Below are positions 1-64,000 of a stretch of 64,000 bases of DNA, piece after piece. A program made the position numbers and the translations under genes. Position 1 is the first letter of the stretch; each line of letters begins with the position of its first letter. Source of the DNA: an uncultured Acetobacteroides sp. (lineage in GTDB: Bacteria; Bacteroidota; Bacteroidia; Bacteroidales; ZOR0009); assembly GCF_963678165.1 (NCBI RefSeq), contig NZ_OY782755.1, positions 1,302,001 to 1,366,000 on the forward strand, in the 5' to 3' direction. The notes under the pieces were generated by a model. The model saw only the letters and a list, made by a program, of their open reading frames with translations, did not search any database and was not told the DNA's origin.

Positions 1-70
1 GCAATTTTGGCCTAGCTCCGCAATAAAAGTGGCATCCGTCTCGTTTGTTACCTGTAGAACCGTTTTTTCT

Positions 71-78
71 TATATTTG
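71..78 (+). promoter_or_regulatory. Bacteroidota -7 promoter element (TATATTTG)
   Basis: TAnnTTTG match, with a TTTG at 44-47 as a possible -33 element. It lies between an upstream in-frame ATG (45) and the ATG at 99, so it supports the later start for the barrel protein. Confidence 0.7.
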
Positions 79-98
79 TGCAAAAGATAAAAATAGCG

Positions 99-842
99 AT
101 GAAGAGATTATTACTTTTTTCTTTGGTAGGAATTGTTGGGATGCTAGGCGCCGGTAAGGCTCATGCCCAGCTGCACAACATGGGGCTTCAGATGTCGATT
201 GTAAACCCCAAGGGCGACGCTAATAACAAAGGTGGGTTTAACAGCCTATACGGCGGGCTATTCTACGAGTACCGCTTTACAGGTGTTGATGTTGATAAGA
301 ACGAGCTGCGCGACCACTTCGGCCTCGAGTTCGGATTGAACTATACTGAGTTTATCAAGAAAGGAACAGAGAGTGTCCCCTCTTCGAACCAGGCTTTTTA
401 CACCTATTTTACGGAAATCAACGGGCGACCATACGCTAGTGTGAAGTCGAACAATAAGGGGGTGAACTTCTATGCTGCTCCAAAGTACTACGTAACGGTT
501 TACCCAGAGTTGGTGGAGTTGTACGTGATGGGGAAGGTAGGGCTTCAATACCTAAATGGCGATAATACCGCAAGCGCTAAGCTTAGCAAGACGGTTAGCG
601 CAACCAACCTGTTCTATGGTGCTTCATTGGGGCTAGAGGTAAAGCTGGGAACCGTTTTCGTTGGCGTCAACTATGGGTTTGACACCAATAGTCCCGAAAA
701 GATAATGAAAAAGGTTGGCTACGACTTCCCTAATGCTGCACCTGGTGTAATACCTCAGTATAAGCCGTTCAACAACTACGACCTTTGGGGGAATACCGTG
801 TTGGAGTTCAAGATTAAGGCGCTGCTCAACGCAAAGGACTAA
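99..842 (+). CDS. Exported outer-membrane beta-barrel protein
   Basis: Predicted 247-residue exported protein. Residues 1-24 form a signal peptide (MKRLLLFSL... ending KAHAQ). The rest alternates short polar and aromatic-rich strands (YGGLFYEYRF, GLEFGLNY, FYAAPKYYV, LYVMGKVGLQYL, LFYGASLGLEVKL, VFVGVNYGF) and ends in FKIKALL, as in small OmpW/PorT-like eight-strand barrels of Bacteroidota. The ATG at 99 is preferred over an in-frame ATG at 45, because the promoter element at 71-78 lies between them and the signal peptide starts at 99. The specific role is unknown. A hairpin at 857-889 follows. Confidence 0.75.
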   Translation: MKRLLLFSLVGIVGMLGAGKAHAQLHNMGLQMSIVNPKGDANNKGGFNSLYGGLFYEYRFTGVDVDKNELRDHFGLEFGLNYTEFIKKGTESVPSSNQAFYTYFTEINGRPYASVKSNNKGVNFYAAPKYYVTVYPELVELYVMGKVGLQYLNGDNTASAKLSKTVSATNLFYGASLGLEVKLGTVFVGVNYGFDTNSPEKIMKKVGYDFPNAAPGVIPQYKPFNNYDLWGNTVLEFKIKALLNAKD

Positions 843-856
843 TGTAACCACTATAC

Positions 857-889
857 GAGGAGGAGGCTTTCCGCAAGGGGCCTCCTCTT
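857..889 (+). terminator. Hairpin terminator after the barrel gene
   Basis: GAGGAGG...CCTCCTC stem with a short loop directly downstream of the stop at 842. The T tract is weak (CTTCT). It separates the gene from repeat array A1. Confidence 0.5.
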
Positions 890-919
890 CTGGTATCTGG
901 GGGGTATTCTTTCAATCCG

Positions 920-1259
920 TGCACGCCGCTAGTCTTCCAGAGCATGCATTTGACAATTCAGAGCATGTGGCTAGACTTTCAGAGCGTGCATTTGGCAATT
1001 CAGAACGTGTGGCTAGACTTTCAGAGCGTGCATTTGGCAATTCAGAACGTGTGGCTAGACTTCCAGAGCATGCATTTGGCAATTCCGAGCATGTGGCTAG
1101 TCTTTCCGAGCATGCATTTGGCGATTTAGAACATGTGGCTAGACATTCAGAGTGTGCATTTAGCAATTCAGAACGTGTGGCTAGACTTCCCGAGCATGCA
1201 TTTGGCAATTTAGAACATGCGGCTAAACATTCATAGAGTGCATTTGGCAGCTCCGCATG
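920..1259. repeat. Tandem array A1, 42-bp period, about 8 copies
   Basis: The start of the AGCATGCATTTG-like word recurs at 941, 983, 1025, 1067, 1109, 1151, 1193 and 1235, exactly 42 bp apart each time. Each unit consists of two related 21-bp halves (one containing GCATTTGGCAATT, the other GTGGCTAGACTTT), both starting AGCATG or AGCGTG. The array fills the space between two convergent genes and runs up to the stop codon of the HAD gene at 1260. Long frames stay open on both strands because 42 is a multiple of three. I do not regard them as genes. Confidence 0.95.
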
Positions 1260-1952
1260 CTACATGCCGCAAATAACATCTTTCGCCTCACGGATAGAGG
1301 AAACCTCGCGGAACTTGGGGCTCTCTACCTTAACGTCCACCTTGTCGAGGCTCCAGTGGGTGTGGAAGGGGATGTGAATGCCGTAGCCGCCGAGCTTGAG
1401 TACCGGAATGATGTCCGATTTGAGCGAGTTGCCCACGATCAGAAACTCCTCGGGCTGCACGTCGAGGTGGTTGAGCAGCTTGCTGTAGTCCTCGGGAGCC
1501 TTTTCCGACATGATTTCAACGTGGTGGAAGTATCCTTCCAGGCCCGACTTGCGCAGCTTGCGCTCCTGGTCGAGCAGGTCGCCCTTGGTGGCAACCACCA
1601 GGCGGTATTGGTCGTAGAGCGCCTTTAGGGTTTCCTCAACGCCGTCAATTAGCTCCACGTCGTGGTCCAGCTGCTCACGGCCCAGCTCGATGATGCGGGC
1701 GATGACTTTAGATTCGAGCGACCCGTTGGAGATGCGCAGAGCCGTCTCCATCATCGATAGGGTGAAGGCCTTTACGCCGTAGCCGTATAGGGCAATGTTG
1801 TTTGCTTCGGTAGTAAGCAGCTCGCGCTCTATCTCGTGCGGTTCCAGCAGGTGGTCGAGTAGCCCAAAAAACTTCATCTCAGTTTCCCGAAAGTAGGGCT
1901 CGTTAACCCACAGCGTATCGTCGGCATCAAAGGCGATTACTTTTAGCGGCAT
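1260..1952 (-). CDS. HAD-superfamily hydrolase
   Basis: 230-residue haloacid-dehalogenase-type phosphatase, probably acting on a small phosphorylated metabolite in the cytoplasm. Motif I is near the start (DADDTLW, nucleophile D9 and acid/base D11). Lysine and motif IV regions follow (SEKAPEDYSKL, GNSLKSDI). A helical cap lies between them, as in YjjG-like proteins. The start at 1952 is chosen because motif I follows at once and a TACCTTTA promoter element lies at 1971-1978. The longer frame to 2030 would start upstream of that promoter. Substrate not predictable. Confidence 0.85.
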   Translation of the reverse strand: MPLKVIAFDADDTLWVNEPYFRETEMKFFGLLDHLLEPHEIERELLTTEANNIALYGYGVKAFTLSMMETALRISNGSLESKVIARIIELGREQLDHDVELIDGVEETLKALYDQYRLVVATKGDLLDQERKLRKSGLEGYFHHVEIMSEKAPEDYSKLLNHLDVQPEEFLIVGNSLKSDIIPVLKLGGYGIHIPFHTHWSLDKVDVKVESPKFREVSSIREAKDVICGM

Positions 1953-1970
1953 GAATTTTAGATTTTGCCG

Positions 1971-1978
1971 TAAAGGTA
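1971..1978 (-). promoter_or_regulatory. -7 promoter element (TACCTTTA) of the HAD gene
   Basis: On the minus strand, TAnnTTTA about 20 nt upstream of the chosen start codon. It supports the start at 1952. Confidence 0.55.
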
Positions 1979-2118
1979 GGAAAAAGCGGGGTAGAGAGCA
2001 GGGTGTTTTTGGAGGTCTAGCAGCATTCAAGGCGGTTTGGCCTAAAGAAATCTTCGTTCGCTGGCCTTCGAAGCTCCCGGTTCGCTTCTTTCGGTAATGG
2101 CGAACTGCTTAGAATTCC

Positions 2119-2126
2119 TATCTTTG
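2119..2126 (+). promoter_or_regulatory. -7 promoter element (TATCTTTG) of ysxC
   Basis: TAnnTTTG match 16 nt before the ATG at 2143, implying a very short 5' leader. Confidence 0.65.
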
Positions 2127-2142
2127 CACAAAAATAAGCAGT

Positions 2143-2751
2143 ATGCAGGTAAAGAGTGCCATCTTTGTAAAGAGCGCCGAAAAGGCTTCGCAATGCCCCC
2201 CACAAACCCTCCCAGAGTTTGCCTTTATTGGGCGGTCGAATGTCGGAAAGTCGTCGCTAATCAACTACGTAGCCAACCAGAAGGGACTGGCCAAGGTGTC
2301 GGGCACGCCAGGTAAGACTAGGCTCATCAACTACTTTTTGATTAACGGAGGCTGGCACTTGGTAGACCTTCCGGGGTACGGCTACGCCAAGGCATCGAAG
2401 AGCGTTAAGCAGGGCTTCTCGGACATCATCACCGCCTACTTGGAGGCTCGCGATGAGCTAACCTGCCTTTTCGTGCTGATCGACTCGCGGCTCGAGCCTC
2501 AGAAGGTCGACCTCGATTTCATCACGCTTTTAGGAACCCACGGTATTCCGTTTGCCCTGGTGTTCACCAAAACCGATAAGATTGGGGTGGAGGTGCTAAA
2601 GGATAACGTGTCGCAGTATGCCAATACGCTGCTTCAAAGCTGGGAGGAGCTACCACCGATGTTCTACACGTCGAGCTCTAAGCGTAAGGGGGGCGATGAG
2701 TTGCTGGCCTATATCGATGAGTGCATAGAACTTGTTAACACAAATAAGTAG
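2143..2751 (+). CDS. ysxC: Ribosome-biogenesis GTPase YsxC/YihA (EngB)
   Basis: 202-residue GTPase of the YihA/YsxC (EngB) family, needed for assembly of the large ribosomal subunit. Visible G motifs: G1 GRSNVGKS (residues 30-37), G3 DLPGYG (75-80) and G4 TKTD (142-145). The GTPGKTR segment (54-60), the switch I region typical of the family, lies between G1 and G3. Length matches the family. It has its own promoter at 2119-2126 and lies 75 bp before prs, which has a separate promoter. Confidence 0.95.
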   Translation: MQVKSAIFVKSAEKASQCPPQTLPEFAFIGRSNVGKSSLINYVANQKGLAKVSGTPGKTRLINYFLINGGWHLVDLPGYGYAKASKSVKQGFSDIITAYLEARDELTCLFVLIDSRLEPQKVDLDFITLLGTHGIPFALVFTKTDKIGVEVLKDNVSQYANTLLQSWEELPPMFYTSSSKRKGGDELLAYIDECIELVNTNK

Positions 2752-2780
2752 CATCGGTCGCAAATTTTGCGCTCATTTTA

Positions 2781-2788
2781 TACCTTTG
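2781..2788 (+). promoter_or_regulatory. -7 promoter element (TACCTTTG) of prs
   Basis: TAnnTTTG match 38 nt upstream of the prs start. Confidence 0.6.
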
Positions 2789-2826
2789 CGCTGTCAAATT
2801 AAATACCACGACATAATCACCCTCCA

Positions 2827-3771
2827 ATGGCCCAAAAGCATACGATTAAGTTCTTCGCCGGAAGAAACTCACGTTATCTAGCCGAAAAGATTGCCAAAAG
2901 CTTCGGAATAGATCTGGGAAAATCTACCGTCACTGACTTTAGCGATGGCGAATTCCAACCATCCCTCGACGAGAGCGTCAGAGGGTGCACCGTGTTCATT
3001 ATTCAATCTACTTTTCCTCCAACCGACAACTTATTCGAGCTGTTCCTGATGATTGACGCTGCAAAGCGTGCTTCGGCACACCGCGTGGTGGCGGTAATGC
3101 CTTACTTCGGTTGGGCTCGTCAGGATCGTAAGGATAAGCCTCGCGTTTCGATTGGGGCCAAGCTGGTGGCCAACCTGCTTTGCGCATCTGGTGTAGATCG
3201 TATAATGACGATGGACCTGCACGCCGATCAAATTCAGGGCTTCTTTGATGTTCCTGTTGATCATCTTTATGCCAGCTCGATTTTTGTGCCTTACCTCAAG
3301 GCGCTCAACCTCGATGATCTTGCGGTTGCTGCACCCGATATGGGCGGAGCAAAGCGTGCGCATGCCTACTCGCGCTTCATGGATGCCTCTATGGTTATCT
3401 GCCACAAGCAGCGCGAAAAGGCCAACGTTGTAGGCCACATGACCGCGATTGGCGACGTGAAGGGTAAGAATGTGATCATCTTCGACGACATGATTGATAC
3501 CGCAGGTACCATTACCATGGCTGCCGATATGATGATGAGCATGGGGGCAAAGAGCGTTCGTGCCGTAGTAACCCATGCCGTACTTTCGGGGCCTGCCTAC
3601 GATCGTATCAACAAGTCGGCGCTGGTTGAGGTGTGCGTTACCGATACCATTCCGCTTCGTACCGATGTTGACACCTCGAAGATCAAGGTGCTCACCGTAG
3701 CCGACCACTTTGCCGATGTAATTGATAAGGTGTACAACTATAGGTCGATTAGCTCGACATTCATTCAGTAG
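2827..3771 (+). CDS. prs: Ribose-phosphate pyrophosphokinase (PRPP synthetase)
   Basis: 314-residue class I PRPP synthetase, transferring pyrophosphate from ATP to ribose 5-phosphate to supply purine, pyrimidine, histidine and NAD synthesis. Visible: N-terminal FFAGRNSRYLAEKIA, the DLHADQ segment (130-135), and the PRPP-binding loop DDMIDTAGT (about 220-228). The ATP-site region MPYFGWARQDRK (91-102) is also present. Length is normal. It is followed by a separate promoter for rplY. Confidence 0.97.
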   Translation: MAQKHTIKFFAGRNSRYLAEKIAKSFGIDLGKSTVTDFSDGEFQPSLDESVRGCTVFIIQSTFPPTDNLFELFLMIDAAKRASAHRVVAVMPYFGWARQDRKDKPRVSIGAKLVANLLCASGVDRIMTMDLHADQIQGFFDVPVDHLYASSIFVPYLKALNLDDLAVAAPDMGGAKRAHAYSRFMDASMVICHKQREKANVVGHMTAIGDVKGKNVIIFDDMIDTAGTITMAADMMMSMGAKSVRAVVTHAVLSGPAYDRINKSALVEVCVTDTIPLRTDVDTSKIKVLTVADHFADVIDKVYNYRSISSTFIQ

Positions 3772-3778
3772 TTTTTTC

Positions 3779-3786
3779 TATATTTG
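3779..3786 (+). promoter_or_regulatory. -7 promoter element (TATATTTG) of rplY
   Basis: TAnnTTTG directly after the prs stop. The implied leader (about 3793-3875) can form two short hairpins: CCTTC/GAAGG (3804-3824) and GAGCC/GGCTC (3834-3849). Confidence 0.65.
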
Positions 3787-3875
3787 CAATCTCAAAATAT
3801 CAGCCTTCTCTATTTGGTTGAAGGTGTGATGGGGAGCCGAGTTAGGCTCTGAGTAACACAATAAAACAAAGTAAC

Positions 3876-4481
3876 ATGAAAAACATCGAACTTAAGGGCG
3901 CTCTTCGTAGCGAACTTGGAAAGAAAGGTGCTAAGGACATTCGTCGTAATGCGCTTACTCCTTGCAACCTTTACGGTAATGGCGGAAACATCAACTTTAC
4001 CGTAGTTGAGAAGGAACTTAAGGACATTCTGTACACTCCAAACGCTTACATTATCGACCTAAACATCGATGGTAAGAGCGAGAAGGCTGTTATCCGCGAA
4101 ATTCAGTTTCACCCAGTTAGCGACAAGGTCCTTCACATCGACTTTTACCGTGTAACCGAGGATAAGCAAGTGGTAATCGAGATTCCCGTTAAGCTTAACG
4201 GTAGCTCGGAAGGTGTTAAGCAAGGTGGTAAGCTAACTCTTACAACTCGTAAGATTAAGGTTTCGGCTTTTGTTAAGGATCTACCTGATACGCTTGATAT
4301 CGACATCACCAACCTTGGCCTTGGAAAGACTGTAATGGTTGGCGAGCTAGATTATCCTAACCTTACCCTTCTTAACCCAAAGAGCACCGTGGTTTGTGCT
4401 GTTAAGATGACTCGTGCCGCTCGTGGTGCTGCTGCAGCTGCTGCTCTTGCCGCTCAACAAGCTGGTAAGAAGAAGAAATAG
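3876..4481 (+). CDS. rplY: 50S ribosomal protein bL25 (CTC form)
   Basis: 201-residue long (Ctc-type) bL25, which binds 5S rRNA. The N-terminal L25 domain (about 1-95) contains LRSELGKKGAKDIRRNALTP and VIREIQFHPVSDKVLHIDFY. The C-terminal Ctc beta domain (about 96-180) follows. The tail is Ala-rich and Lys-rich (ends QQAGKKKK), as is common in Bacteroidota. A leader of about 80 nt with two small hairpins precedes it, and a strong terminator follows at 4502-4536. Codon use is A/T-richer than in neighbours, fitting high expression. Confidence 0.95.
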   Translation: MKNIELKGALRSELGKKGAKDIRRNALTPCNLYGNGGNINFTVVEKELKDILYTPNAYIIDLNIDGKSEKAVIREIQFHPVSDKVLHIDFYRVTEDKQVVIEIPVKLNGSSEGVKQGGKLTLTTRKIKVSAFVKDLPDTLDIDITNLGLGKTVMVGELDYPNLTLLNPKSTVVCAVKMTRAARGAAAAAALAAQQAGKKKK

Positions 4482-4501
4482 TAATTAACCGCTATTCGAT
4501 A

Positions 4502-4536
4502 AAAGGCGTTAGGAGTATTATCCCCTAACGCCTTTC
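4502..4536 (+). terminator. Intrinsic terminator after rplY
   Basis: AAAGGCGTTAGG stem pairing with CCTAACGCCTTT, ending in a T-rich stretch. Confidence 0.85.
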
Positions 4537-4560
4537 TTCTATAGTATAACTGTTATAGCG

Positions 4561-5124
4561 TTGAAGTACCTAATTGTTGGCCTAGGGAATATTGGCGATG
4601 AGTACGTAAATACCCGCCATAACATAGGCTTTAAGGTGGTGGAGGCCTTTGCCAAGGCGGCCGATGCAACCTTTACCACCAAGCGATACGGCGATGTGGC
4701 CGAGGCGAAGCTTAAGGGGCGAACGTACATCCTGCTGAAACCATCGACCTACATGAACCTGAGCGGAAAGGCCGTGAGCTACTGGATGCAGGCCGAGAAG
4801 ATTCCGCTCGAAAACGTGTTTGTTATTGTTGACGATCTTGCGCTGCCCATGGGCTCCATCCGCATCCGCGAAAAGGGAAGCGATGGCGGCCATAACGGAC
4901 TGAAGCATATCAACGAGATACTGGGAACGCAAGCTTACGCCCGCCTGCGCTTCGGCATTGGTGATGCGTTTGCCAAGGGCAAGCAGGTGGACTACGTGCT
5001 GGGCCGCTGGACCGAGGAGGAGGAGAAGCTCCTTCCGGCGCTCATCGACCATAGCGTTGAGGCCATCAAGGGCTTTGGCACCATTGGGCTGGCGCGAACG
5101 ATGAACTTTTACAACAAAAAGTAG
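4561..5124 (+). CDS. pth: Peptidyl-tRNA hydrolase
   Basis: 187-residue bacterial Pth, releasing peptides from peptidyl-tRNA drop-off products. Catalytic H20 (NTRHNIGF), N65 (STYMNLSG), D90-D91 (VIVDDL) and H110-N111 (GGHNGL) are all present. The N-terminus KYLIVGLGN fits the family only if translation starts at the TTG at 4561; no in-frame ATG lies nearby. First gene of a compact unit with the S4 protein (5-nt gap) and the DUF4924 protein (ATGA overlap). Confidence 0.95.
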
Positions 5125-5129
5125 CCGAT

Positions 5130-5543
5130 ATGGCAGAAGTAACCTCTGTACGAATCGACAAGTGGCTATGGTCCATCCGCGCCTTTAAGACGCGCACGGA
5201 TGCGGCCGATGCCTGCAAGCTGGGGCGCGTAACCATCAACGGGGGGCAGGCCAAGGCTTCGCGCGACGTGAAGGTGAACGACATCATCGGGGTGAAGAAG
5301 ATGCCCGTGGTGTACACCTTTAAGGTGCTGGCGCTTGTTGCCAACCGGCAGCCGGCCAAGAGCGTGTACCTCTACGCCGAGAACCTTACCCCCGAGGAGG
5401 AGCTCGAAAAGCTGACGATGAATCGCACCGTGATCTTCGTGCAGCGCGATAGGGGAACCGGGCGCCCAACCAAGCGCGATCGCCGCGAGATTGACGACCT
5501 AATGGAAAATTACTACTGGGGCAGGGAGGGCTCCGACGAATGA
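5130..5543 (+). CDS. S4-domain RNA-binding protein (Hsp15-like)
   Basis: 137 residues. The S4 RNA-binding domain is at about 8-70 (VRIDKWLWSIRAFKTRTDA, CKLGRVTINGGQAK), followed by a basic tail. Domain order and length resemble Hsp15/HslR, which recycles stalled 50S subunits carrying peptidyl-tRNA. That fits co-transcription with pth five bases upstream. Its stop overlaps the start of the next gene (ATGA). Confidence 0.85.
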   Translation: MAEVTSVRIDKWLWSIRAFKTRTDAADACKLGRVTINGGQAKASRDVKVNDIIGVKKMPVVYTFKVLALVANRQPAKSVYLYAENLTPEEELEKLTMNRTVIFVQRDRGTGRPTKRDRREIDDLMENYYWGREGSDE

Positions 5544-6091
5544 AGCTATCATCGCAAAAGCGCAAGGAGAATGTGGCGGAGTACATCCTCTTCATGTGGC
5601 AGCTCACCGACCTGCTCCGCTCGATTCAATTCGACGAGGGTCGCATCCGCGAGCTGCTGATTGATCCCCTAGGCCTGCCCGAAGCGGAGGCCGTGGCCGA
5701 GCTGCAGTGGTACCGCGACTACTGCCAGATTATCCGCGAGGAGGGCAAGGAGCAGCGCGGGTTTCCGTCCATCACCCTTTACCTTATCGGCGAGCTGCAC
5801 GACTTCCACCAGCGCCTGCTAAAGGAGCCCGGCGAGGATACCTACCGCATGCTGACCTTTAACGCCACACCGGCCCTTGTCTCCTTCAGGGAGAAGGTGC
5901 CCCAGCCGCTGGCCAACGACATGGAGTACTGCTTCTACGCGCTCTACTCCAAGCTGCTCTTGGGCATGCAGAAGCAGGAGATCTCGCAGCAAACGGCCGA
6001 ATCGTTTGCCGAAATCGCCAAAATGGTGGGCTACCTGGCCAAAAAGTTTGGCCAGTTCGAAAGAGGGGAGTTCTCGTTTAAGGAAGATTAG
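5540..6091 (+). CDS. DUF4924 family protein
   Basis: 183-residue cytoplasmic, mostly helical protein. It is recognised as a Bacteroidota DUF4924 protein by the segments EYILFMWQLTDLLRSIQFDE near the start and GELHDFHQRLLKEPGEDTYR in the middle. No catalytic motif is visible and its function is unknown. Translational coupling to the S4 protein (ATGA) and proximity to pth suggest a role linked to translation quality control, but this is inference from position only. Confidence 0.7.
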   Translation: MKLSSQKRKENVAEYILFMWQLTDLLRSIQFDEGRIRELLIDPLGLPEAEAVAELQWYRDYCQIIREEGKEQRGFPSITLYLIGELHDFHQRLLKEPGEDTYRMLTFNATPALVSFREKVPQPLANDMEYCFYALYSKLLLGMQKQEISQQTAESFAEIAKMVGYLAKKFGQFERGEFSFKED

Positions 6092-6099
6092 TCTCTTTG

Positions 6100-6329
6100 A
6101 GGATGTTTTTTGCTACTGTTGCCGCTAGGTAGTAGAATTGCTAAGGATTTTCTGCTATTGTTGCTGCAATATTGTAGAATTGCTAAGGATTTTCTACTAC
6201 TGTTGCTGCAATATTGTAGAATTACTAATGCTTTTCTACTACTGTTGTTGCAATGTAGTAGAATTACAAAGGTGTTTCTGCTATTGTTGCTGCAATGTTG
6301 TAGAATTACAGCTGCTTTTCCACTACCGA
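6100..6329. repeat. Tandem array A2, 42-bp period, about 5.5 copies
   Basis: The word GTAGAATT recurs at 6132, 6174, 6216, 6258 and 6300, exactly 42 bp apart. Each unit also carries TGTTGCTGCAA, and CAATATTG, a small palindrome, occurs in two of them. The sequence is unrelated to array A1 though the period is identical. It lies between convergent genes, just after the DUF4924 stop and before a bidirectional terminator. Confidence 0.95.
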
Positions 6330-6362
6330 GCACGTAATTACGAGCTTCAAAAGATAAGGACC

Positions 6363-6409
6363 AAAAAAAAAGCGCGGGCTACCCGGAAGGTGGCTCGCGC
6401 TTTTCTTTT
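6363..6409 (-). terminator. Bidirectional hairpin terminator
   Basis: AAAGCGCGGGCTACC pairs with GGTGGCTCGCGCTTTT around a short loop. An A-run on the left and T-run on the right let it serve both convergent genes. Confidence 0.8.
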
Positions 6410-6432
6410 ATCTTTTATGATGTGAAGCTGGG

Positions 6433-7128
6433 CTAGGCGTCTACCCCTAGGAGCTGCTTCAGCACAAATCCGAGAAGGAACGAGAATCCGGCCACCGAGA
6501 TGCTGATGATGGCCATTTCGAGGAAGCGCTTCCTGAAGTTGAGATCCTTCGCAATCGAAATGTGTAGTAGTTAAAGATGAAGATGATGAAGATGGCAATG
6601 GCAATCATGCAGCCTAGGGCCATCAGCCCGCTGTCGAGCAGCAGGTAGGGCGCCACCAGCAGCGCTACGGTAATCAGGTAGGCAATGCCGGTGTAGGTGG
6701 CCGACTTCAGCGCATCCTCCTCGCCATCGGCCCACGTACTTGAGCTTCTCCTCGTTGATCATGTCGATGAGCTGGTGCTCGTGCTTCTCCTCATCCTCGC
6801 GTATCTGGGCGACGAAGGGGTAGAGGGGTTCGAGTTCGGCGTAGGCCTTTTGGGCGCTCTGCTCGTTCTTCTCCATCAGCTTTACGCCGAAGGTGAGCCC
6901 CAGCGTTCGGGTGATGAAGTAGCTCCTGAACGTACTCCATCTGTTGGGCTCGATGTCGACCCCCGAGATATCCTTAAGGGCGTTGTAGTGCCTCAGCTCC
7001 TGCTGGGCGATATCGCGGAAAAGCTGGGCGTTGTGCGGATCCTTTTCCGCTTCCGCCAGCTTATTGTAGATGGTGTAGCCGGTTATTTCTTCCTTTTGAG
7101 CAGTAAGAACGCTCTTGGTTACGCTCAT
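6433..7128 (-). pseudogene. VIT1/CCC1-type ferritin-like transporter, double frameshift
   Basis: Encodes an N-terminal ferritin-like (rubrerythrin-type) domain with ExxH features (QQELRHYNAL, EDEEKHEHQLI), which would be followed by a three-helix membrane domain of a VIT1/CCC1-like Fe/Mn transporter. The original frame shifts near 6731-6735 (one base extra in a CCC run) and ends at a TAA at 6571-6573. The membrane part (YTGIAYLITVALLVAPYLLL, AIFIIFIFNYYT) continues in a second frame. Near 6562-6563 one base is missing, which restores the first frame to give SIAKDLNFRKRFLEM, a last helix and a stop at 6433. The intact protein would be about 231 residues. Real mutation or sequencing error cannot be told apart here. 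Confidence 0.8.
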
Positions 7129-7153
7129 TAGAATTGTGTTGAAGTGGGTTATA

Positions 7154-8125
7154 CTAGTAGAATTCGTAGGTGTACTTGTACAGCACCTGGTACTCGTAGG
7201 GCGCGTAGTAGGTATCCACCTCCTTTAGGATGTCCTTTTGATCGTAGGTAGACTCCTTTTTCGAGTACTCGGCACCCTTATTCTCGCTCCACTGCTCCTG
7301 TAGCAGGTTGCCCTTGCTGTCGTACTTGTAGGTGCTGTAGGGGAATAACTTCCCGGATGGCTCTTTTTGAACTACCTGGATGAGCTTGTTGTCGGCATCG
7401 TAGATGTACTGGTGGGTGTAGCGCTTGTTGCCCCCAACGTACTCGTCGCGCTTGTCGATTTGCCCATTGGCGGAGTAGAAGTAGAGCGTCTTCTTGAGCT
7501 CCTTGTTCATGGCGTCGTACTTTACCTCCTCCAACTTTTGCCCTTTGCCGTTCTTAACAATTCGCTGTCTGTAGGTGAGTTTGCCTTTTTTGGTTATGCT
7601 GATGTTGCATACGGTATCGGAGTAGCTGTAGTCCCATGACTCCTCTACGATTTTTCTAGAATCGAACTTGACGATCTTGGTAACCTGCTTTGCGGAATCG
7701 TGGTGGTATTCGATGTGGTATGGAGATAGTCCATCGTATCCATCCTCGCGAACGAGTTGCCCTTCGGAGTTGTAGGTGAACGAAACAGAGTAAACGGTTG
7801 TGTCCTTGTCAACATCAAAGTTGGTGAAAAACGATTTATTCCCCTTGACGTCGTAGGAGTACTTCTGTATGGTGGATGCTTTTCCTGAATTATAGTTGGT
7901 AACCTCTGTGGGGTATCCTTGTGCGTTGTATAATGTAACAACGCTAATAGTCCCATTGGAGGATGGCTTGCCATTCTGGTACTTGTAGCTCCATTGAATT
8001 GACTTGTGAATCTTATTCGCCTGGTTCTTTTCGCGAGTTTTAGATTCGTCAAGAGGGTCAATCATTTGACCAAAGCAAGGTGTAAGGCATAGAAATGCTA
8101 GAGTAAGAACAAGTAGGTGTTTCAT
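7154..8125 (-). CDS. Exported YD-repeat-like protein
   Basis: 323 residues with a signal peptide (MKHLLVLTLAFLCLTPCFGQ). The mature part is a string of about ten short beta-hairpin repeats of the form Y-x-Y-[DN]-x-x-G-[KQ]-L (YDVKGNKSFF, YNSEGQLVRE, YSANGQIDKRDEY, YDADNKLIQV, YDSKGNLLQE). These resemble single YD/RHS or MORN-like repeats rather than a full RHS toxin: no core-associated or toxin domain is present. Probably periplasmic or surface exposed; function unknown. The start at 8125 is chosen for the signal peptide over a GTG at 8272. Confidence 0.65.
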   Translation of the reverse strand: MKHLLVLTLAFLCLTPCFGQMIDPLDESKTREKNQANKIHKSIQWSYKYQNGKPSSNGTISVVTLYNAQGYPTEVTNYNSGKASTIQKYSYDVKGNKSFFTNFDVDKDTTVYSVSFTYNSEGQLVREDGYDGLSPYHIEYHHDSAKQVTKIVKFDSRKIVEESWDYSYSDTVCNISITKKGKLTYRQRIVKNGKGQKLEEVKYDAMNKELKKTLYFYSANGQIDKRDEYVGGNKRYTHQYIYDADNKLIQVVQKEPSGKLFPYSTYKYDSKGNLLQEQWSENKGAEYSKKESTYDQKDILKEVDTYYAPYEYQVLYKYTYEFY

Positions 8126-8284
8126 AGTTTGAATTCCCTTATAAACCCGAACGGTTAAATCTTCAGCTTTAAAATAGTGAGCAATTATACTAAAAAAAGA
8201 GATTAATTTTCTTGTTGCAGCTGACGAATGTCGCTTTTTTAAGAGAAAAAGGCAGAGAAATTTCTTCTCCACCTTTTTTGATTG

Positions 8285-9274
8285 CTATAGCTTTATGTAC
8301 ACCTCAAGTATTTCGGTGTCGCTTTTTGCCGATATGGTCACCTGCTCCATGGTGGCTGGTATCAGGAGGGTATCGCCAGCGCTGGCTGCCTCTACGCCAT
8401 TCTTATAGTTTAGGTCGACGTCGCCCTGCAGCACCATGTAAATTACGAAGGAGTCGAGCATGGCGTAGTCGGTTTCCAGCCCTTTGCCCTTGTTGAGCTT
8501 TATCAGGTTGGTGGTAAAGTAGGGGCATTCTACCAGCGTATTCGATTGGTTTTCCTTTGCCTCGTAGTCGGTCTTGTACTTTGGCAGGAAGCTGTAGTCG
8601 ATGGCGTCGACGGCGAGCTCGGTATGCAGTTCTCGGGGTTGGCCGTTGTCGTCTACGCGCCCCCAGTCGTACATGCGGTAGGTGATGTTGGAGGTTTGCT
8701 GTATCTCGGCAATCAGGTTTCCCTTCCCGATGGCGTGTATTCTTCCCGATGGGATAAAGAAGGTGTCGCCCTTTGCCGAGGTCTCTACGTTGAGCAAGTC
8801 GGCGAGCTTCCCTTCGCTGAGGTACTTCACGTAGGTCGCCTTGTCGACCGGTTGGTTGAAGCCAACGTATATTTTCGCGTCCTTGTCGTGCCCTACAACG
8901 TACCACATCTCGGTTTTCCCGAAGGAGTCGTGGCGCTTTTGCGCGAGCTCGTCGTTGGGGTGAACCTGAATGGATAGGTCGTCGGAGGCGTCGATGAGCT
9001 TGATGAGCAGCGGAAACTCCTCGCCAAATTTCTCGTACACCTTTTCGCCAACCAGGTCGCCCATGTAAACTTCGACGAGCTCCTGGAGGTCGTTCCCTTT
9101 TAGGAAGCCGTTTGTTACAACGGAGATATCACCTTCTACTGCCGATAGCTCCCAGCTCTCTCCGATTTTCTTATTTGCAGGAAGTTTCTTTCCAAGAACG
9201 GTGCTCAGCTTGTTGCCACCCCAGATTCTCTCCTTGAGAATTGGGCTAAATTTTAGTGGGTAGAGGTTTGCCAT
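8285..9274 (-). CDS. manA: Mannose-6-phosphate isomerase, class I
   Basis: 329-residue zinc cupin enzyme interconverting mannose 6-phosphate and fructose 6-phosphate, feeding GDP-mannose/fucose synthesis. Zn ligands are visible in QVHPND (about residues 98-103), the E of GKTEMWYVV, and the H of SGRIHAIG. The substrate-arm segment YDWGR follows (MYDWGRVDDNGQ). The start at 9274 gives MANLYPLKF, typical of the family. Divergent from udk across a spacer containing a perfect inverted repeat (9291-9320). Confidence 0.93.
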   Translation of the reverse strand: MANLYPLKFSPILKERIWGGNKLSTVLGKKLPANKKIGESWELSAVEGDISVVTNGFLKGNDLQELVEVYMGDLVGEKVYEKFGEEFPLLIKLIDASDDLSIQVHPNDELAQKRHDSFGKTEMWYVVGHDKDAKIYVGFNQPVDKATYVKYLSEGKLADLLNVETSAKGDTFFIPSGRIHAIGKGNLIAEIQQTSNITYRMYDWGRVDDNGQPRELHTELAVDAIDYSFLPKYKTDYEAKENQSNTLVECPYFTTNLIKLNKGKGLETDYAMLDSFVIYMVLQGDVDLNYKNGVEAASAGDTLLIPATMEQVTISAKSDTEILEVYIKL

Positions 9275-9290
9275 TTTGCGTAGTAAATTA

Positions 9291-9320
9291 TTTGCCGCGA
9301 AGTTAGCGTATCGCGGCAAA
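9291..9320. promoter_or_regulatory. Perfect 10-bp inverted repeat, possible operator
   Basis: TTTGCCGCGA and TCGCGGCAAA are separated by 10 bp, in the divergent spacer between manA and udk. The arms are perfect complements. On the manA strand the second arm overlaps a TAACTTCG sequence resembling the -7 element. Spacing fits binding by a dimeric regulator. No candidate regulator gene is in the window. Confidence 0.55.
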
Positions 9321-9398
9321 CTTTTAAAGACATTTGTGCGCTAAAGTGTCATGCTTTTTGGGAATATCTTTCTAATTTTATTCCCCAAAAATCGACGT

Positions 9399-10022
9399 AT
9401 GCTAATTATTGGAATTGCAGGAGGGACTGGCTCCGGGAAGACGACCGTGGTTCGGAAAATTGTGGATTTGCTCCCCGAGGGGGAGGTTATCGTTATCCCT
9501 CAGGACTCGTACTACAAGGATAGCAGCCATCTTCCGCTGGAGAAGAGGCTTGAGATCAACTTCGACCACCCCGAGTCCATCGAGTTCGACCTGCTTGTTG
9601 AACATATCAAAAAGCTGAAGTCGGGCATTTCCGTCAATCAGCCCATCTACTCCTACCTCACCTGCACGCGCGCCGAGGAGACCGTTTCGATTGAGCCCCG
9701 CCACATCGTCATCGTCGAGGGTATCCTGATCTTTACCTGCCAGGAGCTGCGCGACCTGATGGACATTAAGGTTTTTGTGGATGCCGATGCCGACGACCGG
9801 CTGAGCCGCGTTATTACTCGCGACATCGTGGAGCGCGGGCGTTCGGTGAGCAAGGTGCTCGACCGCTACGACCAGACCGTTAAGCCCATGCACCTCCAGT
9901 TTATTGAGCCTACCAAGCGCTACGCCGACATCATCATCCCCCAAGGCGGCAACAACGAGGTGGGCGTAAACATCCTCAAGATATTCATCGAAAAGAACCT
10001 CCGCGATCACCAAGAACAGTAG
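9399..10022 (+). CDS. udk: Uridine kinase
   Basis: 207-residue uridine/cytidine kinase of the pyrimidine salvage pathway. Walker A GGTGSGKTT (8-16), then IPQDSYYKD and FDHPESIEFD (substrate region), IVEGILIF, and RDIVERGRSV in the lid. The start at 9399 (MLIIGIAGG) is preferred over one 16 codons earlier, as the P-loop lies at the expected distance. The exonuclease gene starts two bases after the stop, so the two are co-transcribed. Confidence 0.95.
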   Translation: MLIIGIAGGTGSGKTTVVRKIVDLLPEGEVIVIPQDSYYKDSSHLPLEKRLEINFDHPESIEFDLLVEHIKKLKSGISVNQPIYSYLTCTRAEETVSIEPRHIVIVEGILIFTCQELRDLMDIKVFVDADADDRLSRVITRDIVERGRSVSKVLDRYDQTVKPMHLQFIEPTKRYADIIIPQGGNNEVGVNILKIFIEKNLRDHQEQ

Positions 10023-10024
10023 CC

Positions 10025-10744
10025 ATGCTCAAGCACATCAACCTGAAGAACGTCATCTTTTTGGATATCGAAACCGTTCCGCTGTTCGAAAGCTACGGGG
10101 CTATGCCCGATGTTTTCCGGGAACTGTGGGATCGGAAGGCTGCCTCGCTGGTAAGGGAGGCGCAAACTCCCGAGGATATCTACCAGCGCGCCGGTATTTA
10201 CGCTGAGTTTGGGCGCGTAGTCTGCATCTCCATGGGGGGGTTCGCCGAAAAGGATGGCGCGATGACCTTTAGGGTTAAGTCGTTTTTTGGGGTTGATGAG
10301 GCGGAAATTCTACGGGGATTTGCCGAGGCGCTGGGCCGCTTTACCTCGAAAAAGGGGACCTACATCTGCGCCCATAATGGCAAGGAGTTCGACTTTCCGT
10401 ACATCGCCCGGCGGATGATTGTTAACGGCTTGGAACTGCCCTCCATTCTCGACGTTGCCGGCAAAAAGCCCTGGGAGGTGCCATTCCTGGATACGCTCGA
10501 ACTTTGGAAGTTCGGCGACTACAAGCACTACACCTCGCTGCATCTGCTCACCACCATCCTAAACATCCCAACGCCTAAAGACGATATCGATGGGAGCATG
10601 GTGGCTGCTGTGTACTACAACGAAGGGGACATCCGGCGAATTGCATCGTACTGCGAGAAGGATGTGATTGCCGTGGCGCAAATCATGCAGCGCTATAAGG
10701 GCGAAGCAATCCTAGATAGAGATCGGGTGGAGGTGGTACCCTAG
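10025..10744 (+). CDS. PolB-type 3'-5' exonuclease (DEDDy)
   Basis: 239-residue RNase H-fold exonuclease related to the proofreading domain of family B DNA polymerases. ExoI motif DIETVP (D14, E16), ExoII AHNGKEFDFPYI (about 115-126) and an ExoIII-like segment CEKDVIAV (about 204-211) can be seen. There is no polymerase domain; stand-alone proteins of this family are common in Bacteroidota. Co-transcribed with udk. Array A3 begins at its stop codon. Confidence 0.8.
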   Translation: MLKHINLKNVIFLDIETVPLFESYGAMPDVFRELWDRKAASLVREAQTPEDIYQRAGIYAEFGRVVCISMGGFAEKDGAMTFRVKSFFGVDEAEILRGFAEALGRFTSKKGTYICAHNGKEFDFPYIARRMIVNGLELPSILDVAGKKPWEVPFLDTLELWKFGDYKHYTSLHLLTTILNIPTPKDDIDGSMVAAVYYNEGDIRRIASYCEKDVIAVAQIMQRYKGEAILDRDRVEVVP

Positions 10745-11141
10745 CTGCTGGGGAAGTATACCCAAACCAAGAGACCCCAAGGGTACACTACTGGGGAAGC
10801 ATACTCAACCGCGAGCCCCCGAGGGTACACTGCAGGGGAAGTATACCCAGACCGTGAGCCCCGGAGGGTACACTACTGGGGAAGTATACTCAACCGAGAG
10901 CCTCCGAGGGTACACTGCTGGGGAAGTATACTCAACCGAGAGCCCTGGAGGGTACGCTACTGGGAAAGTATACTCGACCGGGAGTCCTGGAGGGTACACT
11001 GCTGGGGAAGTATACTCAACCGAGAGCCCTGGAGGGTACGCTACTGGGAAAGTATACTCGACCGGGAGTCCTGGAGGATACACTGCTGGGGAAGTATACC
11101 AAAACCGAGAGACCCCAAGGGTACGCTGCTGGGGAAGGTAC
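10745..11141. repeat. Tandem array A3, 42/43-bp period, about 10 copies
   Basis: The word GGGGAAGTATAC or GGGAAAGTATAC starts at 10750, 10793, 10835, 10878, 10920, 10962, 11004, 11046, 11088 and 11131: six steps of 42 and three of 43. Each unit holds AGTATAC(T), an 8-bp palindrome in most copies, and GGGTACACTGCT. Units 10920/11004 and 10962/11046 alternate as near-identical pairs, showing an 84-bp duplication. It fills the convergent spacer from the stop of the exonuclease gene to 23 bp before the stop of the hydrolase gene, leaving no obvious terminator. Confidence 0.95.
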
Positions 11142-11164
11142 TTCAGGTAAGGCGCGTGAAGGGA

Positions 11165-11989
11165 TTATTCGAAAAGAAAGTATGCTTCGTTGCGGCAAAA
11201 CGCCATCAGAACGGCGACGAATTGCTCCTGCTGCTCGGCATGAACCCAGTGCCCGGCGTTGCCGATTACCACCACTTCCGATTCGGGGTAGAAACGACGA
11301 ATCGCATCCCGATCGCCATCGTCAATGTAGTCCGACTCGGCACCTTTAATAAACAGCATCGGAAAGCTGCTCTGGTTGACGTGCGCGGGGTTGCTGAGGT
11401 CGAATCCGCTCATGATGCTCTCCAGCTGTTCGGCAAGGACATCGAGGTTGAACTTCCACCGAAAGCCCGCTTGCCTACGGCTTAAGCTCTTCAGCAGAAA
11501 GCCGCGAAGCCTTTCCGAGGCGATATGCTCGCCGAGTAGGGTGTCCGCCTCCTTGTAGCTGCTGATGGATTCTAGGGGGAGGTGCTGCAGAATGGAGATG
11601 ATGCTCCTATGCTCCTCGAAGATGTGCCGCTTATGGCGGGCGTTGGTGCTGCCAAGGGGCGAAATGTCGACCACCACCATTCGCCGAACCTTGCTGGGGT
11701 ACATTAAGCCGAGCTGCATTACCACCTTTCCACCCATCGAGTGCCCAACTAGAATAGGCTTTTCAATACAATTATCCTCGATGAATTCGTTTAGATCTAG
11801 CGCCATTGCCTCGTAGCTGTGGAGGGGGGAGTGGGGCGAGCTGCCGTGGTTCCTAAGGTCGACAAGGTAGATGCTGAAGTGCTTCTCTAGCATCTTGGCA
11901 ACCGATAGCCAGTTGTCCGACGAGCCGTAAAGCCCGTGTACAATGATTAAAGGGTACCCGTTGCCAGTATGCCGCGAGAATAACTTCAT
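11165..11989 (-). CDS. Alpha/beta hydrolase (YbfF-like)
   Basis: 274-residue serine hydrolase. Oxyanion region VHGLYGSSDNW (about 18-28), nucleophile elbow GHSMGG with S84, acid probably in the MLFIKGAESDYI region, and catalytic H in GNAGHWVHAEQ near the C-terminus. This pattern resembles E. coli YbfF-type esterases acting on acyl thioesters or esters. The substrate is not predictable. The stop of pdxJ lies one base upstream of its ATG, so it is the second gene of a pdxJ operon. Confidence 0.85.
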   Translation of the reverse strand: MKLFSRHTGNGYPLIIVHGLYGSSDNWLSVAKMLEKHFSIYLVDLRNHGSSPHSPLHSYEAMALDLNEFIEDNCIEKPILVGHSMGGKVVMQLGLMYPSKVRRMVVVDISPLGSTNARHKRHIFEEHRSIISILQHLPLESISSYKEADTLLGEHIASERLRGFLLKSLSRRQAGFRWKFNLDVLAEQLESIMSGFDLSNPAHVNQSSFPMLFIKGAESDYIDDGDRDAIRRFYPESEVVVIGNAGHWVHAEQQEQFVAVLMAFCRNEAYFLFE

Positions 11990-11990
11990 G

Positions 11991-12704
11991 CTACTTCAAC
12001 TGGTTGAGGTAGCGCTTTATGGTTTCCTCCATCCCCAGGTATAGCGCGTCGGATATGAGCGCATGCCCAATGGATACTTCGTCAAGTCCGGGGATGTTCT
12101 TGTAGAAGTATGCTAGGTTTTCGAGGCTGAGGTCGTGACCGGCATTTAGCCCAATCCCCAATCGGTTGGCCTCTTTGGCGGCTTCAACAAATGGCTTAAT
12201 GGCAAGCTCCCGGTCTTGAGGGTATAGGGTTGCGTAGGGCTCGGTGTAGAGTTCAATGCGGTTTGTGCCCGTTTCTAGCGCGTGCTGCACCATCTCCACA
12301 TCCGGATCAACAAATATCGAAACCCGAATGCCCTTTTGCTGGAAGATCTTTACCGCATCCGTAAGGAATGCCTTGTTGGCTTTTGTGTCCCAACCCGCGT
12401 TCGATGTAATGGCAGTAGGAGGGTCTGGAACAAGCGTTACCTGGGTGGGCACCACCTCGAGCACTAGGTCGATGAACTCCTTGCAGGGGTAGCCCTCTAT
12501 GTTGAATTCGGTGGTCACCACCTTCTTTAAATCGCGTACATCCTGATAGCGGATATGCCTTTCGTCGGGACGAGGATGGACGGTAATGCCTTGCGCTCCG
12601 AATTTCTCGCAGCGAATGGCTGCCTCTACAACATTCGGGGTATTCCCGCCACGCGCGTTTCGAATTGTGGCAATTTTATTTATATTTACACTTAGCTTAG
12701 TCAT
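11991..12704 (-). CDS. pdxJ: Pyridoxine 5'-phosphate synthase
   Basis: 237-residue TIM-barrel enzyme condensing 3-amino-2-oxopropyl phosphate with 1-deoxyxylulose 5-phosphate to form pyridoxine 5'-phosphate. Family segments: [17 protein letters not shown] near the start, [20 protein letters not shown], and [13 protein letters not shown]. Length is normal. It has a promoter at 12733-12740 and is transcribed with the downstream alpha/beta hydrolase. Confidence 0.97.
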
Positions 12705-12732
12705 TGCTGTACCGTTTTTGTTAGTAGTAGTG

Positions 12733-12740
12733 CAAATTTA
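12733..12740 (-). promoter_or_regulatory. -7 promoter element (TAAATTTG) of pdxJ
   Basis: TAnnTTTG match on the minus strand, 28 nt upstream of the pdxJ ATG, inside the 48-bp divergent spacer. Confidence 0.6.
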
Positions 12741-12752
12741 GGAGAAATATTC

Positions 12753-13421
12753 ATGAAGTTATCTGCCGATTTGGTGTCTGATATGATTCCTGCGTTAAAA
12801 ATTACCGACACAGGAGGTAAAGCCCTTGCGCTGATGGAGGTATTTAAGGTGTCGCATTTGCCGGTGGTGGATAGCAACAAGCTTGTAGGGCTGATTTCCG
12901 AGTCCGACATCCTCGATATGAACGACCCCGAAGTGCCAATAAGCGGCTACAAACTTAGCTGCGGGAGCAACTTCGTCGAGGATAATGTTCCAATTTTTGA
13001 CGTTCTTTCAATGGCATCCAGCCTAAGCTTATCGGTTATCCCCGTTGTAAATGCCGAAAAGGAATACGCGGGGGCAATATCGGTGTCGGAACTAGTCGTA
13101 AAGTTTGCCGAAAACTCCTCGTTCGAGAATCAAGGCGGAATCATTGTTCTTCGGATGGGGATTAAGGATTACTCATTGGCACATGTGGCGCAAATGGTCG
13201 AGTCTAACGAGGCAAAGATTCTATTCTCCTACTTAACCATCATTCCCGACTCTTCGATGGTCGAGCTAACCATAAAGGTGAATACGACCGATCTTACCTC
13301 AATCGTACAAACCTTCAACCGCTATAGCTACAATGTAGTGGAGGTTTATAATGCAAGCAACGACATGGATGATCTGTTAGATGAGCGTTACGACCAGCTC
13401 ATGAAATTCCTTAACCTGTAA
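12753..13421 (+). CDS. CBS-domain protein upstream of nadK
   Basis: 222 residues. A CBS domain pair occupies about 1-130 (VFKVSHLPVVDSNKLVGLISESDILD and LSLSVIPVVNAEKEYAGAISVSELV). A C-terminal ACT-like domain follows (GGIIVLRMGIKDYSLAHVAQ, MVELTIKVN). It probably senses an adenine nucleotide. It abuts nadK with no spacer (stop 13419-13421, ATG 13422), so it may act with NAD kinase, though that link is inference. Confidence 0.85.
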   Translation: MKLSADLVSDMIPALKITDTGGKALALMEVFKVSHLPVVDSNKLVGLISESDILDMNDPEVPISGYKLSCGSNFVEDNVPIFDVLSMASSLSLSVIPVVNAEKEYAGAISVSELVVKFAENSSFENQGGIIVLRMGIKDYSLAHVAQMVESNEAKILFSYLTIIPDSSMVELTIKVNTTDLTSIVQTFNRYSYNVVEVYNASNDMDDLLDERYDQLMKFLNL

Positions 13422-14297
13422 ATGATGGAAGATCGCATTCGCATCGCCGTATACGGGCGTCCCCTTAGCAGCCCCCGAATTTCAGATATTCTTCAGTTCC
13501 TCTCAAAGCTCAATACCATTTCGACGTTGTACATATCCAAAGACTTTCTTGATTCGCTAAGCAGCTTCACCATCGCCCACGGGCATACGTACCTAGGTGC
13601 TGACGATTTTCCAGAGGTTGACGTGCTGGTAAGCATTGGGGGTGATGGAACATTGCTCGATTGCGTTTCGCTGGTTCGCGATACCAATATTCCAATCTGG
13701 GGGATAAACATTGGCAGGTTGGGTTTCTTAACTTATACCTCACTAGACGATGTTGACGATGCCCTCGAAGCCTTATTGAATAAGGAGTACGTCATCGAGT
13801 CTCGTTCAATGATCGAGGTAGAAACTGGCAGCTCCCGTCCATCCTTCCCCTCCGCCCTGAATGAGGTAACGGTACAGAAGCAGGATGCCTCGATGATTAC
13901 CGTTCATGCATATATTGATGAAGAGTTCTTGGGTACTTACTGGGCTGATGGCGTTATTGTGGCAACACCAACCGGTTCTACCGCCTATTCGATGAGTATT
14001 GGAGGGCCGATTGTAGATCCTAATTCAAACGTATTTGTTGTTTCTCCCATAGCTCCGCATAATCTAAACATGCGACCTTTAGTGCTCCCCGACACCTCTA
14101 AGCTACGTTTAGAGGTCGAATCCCGTACAGGGTATGCAATCTGGTCTATGGATAACCATAGGTTCGTTGTTCCTAGTGGGGCGTCGCTTCACCTGAAGAA
14201 ATCGGAAACTTGTATAAAATTTATTAAGTTTAGAGGAGGTAATTTTTGTATTAATCTAAGGAATAAACTTTTGTGGGGACTCGATAAGCGGAATTAG
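13422..14297 (+). CDS. nadK: NAD kinase
   Basis: 291-residue ATP-NAD kinase producing NADP. The GGDGTLLD motif (about 68-75), GRLGFLT, NEVTVQKQD and the glycine-rich PTGSTAYSMSIGGPIV segment are all in order. Translation can start at either of two adjacent ATGs (13422, 13425). It follows the CBS gene without a gap and is separated from the next operon by a fresh promoter at 14340. Confidence 0.96.
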   Translation: MMEDRIRIAVYGRPLSSPRISDILQFLSKLNTISTLYISKDFLDSLSSFTIAHGHTYLGADDFPEVDVLVSIGGDGTLLDCVSLVRDTNIPIWGINIGRLGFLTYTSLDDVDDALEALLNKEYVIESRSMIEVETGSSRPSFPSALNEVTVQKQDASMITVHAYIDEEFLGTYWADGVIVATPTGSTAYSMSIGGPIVDPNSNVFVVSPIAPHNLNMRPLVLPDTSKLRLEVESRTGYAIWSMDNHRFVVPSGASLHLKKSETCIKFIKFRGGNFCINLRNKLLWGLDKRN

Positions 14298-14339
14298 TAA
14301 TTTAGGGGATGTAAGGCGTAGAGTTTTATTTTTTTATGA

Positions 14340-14347
14340 TAGTTTTG
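14340..14347 (+). promoter_or_regulatory. -7 promoter element (TAGTTTTG), envelope operon
   Basis: TAnnTTTG match 29 nt before the first gene of the barrel-uppS-bamA-ompH series. Confidence 0.6.
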
Positions 14348-14376
14348 CTTGGCATAGTGTTGGAAAAAAAGAGTAG

Positions 14377-15138
14377 ATGAGAAGGTCGCTGGTTGTTATA
14401 CTGTTTATCTCAATTTCTTGGGTAGGTTATTCTCAAGTTAACCAAAAGACGGTTAAGGAATTTGGGGTTGGTTTGTCAATGCTTACTGGATACACTGATA
14501 TCGGTGGGGCAGAGGGGGCAAGTGCTCAAAGTATTACTGAGTTTTCCCAAATGTCAAAGAGAGTAGGTGTTGTCGGGTACTACAAGTACAATATTAATCC
14601 TAGGTATTCTATTAAGCTTAATGGAACCGTTGGGTTACTTGCTGGTACCGATAAGGGGTCGAGAAATGAGGGAAGAGGTTATAGCTTTTCTTCGTTTATA
14701 CTAGATGTCTCTGTTATTGGAGTGTATTATATCGTAGCGGAAAAGGAACCTTTCTTTTTTAAGTCTTCGCTTCGGCGACAAGGATGGAGTAGGAATGTAT
14801 ATCCATCACTTTACATTCAGGCGGGGATCGGGGCATGCATATATACACCATCACCAAATGATAAGCTTAAAAACGCTACTTTAGTTGGCTATGAAGGAGG
14901 AAAAACAGCAACACCTGTCTTTCCTGTAGGGTTGGGAAGCACTTTGCCAATATCACGGGATGTCCGCTTTTTTCTTGAAACAAACTATGTTTTCACCTTG
15001 ACGGATTACCTTGATGGTTATAACAATCCGCTATATTCAAAAAGTAAAGATTCTTATATGACAATAACTGCTGGACTTGTTTACCAAATTGGAAATGAGA
15101 AAACGAACTGGAGAAAGTCACGATTGTATCGACGGTAA
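14377..15138 (+). CDS. Exported barrel protein, first gene of uppS-bamA cluster
   Basis: 253 residues. Signal peptide MRRSLVVILFISISWVGYSQ, then a beta-barrel-like mature part (GVGLSMLTGYTDIGG, VVGYYKYNINPRYSIKLNG, YPSLYIQAGIGACIY, FFLETNYVFTLTDYLDGY). The LTDYLDGY motif near the end is shared with DUF6089-type outer-membrane proteins found in front of uppS and bamA in Bacteroidota. Its stop overlaps the next start (TAATG), so the two paralogue-like genes are coupled. Exact role unknown. Confidence 0.7.
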   Translation: MRRSLVVILFISISWVGYSQVNQKTVKEFGVGLSMLTGYTDIGGAEGASAQSITEFSQMSKRVGVVGYYKYNINPRYSIKLNGTVGLLAGTDKGSRNEGRGYSFSSFILDVSVIGVYYIVAEKEPFFFKSSLRRQGWSRNVYPSLYIQAGIGACIYTPSPNDKLKNATLVGYEGGKTATPVFPVGLGSTLPISRDVRFFLETNYVFTLTDYLDGYNNPLYSKSKDSYMTITAGLVYQIGNEKTNWRKSRLYRR

Positions 15139-15797
15139 TGAAGCATAGCCGATGTTTAAATATCTTCGTAACCATTATATCTTTTGTTCTCTCGTTTCAG
15201 GCACGTGGGCAAGAAGTTCATGAAGTTGGATTGCAAGGTGGGGCAAGCACGTACCTTGGCGATTTTAATCATATCAATATTTTAAAATCCCCCTCATTTT
15301 ATGGGGGAGCCTTTTATCGTCGGTTGCTTAGCGACTACAGCTGCATTCGCATTTCTGCCGGAGCAGGTACCCTTTCTGGAAGTTCAAAAAATCGTGATGG
15401 TTTTCTTCCAAGTATTCCTCCTGATATCGAATTCCACCAATTATACTTCAATCTCGATGTAAAATATGAGGTAAACTTCATTCCTTTTAATCCATTAAAG
15501 GCGAAGGATGATTTTTTTTCACCATATTTGTTCGTTGGAATGGGGTGTTACTTTTACGATGGAACTTTTGTGCCTGCAATCCCGTTCGGAGCAGGTGTGA
15601 AATTAGCAGCATCACCCCGTTTGACTATGGGGGTTGAACTCCAATTTTCTAAAACTTTTTACGATAAGTTGGACGGATATGCTAATTTAACTTCCAGTAA
15701 ATCGGTATTCATTAATAACGACTGGTTTGTGTTTTACGGTTTGGTAGTATCCTATCGGTTGAAATTGGGGCAAAAAACTTGTCCTGCATACTTATAA
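15138..15797 (+). CDS. DUF6089-like outer-membrane protein
   Basis: 219 residues with an N-terminal signal segment (ending SFQARGQ). The mature part opens HEVGLQGGASTYLGDFN, the characteristic start of DUF6089 proteins, and continues with paired strands to VFYGLVVSYRLKL. About the size of an eight-strand barrel. It lies between a related barrel gene and uppS; conserved proximity to bamA suggests an envelope-assembly role, but none has been shown. Confidence 0.75.
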   Translation: MKHSRCLNIFVTIISFVLSFQARGQEVHEVGLQGGASTYLGDFNHINILKSPSFYGGAFYRRLLSDYSCIRISAGAGTLSGSSKNRDGFLPSIPPDIEFHQLYFNLDVKYEVNFIPFNPLKAKDDFFSPYLFVGMGCYFYDGTFVPAIPFGAGVKLAASPRLTMGVELQFSKTFYDKLDGYANLTSSKSVFINNDWFVFYGLVVSYRLKLGQKTCPAYL

Positions 15798-15804
15798 ATA
15801 GCGA

Positions 15805-16554
15805 ATGAAGAAAATGTCAGTTGAGTCTGTTGATAAGAGTAGAGTGCCGCAGCACGTTGCAATTATTATGGATGGAAACGGGAGATGGGCTAGAAAGTTA
15901 GGAAACCAACGCTTATTTGGTCACAAAAAGGGGGTGAACTCTGTTATAACAACGGTGGAGATTGCTTCGGAACTTGGAGTGAAATACCTTACCCTTTATG
16001 CTTTCTCGACTGAAAATTGGTCTCGTCCAAAGGAAGAGGTCGATGGTCTAATGTCCCTGTTGGTATCAACCATCGAATCAGAAACGCCCAACTTAAATAA
16101 GAATAACATAAGACTTACTGCAATTGGCGATTTAGATTCGCTCCCGGCAGGCGTGTCCGAAAGACTTCGTAAGGCTATCAGTAATACATCCGAGAATACA
16201 GGTGTGGTGCTTACCTTAGCACTCAGCTATAGTGCCCGATGGGAGATTCTAAAGGCTGTGAAGGATATTTGTCGGGAAGTAAGAAATGGCAACCTCGATA
16301 TTGAAGCAATAAACGAGCAATCATTTCCGTTATATCTTACAACACGTGAAACGCCCGATCCAGAGTTGATCATTAGAACTAGTGGAGAGCAACGAATTAG
16401 CAACTTTTTGCTTTGGCAGTGTGCCTATTCAGAGTTCTATTTTTCGCCGGTATTGTGGCCCGATTTTAACAAAGAAGAGTTTGTAAAAGCCATCGTTGAC
16501 TACCAGAAAAGGGAGCGACGTTTTGGTAAGACAAGTGACCAAGTGAGTAAGTAA
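15805..16554 (+). CDS. uppS: Isoprenyl transferase (undecaprenyl diphosphate synthase)
   Basis: 249-residue cis-prenyltransferase making the C55 lipid carrier for peptidoglycan and surface polysaccharide. Catalytic D23 lies in IIMDGNGRWAR, followed by GHKKGV, TLYAFSTENWSRP, the segment LALSYSARWEI, and the C-terminal RTSGEQRISNFLLWQ / YSEFYF motifs. Position directly before bamA is typical for Bacteroidota. Confidence 0.97.
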   Translation: MKKMSVESVDKSRVPQHVAIIMDGNGRWARKLGNQRLFGHKKGVNSVITTVEIASELGVKYLTLYAFSTENWSRPKEEVDGLMSLLVSTIESETPNLNKNNIRLTAIGDLDSLPAGVSERLRKAISNTSENTGVVLTLALSYSARWEILKAVKDICREVRNGNLDIEAINEQSFPLYLTTRETPDPELIIRTSGEQRISNFLLWQCAYSEFYFSPVLWPDFNKEEFVKAIVDYQKRERRFGKTSDQVSK

Positions 16555-16586
16555 AAGGTATAAGTCTAACTTCATTATTCATAATA

Positions 16587-19118
16587 ATGCAAAGAAGAGC
16601 ATTTTTTCTCTTATTGTTTTTGCTGTTTGCGGGCAATCTTTTTGCTCAAGATCAGACGGTTGATATTGAGCTAAACTACGAGAAACCCCAAAAGTACGTA
16701 GTCGAAGATATCTCTATAGAAGGCATTAAATATTTAGATCCTGATCTTTACATTGGTGTTACTGGTATTGCTAAGGGCGATACTGTAACTCTGCCAGGAG
16801 ACGTGTTTGCGCGTGCCGTAAAGAAACTTTGGGAACAAGACCTTTTTGGTGATGTGAAGATACGTGTTGCCAAAGTAGAGAACGATAGGATTTGGCTGAA
16901 GGTAGACTTGGTAGAAAAGCCCCGCTTGTACAATTGGGACTTTAAAGGCGCAAAGAAGTCGGAGGTGACAGATTTGAATGAAAAACTTAAGCTTAAGCGA
17001 GGTACTACTATTACCGAGTTTATGCTTAATACAACCTCAGATTTGATTAAAAAGTATTACATCAATAAAGGTTTTCTAAATGTAGGTGTGAACATTACCC
17101 AAAAGCCTGATACGGTAGTTCAGAATACGGAGCATTTGCTTTTCAACATAACGAAGAATAAGAAGGTAAAAATTAAGGATGTCGTTTTTGATGGTAATGT
17201 GAACTATACCGATGAACGTTTGAGAAGAGTGCTAAAAAAGACACACCGTCGTGACTGGAATATCTTTAACGTATCAAAGTATATCAAGAGCGATTACGAA
17301 GCTGATAAAAAGGAATTGATCGATTTTTATGAGCAAAAAGGTTATCGCGACGCAAAGATTATCGGTGACTCTGTTTATCGTGTAAGCGATGATCGTATTG
17401 CAATAAAAATTAAAATAGAAGAAGGTCATAGGTATTATTTCCGATCTATTAATTGGGTTGGGAATACTAAGAATACAGCAGAAGAATTAGGATCATTGCT
17501 CAAAATTAGAAAGGGCGATTACTATGACAGAGTAGCCCTAGATAAGCGCTTGAATACCGATGAGGAATCTGTAGCAAGTATTTATCAAAATCAAGGTTAC
17601 CTATTCTTTAACGCAACACCAATTGAGGTAAAGGTAGACAGCGATTCTGTTGATGTCGAAATTCGTGTTAACGAGGGTAAGCCCGCCACAATTTCCTATA
17701 TTAGCATTGCAGGTAACGATAGAACTAATGAGCACGTTATTCGTAGGGAGTTGCAAACAAAACCTGGAGATTTGTACCGAAAGGATAATGTGGTAAACTC
17801 TATCCGATATTTGGGGCAACTTGGGCACTTTGATGCAGAAAAACTTGGGGAAGGAATTCAGATGGATCCGAACCAGCAGGAGAGTACTGTAGGAATTAAG
17901 TATACCGTTAGCGAGAAATCGAATGATCAACTTGAACTTTCTGGAGGCTGGGGTGGTAACATGTTTGTAGGTTCAGTTGGCTTACGATTCAACAACTTCT
18001 CAGCTCGACGAATTTTCGAAAAGGGTGCATGGCGTCCAATACCAACAGGCGATAGCCAATCGCTTTCGCTTCGTGCTCAAACCAACGGTTCTTATTATAA
18101 AGCCTTTTCTGCTAGTTTTACTGAACCTTGGTTAGGAGGAAAGAAACCTCAATCGCTATCTGTATCGCTATTCTATCAAGTACAGACTAACGGGTATTAT
18201 TTCTACCAATCCGGCGATCAGTCTTTCAAGGTGATTGGAGGTTCTGTCGGACTAGGGCGTCGTTTGAATTGGCCAGATAATTTCTTTACACTGTCGACTT
18301 CTATAAATGCGGAAGTATACAAACTGAAGGATTGGAACAGTTTTATTATAACTAATGGTACGTCTACGAACCTTAGTTTGGCAACTGCGCTATCTCGTAA
18401 CTCTACGCTAAATCCTATTTATCCTCGTGAAGGATCGGAATTGTCGATTTCGCTAAAGGCTACCTTCCCATATTCGTTGGTTAATGGGAAAAATTATACG
18501 CTCTACAACGAGGAAACAAAAACGGGAATGCCTGACAGTGAGCGTTACCGTTGGGTAGAATACTATAAGGTTGGATTTAAAGGAACTTTCTATCAGAGCA
18601 TATTCAAGGATCTTGTACTTGCTGTAAAAGGACAATTCGGATACCTTGGTATGTATAACTCCAAGGTTGGATATTCTCCTTTCGAAAGTTTCATAGTTGG
18701 TGGTGATGGTCTTAGTGGATATGCAATGTATGGCACAGAAACTATTGGTTTACGTGGTTATGAAAACGAGTCTGTAACTCCTAGGTATTCCTACAGAACG
18801 TCTGTGCAATCGGTGTCGACAATAAATAAGGCAAATGTGTACGATAAGTTCTGTGCAGAACTTCGTTACCCAATTACGCTTACACCTCAATCATCTATCT
18901 ACGTTTTGGGATTCTTTGAAGCTGGTAATGCATGGCAAGACATCAAACAATATAATCCATTCCAAGTGGTAAGATCTGCTGGTGTTGGTGCTCGTATCTT
19001 CCTTCCAATGATTGGTATGTTAGGTATCGACTGGGCATATGGTTTTGATGATCTTCCACAAACACCTGGTGCTGGAGGAAGCAACTTCCACTTCGTAATA
19101 GGTATGCCAACCAACTAA
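16587..19118 (+). CDS. bamA: Outer-membrane assembly factor BamA
   Basis: 843 residues. Signal peptide MQRRAFFLLLFLLFAGNLFAQ, five POTRA domains (about 38-460, e.g. YVVEDISIEGIKYLD, VKIKDVVFDGNVNYTDERL, ATISYISIAGNDRTNEHVI), then an Omp85 barrel. The segment LRGYENESV is the VRGY-like loop motif and HFVIGMPTN the C-terminal strand. It inserts barrel proteins into the outer membrane. The two downstream ompH genes encode its likely periplasmic chaperones. Confidence 0.95.
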   Translation: MQRRAFFLLLFLLFAGNLFAQDQTVDIELNYEKPQKYVVEDISIEGIKYLDPDLYIGVTGIAKGDTVTLPGDVFARAVKKLWEQDLFGDVKIRVAKVENDRIWLKVDLVEKPRLYNWDFKGAKKSEVTDLNEKLKLKRGTTITEFMLNTTSDLIKKYYINKGFLNVGVNITQKPDTVVQNTEHLLFNITKNKKVKIKDVVFDGNVNYTDERLRRVLKKTHRRDWNIFNVSKYIKSDYEADKKELIDFYEQKGYRDAKIIGDSVYRVSDDRIAIKIKIEEGHRYYFRSINWVGNTKNTAEELGSLLKIRKGDYYDRVALDKRLNTDEESVASIYQNQGYLFFNATPIEVKVDSDSVDVEIRVNEGKPATISYISIAGNDRTNEHVIRRELQTKPGDLYRKDNVVNSIRYLGQLGHFDAEKLGEGIQMDPNQQESTVGIKYTVSEKSNDQLELSGGWGGNMFVGSVGLRFNNFSARRIFEKGAWRPIPTGDSQSLSLRAQTNGSYYKAFSASFTEPWLGGKKPQSLSVSLFYQVQTNGYYFYQSGDQSFKVIGGSVGLGRRLNWPDNFFTLSTSINAEVYKLKDWNSFIITNGTSTNLSLATALSRNSTLNPIYPREGSELSISLKATFPYSLVNGKNYTLYNEETKTGMPDSERYRWVEYYKVGFKGTFYQSIFKDLVLAVKGQFGYLGMYNSKVGYSPFESFIVGGDGLSGYAMYGTETIGLRGYENESVTPRYSYRTSVQSVSTINKANVYDKFCAELRYPITLTPQSSIYVLGFFEAGNAWQDIKQYNPFQVVRSAGVGARIFLPMIGMLGIDWAYGFDDLPQTPGAGGSNFHFVIGMPTN

Positions 19119-19125
19119 TTTTTTG

Positions 19126-19641
19126 ATGATGATGAAAAGGTATTTACTTCTAACCACCTTGATGTTGCTCTGCATGTTTGGGTATAGCCAAAAGTATGCG
19201 GTGGTTGATTCGGAGTATATCCTGAAAAAAATACCGAACTATAAGGCAGCACTTGAGCAACTCGATAAGCTTGCGCAGCTGTATCAAAAAGATGTGCAGA
19301 CGAAGTTCGATGATGTAGATCAAGCCTATCGCGCCTATCAGGCAGAGAAGGTGCTGCTCACAGAATCGCAAAAGAGAAGTCGTGAAGCAGAACTACAAAA
19401 AAAAGAGTTGGATGCAAACGAGCTGCAACGGAAATACTTTGGTCCTGAAGGTGTGATGTTAAAGAAAAGAGAAGAACTACTTAAACCATTTTACGATCAG
19501 GTTTTTAGTGCTGTAAAAGAGTTAGCCACTGATGGTGGGTATTCCTTAATCCTTGATAAAGCCAATAATCCTTCGGTAATGTTTGCAAGTTCTAAAATCG
19601 ACAAAAGCGATGAAGTTTTGCAGAAACTAGGTTATAAGTAA
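19126..19641 (+). CDS. OmpH/Skp family periplasmic chaperone (first copy)
   Basis: About 171 residues. Signal peptide (MKRYLLLTTLMLLCMFGYSQ), then the Skp pattern KYAVVDSEYILKKIPNYKAAL, a long coiled coil (about 45-115) and a C-terminal strand ending YSLILDKANNPSVMFAS. Skp-type trimers carry unfolded barrel proteins to BamA, and bamA lies just upstream. Three consecutive ATG codons (19126, 19129, 19132) leave the exact start open. Confidence 0.9.
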   Translation: MMMKRYLLLTTLMLLCMFGYSQKYAVVDSEYILKKIPNYKAALEQLDKLAQLYQKDVQTKFDDVDQAYRAYQAEKVLLTESQKRSREAELQKKELDANELQRKYFGPEGVMLKKREELLKPFYDQVFSAVKELATDGGYSLILDKANNPSVMFASSKIDKSDEVLQKLGYK

Positions 19642-19652
19642 TTTTTGAAATG

Positions 19653-19660
19653 TATATTTG
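19653..19660 (+). promoter_or_regulatory. -7 promoter element (TATATTTG) of second ompH
   Basis: TAnnTTTG inside the short spacer between the two ompH genes, 25 nt before the ATG at 19686. It indicates separate expression of the second copy. Confidence 0.65.
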
Positions 19661-19685
19661 CGTAAAACGAAAAAGAACTATTAAA

Positions 19686-20258
19686 ATGAAAAACGGAATT
19701 AAGGCGCTTCTACTAATTTGCGCTGTTCTTGTAGGTGGAGCCGCTTTTGGACAAAACCTAAAATTTGGGGTTATCAACTCTCAAGAGGTAATCTCTAAAA
19801 TGCCAGAAAGAGACTCTGCTGAAGCTAAGTTGATGAAGTTAAGAAACGAGCTGGGTTCTCAAATAGAATCACTTCAGGTTGAACTAAACCAAAAATATCA
19901 GGCTTTCGTTCAGGGTAGAGATAAGATGGCCGATCTAGTTCGTCAGAACAAGGAAAAGGAGATACAAGATTTGCAACAACGTGTTCAAGAATATGGCCAG
20001 AATGCAGAAGCTGAACTTAGCAAGCAGCAAGGTGCGCTTCTAAAACCAATTGTTGAAAAGATTACTGAGGCAATTAAGGCTGTAGGTAAGGCTAACGGTT
20101 TTGCTTACATATTTGATACTGCTGTTCCTTCGCTTGCTTACTACGATACAACAATGGCTGTTGATGTTTTGCCTTTAGTTGTAAAGCAGCTTGGTATTAA
20201 AGATAAACCTGCTGAAAAGCCAGCAGAAAAGCCAGCTGCTCCCTCAAAAAAGAAATAA
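19686..20258 (+). CDS. OmpH/Skp family periplasmic chaperone (second copy)
   Basis: 190 residues. Signal peptide MKNGIKALLLICAVLVGGAAFGQ, then LKFGVINSQEVISKMPERD, a coiled coil (about 55-120), and NGFAYIFDTAVPSLAYYD. The tail is Pro/Ala/Lys-rich (repeats of KPAE, ending PSKKK). A tandem partner of the preceding ompH gene with its own promoter at 19653 and a terminator at 20279. The start at 19686 is chosen since an earlier frame start lies on top of the promoter. Confidence 0.9.
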   Translation: MKNGIKALLLICAVLVGGAAFGQNLKFGVINSQEVISKMPERDSAEAKLMKLRNELGSQIESLQVELNQKYQAFVQGRDKMADLVRQNKEKEIQDLQQRVQEYGQNAEAELSKQQGALLKPIVEKITEAIKAVGKANGFAYIFDTAVPSLAYYDTTMAVDVLPLVVKQLGIKDKPAEKPAEKPAAPSKKK

Positions 20259-20278
20259 GTGAAATAATGTATACCTTT

Positions 20279-20308
20279 AAGCCACCCTTTTGAGGGTGGC
20301 TTTTTTTG
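20279..20308 (+). terminator. Intrinsic terminator after ompH
   Basis: AAGCCACCC TTTT GAGGGTGGCTT followed by a T run. Confidence 0.9.
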
Positions 20309-20325
20309 TTACTAGAAGTTTGAAA

Positions 20326-21126
20326 ATGAAACAGCCTATCGGTGTTTTCGATTCTGGCGTTGGAGGTCTCTCGGTATGGAGAGAGATTGCCGCGCTACTC
20401 CCCAATGAGAATATCATTTACTTTGCGGATAACGCAAACTGTCCTTATGGACCTAAAAGCCAAAAGGAGGTGATTGAACTTTCTGAGGCTATTGTGAAGT
20501 TTTTTATATCGAAAAATGTAAAGTTGATTGTTGTCGCCTGCAACACGGCAACTGCTGCGGCTATCGACTACTTGAGGGCGAACTACGAATTGCCATTTGT
20601 TGGAATGGAACCTGCCGTAAAACCAGCTGCTATTCTTACAAAAACAAAGTGTGTTGGGATTCTGGCAACAGCAGGGACTCTTGGAGGAAAGCTGTTTAAA
20701 GCCACAACCGAAAGGTATGCTTCGGATATAAAGGTTGTAAAACAGGTAGGGACAGGATTGGTAGAGCTTGTGGAGAACGGAAATCAGTATAGCAAGAAGG
20801 CGGAGGAACTACTAGAGAAGTATGTGCTGCCTATGATTAAAAAGGGGGCAGACCATATTGTTCTTGGATGTACCCATTATCCCTTTTTCCGTCCTTTGGT
20901 TGATAGAATAGCGGGGGAGGGCGTTACCATTATTGATCCGGCACCTGCGATAGCCCGTAGGGTGAATGATATTTTGGAGGATCAGCAACTGAATGCTTTA
21001 GATAACGATGCTCCAAAATACCATTTTTACTCTAGCGGAGCTTCTTCGACAATGAAGACGCTGCTTGAAGATGTTTTACACGTTGATACTTCCAAGGTAG
21101 TGCTAGAGGAAAATGTAGCGCTTTAG
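20326..21126 (+). CDS. murI: Glutamate racemase
   Basis: 266-residue racemase supplying D-glutamate for peptidoglycan. Motifs: GVFDSGVGGLS at the start, VVACNTATAAA (first catalytic Cys) and LGCTHYPF (second catalytic Cys). Length is normal. The start at 20326 is chosen because upstream in-frame codons lie in the terminator hairpin. Its stop codon directly abuts the stop of the convergent hexapeptide-repeat gene (0-nt spacer). Confidence 0.96.
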   Translation: MKQPIGVFDSGVGGLSVWREIAALLPNENIIYFADNANCPYGPKSQKEVIELSEAIVKFFISKNVKLIVVACNTATAAAIDYLRANYELPFVGMEPAVKPAAILTKTKCVGILATAGTLGGKLFKATTERYASDIKVVKQVGTGLVELVENGNQYSKKAEELLEKYVLPMIKKGADHIVLGCTHYPFFRPLVDRIAGEGVTIIDPAPAIARRVNDILEDQQLNALDNDAPKYHFYSSGASSTMKTLLEDVLHVDTSKVVLEENVAL

Positions 21127-21648
21127 CTATTCCTCGTCTTTATACCAGCTGGCGTACATTAGGTAGTTGTTCGCAATTTTGTTGATCATCTCCTTGGTTT
21201 GCTCTGGATCAACCTTCTTTACGAACTTTGCGGGAACTCCTGCGTAGATGCTACCTGGCTCAATAATCGTATTGCTCAGGACTAGCGCATTGGCTGCAAT
21301 GATGCTGTTCTCGCCAATTACGGCACCGTCGAGGATCGTGCTGCCCATTCCAAGTAGAACGTTATCCTTTATGGTTGCTCCGTGGATGGTTACGTTATGC
21401 CCAATGGAGACGTTGTCGCCGATGTGGATCTTAGACTTCTCGTAGAGGCAGTGTAGCACTGATCCGTCCTGGATGTTTACCTTGTTTCCGATGGTAATGG
21501 TATTTACATCGCCGCGAAGTACGGCGTTAAACCAGATGCTGCAGTCGTTTCCCATGATAACCTCGCCAACAATGGTGGCGTTTTCGGCAATAAAGCAGTT
21601 CTCTCCAATAACAGGGGTATATCCCCTAACCGATCTGATGTAAGGCAT
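21127..21648 (-). CDS. Gamma-carbonic-anhydrase-like hexapeptide protein
   Basis: 173-residue left-handed beta-helix protein of the YrdA/PaaY/CaiE group. Hexapeptide repeats run through about 15-140 (ENCFIAENATIVGEVIMGND, GNKVNIQDGSVLH, IGDNVSIGHNVTIHGATI). The segment SIGHNVTIHG includes two histidines at metal-ligand positions of gamma-carbonic anhydrases. Carbonic anhydrase activity is possible but unproven in this subgroup. The start at 21648 is set by the promoter at 21673-21680. Confidence 0.88.
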   Translation of the reverse strand: MPYIRSVRGYTPVIGENCFIAENATIVGEVIMGNDCSIWFNAVLRGDVNTITIGNKVNIQDGSVLHCLYEKSKIHIGDNVSIGHNVTIHGATIKDNVLLGMGSTILDGAVIGENSIIAANALVLSNTIIEPGSIYAGVPAKFVKKVDPEQTKEMINKIANNYLMYASWYKDEE

Positions 21649-21672
21649 ATTCTTCGATTTTATTTTGTGGGG

Positions 21673-21680
21673 CAAAGGTA
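21673..21680 (-). promoter_or_regulatory. -7 promoter element (TACCTTTG) of the hexapeptide gene
   Basis: TAnnTTTG on the minus strand about 25 nt upstream of the ATG at 21648. Confidence 0.65.
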
Positions 21681-22020
21681 GCAGTACCGTTAAGGAAACG
21701 CTGCTGTTTCAACTAAAATAAGGATACTTTATACTATGTTGTATTGCATGTTTGCTTGTATCTAACAATTGTATGGCTTCGTATTCGATAAAGCTAAGCA
21801 TGTTAAGAAACATGTTGCGTCATGTGATAAAGTGTAACTAAATATCGCTCTTTAACTTTCATTTGTACGACTATTTCTTTGAGATGATAAAAAAGTGAAA
21901 TAAATAGAGGCTAGTATTTCAAAATCACTAATTTTGCCGCAAGTAAAATCATAATTCGGTTTTCAAAACGAGACTAAATAGTGCTGCATCGGGCAGCATG
22001 CTGACCTAAAAGAATTAATT
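21681..22020. other. Divergent spacer upstream of korA
   Basis: AT-rich, no gene. It contains a korA promoter element (TAATTTTG, 21929-21936) and a short inverted repeat CATGTT/AACATG at 21799-21814 followed by another CATG (21821-21824), which could be a regulator site but is weak. Nothing else recognised. Confidence 0.5.
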
Positions 22021-23865
22021 ATGGATGCAAAGGAAAGATGCTTAGAGTTGGAAGACGTGGTAATCCGGTTTTCAGGAGACTCGGGCGACGGAATGCAGCT
22101 TACGGGAACGTTGTTCTCTGAAACCTCTGCGCTGTTAGGAAATGGTGTATCAACCTTTCCTGATTATCCTGCTGAGATTCGTGCTCCACAAGGTACGGTT
22201 GCTGGTGTATCTGGCTTCCAGGTTCATTTTGGAAGTCACCCGGTGGCTACTCCTGGCGATTTTTGCGATGTGCTAGTGGCAATGAACCCTGCTGCGCTTA
22301 AGGCTAATGCAAGATGGACCAAAAGAGGTGGTACAATCATTCTCGATGTTGATGCATTTAGCGAAAAGGGGCTACAACGCGCTGGATTTGTTACCAGCGA
22401 TCCTGTTGCCGAGTTAAAGCTAGAGGACTACGTTGTTATTTTTGCTCCAATCACTTCGCTTACCAAGGAAGCGCTTAAGGATACTGGGCTGGACAATAAG
22501 AGCATCATCCGCAGCAAGAACATGTTTGCTCTTGGTATCTGCTACTGCATGTTTAACCGTCCGCTAAACTTTACCGAAAAGTACTACGAGGTTAAGTTTA
22601 GGAAGAAACCTGAGATTGTTGAAGCCAACAAGAAGGTGCTTCAGGCTGGTTTCAACTATGCTGCCAACACCCACTCTATTGCAAGTACCTACAAGGTGGC
22701 TCCTGCCGTTCGCGAGAAGGGAACCTACCGTAACATAAATGGTAATACGGCTACCGCTTGGGGCTTAATTGCTGCTGCCGAGAAATCGGGTCGCGAGCTG
22801 TTCTGCGGCTCTTACCCCATTACTCCTGCTACCGATATCCTTCAGGAACTAGCCAAAAGAAAGGAACTAGGCATTAAGACTCTTCAAGCAGAGGATGAAA
22901 TTGCCGGTATCTGTACCTCGATTGGTGCTGCCTTTGCGGGCGATTTCGCGGTTACCTCAACTTCGGGTCCTGGTCTTTCGCTTAAGTCGGAGGCGCTTGG
23001 TCTTGCAGTGATAACCGAGCTTCCTTTGGTGGTTGTTAACGTTCAACGTGGAGGTCCTTCTACGGGTCTTCCTACCAAAACCGAGCAGTCGGACCTAATG
23101 CAGGCGCTTTGGGGACGTAACGGCGAGGCACCCATGGTAGTTGTTGCCGCAAGCACTCCATCGGACTGCTTCCACTACGCATTTTATGCAAGTAAGATTG
23201 CGCTGGAGCACATGACCCCTGTGTTGCTGCTTACCGATGGCTTCATTGCGAATGGTTCGCAGCCTTGGCGCATCCCAAGCATGAGCGACTATCCTGCCAT
23301 AAACCCACCAATTGTACCTGCCGGCGATGCCGACTACATGCCATACAAGCGCGACGAGAAGCTTAGCCGCCGTTGGGCTGTGCCTGGAACTCCTGGGTTG
23401 GAGCACCGCGTTGGCGGTCTCGAAAAGGACTTCCTGAAGGGAACCGTATCGCACGATCCTATTAACCACCAAAAAATGGTTGACGTTCGTGCCGCTAAGG
23501 TTGCCAAGGTTGCCGACTATATCCCCGAGCAGGAGGTATTCGGCGATCAGGAGGGCGAGCTGCTGGTTGTTGGCTGGGGCGGAACCTACGGTCACCTCTA
23601 CTCGGCCGTTAAGGAGCTGCGCAAGCAGGGAAAGAGCGTTAGCTTAGCGCATTTCAACTATATCAACCCACTTCCACGCAACACCCAGGAGGTGCTGAAG
23701 CGCTACAAGAAGATTATTGTTTGCGAGCTGAATTTGGGACAATTCGCCAACCACCTGCGCATGAACTTCCAGGAGTTTGAGTACCTACAGTTCAACAAGG
23801 TTCAAGGATTACCATTCTCGGTAGTTGAGTTGGTAGAGAAGTTTAACGAAGTATTGGAGGGATAA
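22021..23865 (+). CDS. korA: 2-oxoacid:ferredoxin oxidoreductase, fused gamma-alpha subunit
   Basis: 614 residues. The N-terminal gamma domain (about 10-190, VIRFSGDSGDGMQLTGTLF) is fused to the alpha/pyrimidine-binding domain (about 245-600, NTATAWGLIAAAEKSG, GSYPITPATDILQEL, STSGPGLSLKSEALGLAV). Such fusions with a separate beta subunit are typical of 2-oxoglutarate (Kor) or branched 2-oxoacid oxidoreductases, which make or use acyl-CoA with reduced ferredoxin. Five bases separate it from korB. Specificity for 2-oxoglutarate is the likely, not proven, call. Confidence 0.9.
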   Translation: MDAKERCLELEDVVIRFSGDSGDGMQLTGTLFSETSALLGNGVSTFPDYPAEIRAPQGTVAGVSGFQVHFGSHPVATPGDFCDVLVAMNPAALKANARWTKRGGTIILDVDAFSEKGLQRAGFVTSDPVAELKLEDYVVIFAPITSLTKEALKDTGLDNKSIIRSKNMFALGICYCMFNRPLNFTEKYYEVKFRKKPEIVEANKKVLQAGFNYAANTHSIASTYKVAPAVREKGTYRNINGNTATAWGLIAAAEKSGRELFCGSYPITPATDILQELAKRKELGIKTLQAEDEIAGICTSIGAAFAGDFAVTSTSGPGLSLKSEALGLAVITELPLVVVNVQRGGPSTGLPTKTEQSDLMQALWGRNGEAPMVVVAASTPSDCFHYAFYASKIALEHMTPVLLLTDGFIANGSQPWRIPSMSDYPAINPPIVPAGDADYMPYKRDEKLSRRWAVPGTPGLEHRVGGLEKDFLKGTVSHDPINHQKMVDVRAAKVAKVADYIPEQEVFGDQEGELLVVGWGGTYGHLYSAVKELRKQGKSVSLAHFNYINPLPRNTQEVLKRYKKIIVCELNLGQFANHLRMNFQEFEYLQFNKVQGLPFSVVELVEKFNEVLEG

Positions 23866-23870
23866 TAGCC

Positions 23871-24908
23871 ATGTCAGAAATTTGCAACAAGTATACAGCC
23901 CAAGATTTTAAGAGCGATCAAGAGGTAAGATGGTGCCCCGGGTGTGGCGACCATGCTATTCTAGCCTCCGTTCAAAAGGCATTGCCTGAGGTAGCCGAGG
24001 CGCTTAACTATACTAAGGAACGCTTTACCTTCGTTTCCGGTATCGGCTGCTCGTCGCGCTTCCCCTACTACATGGACACCTACGGATTCCACGGAATCCA
24101 CGGTCGTGCTGCGGCAATTGCCACAGGGGTAAAGGTGGCCAATCCTAAGCTATCGGTTTGGGAGATCACCGGCGATGGCGATGCCCTTGCCATTGGTGGT
24201 AACCACTTCATCCACGCCGTTCGCCGTAACATCGACATCAACATCATCCTATTTAATAACGAGATCTACGGGCTGACCAAGGGGCAGTACTCGCCAACCT
24301 CGAAGCTGGGCATCATCACCAAAACATCACCTTTTGGTACGGTGGAGCACCCATTCATGCCAGGAGAACTGGTGCTTGGCGCACGCGGTACCTTCTTTGC
24401 CCGCTCGCTCGACGTGGAGGTTAACCTTACCAAGGACTGCATGGTGGCTGCCGCTAAGCACGACGGCACATCGGTGGTAGAGGTGCTTCAGAACTGCGTG
24501 ATCTTTAACGATGGAACGCATGCCGGATTTGTGGATAAGAGCGTTCGCGAGGATAGAACCATTGTTCTACGCCACGGCGAGCCCATGATCTTCGGCAAGG
24601 ATAAGGATAAGGGGCTTGTGCTCGATGTTGAGAACATGAACATGAAGGTGGTGAAGCTGGGCGAAAACGGCATCACCGAAAAGGACATCATGGTGCACAA
24701 CGCCAAGAATCCTAACCCCGGTATCCACATGATGCTGGTTAACATGAAGTCTCCTGAGCTTCCTGTTGCCCTTGGTGTGATCCGTGCCGTTAAGGATTCG
24801 ACCTACGACGATAACGTTCGCGATCAGGTGCTCGAAGTGATGAAGAAGGCGAAGATCCACAACGTGGACGAGCTGCTTCGTAGCGGAGATACCTGGGAGG
24901 TGGAGTAA
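23871..24908 (+). CDS. korB: 2-oxoacid:ferredoxin oxidoreductase, beta (TPP) subunit
   Basis: 345 residues carrying the thiamine-diphosphate site: WCPGCGDHAILASVQKA near the start (CxxC, shared with Kor beta subunits), GDGDALAIGGNHFIHA (Mg/TPP motif) and ILFNNEIYGLTKGQYSPTS. It pairs with the gamma-alpha subunit immediately upstream to form the enzyme. No separate ferredoxin-like delta subunit is nearby. A strong terminator follows. Confidence 0.93.
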   Translation: MSEICNKYTAQDFKSDQEVRWCPGCGDHAILASVQKALPEVAEALNYTKERFTFVSGIGCSSRFPYYMDTYGFHGIHGRAAAIATGVKVANPKLSVWEITGDGDALAIGGNHFIHAVRRNIDINIILFNNEIYGLTKGQYSPTSKLGIITKTSPFGTVEHPFMPGELVLGARGTFFARSLDVEVNLTKDCMVAAAKHDGTSVVEVLQNCVIFNDGTHAGFVDKSVREDRTIVLRHGEPMIFGKDKDKGLVLDVENMNMKVVKLGENGITEKDIMVHNAKNPNPGIHMMLVNMKSPELPVALGVIRAVKDSTYDDNVRDQVLEVMKKAKIHNVDELLRSGDTWEVE

Positions 24909-24939
24909 CCCCCCCTTCCGCTGAAAAAATATGCTACTA

Positions 24940-24971
24940 AGGCTGCCTGCTACCCGCGGGCAGCCTTTTTT
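24940..24971 (+). terminator. Intrinsic terminator after korB
   Basis: AGGCTGCC and GGCAGCCT arms around a GC-rich loop, followed by TTTTTT. Confidence 0.9.
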
Positions 24972-25103
24972 GTGTGCTGATACGTGGGGGCGGATGCTCT
25001 TCTAGGTGTTTTTTTGAGGTATTTACAGCAAAGAAAAGCTCTTCTAAACCTCAAATGGGGGATTTCCTAGCAGTAAAATACTCTTTCTAATCTTTTTTCG
25101 GTA

Positions 25104-25326
25104 AGCTGCTAGGTGTAAAGTTGGCCTACTTTAGCAGTTGGCGGACTTTACACGTGTAAAGTCAATCGAAGCAAAGTTTTTTATCACTTTACAGGTGTAA
25201 AGTTGAACGATTATTGGTTTTTGAAAACATTACACGTGTAAAGTTGATGGTTTGGCAATTTTGGTAGACTTTACACGTGTAAAGTCGGTTTCCTATAAGG
25301 TTTAGGCGACTTTACACTTGTGATGT
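25104..25326. repeat. Tandem array A7, 41-bp period, palindromic core
   Basis: An 18-bp palindrome (ACTTTACAC/GTGTAAAGT) starts at 25145, 25186, 25227, 25268 and 25309, with a half copy aligned at 25104: every step is 41 bp. The first full copy and the copy at 25268 are perfect; others have one or a few changes. The 23-bp stretches between are A/T-rich and differ from each other. It sits between the korB terminator and a downstream gene in the same direction. The pattern of repeated palindrome and variable spacer resembles a regulator-binding array more than a CRISPR. Confidence 0.95.
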
Positions 25327-25547
25327 TGTCCTTTTGTTATTAGCGGGAGGATTTTATGCCTGCTATTGTCGTCGAAAAAGAATCTTATACCTTTTCCCGG
25401 TGCAAAAATGTGCTATCTCTTTTTTGTGGAGGCTTTCTTCGGCGTGTAGAGGTGATAAAAAGTAAAAATAGAAGAAAGACTGTGCTAAGTTTATCTTAAT
25501 AGCTTTATATTAGTCTCTAGAAGGTTAATACCCCTAAAAACATCAGC

Positions 25548-26321
25548 ATGATTAAGCCGTTGTTGTACCGCAGGCTATCGCTTTATGAGAAGCTGGCCTT
25601 TGCTAGCGAGGTTATATCGGTATTCGATTCGGAGTTTGGAAGTATTCCTGAACTTATGCCGCTGGTATCTCAGGTGAAAGATGACTACAGCGTTGTACGG
25701 CAGGCCTCGATTTGGCTTAGCCATCCAGAGTTAACCCAAGCGGTGAGGAACGGCGATGCGCTGCGCGACTTGGGGGTGCGCACGCTCAAGTACGTAGCTT
25801 CGCAAAGCCTTAGACGCAGCGATGCCGCATGGGTGGCTGCTGGCAAACTGATCCTTCAAGCCTTCCATGATTTTGGCGACGATATGGCCAGCAGCTCCAC
25901 GGCAAGCGAATCGGCGGAGGTCAGTAATTTGCTGGCTGCGTTCGACCGCAACGCTGATCTGCGCGCTGCCGTTAGCACCATTGGGTGCGATGCGTGGCTG
26001 CAGGATATCCGCGATGGGGAACAACAGGTAAAGCAGGCGATTGCCAATCGCGATGCTGTGCAGGCAGAGGAGCCCCAGTCGCCGGCCTACAAGCTGGCGT
26101 TTCAGCTGGTGAAAAGCCTTTCGAAGCTATTCCGCTTTATCAACGTGAAGCTGGAGTTCGAGCAAACGTCCGAGCTGGTTGCGCTGTCGCACCGCATTAA
26201 CGAGATTGTAGGCCGCTACCGCGCCAACGTCAAGCACCGACAGACGCTGCGGAAGCAGGCCAAGGAGAAGAAGGCTGCCGAACAGCAGGCAAGCGAGAAG
26301 ACGGAAACCGACGAGGGCTAA
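25548..26321 (+). CDS. Hypothetical helical protein (possibly DUF6261-like)
   Basis: 257 residues, cytoplasmic, almost entirely helical, with a Lys/Glu/Ala-rich C-terminal coiled segment (KQAKEKKAAEQQ). There is no signal peptide or catalytic motif. Overall layout (helical ~210-residue body ending ELVALSHRINEIVGRYRANVKHR) resembles Bacteroidota DUF6261 proteins, but I am not certain. It stands alone, 220 bp downstream of the palindrome array A7. Function unknown. Confidence 0.6.
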   Translation: MIKPLLYRRLSLYEKLAFASEVISVFDSEFGSIPELMPLVSQVKDDYSVVRQASIWLSHPELTQAVRNGDALRDLGVRTLKYVASQSLRRSDAAWVAAGKLILQAFHDFGDDMASSSTASESAEVSNLLAAFDRNADLRAAVSTIGCDAWLQDIRDGEQQVKQAIANRDAVQAEEPQSPAYKLAFQLVKSLSKLFRFINVKLEFEQTSELVALSHRINEIVGRYRANVKHRQTLRKQAKEKKAAEQQASEKTETDEG

Positions 26322-26402
26322 GCTCGGCAGTGGCTGCTGTTTGGTGATTAGTCATTATGCTAGTGGCGATGCCAGTAACCTACATGCTATAATCAAGGTG
26401 CG

Positions 26403-26510
26403 TTATCCCCTCCATGGGAGGGGTAGGGGTGGGTTACTCGTTAAAATCATCATATCTACCTCACTTAGCGTTCTTACTCACCCCTACCTCCCGCCTAAGC
26501 GGGAGGATTA
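26403..26510. repeat. REP-doublet-like inverted repeat (REPIN-like)
   Basis: Left end: hairpin CCCCTCC-ATG-GGAGGGG (26407-26423) followed by TAGGGGTGGGTTA. Right end: TTACTCACCCCTA followed by hairpin CCTCCCGC-CTAA-GCGGGAGG (26488-26507). The two ends are inverted copies about 50 bp apart. Layout matches a doublet of REP sequences. G/C-rich motifs of this GGGGTAGGGGTG type are widespread in Bacteroidota spacers. No transposase is adjacent. The rest of the 26322-26690 spacer shows nothing recognisable. Confidence 0.65.
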
Positions 26511-26691
26511 CCTGCTACGATTATGCATTTCGGATTTGAGAAGCATCCTAACCTCAACGGCCATGGGCAAAAGCCATCATCAACCCGCCAAGTACGAAAA
26601 AAGATGATCTACCAATTGCCGCTACAGTACCTTGTAGGGCCGGTTCTGGCGATCCTCACGGCCAATGTTACCCGGTAAGCCGCTAAATGCT

Positions 26692-26699
26692 TATATTTG
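26692..26699 (+). promoter_or_regulatory. -7 promoter element (TATATTTG) of fabD
   Basis: TAnnTTTG match 22 nt before the fabD ATG at 26722. It rules out the longer frame starting at 26665. Confidence 0.7.
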
Positions 26700-26721
26700 C
26701 AGCTCAAAAAAACCGAAACAG

Positions 26722-27606
26722 ATGAAAGCATATGTATTTCCTGGGCAAGGTGCTCAGTTTGTCGGAATGGGGAAGGACTTGTACGAGAACGTGCCCCAAG
26801 CAAAGGAACTTTTCGAAAAGGCAAATGAAATTTTAGGCTTCCGCATAACCGATTTGATGTTTAACGGTACCGACGAGGATCTGAAGCAGACCAAGGTTAC
26901 CCAACCTGCCATCTTCCTTCACTCGGTAATTCTGGCAAAGTCGTTAGGTGACGATTTTAAGCCCGAGATGGTAGCAGGTCACTCGCTTGGCGAATTCTCT
27001 GCGCTTGTAGCAGCAGGTGCGCTTAGCTTCGAGGATGGACTTCGCCTGGTGGCCGCTCGTGCCAACGCCATGCAAAAGGCTTGCGAGCAAAACCCATCGA
27101 CTATGGCTGCCGTGCTTGCCCTCGACGATGCTAAGGTTGAAGAAATCTGCGCCTCTATTGATGGCGTTGTTGTTCCTGCCAACTACAACTGCCCCGGACA
27201 GCTGGTAATTTCGGGAGCCAACGAGGCTATCGATGCTGCCTGCGAGGCCCTAAAGGCTGCCGGCGCAAAGCGCGCGCTTAAGCTTCCTGTTGGTGGCGCA
27301 TTCCACTCTCCACTTATGGAGCCCGCACGTGTTGAGCTAGAGGCCGCCATCGAGGCAACCGCCGTTAGCAAGCCAATCTGCCCCGTTTACCAAAACGTAG
27401 ATGCTAAGCCATACACCGATCCAGCACAGATTAAGAAGAACTTGGTTGCACAGTTAACCGCTCCTGTTCGTTGGACCCAAACCGTTCAGAACATGGTTGC
27501 CGATGGCGTTTCTTCATTCGTTGAGCTTGGACCCGGAAAGGTTCTTCAAGGTTTGGTAAACAAAATCGCTAAGGATATCCCAGCCGAAAGCAAGCAGTCG
27601 CTTTAG
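26722..27606 (+). CDS. fabD: Malonyl-CoA:ACP transacylase
   Basis: 294-residue FabD, charging acyl carrier protein with malonyl groups for fatty-acid synthesis. Motifs: FPGQGAQ (6-12), nucleophile S88 in GHSLGEFSAL, R113-region VAARANAMQ, catalytic H in GGAFHSPLM (about 199), and ELGPGKVLQGL. Monocistronic, with its own promoter and a bidirectional terminator shared with ldh. Confidence 0.96.
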   Translation: MKAYVFPGQGAQFVGMGKDLYENVPQAKELFEKANEILGFRITDLMFNGTDEDLKQTKVTQPAIFLHSVILAKSLGDDFKPEMVAGHSLGEFSALVAAGALSFEDGLRLVAARANAMQKACEQNPSTMAAVLALDDAKVEEICASIDGVVVPANYNCPGQLVISGANEAIDAACEALKAAGAKRALKLPVGGAFHSPLMEPARVELEAAIEATAVSKPICPVYQNVDAKPYTDPAQIKKNLVAQLTAPVRWTQTVQNMVADGVSSFVELGPGKVLQGLVNKIAKDIPAESKQSL

Positions 27607-27623
27607 GCTTTAGCAACGATACA

Positions 27624-27663
27624 AAAAAGGAGAGCCCCGATAATTTCGGGGCTCTCCTTTTAT
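27624..27663. terminator. Bidirectional terminator between fabD and ldh
   Basis: AAAAGGAGAGCCCCGA and TCGGGGCTCTCCTTTT arms with A-run and T-run on the two sides, in a convergent spacer. Confidence 0.9.
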
Positions 27664-27677
27664 ATATGCGGTTCATC

Positions 27678-28634
27678 CTACAAGTTTTCGAGGATGGGCT
27701 TTGTCGATTCCTTGAGGACGCCTACCGAGTGCGCCAGCTTCTGCTGCTCCTCGTCGTTCAGCTGCAGCTCTATCACCTCGGTGACACCCGCGCGTCCAAC
27801 AACCGCAGGCACGCCAATAAAGATGTTGTTCTGTCCGTACTCCCCACCTAGGAATGACGATACGGAAAGGATGGAGCGCTCGTCGTTCAGGATAGCCTTG
27901 ATGATGCGGGTAAGTGCCATCCCAATGCCGTAGTAGGTTGCCCCCTTACGCTCGATGATGTGGTAGGCGGCATCGCGCACCTTCACGAAGATTTGCTCGA
28001 GGTCCTCCTTGCGGTACTTGCCGTGGCTCTGCTCGATGATGTCCTCCACCTGGCGAACGCCAATAAGGGCGTGGCTCCAAGCGGCAAACTCGGTGTCGCC
28101 ATGTTCGCCCATGATGTAGGCGTGCACGTTGCGGGGGTCAACGTCGAAGTAACTCGAGAGCTCGTGGCGTAGGCGAGCCGTATCGAGGGTGGTGCCCGAG
28201 CCAATCACGCGGTTCTTGGGTAGCCCCGAAACCTTCCAAGCCACGTTGGTGAGGATGTCTACCGGGTTGGTGGCAATTACCAGGATGCCGTTAAAGTAGT
28301 TTGACATGATCTGCTTAACGATGCCCTTCATGATTTGGGCGTTGCGCTCGAGCAGCTCGAGGCGCGTCTCGCCGGGCTTTTGGTTGGCACCAGCGGTAAT
28401 CACAACAACATCGCACATGCGGCAGTCGGAGTAGTCGCCAGCTCTGATCTTGGTGCGCGAAGGGGCAAAAGGAATACCGTGGGCAATGTCCATGGCCTCG
28501 CCTTCGGCCTTGTCCTTGTTTACGTCGATTAGGATTATCTCGCCAGTAATACCTTGGTTTACCATTGCGTAGGCAAACGAGGTTCCAACAAAGCCTGTCC
28601 CAACTAGGGCTACACGATTTACGTTACTAACCAT
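27678..28634 (-). CDS. ldh: L-lactate dehydrogenase
   Basis: 318-residue NAD-dependent 2-hydroxyacid dehydrogenase. GxGxxG at 12-17 with D37 after it (NAD-selective), specificity loop [10 protein letters not shown] (Q85 at the residue that distinguishes lactate from malate dehydrogenases, R91), and catalytic H in MGEHGDTEF (about 178). Malate dehydrogenases have R at the Q position, so I call lactate dehydrogenase, reducing pyruvate to L-lactate. The start at 28634 gives the Rossmann strand at the N-terminus. Monocistronic. Confidence 0.9.
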
Positions 28635-29034
28635 ATCTATATTGTTTTTATTTCGATTGGGTGAATGGCAGAACAACCGTCTCCATTCAAAGTTTTGAAG
28701 GTAGCGATCTTGATGGAAAGAACTAGCAAAATTGCAGGGCATGTACCCATCTTAACCTTTAATTTATCGAAAATGGGAGATGCGGATGCTTACAGATTCG
28801 GGGTGCTTTCTGGTTGTACCGCCAGAATATCTCTTGGCATGATTTCCATATCTGGGGAGAAGCATGCTCCGCACATCTGCATTTAATGGGGGTGGTACGA
28901 GCTTTCCGTTTGGTTCATACTTCGATTCTTCATTTATTTGGGGGTCGATTATGGGGCGTAAGATTTATGGAGGTCTGAGATGGACGATCTCCAGATAGCT
29001 GAATTAATTGTTTCATAGATAAAATTCGATAACG
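28635..29034. other. Divergent spacer between ldh and HMA gene
   Basis: No gene seen. A TACCTTCA sequence at about 28695-28702 on the minus strand, with TTTTG about 23 bp upstream, may be the ldh promoter. Short inverted words (GAGAT/ATCTC near 28976-28990) are too small to interpret. Confidence 0.4.
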
Positions 29035-29382
29035 ATGAAAAGAGTAGTAACCTTTTTTGCAGTATTGCTGGTAGTGCTTGCTGCAACGGTGGCTCAGGCA
29101 AAAACTACCAGTGCCACCATAAAAACAACCATCCAGTGCTCGTCGTGCGAGAAGCGGATTATGAAGAACCTTCCATTCGAAAAGGGAATCACAGATGTGA
29201 AGGTAGATGTGGACAAGCAAACCGTGTGGGTGGAGTACAACGACACCAAGACAGACCTGAAGAAGATAAAAGAGGCTATTGCCAAGCTAGGCTACGATGC
29301 CGATGATGTTAAGCGTGATGCTAAAGCCTACGAGAAGCTGCCCGCCTGCTGTAAGGAGAATTCGGGCCTAGGCAAGCACTAG
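29035..29382 (+). CDS. Exported heavy-metal-associated (HMA) domain protein
   Basis: 115 residues. Signal peptide (MKRVVTFFAVLLVVLAATVAQA), then an HMA domain (about 25-95) with metal-binding CSSC in TTIQCSSCEKRIMKNL, and a CC pair near the C-terminus (KLPACCKEN). Probably binds Cu(I) or a similar soft metal in the periplasm. No metal ATPase or CusCBA gene is nearby, so the partner is unknown. A terminator follows at 29405. Confidence 0.85.
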   Translation: MKRVVTFFAVLLVVLAATVAQAKTTSATIKTTIQCSSCEKRIMKNLPFEKGITDVKVDVDKQTVWVEYNDTKTDLKKIKEAIAKLGYDADDVKRDAKAYEKLPACCKENSGLGKH

Positions 29383-29404
29383 CGCTTCACCTGCAAAAAG
29401 ACTC

Positions 29405-29444
29405 AAAACCCCATCCTTCCTGATGAAGAATGGGGTTTTGTTTT
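29405..29444 (+). terminator. Intrinsic terminator after the HMA gene
   Basis: AAAACCCCAT and ATGGGGTTTT arms followed by GTTTT. Confidence 0.85.
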
Positions 29445-29530
29445 AGGCTTATTATGCCTACTTTAGCGCCCCGATTCAGTATAGAGAATAATTATACTAT
29501 AGGCTAAAAAACATAGTGGGGAAATTACGA

Positions 29531-29920
29531 ATGGAAAATAGGTACATAACCAATTATCTGCAAATCGAGATCGATTCTCAAAATGGATGTTTAGTTCAAA
29601 CATGGACAGGCTACTGTACCCCGGAAGAGTTTCGTGAAGGACAGCAAAAATCGTTGGATTTGTTTGTGGAAAACCATTGCGTACATTTTGTAAGCGATAC
29701 AACCAATGCCTGTCCGTTGAAAAAAGAGGACATAGATTGGGTCTCCCGAAATATCACTCCGAAGCTGCGTAATGCGGGAATGGCTGTCATTAACATTGTC
29801 CTTTCATCGAGCGCCTATACCCGGTTAACCCTTGAAATGCTTGAGGAGGTAGATCGCGATATAAATAATATACCAATGAGGTTTTTTGGCTCGCTAGAGC
29901 GTGCGTTGGACTCCATTTAG
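29531..29920 (+). CDS. Hypothetical protein, possible STAS/SpoIIAA-like fold
   Basis: 129 residues, cytoplasmic, no signal peptide. Alternating strand/helix pattern (LQIEIDSQNGCLVQTWTG, EEFREGQQKSLDLFVEN, HFVSDTTN, AVINIVLSSSAYTRLTLEML) recalls small STAS or SpoIIAA-like proteins of Bacteroidota. This is a low-certainty fold impression and function is unknown. Start: ATG at 29531, with a GTG at 29516 as the alternative. Monocistronic, bounded by hairpins at both ends. Confidence 0.6.
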   Translation: MENRYITNYLQIEIDSQNGCLVQTWTGYCTPEEFREGQQKSLDLFVENHCVHFVSDTTNACPLKKEDIDWVSRNITPKLRNAGMAVINIVLSSSAYTRLTLEMLEEVDRDINNIPMRFFGSLERALDSI

Positions 29921-29929
29921 GGTTTAAAA

Positions 29930-29957
29930 CAAAGGGGATTTTACAGATCCCCTTTGC
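29930..29957. terminator. Bidirectional hairpin terminator
   Basis: CAAAGGGGAT and ATCCCCTTTG arms with a 7-nt loop in the 41-bp convergent spacer. Confidence 0.8.
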
Positions 29958-29961
29958 TCTA

Positions 29962-31596
29962 TTATTCGATTAGTTTTTTCTGTTTAATCCTTACGAATAC
30001 TGCGTAGAGTGCAACACCTGCGAGCGCACAGCCTATCCAGAAAGCTGCTGCTCCCGCCATGTTTAGCAGATAAATTAAACCAAACGCAATACCCGCAAAT
30101 AGCATCATTATAAGCATTTTTGCAACATTTGCACCTCGTCCGTTGTCGGATGGTGGTACGCTAAAGGGTAGGTTGTAGCTGAAAAGCAAAATTGTAATGA
30201 GGTGCGTTAGCACTACCAGTATCCCTCCAAATGTTAGGATAGGTATCACTTTGCCTCCCCAGATGAAAAGTGCGGGCAGGCAGATAAGCGTATATGCCGG
30301 GATGAAGATTTTGAAGAGCATGGCCTTTATGGCTCCCGATAGCAGCTCTCCTTTGCGCTCTAGCGGTGTTACCTTATATATCCAGGCTGCTTGGTAGCTG
30401 CTCGATGCGCAAATCATCCCGAACACCATTCCAATGTAAATACCCATAAATATGAAGCCGTAGTAGCTCTTCGATTGCGATATGGCCCATATCGAGGCTT
30501 TAAAGTGAGCGAAATCGGGCTTGAGTATTACAAAGATGTAGGCAAAGGCGAAACCTATGAAGGGGTATACCATCTGCTTAAAGTTGCGGTCGCGGCTCGA
30601 TATAATCATGGCCAGCTTCCATCCGGCCTCTTCTGTGGAAGTGTTGCAGGTTAATTGGCGGAGAAAGTTTTTTCTTTTGTACTTATTGCCTACATCTTCG
30701 TGGCGCTCTGTGCTGGTTGCCAATTTATCGAGAACTGCATCGTAGCCGTTGGTAAGGTAGCGTACCATAATTATAAGTCCAAGGAGTGGAACGGCGATGC
30801 CTAATGCTGCAAGAGCAATGCTTCCGAGTGTTATGGTGGCTCCTGCAGCAATATCAACCAGCATGGCGCTCCATAAGGGTTGTACAAGGTAGGCCCACCA
30901 CTGAGAACCAATGCTATCAACCAACTTTAGATCTTGGGGAATTTTTCCGATGAAAATATATCCAACGAAAAGCAGCACACTAAGTCCAACCTGAAGGTAG
31001 GTGATGAGGTTCTTAAACCGCTCTGCCGACACCATCTGAGATAGAACAAGGTAGATGAAATTCGCGGAAAATAGCGCAAAGGCAGTGGTTGTAAGAACGC
31101 CAAGCAGGTAGGCTAGCATAGGGACGAATCCCCATTTTACGAGTACGATTACTGTTGCTGGCAGCGATAGCGATGACGCTATAACGCCAAGGTAGAAGGC
31201 GATGTGTAGCAGTCGCGATACCATAAGGGTGCGATTGCTAATGGGGCGTGGTAGCAGAATGAGGTTGTCGCTCGGATCGAAGACCACTTGGGTAAACTCG
31301 GTAATGAGCGTGGTGCAGAGGAGGAACATGATAAAGGTGTAGCTGATCAGCAGCCCCATGAGGCGGTTGTCCATAACCATCATCATGATGGCTACAAGAA
31401 ACCCGAATATTACATATGAGGTGATCTGGAAGGCGAGGCTACGCTCCTTCTGCATGCCCTTCGAGGCTTCGGGGACACGGCGAAAATCCGATATCAGCTT
31501 GGCGGCAACAATGGCTCGTAGCTGGTTGTAGTCGGCACCGAGCAGCTCTATTGGCTTTCGAAGAAGCTTAATCAGGAATAGGAAGAATTTTACCAT
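29962..31596 (-). CDS. ABC exporter permease
   Basis: About 544 residues with roughly a dozen hydrophobic segments (e.g. VIFGFLVAIMMMVM, LLISYTFIMFLL, LLGVLTTTAFALF, VLLFVGYIFIG, MLIMMLFAGIAFGLIYLL). Layout matches large ABC permease proteins of ABC-2 type in Bacteroidota. The ATPase partner ends one base before an alternative GTG start at 31602; the ATG at 31596 is used here. Substrate unknown. A hairpin terminator closes the pair. Confidence 0.8.
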   Translation of the reverse strand: MVKFFLFLIKLLRKPIELLGADYNQLRAIVAAKLISDFRRVPEASKGMQKERSLAFQITSYVIFGFLVAIMMMVMDNRLMGLLISYTFIMFLLCTTLITEFTQVVFDPSDNLILLPRPISNRTLMVSRLLHIAFYLGVIASSLSLPATVIVLVKWGFVPMLAYLLGVLTTTAFALFSANFIYLVLSQMVSAERFKNLITYLQVGLSVLLFVGYIFIGKIPQDLKLVDSIGSQWWAYLVQPLWSAMLVDIAAGATITLGSIALAALGIAVPLLGLIIMVRYLTNGYDAVLDKLATSTERHEDVGNKYKRKNFLRQLTCNTSTEEAGWKLAMIISSRDRNFKQMVYPFIGFAFAYIFVILKPDFAHFKASIWAISQSKSYYGFIFMGIYIGMVFGMICASSSYQAAWIYKVTPLERKGELLSGAIKAMLFKIFIPAYTLICLPALFIWGGKVIPILTFGGILVVLTHLITILLFSYNLPFSVPPSDNGRGANVAKMLIMMLFAGIAFGLIYLLNMAGAAAFWIGCALAGVALYAVFVRIKQKKLIE

Positions 31597-31602
31597 AACC
31601 AC

Positions 31603-32391
31603 CTACTTTTCGAATGCGTGAACGATGGCTTCGGCCGTTACTTGGTGCCCCTCCTTGCCGGTGAGCTGCGCAAAGATGCGCTCGAGCGATTGGTTGTCGC
31701 CGTTCATCAGCGAATCCATGGTGCCATCGGCTACGACGTTGCCGTTGTTGATGAGGATGATGCGGTCGGAGATCTTTTCCACCACATCCATGATGTGCGA
31801 GCTGTAGAAGATGGTCTTTCCCTCGCGGGCCAGCTGGGTGACCATCTCCTTAACGATGATTACGGAGTTGGCGTCGAGCCCCGAGAGCGGCTCGTCGAGG
31901 AAGATGATGTCGGGGTTGTGCAGCATGCCGGAGATGAGCAGAATCTTCTGCTTCATCCCCTTCGAGAAGGTGTCCATGCGCTGGTTGGCGTGCTTGCCCA
32001 TCTCGAAGAGGCCTAGCAGGCGGTCGGCCTTATCCTCAATACAATCGTCGTCGAGGCCGTAGAGCGTGCCCACGAAGTTGAGGTACTCCATGGGGGTAAG
32101 CATGTCGTACATCACGGCATTTTCGGGGATGTAGCCGATGCGGCGCTTGATCTCGATGGGGTTGGTGCGGATGTCGTAGCCCAGAATCGACACCACACCG
32201 TCAAAATCCTGAATGATGCCGCTGAGGATCTTTACGGTGGTGCTCTTACCCGCACCGTTGGGGCCAATGTAGCCTACAATTTGTCCGGCTGGAATCTCGA
32301 GGTTGATGCCTTTTAGCACATCTACATATCCGTCTGGCGAGCGGAACGATTTGCGGAGGTTGCTAATGGTAATAGATTTCGTACAATCCAT
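31603..32391 (-). CDS. ABC transporter ATP-binding protein
   Basis: 262-residue ATPase. Walker A GPNGAGKST (about 40-48), Q-loop region RIGYIPENAVMYD, signature FSKGMKQK (in place of LSGGQ), Walker B IIFLDEPLSGLD, and H-loop IFYSSHIMD. This matches the ABC-2 exporter class driving the permease encoded directly downstream. The start at 32391 is chosen since the frame upstream to 32670 overlaps the divergent gene and a promoter-like TATATTTA lies at 32414-32421. Confidence 0.92.
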   Translation of the reverse strand: MDCTKSITISNLRKSFRSPDGYVDVLKGINLEIPAGQIVGYIGPNGAGKSTTVKILSGIIQDFDGVVSILGYDIRTNPIEIKRRIGYIPENAVMYDMLTPMEYLNFVGTLYGLDDDCIEDKADRLLGLFEMGKHANQRMDTFSKGMKQKILLISGMLHNPDIIFLDEPLSGLDANSVIIVKEMVTQLAREGKTIFYSSHIMDVVEKISDRIILINNGNVVADGTMDSLMNGDNQSLERIFAQLTGKEGHQVTAEAIVHAFEK

Positions 32392-32413
32392 AGTAGTATA
32401 AGTATTTTGGGCG

Positions 32414-32421
32414 TAAATATA
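32414..32421 (-). promoter_or_regulatory. -7 promoter element (TATATTTA) of the ABC pair
   Basis: TAnnTTTA on the minus strand 22 nt upstream of the ATPase start. Confidence 0.55.
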
Positions 32422-32508
32422 TAAAAATGGCGGATAGAAACTGGGCCGTGGGGCTAGCTCTTTGGGTGCGCTGGCTGTTATACCCATATCCACATAAAAT
32501 GGCAGGCC

Positions 32509-32922
32509 ATGAAGCGCGTTACCGGTATAGGCGGCATCTTCTTTAAGTGTAAAGATCCGAAGCGAATGAAGGAGTGGTACCGGGCACATCTGGGGCTCGA
32601 TACCGACGACTACGGCACCAACTTCGAGTGGCGGCAGGGGGGCAACCCCGCCCTCAAGGGCTTTACCCAATGGAGCCCGTTTGCCGGCGAAACCACCTAC
32701 TTCGACCCGTCGGGTAGCGACTTTATGGTGGGCTACCGAGTGGAGAATATAGAGGAGTTGGTGGAGCTGCTAAGGGCCGAGGGGGTGACGGTGCTTGATG
32801 CCATAGAGGCGTTTGAGTACGGTAAGTTCGTTCATATCCTCGATTTGGAGGGCAACAAGGTGGAGCTCTGGGAGCCCAACGACGAGGAGTACGACAAGAT
32901 TGTTGTAGGTCGCACCCTGTAG
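32509..32922 (+). CDS. VOC (glyoxalase/bleomycin-resistance fold) protein
   Basis: 137 residues, two beta-alpha-beta-beta-beta modules: GIGGIFFKCKDPKRMKEWYRA at the start and VGYRVENIEELVELLRAEG followed by VHILDLEGNKVELWEPND at the end. The E of NKVELWEP sits at a metal-ligand position, but the first-strand histidine expected in true glyoxalase I is absent (GGIFF). Likely a small-molecule-binding or dioxygenase-like protein; substrate unknown. Confidence 0.85.
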   Translation: MKRVTGIGGIFFKCKDPKRMKEWYRAHLGLDTDDYGTNFEWRQGGNPALKGFTQWSPFAGETTYFDPSGSDFMVGYRVENIEELVELLRAEGVTVLDAIEAFEYGKFVHILDLEGNKVELWEPNDEEYDKIVVGRTL

Positions 32923-32959
32923 CGTAATCGTTCAAGCATCTTCTCCGTAAATCTTTTTA

Positions 32960-32986
32960 ATGCTGGATTCGATCCGGCATTTTTCT
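32960..32986 (+). terminator. Intrinsic terminator after the VOC gene
   Basis: ATGCTGGAT TC GATCCGGCAT stem followed by TTTTCTTTT. Confidence 0.85.
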
Positions 32987-33019
32987 TTTACGGACTGTTT
33001 GTCGTATGGCTTGGGGAGC

Positions 33020-33398
33020 ATATCGGACATGTGGAAACCGATATCTACCGACTAGTTGAAGGCATCGTACATGTGGGTGGGGGCATCGGACGGATGGAAA
33101 TTGGCATCGGACGACTAGGTGGAAGCATCGTACATGTGAAAATCGATATCTACCGACTAGTTGAAGGCATCGTATATGTGGATGGGAGCATCGGATGGGT
33201 GGAAATTGGCATCGGACGACTAGGTGGAAGCATCGTACATGTGGAAATTGATATCTACCGACTAGGTGAAGGTATCGTACATGTGGATGGGAGCATCGGA
33301 CGGGTAGAAATTGATATCGGACGACTAGGTGGAAGCATCGTACATGTGGAAATTAATATCTACCGACTAGGTGAAGGCATCGGACGGGTAGGAGCGGG
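33020..33398. repeat. Modular array A4, 21-bp units in 105-bp superrepeats
   Basis: Eighteen consecutive 21-bp units, mostly starting (C/T)ATCG or TATCTAC. Five unit types recur in fixed order: F (CATCGTACATGTGGAAATT), B (TATCTACCGACTAGGTG), C (CATCGTACATGTGGATGG), D (CATCGGACGGGTGG) and E (CATCGGACGACTAGGTGG). The order F-B-C-D-E gives a 105-bp period repeated about 3.5 times. It follows the VOC terminator in a convergent spacer. A related array lies at 48.1 kb. A 128-codon frame stays open on the plus strand but has no convincing start. Confidence 0.95.
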
Positions 33399-33580
33399 GT
33401 GGGAGAGGCTTGCCTGAAAGGCGTCGGTACGGGAAATCAATGTCGGATGCCGGGGGGGAGGGCTGTCTAGCGGTTGTTCATCCATGGGGGAATGTAAAGG
33501 GAGGAGTACTAGCGATTGCTGTAACTTCCTCCCTGTAAAACTTCATTATAACAAAAACTACTATTACTTAAAATGATCGG

Positions 33581-34330
33581 CTATTTCTTGTCGGATGATG
33601 GCTTATTCTCCTTCTCTGACTCGTGGTAGCCCATTTGCTTCAGCGCGCGGCTGTAGGAGAACTTATCGATATCGGCCTTGTTGGTTAGCAGCGTTGAGGC
33701 GATTTTGGCTATGCCGATCACCTCGTCGTAAAGGTCGTTTAGCTGGGCGTTGAGGGTTGCGGTGGTCTCCTTGCTGCCGATTTTCTTCTGCTCCTGGATG
33801 GCGTTGGCCTGGTAGAGCTCGGCCGCCAGCGCTTTGATGCTGGTAAGGGTGGTGGGGCTCATTCCTGCAGCGATAAGGTCGGCCTCAAGGACTGGCGTTA
33901 GGTTGTTGCGGAACGTGGTCAGCATTTCGATGGTGGCGTCCTGCGAGGCGTTCTTGATGAGCTTCACCTTGCTGAGCCCAAGGGCCGTTAGGATGTTGCT
34001 GCATTTGGTCTTGTCCTTTCCGAAATCTACCTCGATTTGCGTCTTGGCCTGCTGGAGCATTGCCTTAGCTGCGATTTCCTTGGTGGTGAGGGTGGCGGTT
34101 ACTTCCTTAAGCGAGGTGGTGCCCTTAATCCCGAAGTTGTCTTCGAGGATGCCGGTGATGTTTCCCTTGATGTCGGTTAGGTAGCTTAACGTCCACTTCG
34201 GGCGTGCGGCGGTGAGGGTTGGCGCCATTGCGATGGCGTTGTCGATGATTAGGTCTGTTGCCATCAGCATCTGGATGGCCGTTCCTCTGTACTTACGTTC
34301 GTTCATACTTATTCCGTGTTGGTTTGACAT
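33581..34330 (-). CDS. Hypothetical helical protein
   Basis: 249 residues, no signal peptide, predicted almost all helix with Ala/Leu/Lys-rich heptad-like stretches (MLMATDLIIDNAIAM, EVTATLTTKEIAAKAMLQQA, IKALAAELYQANAIQEQKK) and a charged tail ending SSDKK. No family recognised. A TATATTTT element about 20 nt upstream fits the start at 34330; an in-frame ATG also lies at 34306. Flanked by array A4 at its 3' end. Function unknown. Confidence 0.6.
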   Translation of the reverse strand: MSNQHGISMNERKYRGTAIQMLMATDLIIDNAIAMAPTLTAARPKWTLSYLTDIKGNITGILEDNFGIKGTTSLKEVTATLTTKEIAAKAMLQQAKTQIEVDFGKDKTKCSNILTALGLSKVKLIKNASQDATIEMLTTFRNNLTPVLEADLIAAGMSPTTLTSIKALAAELYQANAIQEQKKIGSKETTATLNAQLNDLYDEVIGIAKIASTLLTNKADIDKFSYSRALKQMGYHESEKENKPSSDKK

Positions 34331-34531
34331 CTATTGACGCCCGTAAAAATATAACAATAATTAACCGCAGCAAATTTTAATGTGAATAATCATCAAAAAA
34401 AATGGAGAAATGTATGTTTCTTTTAAAAAAGCGTCGTTGCGCCGCCATTCGCCGTTGCTTGGGGGATGGGGGTTGCCGTTATCCCCCATTATAGCTTACT
34501 TGTAGGGGCGTAAAACGTGTACACCTCTAAA

Positions 34532-34539
34532 TACATTTA
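34532..34539 (+). promoter_or_regulatory. -7 promoter element (TACATTTA)
   Basis: TAnnTTTA directly upstream of the ATG at 34547, implying an extremely short leader for the serine hydrolase gene. Confidence 0.5.
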
Positions 34540-34546
34540 CCTGAAA

Positions 34547-35788
34547 ATGAGAAAAAGATTTGTTGCCTTGGCCCTTCTTGCGGGGCCTTTGGCCGGCATG
34601 GCGCAGCTGCAGCCGGCCATCGACTCGGTTGTGAAGAAGGACCAGCTCATGGGCATTAGCCTGCTGACCTACGCCAAGGGCCGGGTTACCGGCACCTACC
34701 ACTCCGGCCTACGCGACTACGAGCGCAGCCTCCCGGTGACCGATAGCACCCTGTTCCGCATCGCATCGCTCTCCAAGCTGGTAACCACCACGGGACTGAT
34801 GGTGCTCTACGACCAGCATCGCTTTAAGCTCGACGATGACGTTAGCCGCTACCTGGGCTTTACGCTTCGCAACCCCAACTTCCCCGAGGTGCCCATCACC
34901 TTCCGCATGCTGATGTCGCACACGGCCAGCCTGAACGACGGCGATGGGTACGACCGCTTTCTGGGTGATATCTACAGCACCCCAGGGGCAATTCCGTCGG
35001 TAAAGGAGCTGCTGCTCCCCAGCGGCCGCTACTATACCCCCAACATGTGGCTGGCGCATAGGCCCGGTAGCTACTTTACCTACTGCAATGCCAACTTCGG
35101 AATTATCGCCACGCTTATCGAGCGCATCAGCGGGCAGCGATTCGACCTGTACATGCGCGAAAAGATATTGGATCCGCTGGGGATTACCGGGGGGTACAAC
35201 GTGGCCGAAATTGGCAGCATCGGTAACGTTGCCGCCATCTACCGCAACAAGGACGGGTGGAAGACGCAGGTTGATGGCTACCATGGGCAACGCCCAAGCC
35301 CCCGCAACCTTTCGGGGTACGAGCTGGGCACCAACGGCTTCCTGTTTGGGCCACAGGGCGGCCTGCGCATCTCGGCGCTCGATTTGGCCAAGGTTATGCA
35401 GCTGCACCTTAACGGCGGAGCCTACGCGGGGAAGCGCCTCCTTAGGCGCAGCACCATTGCGCTTATGCATACGCCCCAGTGGCGCTACAACGGCACGAAT
35501 GGCGACACCAACGGCGGGATGTTCCAATGCTGGGGGCTTAGCGTTCAGCTGGTAACCAACACCCCCAAAGGCGATGTCGCCATCGAGGGGATTCCGCTGA
35601 TGGGCCATGCCGGTGACGCCTACGGCCTAATCTCGGGCTTGTACTTCGAGCCTAAGCGGGGGATTGGCTTCGTATTTATGACCAACGGTACGGTGGGCGG
35701 GGCTAACCCTGGCGCGCGTACGGGGTATTTTGCGCTCGAAGAGGATATCTTTAGGGCGGTAGCTCCCTACTTTAGGTCGCTGAAGTAG
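34547..35788 (+). CDS. Exported serine hydrolase (beta-lactamase class C fold)
   Basis: 413 residues. Signal peptide MRKRFVALALLAGPLAGMAQ, then the penicillin-binding/AmpC-like fold: S-x-x-K as SLSK (S74-K77), Y-x-N as YCN (about 182-184) in FTYCNANFGIIATLIERISG, and a C-terminal GHAGDAYG segment at the HxG-like position. Such proteins are mostly esterases, D-aminopeptidases or peptidoglycan-related enzymes rather than resistance beta-lactamases. Monocistronic. Confidence 0.88.
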   Translation: MRKRFVALALLAGPLAGMAQLQPAIDSVVKKDQLMGISLLTYAKGRVTGTYHSGLRDYERSLPVTDSTLFRIASLSKLVTTTGLMVLYDQHRFKLDDDVSRYLGFTLRNPNFPEVPITFRMLMSHTASLNDGDGYDRFLGDIYSTPGAIPSVKELLLPSGRYYTPNMWLAHRPGSYFTYCNANFGIIATLIERISGQRFDLYMREKILDPLGITGGYNVAEIGSIGNVAAIYRNKDGWKTQVDGYHGQRPSPRNLSGYELGTNGFLFGPQGGLRISALDLAKVMQLHLNGGAYAGKRLLRRSTIALMHTPQWRYNGTNGDTNGGMFQCWGLSVQLVTNTPKGDVAIEGIPLMGHAGDAYGLISGLYFEPKRGIGFVFMTNGTVGGANPGARTGYFALEEDIFRAVAPYFRSLK

Positions 35789-35969
35789 CGGCAGCCCGCG
35801 TGAGTTCAGGAAACGGAAAGGGAGGCGTTGCCCATTTTCCTCCTTCTCTCGTGGAAGCTCCGCTTCGGCAAGGCATTCCTCTGCTGCCGTCGGCCGTTCT
35901 TTGTTCGCTCGAACACGTTGCGGTTTTTGCGGTTTATTGCTTACTTAGCATTGCTTAAAAAAGTTTAGA

Positions 35970-38948
35970 ATGATTGATCCCGTTAAGCTGGGCAAAGACT
36001 TAAGCCCTTTCAACATAGAGTTTGCCGATACCTCGTTCCACAAGCTCATGCAGCGCCGCATCCATAAGGTGCTGCTCATTTGCAGCAGCTACGATGCCTT
36101 CATCTTGGAGGAGGATGGGCGAATCGAGGAGCAACTCTTCAAGGAGTACGTCTCGCTGAACCTCCGCTATCCGCCAAACTTCTGCAAGGTGAGCTCGGGG
36201 CAGGAGGCGCTCGACCGGCTTAAGACGGAGTCGTTCGACCTGATTATCTCGATGCTAAACATTGGCGAGATGGATATCTTCTCGCTGTCGCATACCTTCA
36301 AGGAGATAGATCCCGACACGCCCATCGTGGTGCTCACCCACTTCTCGCGCGAGGTATCCATGAAGATGGAGAAGGAGGACCTCTCGGCCATCGACTACGT
36401 TTTCTGCTGGCTGGGTAACGCCGACCTGCTCTTGGCCATCATCAAGCTGATCGAGGACAAGATGAACGCCGACAACGACCTGATGGGGATCGGCGTTCAG
36501 GCCATCATTCTGGTGGAGGACTCCGTTCGCTACTACTCCTCGTACCTGCCCAACCTGTACAAGGTGGTGCTCAACCAGTCGCGCCACTTCGTTCGCGAAA
36601 CGGTCAACGAGCAGCAGCAAAACCTGCGCATGCGTGGGCGCCCAAAGATTCTGCTGGCCACCACCTATGACGAGGCCATGGCACTCTACTCCAAGTACAA
36701 GAACAACCTGCTGGGCGTGGTGTCGGACGTAAGCTTCAAGGTAAACCACCGCCGCGACTCCAAAACACGGGCGGGCATTACGCTCTGCAAGGTAATCCGC
36801 CGCGAGGATCCCTACATGCCGTTCATCTTCCAGTCGTCCGACCTCAACAACAAGAGCATTGCCGATGAGCTGGGGACTGGCTTTATCCATAAGTACTCGA
36901 AGACGCTCCTGCACGAGCTAGGCGAATATGTGCGCGAGTACTTCTTCTTTGGCAGTTTCAAGTTTGTCGATCCGGTATCCAAGGAGGTGATCTACGAGGC
37001 CCATAACCTGAAGACGCTCTGCGAGGCGCTCATGAACATCCCCGACGAGTCGCTCTACTACCATGCCAGCCACAACCACCTTAGCAAGTGGCTCTTTGCG
37101 CGGGCGCTATTCCCCATTGCCGAACTCTTCAAAAGCCTTCAGGCAACCGACTTTGCCGATATGGGGGCGCTACGCGAGTACGTATCCACCGCTATTACCC
37201 AGTATAGGCTGGAGACGGGTAGGGGCGTAATCGGCAAGTTTAACCGCAACGACTACAACGAGCTGCTGCAGATATCGCGTATCGGCGACGGATCGCTAGG
37301 CGGCAAGGCGCGCGGGTTGGCCTTCATCGATACGATGCTCAAGAAGTACAACCTATTTAATAAGTACGAGGGGGTTATCATCAACATCCCCCGCAGCACG
37401 ATAATCTCGACAGACTTCTTCGACCAGTTTATGGAGGAGAATAAGCTGTACAGCTACGCCAGAACCGAAGAGCCGGATGCTAAAATCCTAAAACGATTCA
37501 TCAAGGCGAAGCTGCCTACTGAACTCGTTGAAGATCTTCGCGAGTTTGTGCGTAACGTAAAGAACCCTATCGCAGTTCGCTCCTCAAGCAAACTTGAAGA
37601 TTCGTACTACCAGCCCTTTGCCGGGATATACAGCACCTACATGATTCCCCGAGTGGAGGATGATGAGGAGTGTCTACACATGCTGCTGCAGGCCATAAAG
37701 AGCGTGTACGCTTCGGTGTTCTACGCCAGCAGCCGTGGGTACATCTTCGCCACCTCCAACGTGCTCGACGAGGAGAAGATGGGGGTGGTACTCCAAGAGG
37801 TGTGCGGAACGAAGCACGAGAACCTGTACTATCCCACCTTTTCGGGAGTTGCCCGCTCCATTAACTTCTACCCGCTTGGGGTCGAGTCTTCGCACGATGG
37901 AGTTGCCTCTATAGCCTTTGGGCTGGGTAAGTTTATTGTTGATGGAGGGATGACCATGCGCTTTTCGCCCAAGCATCCCAAGCACCTGCTGCAGCTAAGC
38001 ACGCCACAAATGGCCCTACGCGATACCCAGCGGATGTTTTATGCGCTCGACCTAGATCCTGCCGCTTTCACCATCTCCACCGATGATGGCGTAAACCTCC
38101 AAAGGCTGGAAATCGATACGAAGAGCGACTACGAAGGAATGCAGCATGTCGCCTCATTCTACGATTTGCAAAACGATATGGTTAGGGACTATTATCAGCC
38201 TACCGGGTGGCGGATAATCAGTTTTGCCAAAATATTGAAGTATGGCACATTCCCGTTAGCAGAGATCCTGGACGAATTGCTTGCGCTCTGCCAAAAGGAG
38301 ATGAATTCTCCCATTGAGATAGAGTTTGCCGTAAACTTCGATGTTGAGCCTGGGCAGCCAAAGATTTTTAACTTCCTACAGATACGGCCCATTGTCGAAA
38401 ATGAGGAGATGGAGGATTTGCAAATTGGGCAGATGTCTCCTGACGATGCGCTTATCTACTCGAATTCGGCGTTGGGCCATGGCGTGATGGAGGGTATTAG
38501 AAGTGTGGTTTACGTGAAGCCAGAGGCGTTTGATTCCACATACACTCGGCAAATTGCCGACGACCTAGAGAAAATAAACAAAACGTATAAGGACAAGGGC
38601 GAATACTACGTGCTTGTGGGACCTGGCCGTTGGGGTTCGAGTGATCCTTGGCTGGGGATTCCTGTGAAATGGCCTCAGATATCCGAAGCTAGGCTTATCG
38701 TAGAGTGCGGCCTTCAGAATTTCAGGGTCGACCCTAGCCAGGGCAGCCACTTCTTCCAAAATATAACCTCATTCCGCGTGGGGTACTTTACCATCAACCC
38801 GTTTATGAACGATGGCAAATTTGATGTTTCTATTCTCGACTCGCTGCCAGCTACGTTCGAAAACAAGTATATACGGGAGGTGACCCTCGAAAAACCGTTG
38901 ACCATAATTATTGATGGACGGAATAATAAGGGGATCGTTAATCTGTAA
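35970..38948 (+). CDS. Receiver-domain / PEP-synthase-like ATP-binding fusion
   Basis: 992 residues. First receiver-like domain (about 33-150) lacks the phosphoacceptor: the segment reads DLIISMLNIGEMD, with M where Asp is expected. Second receiver (about 175-320) looks intact: acidic pocket VEDS (181-184), candidate phospho-Asp in VVSDVSF (about 251), and K in FIHKYS. From about 430 to 812 lies a PEP/pyruvate-binding ATP-grasp domain (GGKARGLAFID, VRSSSKLEDSYYQPFAG, FLQIRPIV). The swivelling phosphohistidine and C-terminal PEP/pyruvate barrel of true PEP synthase are missing; about 180 unassigned residues follow. Reaction unknown; possibly a regulated phosphotransfer protein. Confidence 0.8.
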   Translation: MIDPVKLGKDLSPFNIEFADTSFHKLMQRRIHKVLLICSSYDAFILEEDGRIEEQLFKEYVSLNLRYPPNFCKVSSGQEALDRLKTESFDLIISMLNIGEMDIFSLSHTFKEIDPDTPIVVLTHFSREVSMKMEKEDLSAIDYVFCWLGNADLLLAIIKLIEDKMNADNDLMGIGVQAIILVEDSVRYYSSYLPNLYKVVLNQSRHFVRETVNEQQQNLRMRGRPKILLATTYDEAMALYSKYKNNLLGVVSDVSFKVNHRRDSKTRAGITLCKVIRREDPYMPFIFQSSDLNNKSIADELGTGFIHKYSKTLLHELGEYVREYFFFGSFKFVDPVSKEVIYEAHNLKTLCEALMNIPDESLYYHASHNHLSKWLFARALFPIAELFKSLQATDFADMGALREYVSTAITQYRLETGRGVIGKFNRNDYNELLQISRIGDGSLGGKARGLAFIDTMLKKYNLFNKYEGVIINIPRSTIISTDFFDQFMEENKLYSYARTEEPDAKILKRFIKAKLPTELVEDLREFVRNVKNPIAVRSSSKLEDSYYQPFAGIYSTYMIPRVEDDEECLHMLLQAIKSVYASVFYASSRGYIFATSNVLDEEKMGVVLQEVCGTKHENLYYPTFSGVARSINFYPLGVESSHDGVASIAFGLGKFIVDGGMTMRFSPKHPKHLLQLSTPQMALRDTQRMFYALDLDPAAFTISTDDGVNLQRLEIDTKSDYEGMQHVASFYDLQNDMVRDYYQPTGWRIISFAKILKYGTFPLAEILDELLALCQKEMNSPIEIEFAVNFDVEPGQPKIFNFLQIRPIVENEEMEDLQIGQMSPDDALIYSNSALGHGVMEGIRSVVYVKPEAFDSTYTRQIADDLEKINKTYKDKGEYYVLVGPGRWGSSDPWLGIPVKWPQISEARLIVECGLQNFRVDPSQGSHFFQNITSFRVGYFTINPFMNDGKFDVSILDSLPATFENKYIREVTLEKPLTIIIDGRNNKGIVNL

Positions 38949-39025
38949 ATTTTGATTTTAGAGTCTAAGTTACAATATGTAATGAAAAATATTTGGTATG
39001 CTATTAAATATGTTGTGAAATATTG

Positions 39026-39054
39026 TTTGGTATTTGGAATTAAAGCTACATTTA
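39026..39054 (+). promoter_or_regulatory. Promoter of gdhA (TTTG, 17 bp, TACATTTA)
   Basis: -33-like TTTG at 39026-39029 and -7-like TACATTTA at 39047-39054. The leader of about 75 nt is AT-rich. Confidence 0.6.
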
Positions 39055-39135
39055 CGGCATCAAATTGCTCCATTAGAGTAGGGGCAAGGCGAATAGAAAA
39101 AAACGTTTGTTTAATATATTAAAGAGATAAAAGCG

Positions 39136-40476
39136 ATGGACGTAAAAAAAATCATGGCCGATCTTGAGCAGAAACATCCTGGTGAAAAGGAGTATCTTCA
39201 AGCAGTTCACGAAGTGTTAGAATCTATAGAGGAAGTTTACAACCAACATCCAGAATTCGAAGCCGCCAAAATCGTAGAAAGAATTGTAGAGCCAGACAGA
39301 ATCTTTACTTTCCGTGTTACATGGGTTGACGATGCTGGTAACGTTCAAACCAACCTAGGTTATCGTGTTCAATTCAACTCTGCAATTGGACCTTACAAAG
39401 GTGGTCTTCGTTTCCATAAGGCAGTTACCCCTTCAATGCTTAAGTTCTTAGGTTTTGAGCAAACTTTCAAAAACGCTTTAACTACCCTTCCTATGGGTGG
39501 TGGTAAAGGTGGTTCAGATTTCGATCCAGTTGGAAAATCGAATGCTGAAGTAATGCGTTTCTGCCAAGCTTTCATGCTTGAATTGTGGAGAATCATTGGT
39601 AATGATACTGACGTTCCTGCTGGTGACGTAGGCGTTGGTGGTCGTGAAATCGGCTACTTGTATGGTATGTATACCAAGCTAGCTCGCGAGTACAATGTTG
39701 GTGTATTAACTGGTAAGGGTACCAACTGGGGCGGTTCACTAATCCGTCCAGAGGCGACTGGTTATGGTGCATTGTATTTTGTACAGCATATGCTACACAA
39801 AGCAGGTAAGGATATTAAGGGCAAAACTGTAGCTGTTTCTGGTTTTGGTAACGTAGCTTGGGGTGCTGCTCAAAAGGCAACTGAGTTAGGAGCTAAGGTT
39901 ATTGCAGTTTCTGGTCCTGATGGTGTTTGCCATATTCCTGCAGGTATGACCAACGACATGATTGATTATTTGCTTGAGCTACGTGCTTCAAATAACAATA
40001 TTGTTGCTCCTATGGCTAAGAAGTTTAGCGGTATTACCTTTACTGCTGGTAAGAAAGCTTGGAGCGTAAAGTGCGATATCGCTCTTCCATGTGCTTTCCA
40101 AAACGAATGTGATGGAAACGATGCTAAGGACCTTCTTGCTAATGGTACTTGGTGTGTTGCTGAGGTTTCTAACATGGGTTGTACCCCAGAAGCTATCAAG
40201 GCTTTCCAAGATGCAAAGATTATGTTTGCTCCTGGTAAGGCAGTAAATGCTGGTGGTGTTGCAACTTCAGGTCTTGAAATGACTCAGAATGCAATGCATA
40301 TCAGCTGGACTGAGGCTGAAGTTGACGCAAAGCTACATCAAATCATGGAAAGCATCCACGAGGCTTGCGTTAAGTATGGTACTAAGAAAGACGGAAGTGT
40401 TAACTACGTTGATGGTGCTAATATTGCAGGTTTCATGAAAGTTGCTAGCGCTATGCTAGAGCAAGGGTTGATCTAG
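39136..40476 (+). CDS. gdhA: NADP-specific glutamate dehydrogenase
   Basis: 446-residue hexameric-type GDH assimilating ammonium onto 2-oxoglutarate. Substrate-binding segments GPYKGGLRFHKAVTPS and LPMGGGKGGSDFDPVGKS (catalytic Lys), PAGDVGVGGREIGYL, and the NAD(P) fold GKTVAVSGFGNVAWGAAQK are intact; length is standard. Codon use favours A/T at third positions, unlike the more G/C-rich upstream gene, consistent with strong expression. It sits next to a 2-oxoacid metabolism-rich genome region but is monocistronic. Confidence 0.97.
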   Translation: MDVKKIMADLEQKHPGEKEYLQAVHEVLESIEEVYNQHPEFEAAKIVERIVEPDRIFTFRVTWVDDAGNVQTNLGYRVQFNSAIGPYKGGLRFHKAVTPSMLKFLGFEQTFKNALTTLPMGGGKGGSDFDPVGKSNAEVMRFCQAFMLELWRIIGNDTDVPAGDVGVGGREIGYLYGMYTKLAREYNVGVLTGKGTNWGGSLIRPEATGYGALYFVQHMLHKAGKDIKGKTVAVSGFGNVAWGAAQKATELGAKVIAVSGPDGVCHIPAGMTNDMIDYLLELRASNNNIVAPMAKKFSGITFTAGKKAWSVKCDIALPCAFQNECDGNDAKDLLANGTWCVAEVSNMGCTPEAIKAFQDAKIMFAPGKAVNAGGVATSGLEMTQNAMHISWTEAEVDAKLHQIMESIHEACVKYGTKKDGSVNYVDGANIAGFMKVASAMLEQGLI

Positions 40477-40500
40477 GGATCCCTATAATAATTACTATAC

Positions 40501-40533
40501 GACCGCTTCAAGTTTACTTGAAGCGGTTTTTTT
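40501..40533 (+). terminator. Intrinsic terminator after gdhA
   Basis: ACCGCTTCAAGT and ACTTGAAGCGGT arms followed by TTTTTTT. Confidence 0.92.
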
Positions 40534-40560
40534 ATGTGCACGGATTTAACACATTCAATT

Positions 40561-40590
40561 TTTGAAAGATAAAATGGTAGGGTATATTTG
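40561..40590 (+). promoter_or_regulatory. Promoter of the ECF sigma operon
   Basis: TTTG at 40561-40564 and TATATTTG at 40583-40590, 18 bp apart: a good match to the housekeeping Bacteroidota promoter. So basal expression of the sigma gene need not depend on itself. Confidence 0.7.
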
Positions 40591-40630
40591 CGCCTAGTTG
40601 TATTAATGGATTATTTGGGGTTGGATTTGT

Positions 40631-41143
40631 ATGGTGCTGATACAGCAAGATAAGGAAACTTGGTTTAAATCTGTATTCGACGACTACTACGATAGCATTC
40701 GAAGGTTTTTGTATTTTCGGTGTGGAGATATTGACTTGTCTGAGGATATTGCCCAAGAGGTTTTTATTAAGCTATGGGATATTCGCGATACTATTCGCGA
40801 AGAATCCACCCTGTCGTTGCTTTATACCATTGCAGCCAATCTTCTAAAAAATCACCACAAGCATCAGAAAGTGGTGTTGAATTTCCAAAAAAATACGACG
40901 AAGTCAGATGTAAATGCCGAGGAAGCTGATCATCCGATGCGCGAGCAGGAGATGAAAGAACGCCTCGAACGAGTTTTGTCTGATATGCCAGAAAAGTGTC
41001 GAATCCCATTTCTTATGAGTAGGATTGAAGACCTTACCTACTCCGAAATTGCCCAGAGGCTTGATCTTAGCGTTAAGGCGGTAGAAAAGAGGATGAAGGA
41101 GGCACTGGATTTTGTTCGTAATAAGTTGGAATACAAAATTTAA
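40631..41143 (+). CDS. ECF-type RNA polymerase sigma factor
   Basis: 170 residues. Sigma region 2 at about 14-60 (FDDYYDSIRRFLYFRCGDID, DIAQEVFIKLWD) and region 4 at about 110-165 (MPEKCRIPFLMSRIEDLTYS, EIAQRLDLSVKAVEKRM). It lacks region 3, as in FecI-like ECF factors of Bacteroidota. Its stop overlaps the start of the TonB-receptor gene (TAATG), so receptor translation is probably coupled. The cognate FecR-like regulator is encoded two genes downstream. Confidence 0.93.
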   Translation: MVLIQQDKETWFKSVFDDYYDSIRRFLYFRCGDIDLSEDIAQEVFIKLWDIRDTIREESTLSLLYTIAANLLKNHHKHQKVVLNFQKNTTKSDVNAEEADHPMREQEMKERLERVLSDMPEKCRIPFLMSRIEDLTYSEIAQRLDLSVKAVEKRMKEALDFVRNKLEYKI

Positions 41144-43833
41144 TGGTGCATACATGTAAGTGTCTCAGATCTTATCTTCGATGTGTTAAGCTTATACTAA
41201 TTGTTTTCTTGTTGGGATTTGGATACTCTGCGGTTGCCGAGAGGTTATCCTACTCGTTTAAGAAAAAAACGCTTTCGGGAGTTCTCGAAAGAATAAGTGC
41301 CGACAACCATGTTAAGATTGCTTTTGATGCTCAACTTGCCGATAAGCATAAGGTAGATGGTGTCTTTAGGGAGGCTTCATTTGATGAGCTGCTGAAGTCT
41401 GTTCTTGCATCAAGCAGCTTCGAAATGGAGCGTATTGGTGCAGTATATGTGGTAAAACCTAGACGGAATGATTCTCGGGGTGTTGGGTACGAGGTTGCTG
41501 TCGTAAAACCGACTGTAGAACTGCCCCGGTTTAAAATTTGGGGAACTGTTGTTGATCAGGAAACAGGAGAGAAACTTCCCTATGCCTACATCTATACTCA
41601 AGATAAGAAGTATGCTGTAACAGCAAATGCCGAAGGCTATTTCAATCTTATTTTACCATCTTCAACACCTGTCACACTCTGTATCTCCTATTTGGGTTTC
41701 GAAAAGAAGTGCGTTGAGGTAATTCCTGAGACAAGAGCAGGAATGCTTTCAATTAACCTCGATCGGGCAAATGCAGTGCTAAGTAGCGTTGTGGTTACCC
41801 AAAAGCAAAACTATTTGGTGCAGATACCTAATATTGCGGGTAAAAGTACGCTAAATCCGAGGGCTGCTTCTGGTGTTCCTGCTTTAAATCCTCTTGATTT
41901 TACTCCATCCCTTCAAATGCTTCCCGGTATTGATGGCACAACTGAGTCGGCGGCAGATCTGAGTATTCGTAAATCGCCATCATCGCAAACACAAGTTCTT
42001 TTTGATGGCTTTACCATTTATCATATCAACCACTTTTTGGGACGGTTAAGCGCTTTTAATACTAAAGCAATAAAGGATATTCAGATTTTTAAAGGTGGTT
42101 TTGATGCGCGTTATGGGGGGACTGCATCATCTGTCATAGAAATTACAGGAAAGTCTGGTAATCGATATAAACCGATTTTTAGTGTTGGGGTTGACCCTCT
42201 TTCGGTTGATGTTTCTGCTGAGGTTCCTATTGGTAGAAAGTTAAGTTTGGTAGTTGCTGCTCGCCGATCTTATACAGATGTTTACCAGACTTCACTTTAT
42301 AGTAAACTCTTTGATAAGCTTAGGAACGACATTGCAGAAATTTCATTGAAGGATATTTCTAGCTATAACGAGAAGTATTCTCCCAAGTATCATTTCCTAG
42401 ACTTGCATAGTAAACTTACCTACAGTCCAGATTCGACGCAAAACTTATCACTGTCTGTATATGGAGGAGAGGATAATATGGACTTACTGTCCGACAAAAA
42501 GCGCCTTCTTCTTTCGGAAGGGTCAGATATAGATAATCAAGGAGTCGGCTTTAAATGGAGCAAACAGGTGGGTAATAAATACTTTTTGAGAACATCTTTA
42601 GGGTATTCGTCCTACCTGCTGAATTTTACACACCTAAATGTCTCTCGTAATGCAACGCTAGCTGAGGTTGCTCGTAGGTATAGCGCTCTTCATAACCAAT
42701 TAAAAGACTTTACAGCAAAGGTTGAATGCGAATATCGATTCTTGCCATCTGCCGGGATTATTGCAGGAAGCGTTTTTAGCAATCAGAATAGTACCTACTC
42801 TTTCAAGAATTACAGGAGCAACCAAGCAAATGTTCTTATTGATATGGCTAAAAGAGTCGGCTCAGACGGAACCTCTGCGGTAGGATATGTTCTTTTGGAT
42901 GTTGGGAAAGGCTGGCTAAAAACCTTTACACCGGGTTTGAGGGTTACCTACTTTTCTCCTACAAAGAAGGCTTATGTAGAGCCTCGTGCGCAGATTAGCG
43001 TTGAAGTTGCCAAGGGGCTGATTGTTAAAATGGCAGCAGGACGTTACCTTCAGTTTATAAACAGTGTTCCAATGCCATTTATTGGCGATTACACCAGCTA
43101 CTGGGCTGTTGCTAATGGTGATAGTTTGCCTGTTATTTCTTCCAACCATTTTATTGTAGGATTTACCTACGACGCAACAAGTAGGCTGCAATTTGATGTC
43201 GAATCTTATTTTAAACGAACCAAAGGGTTGGTGTCTCAGGTTTTGCTTCCTTCTTTGGTGAATCAGAAGTATAAACTTAGGCAGCTTAGTTTCTACAACT
43301 CGAATGATATTTTAGGAGTGGATGTGTTAGCCAAGTATTTATATCCGAAAGGACAGGTCGCGCTGGCTTATAGCATCTCGCAGTCAACCGTGTTTTCGAA
43401 GAACCTAAAAGTTGATGATAGCTATCCCGCAAATAATGATCAAGAGCACGAGTTTAAGGCATTTGCATCTCACAAGGTTGGGCGTCTAAATTTTTCGGCA
43501 GCATGGATATATGGCTCAGGGAAACCTTGGGATGAACTGGCGTTGTATAATAACCTAAAGGTTGTGCCCGATTACGAAAGGAATAGCCGTAGACTTGGTT
43601 CGTACCATCGGCTCGACTTGTCTGCCTCTTATGAGCAAAGAATAGGGTACTCATTACTTTCCGTTACCGCCAGCATTTTTAACGTATACGATAAAAATAA
43701 TGAGATTATGCGTCCCTATGGTTTTAGCAATACCTCGTTACAGGATGTTTCACAGGGAAAATCTCCGTTGATTTATAACGATATCTATGGGCTGAGATTT
43801 ACACCTTCGTTGTACCTTAACTTGACATTTTAG
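41143..43833 (+). CDS. TonB-dependent transducer with STN domain
   Basis: 896 residues. N-terminal membrane/signal segment, then an STN (secretin/TonB short N-terminal) signalling domain at about 36-110 (LSGVLERISADNHVKIAFDA, VYVVKP). A carboxypeptidase-regulatory-like domain (about 131-215, IWGTVVDQETGEKLPYAYIY) follows, then plug (PSLQMLPGIDGTTESAADLS, VLFDGFTIYHINHF, GGFDARYGGTASSVIEI) and barrel ending LYLNLTF. An STN domain plus an adjacent ECF sigma/FecR pair marks it as a transducer that signals ligand capture. Ligand unknown. No SusD-like partner is present. Confidence 0.9.
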   Translation: MVHTCKCLRSYLRCVKLILIVFLLGFGYSAVAERLSYSFKKKTLSGVLERISADNHVKIAFDAQLADKHKVDGVFREASFDELLKSVLASSSFEMERIGAVYVVKPRRNDSRGVGYEVAVVKPTVELPRFKIWGTVVDQETGEKLPYAYIYTQDKKYAVTANAEGYFNLILPSSTPVTLCISYLGFEKKCVEVIPETRAGMLSINLDRANAVLSSVVVTQKQNYLVQIPNIAGKSTLNPRAASGVPALNPLDFTPSLQMLPGIDGTTESAADLSIRKSPSSQTQVLFDGFTIYHINHFLGRLSAFNTKAIKDIQIFKGGFDARYGGTASSVIEITGKSGNRYKPIFSVGVDPLSVDVSAEVPIGRKLSLVVAARRSYTDVYQTSLYSKLFDKLRNDIAEISLKDISSYNEKYSPKYHFLDLHSKLTYSPDSTQNLSLSVYGGEDNMDLLSDKKRLLLSEGSDIDNQGVGFKWSKQVGNKYFLRTSLGYSSYLLNFTHLNVSRNATLAEVARRYSALHNQLKDFTAKVECEYRFLPSAGIIAGSVFSNQNSTYSFKNYRSNQANVLIDMAKRVGSDGTSAVGYVLLDVGKGWLKTFTPGLRVTYFSPTKKAYVEPRAQISVEVAKGLIVKMAAGRYLQFINSVPMPFIGDYTSYWAVANGDSLPVISSNHFIVGFTYDATSRLQFDVESYFKRTKGLVSQVLLPSLVNQKYKLRQLSFYNSNDILGVDVLAKYLYPKGQVALAYSISQSTVFSKNLKVDDSYPANNDQEHEFKAFASHKVGRLNFSAAWIYGSGKPWDELALYNNLKVVPDYERNSRRLGSYHRLDLSASYEQRIGYSLLSVTASIFNVYDKNNEIMRPYGFSNTSLQDVSQGKSPLIYNDIYGLRFTPSLYLNLTF

Positions 43834-43907
43834 AAAATAGATAGAAAATTGCTGCCCTAGGTAGGGTGATTAAATGTGTAGTTGTATTATACATGAATTT
43901 CGGCGAT

Positions 43908-44771
43908 ATGAACCATAAAAGATCAGATATTGAAGACCGGCAACGCTTAGATGAGCAAACAGAGATGCTGCTAAAGCAGTTCTCCGTTCCAGCAAAGCGT
44001 TCAAAAGAGGAGGCATGGGCGGCACTCAACAGCGCTATTGCCTCTCAACCTAAAACGAAGCGTCGTTGGCTTACACCTACGATAACGTGGACGGTGGCTG
44101 CTAGTTTTGCATTGCTTGTTGCAGTTGGCTCTCTTATCATGACACATACTACCCATGTTGCTAGTGCAAAAGGCGAACATCTGGCAGTAGTTTTACCCGA
44201 TGGTTCAAATGTCCTTCTAAATTCAGAATCGCAGCTTAGCTACCAAAAGTATATGTGGTGGCGAAAACGCGAAGTAACGCTTAAGGGTGAAGGCTATTTT
44301 AAGGTTATGAAGGGGCGTCGTTTCGAAGTTAGAACAGGAAAGTTTGTAACATCAGTTTTAGGAACAACCTTTAACGTTTTCGCTCGTGATAATGAGGTTC
44401 GCGTTTGCTGCTTTACCGGAAAAGTAGGGGTGCGCGAGGTTACAAGTGGCTCTCATACTATACTAACGCCAGGATTAGGAGTTGGTAGTGATGGAAACAC
44501 TTTAGGAAGCGTTGAAAAGATATCGGAAAAGCAAAAAGGCTGGACAAAAGGAGAGTTTTACTTTACCGATGTTCCACTTGATGATGTTTTCGCAGAAATA
44601 GAGCGTCAGTTTAATGTCAAAGTAAGCTGTGCTGGTTGCGAGAACCGACGCTATAGCGGCTATTTTAATGATAAGAGCTTGAGCCAGGCGCTAGAGTTGG
44701 TTTGCGTTCCAATGCAACTAGAGTACAAAGTTGCCTCGAATGGCGAGGTAGAGGTAAATCCTGCCGATTAG
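43908..44771 (+). CDS. FecR-family anti-sigma regulator
   Basis: 287 residues from this start (ATG at 43893 is an alternative). Cytoplasmic N-terminus, one membrane segment (TITWTVAASFALLVAVGSLI), a FecR domain (AVVLPDGSNVLLNSESQLSY, EGYFKVMKGRRFEVRTG, TSVLGTTFNVFA) and a C-terminal STN-like DUF4974 domain (FYFTDVPLDDVFAEIERQF). It would bind the sigma factor inside and the transducer STN domain outside. It is encoded after, not before, the receptor, which differs from the common sigma-fecR-receptor order. Confidence 0.92.
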   Translation: MNHKRSDIEDRQRLDEQTEMLLKQFSVPAKRSKEEAWAALNSAIASQPKTKRRWLTPTITWTVAASFALLVAVGSLIMTHTTHVASAKGEHLAVVLPDGSNVLLNSESQLSYQKYMWWRKREVTLKGEGYFKVMKGRRFEVRTGKFVTSVLGTTFNVFARDNEVRVCCFTGKVGVREVTSGSHTILTPGLGVGSDGNTLGSVEKISEKQKGWTKGEFYFTDVPLDDVFAEIERQFNVKVSCAGCENRRYSGYFNDKSLSQALELVCVPMQLEYKVASNGEVEVNPAD

Positions 44772-44793
44772 TAATTTTTTTAATCACATTCTT

Positions 44794-45594
44794 ATGAAAA
44801 AACTGTTCTGGGTCTTAGCGGCTGCAGCAGCCCTCTCTATGTCTTCTTGCCAAAAGGAAGATACTGCTTCAACGATTAACGCAAATGAGGAAACCGCCAT
44901 TGATGGCGACCAGGTAGATGGAATCTATGACGAGGTTGCTAGCGAGGTAGATCAGGTTACCCTTGGTTTAAAGTCGGATATTGCTCCTGAAAGTTCGGGC
45001 ACCCGAACCGTTACTACTGCTAACAATAACGACGGCACATACACCAAAACGGTGACCTTTGCCAACTGGAAGATTGGGAAGAATCAGCGCTGGATGAAGA
45101 ATGGGCAGATTATTATCAACGTAAACGTAACCACTCTAACCCGTACAGTTACCTTTAACAACTTCACCATTAATGGGCGCAAGATTGAGGGAACTAAGAT
45201 AATGGTGCTGAATCCTCAAACTAACACCCTTACCATAACCCTAAAAGATGGGAAGGTGACATTTGCTGATGGTACTACCTATACCCAGGCTTTCACTAAG
45301 GTATGGACTAAGGTCGCAGGTGTTGATACCCCTCTTAATGTATGGGACGATGAGTACGATATCACGGTGGATGCTACTGGCGTAAACCGTCGAGGTAAAG
45401 CTTACACTGAAACGACTACTACTCCGTTGCATCTAAAAACAATTTGGCCGGTATTTGTTTCGGGAGAAGTTACTCGGGTTGTTGATAGCATGCATACCAT
45501 TGTTACCAACTATGGCGCCGGCACAGAAGATTTCCTTGTGACCATTACGGTTGATGGAGTATCTAAAGAGGTTAATCTGCTTGATAAAAAGTAG
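44794..45594 (+). CDS. Lipoprotein of the sigma/TonB operon
   Basis: 266 residues with a lipoprotein signal (LAAAAALSMSSC, Cys at about 19). The mature part is Thr/Asn/Val-rich beta structure (TVTTANNNDGTYTKTVTFAN, TLTRTVTFNNFTINGRKI, TLTITLKDGKVTFADG). No known family recognised and no similarity to SusD. It sits 22 nt after the fecR-like gene and before a terminator, so it probably belongs to the same operon as a ligand-binding or structural surface component. Confidence 0.75.
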   Translation: MKKLFWVLAAAAALSMSSCQKEDTASTINANEETAIDGDQVDGIYDEVASEVDQVTLGLKSDIAPESSGTRTVTTANNNDGTYTKTVTFANWKIGKNQRWMKNGQIIINVNVTTLTRTVTFNNFTINGRKIEGTKIMVLNPQTNTLTITLKDGKVTFADGTTYTQAFTKVWTKVAGVDTPLNVWDDEYDITVDATGVNRRGKAYTETTTTPLHLKTIWPVFVSGEVTRVVDSMHTIVTNYGAGTEDFLVTITVDGVSKEVNLLDKK

Positions 45595-45611
45595 CAGGAG
45601 TCAATAAAAAG

Positions 45612-45648
45612 GAAAGGGATGAGTTAACTGTTCATCCCTTTCTTGCTT
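45612..45648 (+). terminator. Intrinsic terminator of the sigma/TonB operon
   Basis: GAAAGGGATGA and TCATCCCTTTC arms around a 9-nt loop, followed by TTGCTT. Confidence 0.8.
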
Positions 45649-45693
45649 ATATGGTCGAAATCTATGATTTTTGCTTAACCAAAAGCAAAAATC

Positions 45694-46101
45694 ATGGAAA
45701 CTGTAAAAACAACTTATTTAGGCGATTTGCGTACTGAGGCTACCCACGTTCGTTCGGGTAAGAAAATCACCACCGATGCGCCTATAGACAATCAGGGAAA
45801 GGGAGAGTTCTTCTCGCCTACCGACTTGCTGGCAGCCGCTTTAGGTAGCTGCATGCTTACAATAATGGGAATTGCTGCTCGTACGCATGGTTTTGATATT
45901 GACGGAACTGATGTGAGCATAACTAAAGTCATGGGAACCAATCCCCGTAGAGTTGTAGAAATTATCGTGGAACTAAACTTTCCCCATTGCTATCCTGAAA
46001 AGTACAGAAGGATTATTGAACTTTCAGCGAAGGAATGCCCGGTTGCCAATAGCCTTCATCCAGAACTGAAGCAAACCGTTGTCTTCAACTATAAGGGATA
46101 G
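45694..46101 (+). CDS. OsmC-family protein
   Basis: 135 residues. The fold-defining segments are present: FFSPTDLLAAALGSCMLTIMG (with the first conserved Cys) and SAKECPVANSLHPELKQTV (second Cys). These two cysteines are used for peroxide reduction in OsmC/Ohr proteins. This is the YhfA/OsmC-like branch, where activity on organic hydroperoxides is likely but not assured. Monocistronic. Confidence 0.88.
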   Translation: METVKTTYLGDLRTEATHVRSGKKITTDAPIDNQGKGEFFSPTDLLAAALGSCMLTIMGIAARTHGFDIDGTDVSITKVMGTNPRRVVEIIVELNFPHCYPEKYRRIIELSAKECPVANSLHPELKQTVVFNYKG

Positions 46102-46451
46102 GGCAGATTTGAAGGTGCTAATGAGGGGTGATGTTTTTGATTAAAGCTAATTAGCACTTTTGGATGTGGACTTGCTTGCGCGTTGGCATTGATGTGTAGC
46201 GTTTTTTGCCATACCGTGCCATAATTCCAATTCGAAGAAAAACGCTGATGTTGAAGGTTTGTTTCGTTGCAAACGTTTGTATTTAATATTTCCCTATTAT
46301 ATTGGAATAACAAATGCAAAAAATGTAGAAAATAGCAATATTGCAAGCGAACATTTAGGGAAGACTCGGTGTTGATAATATCGTAAATACCACAAAATGA
46401 AGGTTTAGTTTTCGTTAACCTAGTTTTAGTCGAGTTAGGATTAACATCAGC
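46102..46451. other. Non-coding spacer, no gene recognised
   Basis: AT-rich. GTGCTAAT (46115-46122) and ATTAGCAC (46150-46157) can pair as a loose hairpin that may terminate the OsmC transcript. Nothing else recognised before the promoter at 46452. Confidence 0.4.
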
Positions 46452-46586
46452 TACCTTTGTAATCGAAAATCAGTTGAGACTAGTTTTTTCATAGGTTAAG
46501 TTTTAGGTTAGGTGTTAAATGTGTCTGAAGATTTAGGTTAGGTTTAGCAAAAGGAACGAAGTGATTTCGTTCCTTTTGTGTTTTTA
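46452..46586 (+). ncRNA. Candidate small RNA with own promoter and terminator
   Basis: TACCTTTG at 46452-46459 is a clean -7 element with no ORF behind it. About 120 nt downstream is a strong hairpin (AAAAGGAACGAA/TTCGTTCCTTTT, 46549-46576) with a T-rich tail. Within the predicted transcript the 12-mer TTTAGGTTAGGT occurs twice (46502 and 46532), with related TAGGTTAAG before it. No family recognised; it could equally be a spurious promoter in a spacer. Confidence 0.4.
46549..46586. terminator. Hairpin terminator shared with the C1 peptidase gene
   Basis: AAAAGGAACGAA and TTCGTTCCTTTT arms with T-rich flank; lies 13 bp beyond the peptidase stop on the opposite strand. Confidence 0.8.
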
Positions 46587-46598
46587 TACGGTTTGAAC

Positions 46599-47984
46599 CT
46601 AGAACATAGGATCCCAAGGTGGAAGAACTACAGGCTTCTGATCAAGAACCTTTAGAATTTCGGGCTTGATGAACTTCTTTAGCGTAACCATTCGGAACAT
46701 GTACTCGCTGAACCAGCTGTCGGTAAAGGTGAGGTATCCGTTGTGGCCGCTCGATGCACCCCAGCTGTTTTCGAACTGCCATTTGGTTGGCTTCTCATTC
46801 TTATCCACATCAACGGCAACGATGGCCATTCCGTGCGACGATCCGCTTTCGCCGGTCATTATTCGTTGCTTCTTATCCATACCGAACTTTATGCCGTAAA
46901 GGGCCTCGTAATCGTAGTTCTCGAGGGCGCTAACGCCGTCGGCGCTATTGAGGAACTTGCCTACGTCTACGCCTCCGTAAACGGCTTCGTTGCCCTTAAT
47001 GGATTCGAGGGCAATTTGCTTTAGGTCTTCGACAGGTAGGTTGATGTAGCACCAGTTGATGCCATCCTGAGCATTCCTGTAATTTTCTATCTCGTAGAGC
47101 TTGTAGTAGGGGCGGGTAGGGTCGTTCATCATCATCACGTAGTCGCCAACCTTTACGTCGGGAAGGACGGCGTGGTAGAAGCTGATGGGGGTGTAGGTTT
47201 GGAGGTCGCTAATGGCTCCATCTTTCTTCTTATACCTCCAGTCGAAGGTAGTTGGTGGCTCGCCGAGGTTGAGGGCTAGAATGCGGTACACCTCGCCAAG
47301 CATGGTGGCCTTTTGCGCTTCGATGGCGCTTGGCTTTGCCTTTTTTGCAACCATGTCGCGGAGGGTAAGCCCATCCTCGCGAAGTCGGCTCTTTAGGATG
47401 CTTCCCATCGCAGAGGTGTTGCTGCTTGTGTTGGTTTCGGGCATTACGCTTTTGGGCACCAAGCCGTACTTATCCACTAGGTTGATGAAGCCTGCCCAAG
47501 TTCCTCCATCGTCAACGGGCGACTTGAAGTACCATTCTACCCTGCGGTCGTCCATGGGGCTGGTGGCGGTGGCGATAACGTTTTCGAGGAAGAGGTTGGA
47601 CTTTTCGAGCAGGTCGTAGAAGTAGAGGTAGCTCTGCGAGAACTCGAACTCCGACACGTTTAGCTGCTTGATGGCCTTTGGACGGAACAGGTTTAGGCTG
47701 GTAAACATCCAGCATCGGCCCGAACTCTTTTGGTCGGTGATGCCCGAAACATCGACCTTGTACTTGAAGAGGTGGTCGATTTTGCCCTCGAAGGCGTTGT
47801 TCTCGGCCAACTTCTTGGCGTCGACGTGGGTGAGGGCGTTGGTGATGGCGCGGGTGCTGGGGTCGTTGGCGTTGTACGTCTTCTTAATCTGGTCGAGCAT
47901 ATCCTTGGATATCCCCTTGTTGGGTTGCGCGACTGCGGCAAGGCTTAGCAGCGATGCTACCCCAATTAGTAACGATTTTTTCAT
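46599..47984 (-). CDS. Exported C1 aminopeptidase (bleomycin-hydrolase type)
   Basis: 461 residues. Catalytic Q85 and C91 (DQKSSGRCWMF), catalytic H in GSSHGMAIVAV and N in FENSWGASSGHNGY define the C1B papain-like aminopeptidase family (PepC/bleomycin hydrolase). Unlike the cytosolic enzymes, this one has a signal peptide (MKKSLLIGVASLLSLAAVAQ), placing it in the periplasm, where it likely trims peptides. The start at 47984 gives that signal peptide; an in-frame ATG at 48008 is less likely. Confidence 0.92.
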   Translation of the reverse strand: MKKSLLIGVASLLSLAAVAQPNKGISKDMLDQIKKTYNANDPSTRAITNALTHVDAKKLAENNAFEGKIDHLFKYKVDVSGITDQKSSGRCWMFTSLNLFRPKAIKQLNVSEFEFSQSYLYFYDLLEKSNLFLENVIATATSPMDDRRVEWYFKSPVDDGGTWAGFINLVDKYGLVPKSVMPETNTSSNTSAMGSILKSRLREDGLTLRDMVAKKAKPSAIEAQKATMLGEVYRILALNLGEPPTTFDWRYKKKDGAISDLQTYTPISFYHAVLPDVKVGDYVMMMNDPTRPYYKLYEIENYRNAQDGINWCYINLPVEDLKQIALESIKGNEAVYGGVDVGKFLNSADGVSALENYDYEALYGIKFGMDKKQRIMTGESGSSHGMAIVAVDVDKNEKPTKWQFENSWGASSGHNGYLTFTDSWFSEYMFRMVTLKKFIKPEILKVLDQKPVVLPPWDPMF

Positions 47985-48104
47985 CGGTATACAGTTATCA
48001 TTAATCATTCCGAAGCGAGAGCAGATGCGCTTTCTCGCGCTTCAAAAGAAGGTAATTCTTGCTACAAATCCTATAAGAAGGTGGGGGTGATGGATAATGA
48101 ATGG

Positions 48105-48480
48105 GAGAGGCGCGTTTGAAACTCGGGTGTGCGGGGAATCGGTATCGGACGACTAGTTGGAGGTATCGGACATGTGGAAATGGATATCTACCGGGTGGGT
48201 GGAGGCATCGTACATGTGGGTGGAAGCATCGGACGGGTGGATATCGGTATCGGACGACTAGTTGGAGGTATCGTACATGTGGAAATTGGCATCTACCTAG
48301 TGGGTGGAGGCACGAAGAGACGCGTTTGAAACGCGTCTGTACGAGTAATTGATATCGGACGACTAGTTGGAGGTATCGTACATGTGGAAATCGATATCTA
48401 CCGGGTGGGTGAAGGCTGGTAGAGCCGCGTTTCAAACGCGGCTGCACAGAAAATCGGCATCTGCCGGGGAGATGATAGTG
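48105..48480. repeat. Modular array A5, 21-bp units with palindrome blocks
   Basis: Units of 21 bp start at 48143, 48164, 48185, 48206, 48227, 48248, 48269, 48290, then 48353, 48374, 48395 and 48458, all on one 21-bp phase. Types follow array A4 (33 kb): E-F-B-C-D-E-F-B, then a 42-bp block, then E-F-B, then another 42-bp block. Each 42-bp block contains a 21-bp perfect palindrome (48318-48338 and 48423-48443, 105 bp apart) and occupies the place of the C-D pair. A decayed palindrome lies at 48105-48128. The array separates the C1 peptidase start from the tilS 3' end. Confidence 0.92.
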
Positions 48481-48511
48481 GAGGTGGCGGATATGTGGAG
48501 AAGGTGCGAGA

Positions 48512-48567
48512 AGACGCGTTTTAAACGCGTCTGTACAGGTAGAGACGTGTTTGAAACACGTCTCTAC
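48512..48567. repeat. Two further palindromes of the AGACGCG family
   Basis: 48512-48532 has arms AGACGCGTTT and AAACGCGTCT around one base. 48539-48567 has 14-bp perfect arms (GTAGAGACGTGTTT / AAACACGTCTCTAC). The second overlaps the 3' end of tilS and supplies its stop codon (48564-48566). Confidence 0.9.
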
Positions 48568-49901
48568 GCCATCAGGGTTGCGATGTAGGCCGATTCGGTT
48601 TGGTCGGTGAGCTTGTAGCGGTCGTCGATGCGGCGGCCAACAATCCACACGATGTCGCTGCCCGAGCAGAGCAGCCACTGGTTTTCCTTATCGAGGATGG
48701 ACATCTTCTGGTCGATGAAGAAGTCACTTAGCTTCTTTGTGCCCTTCATCCCAAGGGGGACGAACTCGTCGCAGCTTTTCCACCGGCGCAGGGTGAGGGG
48801 GAAGCGGAGCTTGCCCAGGTCGAGGCAGGCGGTGGTGGGCCGCTTATCAATTTGAAATGGTACGGACGTATCTAGGGCATCGAACTTCAGCTTAACAGGG
48901 CTGCTGATGGAGCTGCAATCGGCATCAATCTGATAAATATTATCGGCTTTGTCCTTTTTGATGGGCGAGAGGATGAGGTGGTCGCGGTCGCGCACGAGCA
49001 GGTGGCTGGGGCTAAGGAACTGGCGCCCCGATTCGCCGCTTTCTATCGAGTGGATGATGCCTTCGGTTTGGGTGCTGTTGAAGCCGTACTCGCACAGGAA
49101 TTCGTAGAGCAGCAGCGAGGCGTTACGGTTGAACTTTAGCTTGCGGATGCTGACGCGGAGCTCGTCGGCGGTGGCGGCTACGGCATCACGCTTGAAGCTG
49201 TTAACCTCCTGGGTTACCAAATCTTCGACCAGCTGAAGCCTGGCGATGTTGTCGAGCATGGTTTGGTTGAAGGAGGGGTTGATGATCTTTAGCTGGGGGA
49301 TGACGTTGTGGCGGATGCGGTTGCGGGCGTACTTGTCCTTGGCGTTGGTGGAGTCTTCGCGAAACTCGATTTGGTGATGCCTGGCGTACTCCTCGATTTC
49401 GCAGCGGGGGGCGAAGAGCAGCGGGCGAACCACCCGCCCGGTCTTAGGCTTGATGCCCGTGAGCCCCTTGATGCCGGTGCCTCGGGTTAGGTTGAGGAAG
49501 AAGGTTTCGGCAACGTCGTCGGCGTTATGGGCGATGGCGATGTACTGGTAGTTTTCGGTGTTGCAGAGCTGCTTGAACCACTCGTAGCGGAGCCTGCGGG
49601 CCGCCATCTGGATGGATTCCCCCTCTTTTTCGGCCTCGCGCTCGGTGTCGAAGCGGATGTAGTAGCCCTCGATGCCGAAGCGCTGCTGGAGGCTGCGCAC
49701 GTGGCGCTCGTCGCCATCCGACTCCTCGGCGCGTAGACCGAAGTTGCAGTGCGCTATGGCAACGGTATACCCCTGGCTCACCAGGAGGTGGAGCAGGGTG
49801 GTGGAGTCAATCCCTCCGCTGATGGCAACCAGAATTCGATCGTCCTTGTCGAACAGCTCGTTGTGCGCTACGAAGCTGTGAAATCGTGATGCAAGTGGCA
49901 T
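48564..49901 (-). CDS. tilS: tRNA(Ile)-lysidine synthase
   Basis: 445 residues. PP-loop SGGIDS (28-33) and the N-type ATPase domain to about 210 (YIAIAHNADDVAETFFLNLT, RGTGIKGLTGI), then the TilS C-terminal tRNA-binding domains. The enzyme modifies C34 of the AUA-reading tRNA and is essential. The start is the ATG at 49901; the earlier in-frame codon at 49910 is TTG. A TACCTTTA promoter-like sequence (49919-49926) lies just upstream, overlapping the end of pabB. The stop codon lies inside a palindromic repeat. Confidence 0.95.
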   Translation of the reverse strand: MPLASRFHSFVAHNELFDKDDRILVAISGGIDSTTLLHLLVSQGYTVAIAHCNFGLRAEESDGDERHVRSLQQRFGIEGYYIRFDTEREAEKEGESIQMAARRLRYEWFKQLCNTENYQYIAIAHNADDVAETFFLNLTRGTGIKGLTGIKPKTGRVVRPLLFAPRCEIEEYARHHQIEFREDSTNAKDKYARNRIRHNVIPQLKIINPSFNQTMLDNIARLQLVEDLVTQEVNSFKRDAVAATADELRVSIRKLKFNRNASLLLYEFLCEYGFNSTQTEGIIHSIESGESGRQFLSPSHLLVRDRDHLILSPIKKDKADNIYQIDADCSSISSPVKLKFDALDTSVPFQIDKRPTTACLDLGKLRFPLTLRRWKSCDEFVPLGMKGTKKLSDFFIDQKMSILDKENQWLLCSGSDIVWIVGRRIDDRYKLTDQTESAYIATLMA

Positions 49902-49918
49902 TCCCTTCAATTTTCGAG

Positions 49919-49926
49919 TAAAGGTA
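49919..49926 (-). promoter_or_regulatory. -7 promoter element (TACCTTTA) of tilS
   Basis: TAnnTTTA on the minus strand between pabB and tilS, 17 nt before the tilS ATG. Confidence 0.5.
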
Positions 49927-49931
49927 GCAGC

Positions 49932-51224
49932 TTAATCGTTATGTTGCCCGCTTTTTTTGCCCAATACCTCCATGATGGCCTTGGCTTTTACGAGGCACTC
50001 GTTGTACTCCGCTTCGGGATCGGAGCTAAAGGTGATGGCGCCGCCAACCGAGAACGAGAGGTAGCGCGCCGGCTGGTTGTAGAGTATGCTGCGGATAACC
50101 ACGTTGAAGTCGAAGCTGCCCGATGGGGTGAAGTAGCCAACGGCTCCGGAGTAGAGCCCGCGCTTGGTGCTCTCGAACTGTTCGATGAGCCGCATGGCGC
50201 TAACCTTGGGCGCACCCGTCATCGATCCCATGGGGTAGGCATCGCGGATGACCTCCACGCCGCTGATGCCCTCCTTAACCTCCGACTCTACCGTCGAGAT
50301 CATCTGGAAAACTTGGCGAAAGGGGTATATGCCGAACAGTTCGGTGACGGTTACCGACCCATCTCGGGCCGTTCGCGAGAGGTCGTTCCTAACCAGATCA
50401 ACGATCATCACATTTTCCGCCTGCTCCTTGGGGTTGCTCCGAAGCTCCTGCTTTAGCATTTCATCTTCGGCGGGGGTGCTTCCCCGGCGGATGGTTCCCT
50501 TTATGGGCTGCGAGATAACGCGGCTGCCCTGCTTAAGCAGGAACCGTTCGGGCGATGCGGATATGAGGTACCTGTCGTGCAGCTTGTAGAAGCAGGCGAA
50601 TGGGGTTGGCGATACGGTTGACAGCTCGATGTAGGTGGTCAGCGGGTCGATGTCGGCAGCAGCTGCGAAGAACTCCTGGCAGAAGTTCATCTCGTAGATG
50701 TCGCCTCGGCGGATGTGCTCCTTAATCTGCTTTACGGAGTCGATGTACTCGCTGTGGCTAATCCGGCTCTCCACCGCTAGCGGTTTGTGGGGCTTCGCCT
50801 CGAACGGGCATCGGCTTATTTCATCAAGGATAGAGGCGCTGTCTCTGTCCGACTTTAGAACCGTAAAATTCCCAGCGCAGTCTACGGCAACGATATGCTT
50901 TGGAATGAAGAAGTGGATGTCGGGGAAGCCTACGTTATCGAGGTTCGAAGAGGTGAGATCCTCCACGTAGTTCTTAAGGTCGTAGCCCAGAAATCCGAAG
51001 GCGTACTGGTTGCGTACGAAGGTCTCCAGCTCGCGGAATGGAGCCTCCGACTCGCACATTTCAGCATCCACATCGGCAGCCAGAACTAGCGCGTATTGGC
51101 TGAATTCTGTTTCAACAGGATTTTGGGATAGCCCGTTGCTATCGATCAGCGCAAAGATGCCGAATTGGTTTCCCCAGGAGAGTAGCCGCTTTTTTGCTTC
51201 AAGAATCATTTCCGAGACATTCAT
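49932..51224 (-). CDS. pabB: Aminodeoxychorismate synthase component I
   Basis: 430-residue chorismate-utilising enzyme for 4-aminobenzoate (folate) synthesis. The catalytic core shows QPIKGTIRRG, VDLVRNDLSRTA, YPFRQVFQMISTVE, PMGSMTGAPKVSAM and FSVGGAITFSSDPEAEY. The lysine in PIKGT is the residue that separates PabB from anthranilate synthase TrpE (PIAGT). No glutaminase (PabA) gene is adjacent. The promoter element at 51229-51236 sits five bases before the ATG, so the mRNA may be leaderless, or the true start may be the ATG five codons on. Confidence 0.9.
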   Translation of the reverse strand: MNVSEMILEAKKRLLSWGNQFGIFALIDSNGLSQNPVETEFSQYALVLAADVDAEMCESEAPFRELETFVRNQYAFGFLGYDLKNYVEDLTSSNLDNVGFPDIHFFIPKHIVAVDCAGNFTVLKSDRDSASILDEISRCPFEAKPHKPLAVESRISHSEYIDSVKQIKEHIRRGDIYEMNFCQEFFAAAADIDPLTTYIELSTVSPTPFACFYKLHDRYLISASPERFLLKQGSRVISQPIKGTIRRGSTPAEDEMLKQELRSNPKEQAENVMIVDLVRNDLSRTARDGSVTVTELFGIYPFRQVFQMISTVESEVKEGISGVEVIRDAYPMGSMTGAPKVSAMRLIEQFESTKRGLYSGAVGYFTPSGSFDFNVVIRSILYNQPARYLSFSVGGAITFSSDPEAEYNECLVKAKAIMEVLGKKSGQHND

Positions 51225-51228
51225 GCCG

Positions 51229-51236
51229 CAAATGTA
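51229..51236 (-). promoter_or_regulatory. -7 promoter element (TACATTTG) abutting pabB start
   Basis: TAnnTTTG on the minus strand, four bases upstream of the ATG at 51224. Confidence 0.6.
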
Positions 51237-51263
51237 CGTAAAGGCACCCAAAGGCGAGGGTGG

Positions 51264-53189
51264 CTACGGCTGATTTTGGTACTGGACAAAGTCGGGCTTG
51301 GTGGGTTTGAAGCCAGAAAGGCGCAACCTGTCGGAACCCGACATCTCAAATTGGTCTATTGTCCCTCCGTATGGCACTCGGGGGTAGAAGCCTAGCCGGA
51401 TGGAGAAGGTTTTGAAGGCAAGGTTGTCGTTCCTGATCCGTACTCCAATGCCAAAGCCGCTATACATTGGTCCCTTGAAGGGGCTGTTGCCGTGTCCGCT
51501 CATCCATGCAAGATCGGAGTAGGCGAAGAAAGCCATCTTAAAGTTCCACAGGGCGTAGGGGGAGTAGGCGATTGTTTCGAGATGGAAGCTGAGCCTGCGT
51601 TGCGCTTTGGTGCTGTCGCCCTCGTAGCCCCTGATTCCGTTGTACTCGTCGAGGTAAAGGCTTTCCTGGAGACCTCTGAACCGGTTGAAGCCGTGGGTGT
51701 AGTCGAGGCTAGCAAATTGGCGGAAGCGGTATACGCCTAGCTTAAAAAGGTTCGAGTAGTAGAAAAAACCGGTTCTGATTGTCCCCTGCTGGATGCTGTC
51801 GTTCTTAACGTACCCTCCGAGCTCCGCATAGCCCCTAAGGTAGCCTATCCCATCCACAATCCCTCCCTGCGATGTTTTCATCGCAAAGTAGGGGCGGTTG
51901 CGAAATTCGCCTTTTTCTAAGCCGCCAACCAGCTCTAGCTTATAGCCCGACGGAATATCCTCGGTACGCCCATAGCCGAGCAGCAGCTTGGTTTGGGTGT
52001 ACCACTGCTTTGCAATGGCTACGGAGCTTAGGTAGGCGGTTTGGTCGTGGTAAAGCGGATTGTCGATAATGGACACGTATCGATCACCGCAGAATCGGTT
52101 GTTGGTAATTCGGGCAGCAACGTACAGCTGCGGCTTGTTGACATCGAACTGGTGACTCAGAAAAATCGGGAAGGCATGTCCTACCCAAATATCGTTATGG
52201 AATTCTTCTACTGATGATTTTGTTTGATGCAGGGGGAATTGTATCATGTCCTGATACTTCTGCAGCGTCAGCCCATAGGCGTAGTTGCTCTTGTAGTAGT
52301 AGTCTTTTTGTACGTCCAAGATCAGATTCTTGAGGTCGAAGTAATTTGCAAAGCCGGCCTTTATGCGTACAATTTCCTTTCCAATATTGTTGATGGTGTA
52401 GTAGGCTTCGTAGCCGACGGAGGGGCTACGCTGATTGTTGTATCGGGTTCTGACAACAGCTTCATGGCCATATCCAAACGCATTTTCGTCGTATACTTCA
52501 ACAAAACCCTTTGCAGCAGAGTATGGCTCCCAGTGAAAGCCAATTGACCAGATATCTTGAATGGCAACATTCAAATCCACCGAGTCGGTGTTAGGAACCT
52601 CCTTGGGGGTAATCATCACATCGGAGATGTAGGGGAGGTTACGAATAATCACCTCCTTTTCGGAAAGCTCGTAGGGGGCAATTACCTGCCCCTCTTGGAT
52701 GTTTAGCGAGTTTCTAAGCGTTTTTTCGCGGGTGTTTCGGTGGATGCGATTGCCTGTTTTTTCGATTAGCGTTAGCTCCTCGTTTGGCTTCGAGTAGCTG
52801 ACGGTCGCCCCAAATACGTTTATATTTTGGATGGTGATCTTGCGAACTATTTTGCCACTAAAGAGGTCTAGGTACTCCTGCCTTCCGGTATTGATTTGAG
52901 ATGTGTCGGGCTTCCCTGCGAATACCCAGGCATTGAGGTGCTGGATTATGGCATTGTTGTTTTTAATTATTCTTTTAACTTTTTTGTTTTTGCGGAGAAT
53001 AACCAATTCAACAGAGTCGGGAAGGTAGAGTATGGTGTCTTTAGAAATTACCATCTCCTTTTTCCCAAGAAGAATTCTTGCTGGGCTTTTAATAAGAACC
53101 GAGTCTTTCGATACTTTGGGTCGCTTTGCTTCTGCGCTAAATAGAAGCAGGCAAAATAGGGAGACCAAAAGCAATCGTAATCCTCGCAT
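51264..53189 (-). CDS. BamA/TamA-like Omp85-family outer-membrane protein
   Basis: 641 residues. Signal peptide (MRGLRLLLVSLFCLLLFSAEA), a long N-terminal part with one or two POTRA-like domains (KIVRKITIQNINVFGATVSY, SEKEVIIRNLPYISDVMITP) and a C-terminal barrel of about 400 residues (IWSIGFHWEPYSAAKGF, LDEYNGIRGYEG, FKTFSIRLGFYPRVPYGG). The NGIRGYEG segment is the Omp85 VRGY-like motif. Shorter than BamA; likely an auxiliary assembly or lipid-transfer barrel. No TamB gene is nearby. Confidence 0.82.
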   Translation of the reverse strand: MRGLRLLLVSLFCLLLFSAEAKRPKVSKDSVLIKSPARILLGKKEMVISKDTILYLPDSVELVILRKNKKVKRIIKNNNAIIQHLNAWVFAGKPDTSQINTGRQEYLDLFSGKIVRKITIQNINVFGATVSYSKPNEELTLIEKTGNRIHRNTREKTLRNSLNIQEGQVIAPYELSEKEVIIRNLPYISDVMITPKEVPNTDSVDLNVAIQDIWSIGFHWEPYSAAKGFVEVYDENAFGYGHEAVVRTRYNNQRSPSVGYEAYYTINNIGKEIVRIKAGFANYFDLKNLILDVQKDYYYKSNYAYGLTLQKYQDMIQFPLHQTKSSVEEFHNDIWVGHAFPIFLSHQFDVNKPQLYVAARITNNRFCGDRYVSIIDNPLYHDQTAYLSSVAIAKQWYTQTKLLLGYGRTEDIPSGYKLELVGGLEKGEFRNRPYFAMKTSQGGIVDGIGYLRGYAELGGYVKNDSIQQGTIRTGFFYYSNLFKLGVYRFRQFASLDYTHGFNRFRGLQESLYLDEYNGIRGYEGDSTKAQRRLSFHLETIAYSPYALWNFKMAFFAYSDLAWMSGHGNSPFKGPMYSGFGIGVRIRNDNLAFKTFSIRLGFYPRVPYGGTIDQFEMSGSDRLRLSGFKPTKPDFVQYQNQP

Positions 53190-53247
53190 ATTAGGCTGGT
53201 AATTTCTGCGACTAAAATACGATAAAAAATAAGTCGTACGAGTATAA

Positions 53248-53282
53248 ATAGAGAAGAGAGGCTGTTGGCCTCTCTTCTCTAT
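53248..53282. terminator. Strong hairpin after the SiaB-like gene
   Basis: 15-bp perfect arms (ATAGAGAAGAGAGGC and its complement) with a 5-nt loop, just beyond the stop at 53297. T tract is weak (TATTTAT). Confidence 0.7.
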
Positions 53283-53296
53283 TATGTTTGCTTGCT

Positions 53297-53869
53297 TTAT
53301 TGGTAGATTTTCTTTGTGCTGACTTCGACTTTCAATATAAAAAAGTAGTAGTCGTCATCGAAGGGGATAAACTGGAAGTTTAGCTTCTCCTCAGTTTTTC
53401 GTGCAATGTCGATAAGTCCGAGTCCTGCACCACCTTTTTCGGTTAACATCCCCTCTTTCATTTGCTTTTTGTACATCTCTTTCAGCTCCTCCTTCGTGGC
53501 GTTGTTCACCTTTATGAGGTTTTCTTCGAGAATAACGCGATGTTCCGCGGCTACCTTATTGGAGGTAATAACGTAGTAGGTGTCGTTTTTCTTTCCGATA
53601 ATAAAAAGCCCGCTTCCGGTTTGGCTGCTTTTACTCAGCTCATCGGAATGCTTGTTCATGTTTTGTAGGGTCTCAACCATCACATGGAAAACCTTGCGCT
53701 GAACCGAACGTTCTTCGCTATTTCGCTCCATGCTTGATTCTGTCATGTTGGTGAACATGCGCGTGATCTCGTGGTTAAATTCCCCTAGATACACCAACGA
53801 AAATCCATTCTCGATCATTTCATCGTAAATGTTCGAAATGGATTTGATAAAAGAAAATGAAAGATCCAT
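53297..53869 (-). CDS. SiaB-like protein kinase (HATPase family)
   Basis: 190-residue GHKL-type ATP-binding protein related to SiaB/DUF6272. N-box-like FHVMVETLQNMNKHSDE (about 60-76), then SGLFIIGKKNDTYYVITSN, and G-box GGAGLGLIDIARKTEE. SiaB phosphorylates a SiaC-type partner, but neither SiaC nor a SiaA-like phosphatase is encoded in this window. It lies 29 bp after the M49 gene, so it ends a three-gene operon. Confidence 0.75.
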   Translation of the reverse strand: MDLSFSFIKSISNIYDEMIENGFSLVYLGEFNHEITRMFTNMTESSMERNSEERSVQRKVFHVMVETLQNMNKHSDELSKSSQTGSGLFIIGKKNDTYYVITSNKVAAEHRVILEENLIKVNNATKEELKEMYKKQMKEGMLTEKGGAGLGLIDIARKTEEKLNFQFIPFDDDYYFFILKVEVSTKKIYQ

Positions 53870-53898
53870 ATTAACAGCCTTGATTATAAAATTAGGTA

Positions 53899-55572
53899 CT
53901 AAAACTTAGACAGCCCAACCTCGTTTGGACCTTGAATAAAATTCAAGTCACGAGGGATATGCTTGCTATCTATACGTTTTAAGTCTTTCTTAAGAGTTGC
54001 AGGTATTGTTCCTTTCTCGCTTGCTCTTTTTAGAGCAGCTTCGTAGTCGCCATTTCCTTGGATAACAAGAATCTCGTGCGATAGATTTTTGATGGCTTGC
54101 TTCATCGCGTGCTCGTTGATGGTGTAGTAGCCTGTCTTGTTGTTTCTGCTAATAGCACCATTGTCGACAAAGTAGTTAAAGGTTGCCATGTTGGCTTTTC
54201 CATGTGAGCTGGCTGCTCCAAATCGAACCGAGCGGAAGATGCCAGCCGTAAAGGTTACGTAGTTCTCCATCAGCGCTTTTTTAGGAAGCGCCTTTAGCTT
54301 CACGAGTTCTCCAATCATGTAAAGACCGAGAATGTCGGCTTTGTTTTCTTCGAGTGCGCTGTATTGCTCTTTAAGTGCTTCACGAACGGCACCTTTTTTA
54401 TTTATTGTATTCTTGATTCCAAGTCCGTGAGCTACCTCATGGAACATGGTGTTTTGGAAGAATGCGTTAAAGGTAACCAAGTTGGCTTGCGAAGGATCGA
54501 TAACCACCTCCGAAATAGGTTTAACGATGAGGTTAAACTTAGCCTCCATTACATTTTTAAGCATTAGCTTGCGGCTACCCTTCTTTAGCTGCACTCTAGG
54601 ATCGTTTGGAAGGTTGATGGCGATGGTTTTGCCAGCAGCGTTGCAATCGCCAGCATAGTAGATGGCGCTGTAAACGCCGATGTCAGACCCTTTGGCTGGA
54701 ACTTCTTTCTTGTACTTCTTCTGAACAGGTAATGCCTTTTGTAGTTTAGGCAGATACTTAATAAACTGGTTGTAGTACTTTGTTTCGCTATGGTTTTTTA
54801 ATAAGATATACGCCTCGAAAGCGGTTTTATAGTTAAACAGCTCGTCTTCGTAGTTCTCAATAGGTCCAGCAACAAAATCGATGTTGCTATTTTTCATATC
54901 CATCCAAACCAAATCGCTTGGGTAGTAGTTGTCAGTTCGGAATGATTTTGCTCTTGTTGCAAGATACTTTTTCAGTTGCTTGTTATCTGCTAACTTGGCT
55001 GCTTGATCGAGCAGCTTTGCGGCTTTTTCGATTTGTTCGCTATAGGCAACAGAGTAGGGTACAGATGCCAGTTGTCCAGCCTCATCACGTCTTACAATTG
55101 TATATTGGCTTTTTTTGTCGGCAGAATCCCACTCTTCAAACTCTGATTTCGTCATATTGGTAGGATAGAAGTTTGCCCCAAGTGGTTTTTCTTCGAATCC
55201 TCTAATAAATGACTTATTACCATCTAATCGATCCCATGGACCATAGTTTATGGTAAAATACTTCTTTGCAGCTTTTCCCTTAATGGTGTCAAGTACTTGC
55301 GATTTATCTCCAAATGCTTGTAGCCAGTATATGTCATCCATTATGCGGCTTACCTCAAATAACTTGATGAGAATCTTTTTTTCCTTGTCCGACAGGTTAC
55401 TTATGTCTGCGGTTAGGTTGAAATCAGCATACTCGGCAACTTTAGCGTTAAGAGTGCTTTCTTCTTTTGCTTTTAGGTCAACTTTAGCAGTCTTTTTATT
55501 GTCGTTACCACCTCCACATGCAGTAAAGAGGAGTGTAGCGGCAACTAGTCCAAAAAGGAATTTATTCTTCAT
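53899..55572 (-). CDS. M49-like zinc metallopeptidase lipoprotein
   Basis: 557 residues with lipoprotein signal (LLFTACGGGN). Zn site FHEVAHGLG (about 383-391) is a five-residue HExxH, followed by EENKADILGLYM carrying the third ligand Glu, as in family M49 (dipeptidyl-peptidase III). Classical DPP III has HExxGH instead, so this belongs to the shorter-motif branch. Probably a periplasm-facing or surface peptidase cleaving short peptides. Separated by 23 bp from the upstream hypothetical gene and 29 bp from the SiaB-like gene. Confidence 0.8.
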   Translation of the reverse strand: MKNKFLFGLVAATLLFTACGGGNDNKKTAKVDLKAKEESTLNAKVAEYADFNLTADISNLSDKEKKILIKLFEVSRIMDDIYWLQAFGDKSQVLDTIKGKAAKKYFTINYGPWDRLDGNKSFIRGFEEKPLGANFYPTNMTKSEFEEWDSADKKSQYTIVRRDEAGQLASVPYSVAYSEQIEKAAKLLDQAAKLADNKQLKKYLATRAKSFRTDNYYPSDLVWMDMKNSNIDFVAGPIENYEDELFNYKTAFEAYILLKNHSETKYYNQFIKYLPKLQKALPVQKKYKKEVPAKGSDIGVYSAIYYAGDCNAAGKTIAINLPNDPRVQLKKGSRKLMLKNVMEAKFNLIVKPISEVVIDPSQANLVTFNAFFQNTMFHEVAHGLGIKNTINKKGAVREALKEQYSALEENKADILGLYMIGELVKLKALPKKALMENYVTFTAGIFRSVRFGAASSHGKANMATFNYFVDNGAISRNNKTGYYTINEHAMKQAIKNLSHEILVIQGNGDYEAALKRASEKGTIPATLKKDLKRIDSKHIPRDLNFIQGPNEVGLSKF

Positions 55573-55595
55573 TTTTAATATTTGTAGACGTCAAT

Positions 55596-56300
55596 TTATC
55601 CGTTAACATCGTCAGAATTAAACTTGTAACCAAGGCGTTTCCCCGTTTGCATTTTCGAGTTCTCGATCTTGGTGTTCATTTGAGCAACCGAGGCAATCTT
55701 TACCGTGTCGTATGGGGGAACCAGCAAATCAAATTCTAGAGAATAAACAATCGCAGTCTCAATTATCTTTTTTAGAGCATCTGGTGTTATGGGTGAATTC
55801 CCAAAGTTGCTGTACAAGAATGCCATTTGACGTTTCCCTTCGACAAAATAGTTCAGATCCTTGTTTATGAATATTCTGCCAATAAGGTAGCCGAGGTCAT
55901 CAAGTCGGTTGTACTTAAACGAATCGGTAAGGAAGTTGTAGATGTTAATTACGCCGCAAAGCGCATTAAGCTTATCCTGCTCAACATAGGAGGTTTTCCA
56001 AATTTGGTGATCTCTGTCGAATTGGAAAACGTTAGTGTGCATGCTAAAGATAAGAATGTCTTCGGCTATACGGATTTCTGCTTCAAACTTACCTCGATCG
56101 CGATATTCCAATTTCACCCTGCGGTCTACGCCGGAAAGTTCTTCGTTGATATCGTTGGTTAACTCGTGAAGCATCTCCTTTAACTGGTTGAATACTTCGA
56201 AAGTATTATCGTATACTTTCTGCTTAATGTTGGTCTTTAGCTGAAGGATATCGATGATGCCGTTTAAGTTTTGCTTGTTTTCCTGCGGGTCAGAATCCAT
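55596..56300 (-). CDS. Conserved hypothetical protein in M49/SiaB operon
   Basis: 234 residues, cytoplasmic. N-terminal coiled helix (IIDILQLKTNIKQKVYDNTF), middle beta-rich region (AEIRIAEDILIFSMHTNVFQF) and C-terminal RQMAFLYSNFGNSPITP. No family recognised. First gene of a compact set with the M49 lipoprotein and SiaB-like kinase; a TATATTTA promoter element lies at 56330-56337 on the minus strand. Its link with a SiaB-type kinase hints at signalling, which is speculative. Confidence 0.65.
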   Translation of the reverse strand: MDSDPQENKQNLNGIIDILQLKTNIKQKVYDNTFEVFNQLKEMLHELTNDINEELSGVDRRVKLEYRDRGKFEAEIRIAEDILIFSMHTNVFQFDRDHQIWKTSYVEQDKLNALCGVINIYNFLTDSFKYNRLDDLGYLIGRIFINKDLNYFVEGKRQMAFLYSNFGNSPITPDALKKIIETAIVYSLEFDLLVPPYDTVKIASVAQMNTKIENSKMQTGKRLGYKFNSDDVNG

Positions 56301-56345
56301 GACTGTTATTTGTTTTTATTCGAGCCATAAATATATAAAAATGGC

Positions 56346-56378
56346 AAAAGGGGAACGATTATTTCCCCCTTTTTTTGT
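56346..56378 (-). terminator. Terminator after proS
   Basis: AAAGGGGGAA and TTCCCCTTTT arms on the minus strand, followed by a T-rich tail; G-T adjustments in the stem are minor. Confidence 0.7.
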
Positions 56379-56394
56379 GTTTTATACAACTTGA

Positions 56395-57870
56395 CTAGTA
56401 AGATCTAGCAATAATCACGCGTTGTTTGGATGGTTTTCCTGTAACCATACACTTGCCTTCTTCCATTTCGCCTTCTAGCGGAATGCAACGAATGGTTGCT
56501 TTGGTTTCCTCCTTGATGAGTTCTTCGGTTTCAGCAGTTCCATCCCAGTGGCATAGAAAGAAACCTCCCTTTTCATCGAGAAGACGCTTAAATTCATCGT
56601 AGTTGTCAACCTTGGTGGTCATTTCCTTACGATGGTTAAGAGCCTTATTGTAGATGTTCTGCTGGATGTTGGTAAGAAGTTGCTCGATATAGTCTGCAAT
56701 TCCTTCTTGCGAAAGAAGTTGCTTTTCGAGTGTGTCGCGACGGGCAATTTCGATGGTGCCGTTTTGGAAGTCGCGAGGGCCCATTGCAACGCGAACAGGT
56801 ACGCCCTTTAGTTCGTATTCTGCAAACTTGAATCCTGGCTTAAAGTTGTCTCTATCATCAAGTTTAACCGAAATGCCTTTTGCTTCAAGTTGCTTCTTGA
56901 TCTCCTTTAGCTTGCCGCTGATGCTTTCAAGTTCTTCGGTTCCCTTGTATATAGGTACCATTACAACTTGGATTGGCGCCAACTTTGGAGGTAGAACCAA
57001 ACCGTTATCGTCGGAGTGGCTCATGATTAGTGCACCCATTAGACGGGTTGATACGCCCCAAGAGGTTGCCCATACGTAATCGAGTTTACCTTCCTTATTG
57101 GTGAACTGTACGTCGAAAGCTTTTGCAAAGTTTTGACCCAAGAAGTGAGAGGTTCCCGATTGAAGTGCCTTGCCATCCTGCATCATTGCCTCAATGGTGT
57201 AGGTTTCAACGGCTCCTGCAAAACGTTCGGTTGGCGATTTACGGCCAATGGTTACCGGCACGGCCATCCAGTTCTCCGCAAAATCGGCGTAAACATTAAT
57301 CATTCTCTCAGTTTCTTCTAATGCCTCCTGTGAAGTTGCATGTGCAGTATGGCCTTCTTGCCAAAGGAATTCGGCGGTGCGGAGGAAGAGACGAGTTCTC
57401 ATCTCCCAGCGTACCACGTTGGCCCATTGGTTGACGAGAATTGGAAGATCGCGGTACGACTGAATCCAATTCTTATAGGTGTTCCAAATAATGGTTTCCG
57501 ATGTAGGGCGAACGATGAGTTCTTCTTCTAGCTTGGCTTCAGGGTCAACAACAACACCTTTGCCATTTGGATCGTTCTTTAGGCGGTAGTGGGTTACTAC
57601 GGCACATTCTTTAGCAAATCCCTCAACATGGGCTGCTTCCTTGCTAAGAAACGACTTCGGGATGAAGAGCGGGAAGTATGCATTTTCGTGGCCTGTATCC
57701 TTAAACATCTGGTCGAGGGTGCGCTGCATCTTTTCCCAGATGGCGTAACCGTAGGGTTTAATCACCATACAGCCCCTGACTGCCGAATTCTCAGCTAAGT
57801 TGGCTTTTAGTACAATATCATTGTACCAAAGCGAATAATTCTCCGAGCGTGGAGTTACTTCCTTTGCCAT
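56395..57870 (-). CDS. proS: Prolyl-tRNA synthetase (archaeal/eukaryotic type)
   Basis: 491-residue class II synthetase of the short type that lacks the bacterial editing insertion. Motif 2 region [20 protein letters not shown], the [15 protein letters not shown] segment, anticodon-binding domain near 290-390 (VVMVPIYKG), and a C-terminal zinc-like domain ending IIARSY with the terminal Tyr conserved in this type. It charges tRNA-Pro. Monocistronic, divergent from the following lipoprotein gene. Confidence 0.96.
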
Positions 57871-57894
57871 GCGACTTTGGTATGAAATTTGCTT

Positions 57895-57902
57895 TATTTT
57901 TG
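57895..57902 (+). promoter_or_regulatory. -7 promoter element (TATTTTTG)
   Basis: TAnnTTTG with TTTG at 57876-57879 upstream; precedes the lipoprotein gene by about 65 nt. Confidence 0.5.
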
Positions 57903-57966
57903 TAAGATTTGTGAACGCAAAATAAATAAATAAAATCGGTTTCTCATAAAACGCTGGAGGGTCATT

Positions 57967-59268
57967 ATGAAAGCTTTAAAATTATTCACATTGCTGGTTC
58001 CTATAGCACTTCTTGGGGTGTCTTGTGGTACGAGTTCGAGGCTAGGCGGTAGTTCTGCTGGCGACGATATCTACTACAACCCAACACAAGACGCTAAGGA
58101 ACAAGTGGTAAGCGCTTCGAATGGTAAGCGGGTGCCTCTTGATAAGTCGTATAACGATTTAGTTAATGAAACCAATAGAACTTTGGCGGATACCATTTAT
58201 GTTGCTTCTGAATCCGATTCGACAGGCAATCCTTACCAGGATGTTTTAGCCGATTCCTACGAAAAAGCAAAGCGTAATCGAGAGTTGGGATATAAAGATC
58301 CATGGTATGGCATGCCATCGAGTGCTGCTTATTCGCAAAATATGTGGTATGCTACAGCTTACGATCCTGCATTCTATAACGTCATCGTAATGGGGAATAC
58401 GATATGGGCAGAGCCTAAGTACATCTCCTCGATGTTTGGCTATCCATACTACAACTCGTACGTTAACTTTGGACCTTACTACAGCCCATACAGAAATTCA
58501 TGGAACATGAGTTTTGGTGTTGGTTGGGGCTGGGGATTGAGCACCAACTGGGGTTGGGGTTATGATTCTTACTGGGATTATCCTTATTACGGCAACTCCT
58601 GGGGTGGATATGGACATCATTATCATGATGGCTACTACTCGGGGAGAGGGTATCGTGATGTTGTTTACGGCCCACGCGATGGTGGCATGCGTTACGGAAC
58701 GCCAAGTGTTCGCAACTATCCGTCTTCGAGAGGGTATAGCTATTCAAATACCAGCAATCCATCGAGGGTGAGCCGTGATGGTAATTCTGATGTGATCCGT
58801 TCGAGCAGGGGTAGTTCTTCTGTAAGGCGAGATGATTCGCGTACCTATCAGAGTGGAACATCCGCTCGCGATTACCAATCGGTTACGACGCGACGTTCGG
58901 TAATTACTACACCTACCCGTCAGCCTAGCAGCAGCAGAGAGGCGTATACGCCTACCTATACCTATAGCAGGCCAACGCGCTCTGGTCAGCCTGTATTTAA
59001 TGAGGGAAGCAGTTCTGGAGCATCAAGGACGTACGAGCGTCGCAACTCGACAGCCGTTGTGCCAAGATCGGAGAGCAGCAGCTCTTACGACAATAGCCGT
59101 AGCTACCCATCGCGCAGCAATAACGACAGCAATAGCCCATCGCGTAGCAGCAGCTACAACTCGGGTAGCAGCTATTCGTCGCCATCAAGAAGCTCTTCGT
59201 CTAGCTCTAGTAGTTCATCGTCGAGTAGCCGTTCGGAAAGTTCGGGTAGCAGCCGTGGACGTAGGTAA
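57967..59268 (+). CDS. Lipoprotein with Ser/Arg-rich low-complexity tail
   Basis: 433 residues. Lipoprotein signal ([16 protein letters not shown]). A middle region rich in Tyr, Trp and Gly ([39 protein letters not shown]) is followed by a C-terminal third dominated by Ser and Arg ([15 protein letters not shown], long Ser runs). No catalytic domain recognised. Probably a surface or periplasmic structural protein. The FadL-type porin gene starts 57 bp downstream in the same direction, so they may be co-expressed. Confidence 0.7.
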
Positions 59269-59325
59269 TGCTTAATAACAATGATTACAACCAACCCACT
59301 TAAATAACAACTAATACGTGTGATT

Positions 59326-60915
59326 ATGAGACTTCGCGCAATACTACTAGGGGGAACCTGCAGCCTGATGGCTGTAGGCGCCCTTGCCCAAAGCGAAACT
59401 GATGTGCTCCGCTTTTCGCAAACTTACATGAAGGGATCGGCAAGGTTTACCGCCATGGGTGGTGCCTTTGGTGCGCTAGGGGGCGATATGTCCTCGTTTA
59501 TGATAAACCCAGCAGGGGTAGGTGTTTACCGCTCTTCGGAGTTTACTTTCTCTACTGGAATTCTTAACAGCAACCAAAAAATAGATTATCGTGGCGATAG
59601 GTCTTTTGATGGACATACGTCGGTAAATGTCGGTAATGCAGGTCTTGTTTTGAATTTTTTCAATAACTCTAATAGCGAACTTCGGAATTTCAATCTCGGT
59701 ATTTCCTACAACAGACTGAATGATTTTAATCAGAATACCTTCTTGTCTGGTGTTAATAACGAAAATTCTATTACCGACTACTTTGCAGAAAAATCCTATG
59801 GAATAAAGCAGGTTGATCTGTTAAGCCAAAATCCATTTGATTCGAACTTGCCTTGGAACTCTATTCTTGCTTGGAAAACGTATTTAATGGATCCTGCTAG
59901 TTCAGATAACAATAATCAGTTTTATCTTACTCCATTGGCTCGAACAAGGTATGCCAAGGATCCATATTATGCGCCATACGCAAGAGATATTGACAAGAAA
60001 GGGCTGAATGATGCCGTTTTTCAGGATCAATGGGAAGAGGTTCGTGGTTTTAATGATGTAGTGAATATTGCTTTTGGCGGAAATTTGATGGATGTGGTTT
60101 ACGTTGGAGGTTCGCTAAATATCACAAACATCAATTACCATTCGACAAAGAACTACCACGAACAAGCAGATAAGAACAACCTGTCAAATTTCAATGAACT
60201 GAATTACGAAGAGATTTACAACGCTTATGGTACAGGAGTATCGTTAGGCTTAGGAATGATCCTTAAGCCAATTCAAGAGATTCGTATAGGGGTTTCCTAC
60301 CAATCGCCAACTTGGAATTCGATTGATGAGGACTATTCGGCATATATGAATTCAACCTTTTTGAATGTTAACAATGGTTTTGCAGAGTACGATACCCCAA
60401 TCAATACCTTTAGCTATCGTATCTCATCTCCACAACGTCTTACGGGGAGCCTTGGATTTATTCTTGGAAACTACGGCATAATTAGTGCTGATGTTGATTG
60501 GGTAAACTATGCTGGAATGAGAATTCATGGTTCGAATGATTATCGAACACTTTTTAATAATATTAATAGTGCCATTGATAATAGCTACCGCAATACAATA
60601 AACGCAAGAGTAGGTGGTGAACTTAAATTGGATAAACTTGCCTTTCGTGCAGGTTATCAGTACTACCAAAATCCTTACAAAAAGGATTTCATCAATTCCG
60701 ATAATGCTACAAACGTTTACTCTGCTGGTTTTGGCTACCGCACTCGTTCGTTCTTCTTCGACTTTGCGTATAGCCTTATGACGATGAAAAATGCTTATTC
60801 GTTATACGACTACTACTATAAGGATGCCAACTCAACGGTTGACATCTACTCGGGCACTGCTACGTCCAACATCAACCGTAATTCGTACATTGTGACGCTA
60901 GGGTTTAAGTTCTAG
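59326..60915 (+). CDS. OmpP1/FadL-type outer-membrane transport protein
   Basis: 529 residues. Signal peptide (MRLRAILLGGTCSLMAVGALAQ), then ARFTAMGGAFGALGGDMSSFM and INPAGVGVYRSSEFTFS, the N-terminal plug-like pattern of FadL/TodX porins, and barrel strands through the end (SYIVTLGFKF). It would allow hydrophobic compounds across the outer membrane; the substrate is unknown. A GTG two codons upstream is an alternative start. A terminator shared with the convergent wbqC-like gene follows. Confidence 0.85.
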   Translation: MRLRAILLGGTCSLMAVGALAQSETDVLRFSQTYMKGSARFTAMGGAFGALGGDMSSFMINPAGVGVYRSSEFTFSTGILNSNQKIDYRGDRSFDGHTSVNVGNAGLVLNFFNNSNSELRNFNLGISYNRLNDFNQNTFLSGVNNENSITDYFAEKSYGIKQVDLLSQNPFDSNLPWNSILAWKTYLMDPASSDNNNQFYLTPLARTRYAKDPYYAPYARDIDKKGLNDAVFQDQWEEVRGFNDVVNIAFGGNLMDVVYVGGSLNITNINYHSTKNYHEQADKNNLSNFNELNYEEIYNAYGTGVSLGLGMILKPIQEIRIGVSYQSPTWNSIDEDYSAYMNSTFLNVNNGFAEYDTPINTFSYRISSPQRLTGSLGFILGNYGIISADVDWVNYAGMRIHGSNDYRTLFNNINSAIDNSYRNTINARVGGELKLDKLAFRAGYQYYQNPYKKDFINSDNATNVYSAGFGYRTRSFFFDFAYSLMTMKNAYSLYDYYYKDANSTVDIYSGTATSNINRNSYIVTLGFKF

Positions 60916-60934
60916 GTTCATCAGAATATAAAAT

Positions 60935-60967
60935 GAAAGGCGGGTGTTGCTACTCGCCTTTTTTTAT
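60935..60967. terminator. Bidirectional terminator overlapping the WbqC stop
   Basis: AAGGCG...CGCCTT stem with T-run; the WbqC stop codon (60950-60952) lies within the loop. Confidence 0.8.
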
Positions 60968-61588
60968 GCTTTGCTCTAGGATGCTCTTGGCCATTGGACC
61001 TTCGTTGAAGAGGAGGTCGAGGATGGAGAGGTTGGGGGTGAAGCCGTGGCGGTCGGCGAATACCTGGTAGTACTCCACTGGGGCGAAGTGCGGGTCGGGC
61101 TGCTGCTGGCTCTCCTTGGGCGATATGGCGTACCTCAGGTCGATCTTGTTCTCGATTACTTTGTCGTAGCTGGTGGTGTAGCCGATGCTGGGCGCTATGG
61201 AGAGCGACTTTAGGATTGTCTCTAGGATTTGTTGGTTGAAGTCGAACAGGCGCTCGTAGCGGTTTTCGAAGAAGGGCATGAAGTCGTCGATGTAGTAGTC
61301 GTAGAAGGGCGAGCTCTTGTAGGCCGATTCGATGGACTTGAAGTGCTGCTTCTGCCAGGGCTTGTTGTAGTCGAGCTGTACTTCGGCGATGGGCATCTTC
61401 TCTCCATGCCACTTTACTACGGGTACGGTGAGCGCCATGGGACCGTTGGCGGCAAGGATGCTGCAGCGATTGCGGTAGCTCTGCTTGAGGTAGCTCTCGT
61501 GGGCTTCGATGGTTACGCTGCCGGCTATCAGCTTGCAGAGGTACTGTACGGGTGGAAAGTAGGCGGTAGATAGGACTACGGGTTGCAT
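60950..61588 (-). CDS. WbqC-family protein
   Basis: 212 residues. Family-typical segments: VVLSTAYFPPVQYLCKLIAG at the start, QSYRNRCSILAANGPMALTV, PWQKQHFKSIESAYKSSPFY, DDFMPFF, and NLSILDLLFNEGP. WbqC-like proteins accompany surface-polysaccharide or aminosugar loci and may act as amidases or acyltransferases, but no reaction is established. Start at 61588 fits the TACTTTTG promoter element at 61607-61614. Confidence 0.88.
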   Translation of the reverse strand: MQPVVLSTAYFPPVQYLCKLIAGSVTIEAHESYLKQSYRNRCSILAANGPMALTVPVVKWHGEKMPIAEVQLDYNKPWQKQHFKSIESAYKSSPFYDYYIDDFMPFFENRYERLFDFNQQILETILKSLSIAPSIGYTTSYDKVIENKIDLRYAISPKESQQQPDPHFAPVEYYQVFADRHGFTPNLSILDLLFNEGPMAKSILEQSIKKGE

Positions 61589-61606
61589 TGTCGTTGTTTT
61601 GTCGGG

Positions 61607-61614
61607 CAAAAGTA
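61607..61614 (-). promoter_or_regulatory. -7 promoter element (TACTTTTG) of the wbqC-like gene
   Basis: TAnnTTTG on the minus strand 19 nt upstream of the ATG at 61588; rules out the longer frame to 61690. Confidence 0.65.
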
Positions 61615-61758
61615 GCAATCCGCAGGCAAAATTGAAAGGCACAAAAAAGGGCCGGACGTTTCTCCTGTCGACATATCGTACCTCGGGCATCTCCCTTGGT
61701 CGATTCGGCGGGCTAAACCTTCGGCCCCTGCTATTATTGGTGCTTGCCGCTGCTCCTG

Positions 61759-62319
61759 CTATAGGGGCATGGCCTTGTAGACGTTGGAATCCTCAAGAGG
61801 AACGATGTTACCCTTGTAGGTGATTCGTCGGCCCCAGGTGTTGGGCGAGATGTACGCCTCGCCGCGGTTGGAGTTGGCCGTTAGGGTGATGAAGATCTCG
61901 GCGTTGATGCCCACGCCAACCACCATGAACCGTACGCTGACGTTTCCATGCTTATCGGTTTCGAGCTTATACCCGCTAATGCTACCTTCGACGGTGATGC
62001 CACCCAGCCCGTTGTAGCCAGCTCGGTAGGGCGAGGCCAGCTGCACGGTTGACTTCTCTTTGTCCATCATAACAAAGTTGGTGGTGCTGTTGACGAAGTA
62101 GAGGCTGCCCCGCTGCCCCTGTATGGTGTAGGCTTCGAGTACCCAGGTTTGCGCGGATAGGGCTTCTACCGCTTTGGCGTAGCTGGTGGAGTCGAGCTGC
62201 TGCTGCTCCTTCTTGCGCAGCTCCTTTCGCTCTTGAGGGGTTAGCTCCCTGAAATCCTGCGCTAGCAGCCCCGCAAAGGGGAGAACGATCAGTGCTAGCA
62301 GCGTTGCTATTCTTTTCAT
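61759..62319 (-). CDS. Exported DUF4251 protein
   Basis: 186 residues. Signal peptide (MKRIATLLALIVLPFAGLLAQ), a charged helix (PQERKELRKKEQQQLDS), then the DUF4251 beta-rich domain (WVLEAYTIQGQRGSLYFVNS, TNFVMMDKEKSTVQL, GGITVEGSISGYKLE, EIFITLTANSNRGEAYI). Bacteroidota-restricted; function unknown; likely periplasmic or attached to the inner face of the outer membrane. Start 62319 gives the signal peptide. Confidence 0.82.
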   Translation of the reverse strand: MKRIATLLALIVLPFAGLLAQDFRELTPQERKELRKKEQQQLDSTSYAKAVEALSAQTWVLEAYTIQGQRGSLYFVNSTTNFVMMDKEKSTVQLASPYRAGYNGLGGITVEGSISGYKLETDKHGNVSVRFMVVGVGINAEIFITLTANSNRGEAYISPNTWGRRITYKGNIVPLEDSNVYKAMPL

Positions 62320-62445
62320 AAGGGGAAACTCTTCGATTAATATGGGTGAATCGTCCAACTTTAATATAGGTGGGGACAGGCTACCGCCTATCCCCTAGAT
62401 GCTCCTGTTAGTGCTGATCGTTTTTGGCAGCCATAAAATGGCCTT

Positions 62446-62994
62446 TTACGTGAAAGGGAACCAGCGGTCGACATCGAGCGGCTCGGAGGTCTTGCTGAGG
62501 TTGGCAACCTGGGCAATGATCACGTAGGTGTAGATTTCCTCGCCCTGCGCATCCTTGCTGGTGGCTACCCGGTTTACGTAGTACGTCAACGGCCGCTCGT
62601 TGCGCCCGATGAGGAAGGCCTCCATCTGCCTGAAGAAGCTGCGCAGCTGCGTTTTCTTTCCTTCGAAAACCCGGCTGCGGAAGGTGCCCGACAGCTCGAT
62701 GTAGTCCTTATCGGCTACCGGCTTGGTGACGGATAGGAGCACCTCTTCTTTCCAGGGGGATACGGGGTGGCGCAGCAGCAGCGCTTCGTTATCGTCGGGG
62801 ATGATGTTCATCTTGTAGGCCTTGTGGAGCAGCGATTGGTTGACGGTCTCAAGGTTGTCGACAATGGGGAAGTGCATGACTTCCGACACGGTGGTGCGGA
62901 TGAAGGGCTTGTGGTTCCACACAAACTCTACATCGTCCCAGCTCTCGCGGTTGAACTGGGGATTCAGCATGATGTTGTTACCTTCTACTCGCAT
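62446..62994 (-). CDS. Hypothetical cytoplasmic protein
   Basis: 182 residues, no signal peptide or membrane segment. Mixed alpha/beta with conserved-looking aromatic segments (NRESWDDVEFVWNHKPFIRT, LLRHPVSPWKEEVLLSV, YIELSGTFRSRVFEGKKT). No known family recognised. An in-frame ATG at 62970 is a possible alternative start. It stands alone; its upstream side carries array A6. Confidence 0.55.
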   Translation of the reverse strand: MRVEGNNIMLNPQFNRESWDDVEFVWNHKPFIRTTVSEVMHFPIVDNLETVNQSLLHKAYKMNIIPDDNEALLLRHPVSPWKEEVLLSVTKPVADKDYIELSGTFRSRVFEGKKTQLRSFFRQMEAFLIGRNERPLTYYVNRVATSKDAQGEEIYTYVIIAQVANLSKTSEPLDVDRWFPFT

Positions 62995-63099
62995 GGCGTT
63001 GATTTTTTATGTTTCGTTTTACGTAAAACGCACACGGTTAGCAGCTAAAATGTGCTAGAAGATGCGCTTGGCGGTGATTTTACCGCAGGTAGAGGCGTT

Positions 63100-63311
63100 C
63101 CTCTGGGGATGTTGGGCGCCTTGTATATGGTACAAAGGTGTCCCCGGAGTTCCGTTGGGTGCCTTGTATATGGTACAAAGGCTTCGCCGGAGTTCCGCTG
63201 GATGGTTTGTATATGGTACAAAGGCTTCGCCGGAGTTCCGTTGGATGGTTTGTATATGGTACAAAGGTGTCCCCGGAGTTCCGTTGGCCGATTTGTATAT
63301 GGTACAAAGGG
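63100..63311. repeat. Tandem array A6, 43-bp period, 5 copies
   Basis: TTGTATATGGTACAAAGG starts at 63121, 63164, 63207, 63250 and 63293: every step is 43 bp. The unit also contains CCGGAGTTCCGTTGG. TTGTA and TACAA form a small inverted repeat in each unit. Because 43 is not a multiple of three, the units cycle through frames and cannot encode a peptide repeat. It lies between two minus-strand genes, upstream of the hypothetical gene and beyond the terminator of hcp. Confidence 0.95.
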
Positions 63312-63484
63312 GCTTCTTTGGGTTAAAGGCGGCTATTCAATGTTGGTCGTAAAGGAGGGCTGGTGCTGCTATGCCTCCGTATTGAACAAAAGGGAGTCGG
63401 GAACAGGGGATATAGGGAGTAAGGAGTAGGAAAGGGCAGACAAACAGGCATAGAAAATCGCTGTGCCCTTTGTACCTCAGAGAC
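63312..63484. other. Non-coding remainder of the A6-hcp spacer
   Basis: Nothing recognised between array A6 and the hcp terminator; purine-rich stretches only. Confidence 0.4.
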
Positions 63485-63520
63485 TGAAAAAATGTGGAGC
63501 GCACCGAAGTGCGCCCCACT
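63485..63520 (-). terminator. Intrinsic terminator of hcp
   Basis: On the minus strand, GTGGGGCGCAC-TTCG-GTGCGCTCCAC: a long stem capped by TTCG, followed by ATTTTTTC. Confidence 0.92.
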
Positions 63521-63548
63521 ACAATTCAAAATTCCTAGCAAATGGGGA

Positions 63549-64000
63549 CTAGGCTCCCATGAATAGCTTAATGTCCTCGTCGACGGTGTTGATACCGGCG
63601 ATGCCGAAGTTCTCCACCAGCACCTTCACCACGTTGGGCGATAGGAAGGCGGGGAGGGTTGGCCCGAGGTGAATATTCTTTACGCCGAGGTGTAGCAGGG
63701 CAAGCAGCACGATAACGGCCTTCTGCTCGTACCAGGCGATGTTGTAGGCGATGGGTAGCTCGTTGATGTCGTTTAGCTGGAATACCTCCTTCAGCTTAAG
63801 GGCAATCAGGACCAGCGAGTAGCTGTCGTTGCACTGCCCGGCGTCGAGAACGCGAGGGATTCCTCCGATATCGCCCAGCGGAAGCTTGTTGTAGCGGTAC
63901 TTGGCGCAACCTGCGGTAAGGATTACGGTATCCTTTGGCAGCTGCTCGGCAAACTCGGTGTAGTAGCTGCGATCCTTCATGCGGCCATCGCATCCGGCCA
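63549..64000 (-). CDS. hcp: Hybrid cluster protein, C-terminal part (cut by window edge)
   Basis: Partial: 149 C-terminal residues visible, reading in from the window edge, so the start lies outside. Segments [45 protein letters not shown] and [15 protein letters not shown] carry Cys and Glu ligands of the hybrid Fe-S-O cluster. Hcp reduces nitric oxide or hydroxylamine and handles nitrosative stress in anaerobes. No terminal truncation; the stop is followed by a strong terminator. Confidence 0.95.

What the first reader, a model, noticed from the sequence alone, without database searches (positions are those of the whole stretch)
920..63311. Seven unrelated intergenic arrays share a 41-43 bp period
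Tandem arrays at about 0.92, 6.10, 10.75, 25.10, 33.02, 48.14 and 63.10 kb have periods of 42, 42, 42/43, 41, 21/42/105, 21/105 and 43 bp. Apart from the 33/48-kb pair the unit sequences do not resemble each other, yet the length is nearly constant and close to four helical turns. Most units carry a small palindrome (GCATGC, CAATATTG, AGTATACT, ACTTTACAC/GTGTAAAGT, GATATC, TTGTA-N5-TACAA). All seven are intergenic and touch at least one gene 3' end; four lie between convergent genes, none between divergent ones. Slippage alone does not predict one shared length at independent loci. A length-measuring process (a protein filament, a polymerase-associated duplication machine, or DNA-phased binding) would. 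Period 41 and 43 exclude peptide coding as the common cause.
Basis: partly seen in the sequence, partly recalled or inferred. Interest (0 to 1): 0.8.

Follow-up and report, generated by a model that had tools for sequence, protein, structure and literature searches.

The report
Intergenic repeats locked to 21-bp steps
In this bacterial genus many gaps between genes carry tandem repeats whose sequences mostly differ but whose spacing is nearly always about two or four turns of the DNA helix, which suggests that spacing and symmetry matter more than sequence and that the arrays may be landing platforms for a DNA-binding protein.

Summary
The seven arrays are real, and the shared length is a property of the genome. 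In a 20% sample of this 4.3-Mb Bacteroidales chromosome, 61 of 271 intergenic spans of at least 150 bp are strongly periodic. Of these, 60 have period 21/22, 40-43 or 63; shuffled spans give none. Two same-genus species share it; 80 other Bacteroidota loci show only a weak trace. The link to gene 3' ends fails: divergent spacers hold arrays as often as convergent ones. Coding, REP/RAYT elements and helical phase alone do not fit. The module is about 21 bp, two helical turns. Many 42-bp units are doubled direct 21-mers. Other 40-43-bp units often hold two inverted repeats half a unit apart (10 of 34; shuffles 1.6; 0 of 300 sets reach it). Sequence turns over while spacing stays; at one ortholog pair the stem is partly replaced at the same centre. 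Best explanation: rotationally phased, often dyad-symmetric sites for a DNA-binding or architectural protein, homogenised by unequal exchange. The protein is unknown, and compensatory changes within arrays are not in excess. A length-measuring duplication process is not excluded.

The parts
928..1249 (.). Array, 42-bp unit made of two similar 21-bp modules, 7.7 copies, convergent spacer
   Evidence: half-unit identity 24 of 42; the G002 ortholog is a 21-bp array sharing TGCATTT and the spacing
6106..6309 (.). Array, 42-bp unit, 4.9 copies, convergent spacer
   Evidence: the G002 spacer holds a cryptic 21-bp array that TRF misses and that has no BLAST match in this spacer (G002 to G000; the query the other way included flanks and hit 70 bp); G001 spacer shows none by eye
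10745..11137 (.). Array, 42-bp unit, 9.3 copies, starts right after a stop codon; dyad AGTATACT
   Evidence: the G002 spacer is about 75 bp without an array; one diverged relative at G000:2937124-2937495
25104..25349 (.). Palindrome array: 18-bp ACTTTACACGTGTAAAGT every 41 bp, 23-bp spacers poorly related
   Evidence: same palindrome at 41-bp spacing at G000:448.8 kb, core identity 0.78 and spacer identity 0.30 between the loci
33022..33391 (.). Array of 21-bp modules in 42/63/105-bp higher-order units, convergent spacer
   Evidence: relatives at 48.1 kb and G000:3609595-3609906; G002 ortholog 84 bp by TRF, 42 by lag scan
48110..48444 (.). Array of 21-bp modules, 105-bp higher order, same family as 33 kb, tandem spacer
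   Evidence: G002 ortholog 42/126 bp, with a TAG in the frame that is open at 33 kb, read by eye
63121..63310 (.). Array, 43-bp unit, 4.4 copies, stem CTTTGTA-N5-TACAAAG, second stem half a unit away
   Evidence: G002 aligns only through the first part of the array

Best explanation
These are members of a genus-wide class of intergenic arrays (about 300 in this genome by extrapolation from the 20% sample) built on a module of about 21 bp, two helical turns. In one form the module is a direct 21-mer, often doubled to 42. In the other, two different inverted repeats alternate with centres about 20-21.5 bp apart, giving 40-43-bp units. Shown: the period, its sharpness, the half-unit dyads in a good part of the second form, and turnover of sequence with spacing kept. 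Inferred: the arrays are rows of rotationally phased sites, often dyad-symmetric, on double-stranded DNA. A dimeric or polymerising DNA-binding (nucleoid-type) protein would occupy them one unit per two turns on one face of the helix. Unequal exchange homogenises each array, the motif drifts with it, and selection keeps spacing and symmetry. The role (for example insulating neighbouring transcription units or organising the nucleoid) is inferred only from their place in longer spacers.
For: 60 of 61 periodic spacers at 21/22, 40-43 or 63; in the first 400-kb sample lag 42 gives 1468 hits against a median of 3 per lag. No best period of 31-32 or 52-53. Best internal lag is 21 in 23 of 39 42-bp units from the three genomes. 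Among 34 non-redundant units without direct half similarity (three genomes pooled), 15 have two stems and 10 have them half a unit apart; shuffles give 1.56 (0 of 300 sets reach 10) and non-array intergenic 42-mers 2.29 (0 of 200). Folding signal is about equal on both strands (mean z -1.16 and -1.07), which suits double-stranded DNA. Families keep their own spacing at several loci in two species (42: three G000 loci and one G002; 41: two and two). For the 25.1-kb palindrome, core identity between its two loci is 0.78 and spacer identity 0.30 with no filter on copies. At the 1369-kb ortholog pair the main stem is partly replaced at the same centre: 2 pairs changed on both sides, 3 kept, 0 broken. 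7 of 11 anchored G000 arrays face a periodic array in G002 and 8 of 10 anchored G002 arrays face one in G000. Gaps per substitution 0.037 in arrays, 0.124 in 28 orthologous non-array spacers.
Against: No protein is identified and no k-mer is common to all units. Within arrays compensatory changes are not in excess (17 against 18.8) and broken pairs exceed the permutation null (207 against 186.9). Over the 9 related unit pairs that have a main stem, pairs changed on both sides (5) are no more than broken ones (5; 49 kept), with no null run. Only 19 of 65 units have a stem unusual at p<=0.05. Direct 21-mer arrays show no purine/pyrimidine dyad. The low gap rate is partly ascertainment, since ungapped arrays are found more easily, and a cruder ortholog comparison showed many gaps. 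4 of 11 arrays have no counterpart in the sister species.
Confidence: 0.43

Rival explanations
1. A length-measuring duplication process (replication, repair or recombination enzyme with a 21- or 42-nt step) creates arrays from any sequence; they then decay and homogenise neutrally.
For: Unit sequences mostly unrelated (57 arrays form 46 clusters); species-specific arrays in otherwise syntenic spacers; arrays almost only in spacers, where duplication is tolerated; no excess of compensatory changes within arrays.
Against: Does not predict inverted repeats half a unit apart, stem replacement at a fixed centre, or a conserved core with randomised spacers at fixed spacing. No single-copy precursor seen by eye at four empty sites.
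Confidence: 0.21
2. Inherited period: arrays descend by dispersal from a few ancestral satellites; sequences diverged beyond recognition and the period is a relic without function.
For: Small dispersed families with the same core and period; equal copy number (5) at two G000 loci and one G002 locus; some shared words, such as CGGA in 20 of 50 units against 8.3 expected.
Against: If indels fell at the control rate of 0.124 per substitution, saturated units should have drifted well outside 40-44 (my estimate, not simulated). Homology of family members stops within about 20 bp of the array in the 6 pairs examined.
Confidence: 0.18
3. The arrays act as RNA: transcribed rows of small hairpins that affect 3'-end processing, termination or translation.
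For: 42% of tiled units fold better than shuffles (z below -1.64) on at least one strand; a CCCC loop is conserved in one family.
Against: Folding signal is about equal on both strands, arrays are as common between divergent genes, compensatory changes within arrays are not in excess, and there is no Rfam match in the window.
Confidence: 0.1
4. REP/BIME-like elements spread by IS200-type (RAYT) transposases.
For: Intergenic palindromic repeats in rows; 7 Y1_Tnp matches in G000, 6 over the cut-off, and 3 in G002.
Against: G001 has arrays but 0 Y1_Tnp matches; G004 has 6 matches and no array in the one 20-kb stretch scanned. Most arrays have their own sequence.
Confidence: 0.03
5. Coding repeats: 21 bp is seven codons.
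For: 28 of 35 exact-21n arrays have a stop-free frame over the array; one array, L132:1846, looks codon-like on its own (24 of 35 single differences synonymous).
Against: Over all 35, no codon-position bias (257/220/256) and synonymous fraction 0.30 in the best frame against 0.28 in the others; many arrays have period 40, 41 or 43.
Confidence: 0.03

Closest known systems
BrickBuilt MITE/minisatellite of Porphyromonas gingivalis (PMC4596501; abstract and section list seen)
   Same: Bacteroidales; intergenic tandem arrays at many loci
   Different: One 23-nt sequence, 19 times in one strain, with leader and tail; here mostly different units with one shared spacing, and no common leader or tail found
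REP/BIME elements and RAYTs (PMC3733652, abstract start and passages; PMC2817692, search listing only)
   Same: Intergenic, palindromic, clustered; BIMEs serve as protein binding sites according to the listed abstract start
   Different: REP families share a tagged sequence and are linked to RAYTs; here sequences differ and one species has no Y1_Tnp match
Prokaryotic satellites (PMC6749651; parts 1 and 2 of 5 read, plus passages)
   Same: Non-coding tandem repeats over 30 bp scattered in a genome; unrelated long satellites within one genome are reported there (Methanobrevibacter ruminantium, Clostridioides difficile), and transposed families in Leptospira
   Different: Repeat lengths vary there and multiples of 3 predominate; the densest bacterial replicon in its Table 1 has 23 per Mb (Methanosarcina up to 89) under its criteria; here about 57-70 per Mb under mine, with one dominant period regardless of sequence
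Two-turn-spaced protein arrays such as plasmid iterons and ParR centromeres (recalled, not searched)
   Same: Repeated sites about 20-22 bp apart on one helix face
   Different: One locus and one cognate protein there; here a large number of chromosomal loci with different motifs

Membership tests
BrickBuilt MITE | 23-nt unit of one sequence at many loci | tested here: not met
   Periods 21/40-43; 57 arrays fall into 46 sequence clusters
BrickBuilt MITE | Leader and tail with small inverted-repeat ends | tested here: inconclusive
   Homology stops within about 20 bp of the array in the 6 family pairs examined; one member of one family has GAGGC...GCCTC at its ends, others only one side, read by eye
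REP/BIME with RAYT | Y1_Tnp (RAYT) gene in the genome | tested here: not met
   0 matches in G001, which has arrays; 7 in G000 and 3 in G002
REP/BIME with RAYT | Shared tagged palindrome genome-wide | tested here: not met
   No 4- to 6-mer common to the 50 units compared; the best 4-mer by z-score, CGGA, is in 20
CRISPR array | Identical repeats separated by unique spacers of constant length | tested here: inconclusive
   The 25.1-kb array fits loosely (18-bp core, 23-bp spacers); most arrays looked at conserve the whole unit
CRISPR array | Adjacent cas genes | tested here: not met
   Immediate neighbours of the 25.1-kb array are a TPP-enzyme domain gene and a DUF6261 gene; no wider search for cas genes was made
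Coding satellite | Codon-phase constraint on substitutions | tested here: not met
   257/220/256 by codon position over 35 arrays; L132:1846 is a possible single exception
Phased protein-binding array | Sites at integral helical turns | tested here: met
   21/22, 40-43 and 63 bp, a few at 44; dyads half a unit apart in 10 of 34 units
Phased protein-binding array | A cognate protein occupying each module | not testable with these tools
   Needs pull-down or footprinting

The most novel reading that the evidence does not exclude
A chromosome-wide, sequence-independent 21-bp lattice: a previously undescribed bacterial architectural protein reads spacing and dyad symmetry rather than one motif, so that hundreds of intergenic arrays can change sequence freely while keeping two-turn phasing, as insulators or nucleoid anchors between transcription units.
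Probability: 0.2. Interest if true: 0.92.

Novelty: new variant of a known kind. Interest (0 to 1): 0.72.

Why it matters
Bacterial satellites are usually explained as slippage products, coding repeats or mobile elements with one sequence. Here the constant is geometry: period and, in many units, dyad spacing persist while sequence does not. That makes a testable claim that a non-coding bacterial element can be selected for helical spacing, and it offers a genus in which a spacing-reading protein, or a length-measuring mutational process, could be isolated.

Tried and rejected
Coding for heptapeptides: rejected for the class by lack of codon-position bias, although single arrays look peptide-like (L132:1846; the 1466-kb array by eye). 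REP/RAYT: rejected, G001 has no Y1_Tnp match. RNA hairpin covariation within arrays: no excess, and more broken pairs than the null. Universal motif: none; CGGA (20 of 50 units, z 4.5), CTGCAG (4 of 50) and CGGAAG (6 of 50) exceed the 95% range of random sets, while AAATGC (10 of 50) does not. Helical phase alone (intrinsic curvature): best periods of 31-32 and 52-53 are absent; AA/TT power is raised at p/4, about 10.5 bp (z 5.0), but more at p/6 (z 6.8), so it is not specific. Purine/pyrimidine dyads: none in direct arrays, slight in the others (7.89 against 7.61, sd 0.09). Column conservation: uneven in 15 of 43 arrays and clustered in 9 of 43 at p<=0.05, so a core-plus-spacer pattern is clear only in a minority. 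Origin or terminus bias: counts look scattered along the chromosome by eye, not tested. Indel counting between orthologous arrays was set aside because the units hardly align and gaps were cheap; it showed 55 gaps for 438 substitutions, which on its face is against the low gap rate. Rfam on the window and a plasmid search with one array gave nothing.

Literature: ten searches, three of which returned no paper, listed no title that reports a 21/42-bp period class; the library holds open-licence papers only, and I opened three papers.

Caveats: gene calls are my own codon-model calls, so contexts carry some error. In one search copies of two families were admitted only if at least 70% of the core matched, which inflates core identity; the 25.1-kb family was not filtered. 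Array counts depend on the thresholds of each call. Units pool the G000 sample with 160 kb each of G001 and G002. Two of the nine multi-member clusters are neighbouring pieces in one spacer.
Full report
SETTING. The window is positions 1302001-1366000 of a closed 4.30-Mb chromosome; two unnamed same-genus genomes, G001 and G002, are held. By one protein the nearest listed relatives are Bacteroidales and other Bacteroidota at about 60% identity or less, among them Perlabentimonas gracilis; very near records may be left out of that list. I could not name the organism.

OBSERVATION. TRF finds six of the seven arrays with the stated periods. The seventh (25.1 kb) is a palindrome array: ACTTTACACGTGTAAAGT every 41 bp with poorly related 23-bp spacers. 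A sample of the genome (window plus 40 stretches of 20 kb, 864 kb) gives 49 arrays with a 40-43-bp TRF row, 18 more with 20-22-bp or longer 21n rows, and 10 with other periods. A TRF-independent scan of lags 10-70 in 271 intergenic spans of at least 150 bp finds 61 with z>=5: period 42 in 29, 41 in 13, 21 in 8, 43 in 4, 22 in 3, 63 in 2, 40 in 1 and 18 in 1; shuffled spans give none and gene interiors 9 of 578. The 20 spans with z between 3.5 and 5 have mixed periods. A contiguous 304 kb of G000 and 340 kb of G002 give 24 and 22 arrays; all but one (period 15) lie at 21, 40-44 or 63, with two at 44 in each.

DISTRIBUTION. Autocorrelation peaks at 42, 84, 126, 168, 41 and 21 in G000, and at 42 and its multiples in G002 and G001. 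In 80 other Bacteroidota loci (1.4 Mb) there is a weaker signal: lag 21 has 537 and lag 42 has 379 hits against a median of 31, but lag 14 leads; TRF finds 74 arrays, 0 with base period 40-43 and 7 with 21; a window scan finds 28 places, 8 of them at 21 or 42, 4 of these outside or only half inside open frames. Fifteen stretches from other families of the order (207 kb) show one place at 42 and one at 23, plus two infinite scores in records under 1.3 kb that I did not examine. So the class is dense in this genus and sparse elsewhere, not strictly exclusive.

CONTEXT. The 3'-end idea fails genome-wide. The 49 arrays lie in convergent (13 in 27.1 kb), divergent (18 in 34.9 kb) and tandem (16 in 77.6 kb) spacers, 1 in a gene and 1 at an edge. 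Arrays sit a median of 220 bp from gene starts and 123 bp from gene ends, in spacers with medians of 555-637 bp, against 83-236 bp for spacers without arrays. They favour G+C-rich neighbourhoods: coding G+C has a median of 0.536 in 53 four-kb bins with an array and 0.485 in 161 without (p = 1e-10; without the window p = 1e-8). One reading is that AT-rich, possibly acquired, regions lack them.

ANATOMY. Two forms appear. In the first the 42-bp unit is a doubled direct 21-mer: best internal lag 21 in 23 of 39 42-bp units. In the second, units of 40-43 bp have no direct half similarity but tend to carry two inverted repeats. In a non-redundant set of 34 such units 15 have two stems of at least 4 bp and 10 of these have centres half a unit apart; shuffled units give 1.56 (0 of 300 sets reach 10) and non-array intergenic 42-mers 2.29 (0 of 200). 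Tiled units fold better than shuffles about equally on both strands. So both forms rest on a step of about 21 bp. No best period of 31-32 or 52-53 occurs, so helical phase alone is not enough.

EVOLUTION. Fifty-seven arrays fall into 46 sequence clusters; the reversed-sequence control has no pairs. Families are small: the 10.7-kb array has one other locus, the 33-kb array two, the 25.1-kb palindrome one. Spacing is a family trait: 42 for TTGCATCTGCAGATGCAA at three G000 loci and one G002 locus (besides four single matches with 1 or 2 mismatches, and one control match in G001), and 41 for the CCCC-loop family at two and two loci. Between loci, core and spacer identities are 0.84-0.89 and 0.32-0.53 in the first family and 0.75-0.82 and 0.50-0.66 in the second, copies being admitted by core match; for the 25.1-kb palindrome they are 0.78 and 0.30 without a filter. 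In G000/G002 synteny 11 G000 arrays could be anchored (13 could not): 7 face a periodic array and 4 face short spacers without one; of 10 anchored G002 arrays (12 not) 8 face an array in G000. At 25.1 kb the facing arrays do not match in sequence, and at 6.1 kb only the query that included flanks finds a hit. At 1369 kb the two species share half the unit, while the other half holds CCCGA-GATG-TCGGG in one and CTTCCGTA-CTAC-TACGGAAG in the other, at the same centre of the aligned unit: 2 pairs changed on both sides, 3 kept, 0 broken; a weaker overlapping stem is mostly broken. Of 14 related pairs set up, 3 gave no unit and 2 no stem; over the other 9 main stems 49 pairs are kept, 5 changed on both sides and 5 broken. 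Empty sites show no target duplication or single-copy precursor by eye. Self-alignment gives 0.037 gaps per substitution in arrays against 0.124 in 28 orthologous non-array spacers; arrays without gaps are easier to detect, so this is supportive only, and one search showed many gaps.

AGAINST. Within arrays compensatory changes are not in excess (17 against 18.8) and broken pairs are (207 against 186.9, sd 6.6); only 19 of 65 units have an unusually long stem; direct arrays show no purine/pyrimidine dyad; no k-mer is common to all. The protein, if any, is not identified.

MECHANISM. Shown: period, sharpness, half-unit dyads in part of the units, turnover with spacing kept. Inferred: selection on rotational spacing and symmetry, through a protein that binds one module per two turns; unequal exchange as the homogeniser; a role between transcription units. 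The strongest rival is a duplication process with a fixed step; it explains unrelated units but not half-unit dyads. Neutral inheritance of a period is unlikely at the control indel rate, though I did not simulate it. RNA function is weakened by strand symmetry and divergent placement. Coding is excluded for the class, and RAYT-driven REPs by G001.

KNOWN WORK. A survey of 119 bacteria lists at most 23 satellites per Mb for a bacterial replicon and up to 89 in Methanosarcina, with lengths that are multiples of 3 predominating (PMC6749651, parts 1 and 2 read); its criteria differ from mine. BrickBuilt (PMC4596501, abstract) is the nearest Bacteroidales case but has one sequence and 23 bp. My ten searches listed no report of a 21/42-bp class among open-licence papers. 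I rate this a new variant of a known kind, with a 0.2 chance that it is something categorically new.

Noticed in passing
all G000 stretches sampled: Arrays favour G+C-rich neighbourhoods: coding G+C median 0.536 in 53 four-kb bins with an array, 0.485 in 161 without (p = 1e-10); in the window all seven array-bearing 4-kb rows are richer than all nine others.
   Followed up: partly
L072 (Draconibacterium mangrovi), about 3440-3720: Six direct TGCGAG-like motifs (one step of 20 bp, four of 21) followed by six inverted CTCGCA motifs at five steps of 21 bp, spacers unrelated: a two-armed 21-bp array in another Bacteroidota lineage (read by eye).
   Followed up: no
L033 (Prevotellaceae MAG), about 2950-3140: An intergenic 21-bp array (ACGCCGGCGCGA core, seven copies) next to a short heptamer tract (TTCACYC).
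   Followed up: no
G002 spacer orthologous to window about 1953-2142: Two adjacent heptamer arrays (GAGTAGG and CACATCC types), absent in G000.
   Followed up: no
L096:11887-12842: Four copies of a 228-bp tandem repeat, unlike the 21n class; not checked for coding.
   Followed up: no
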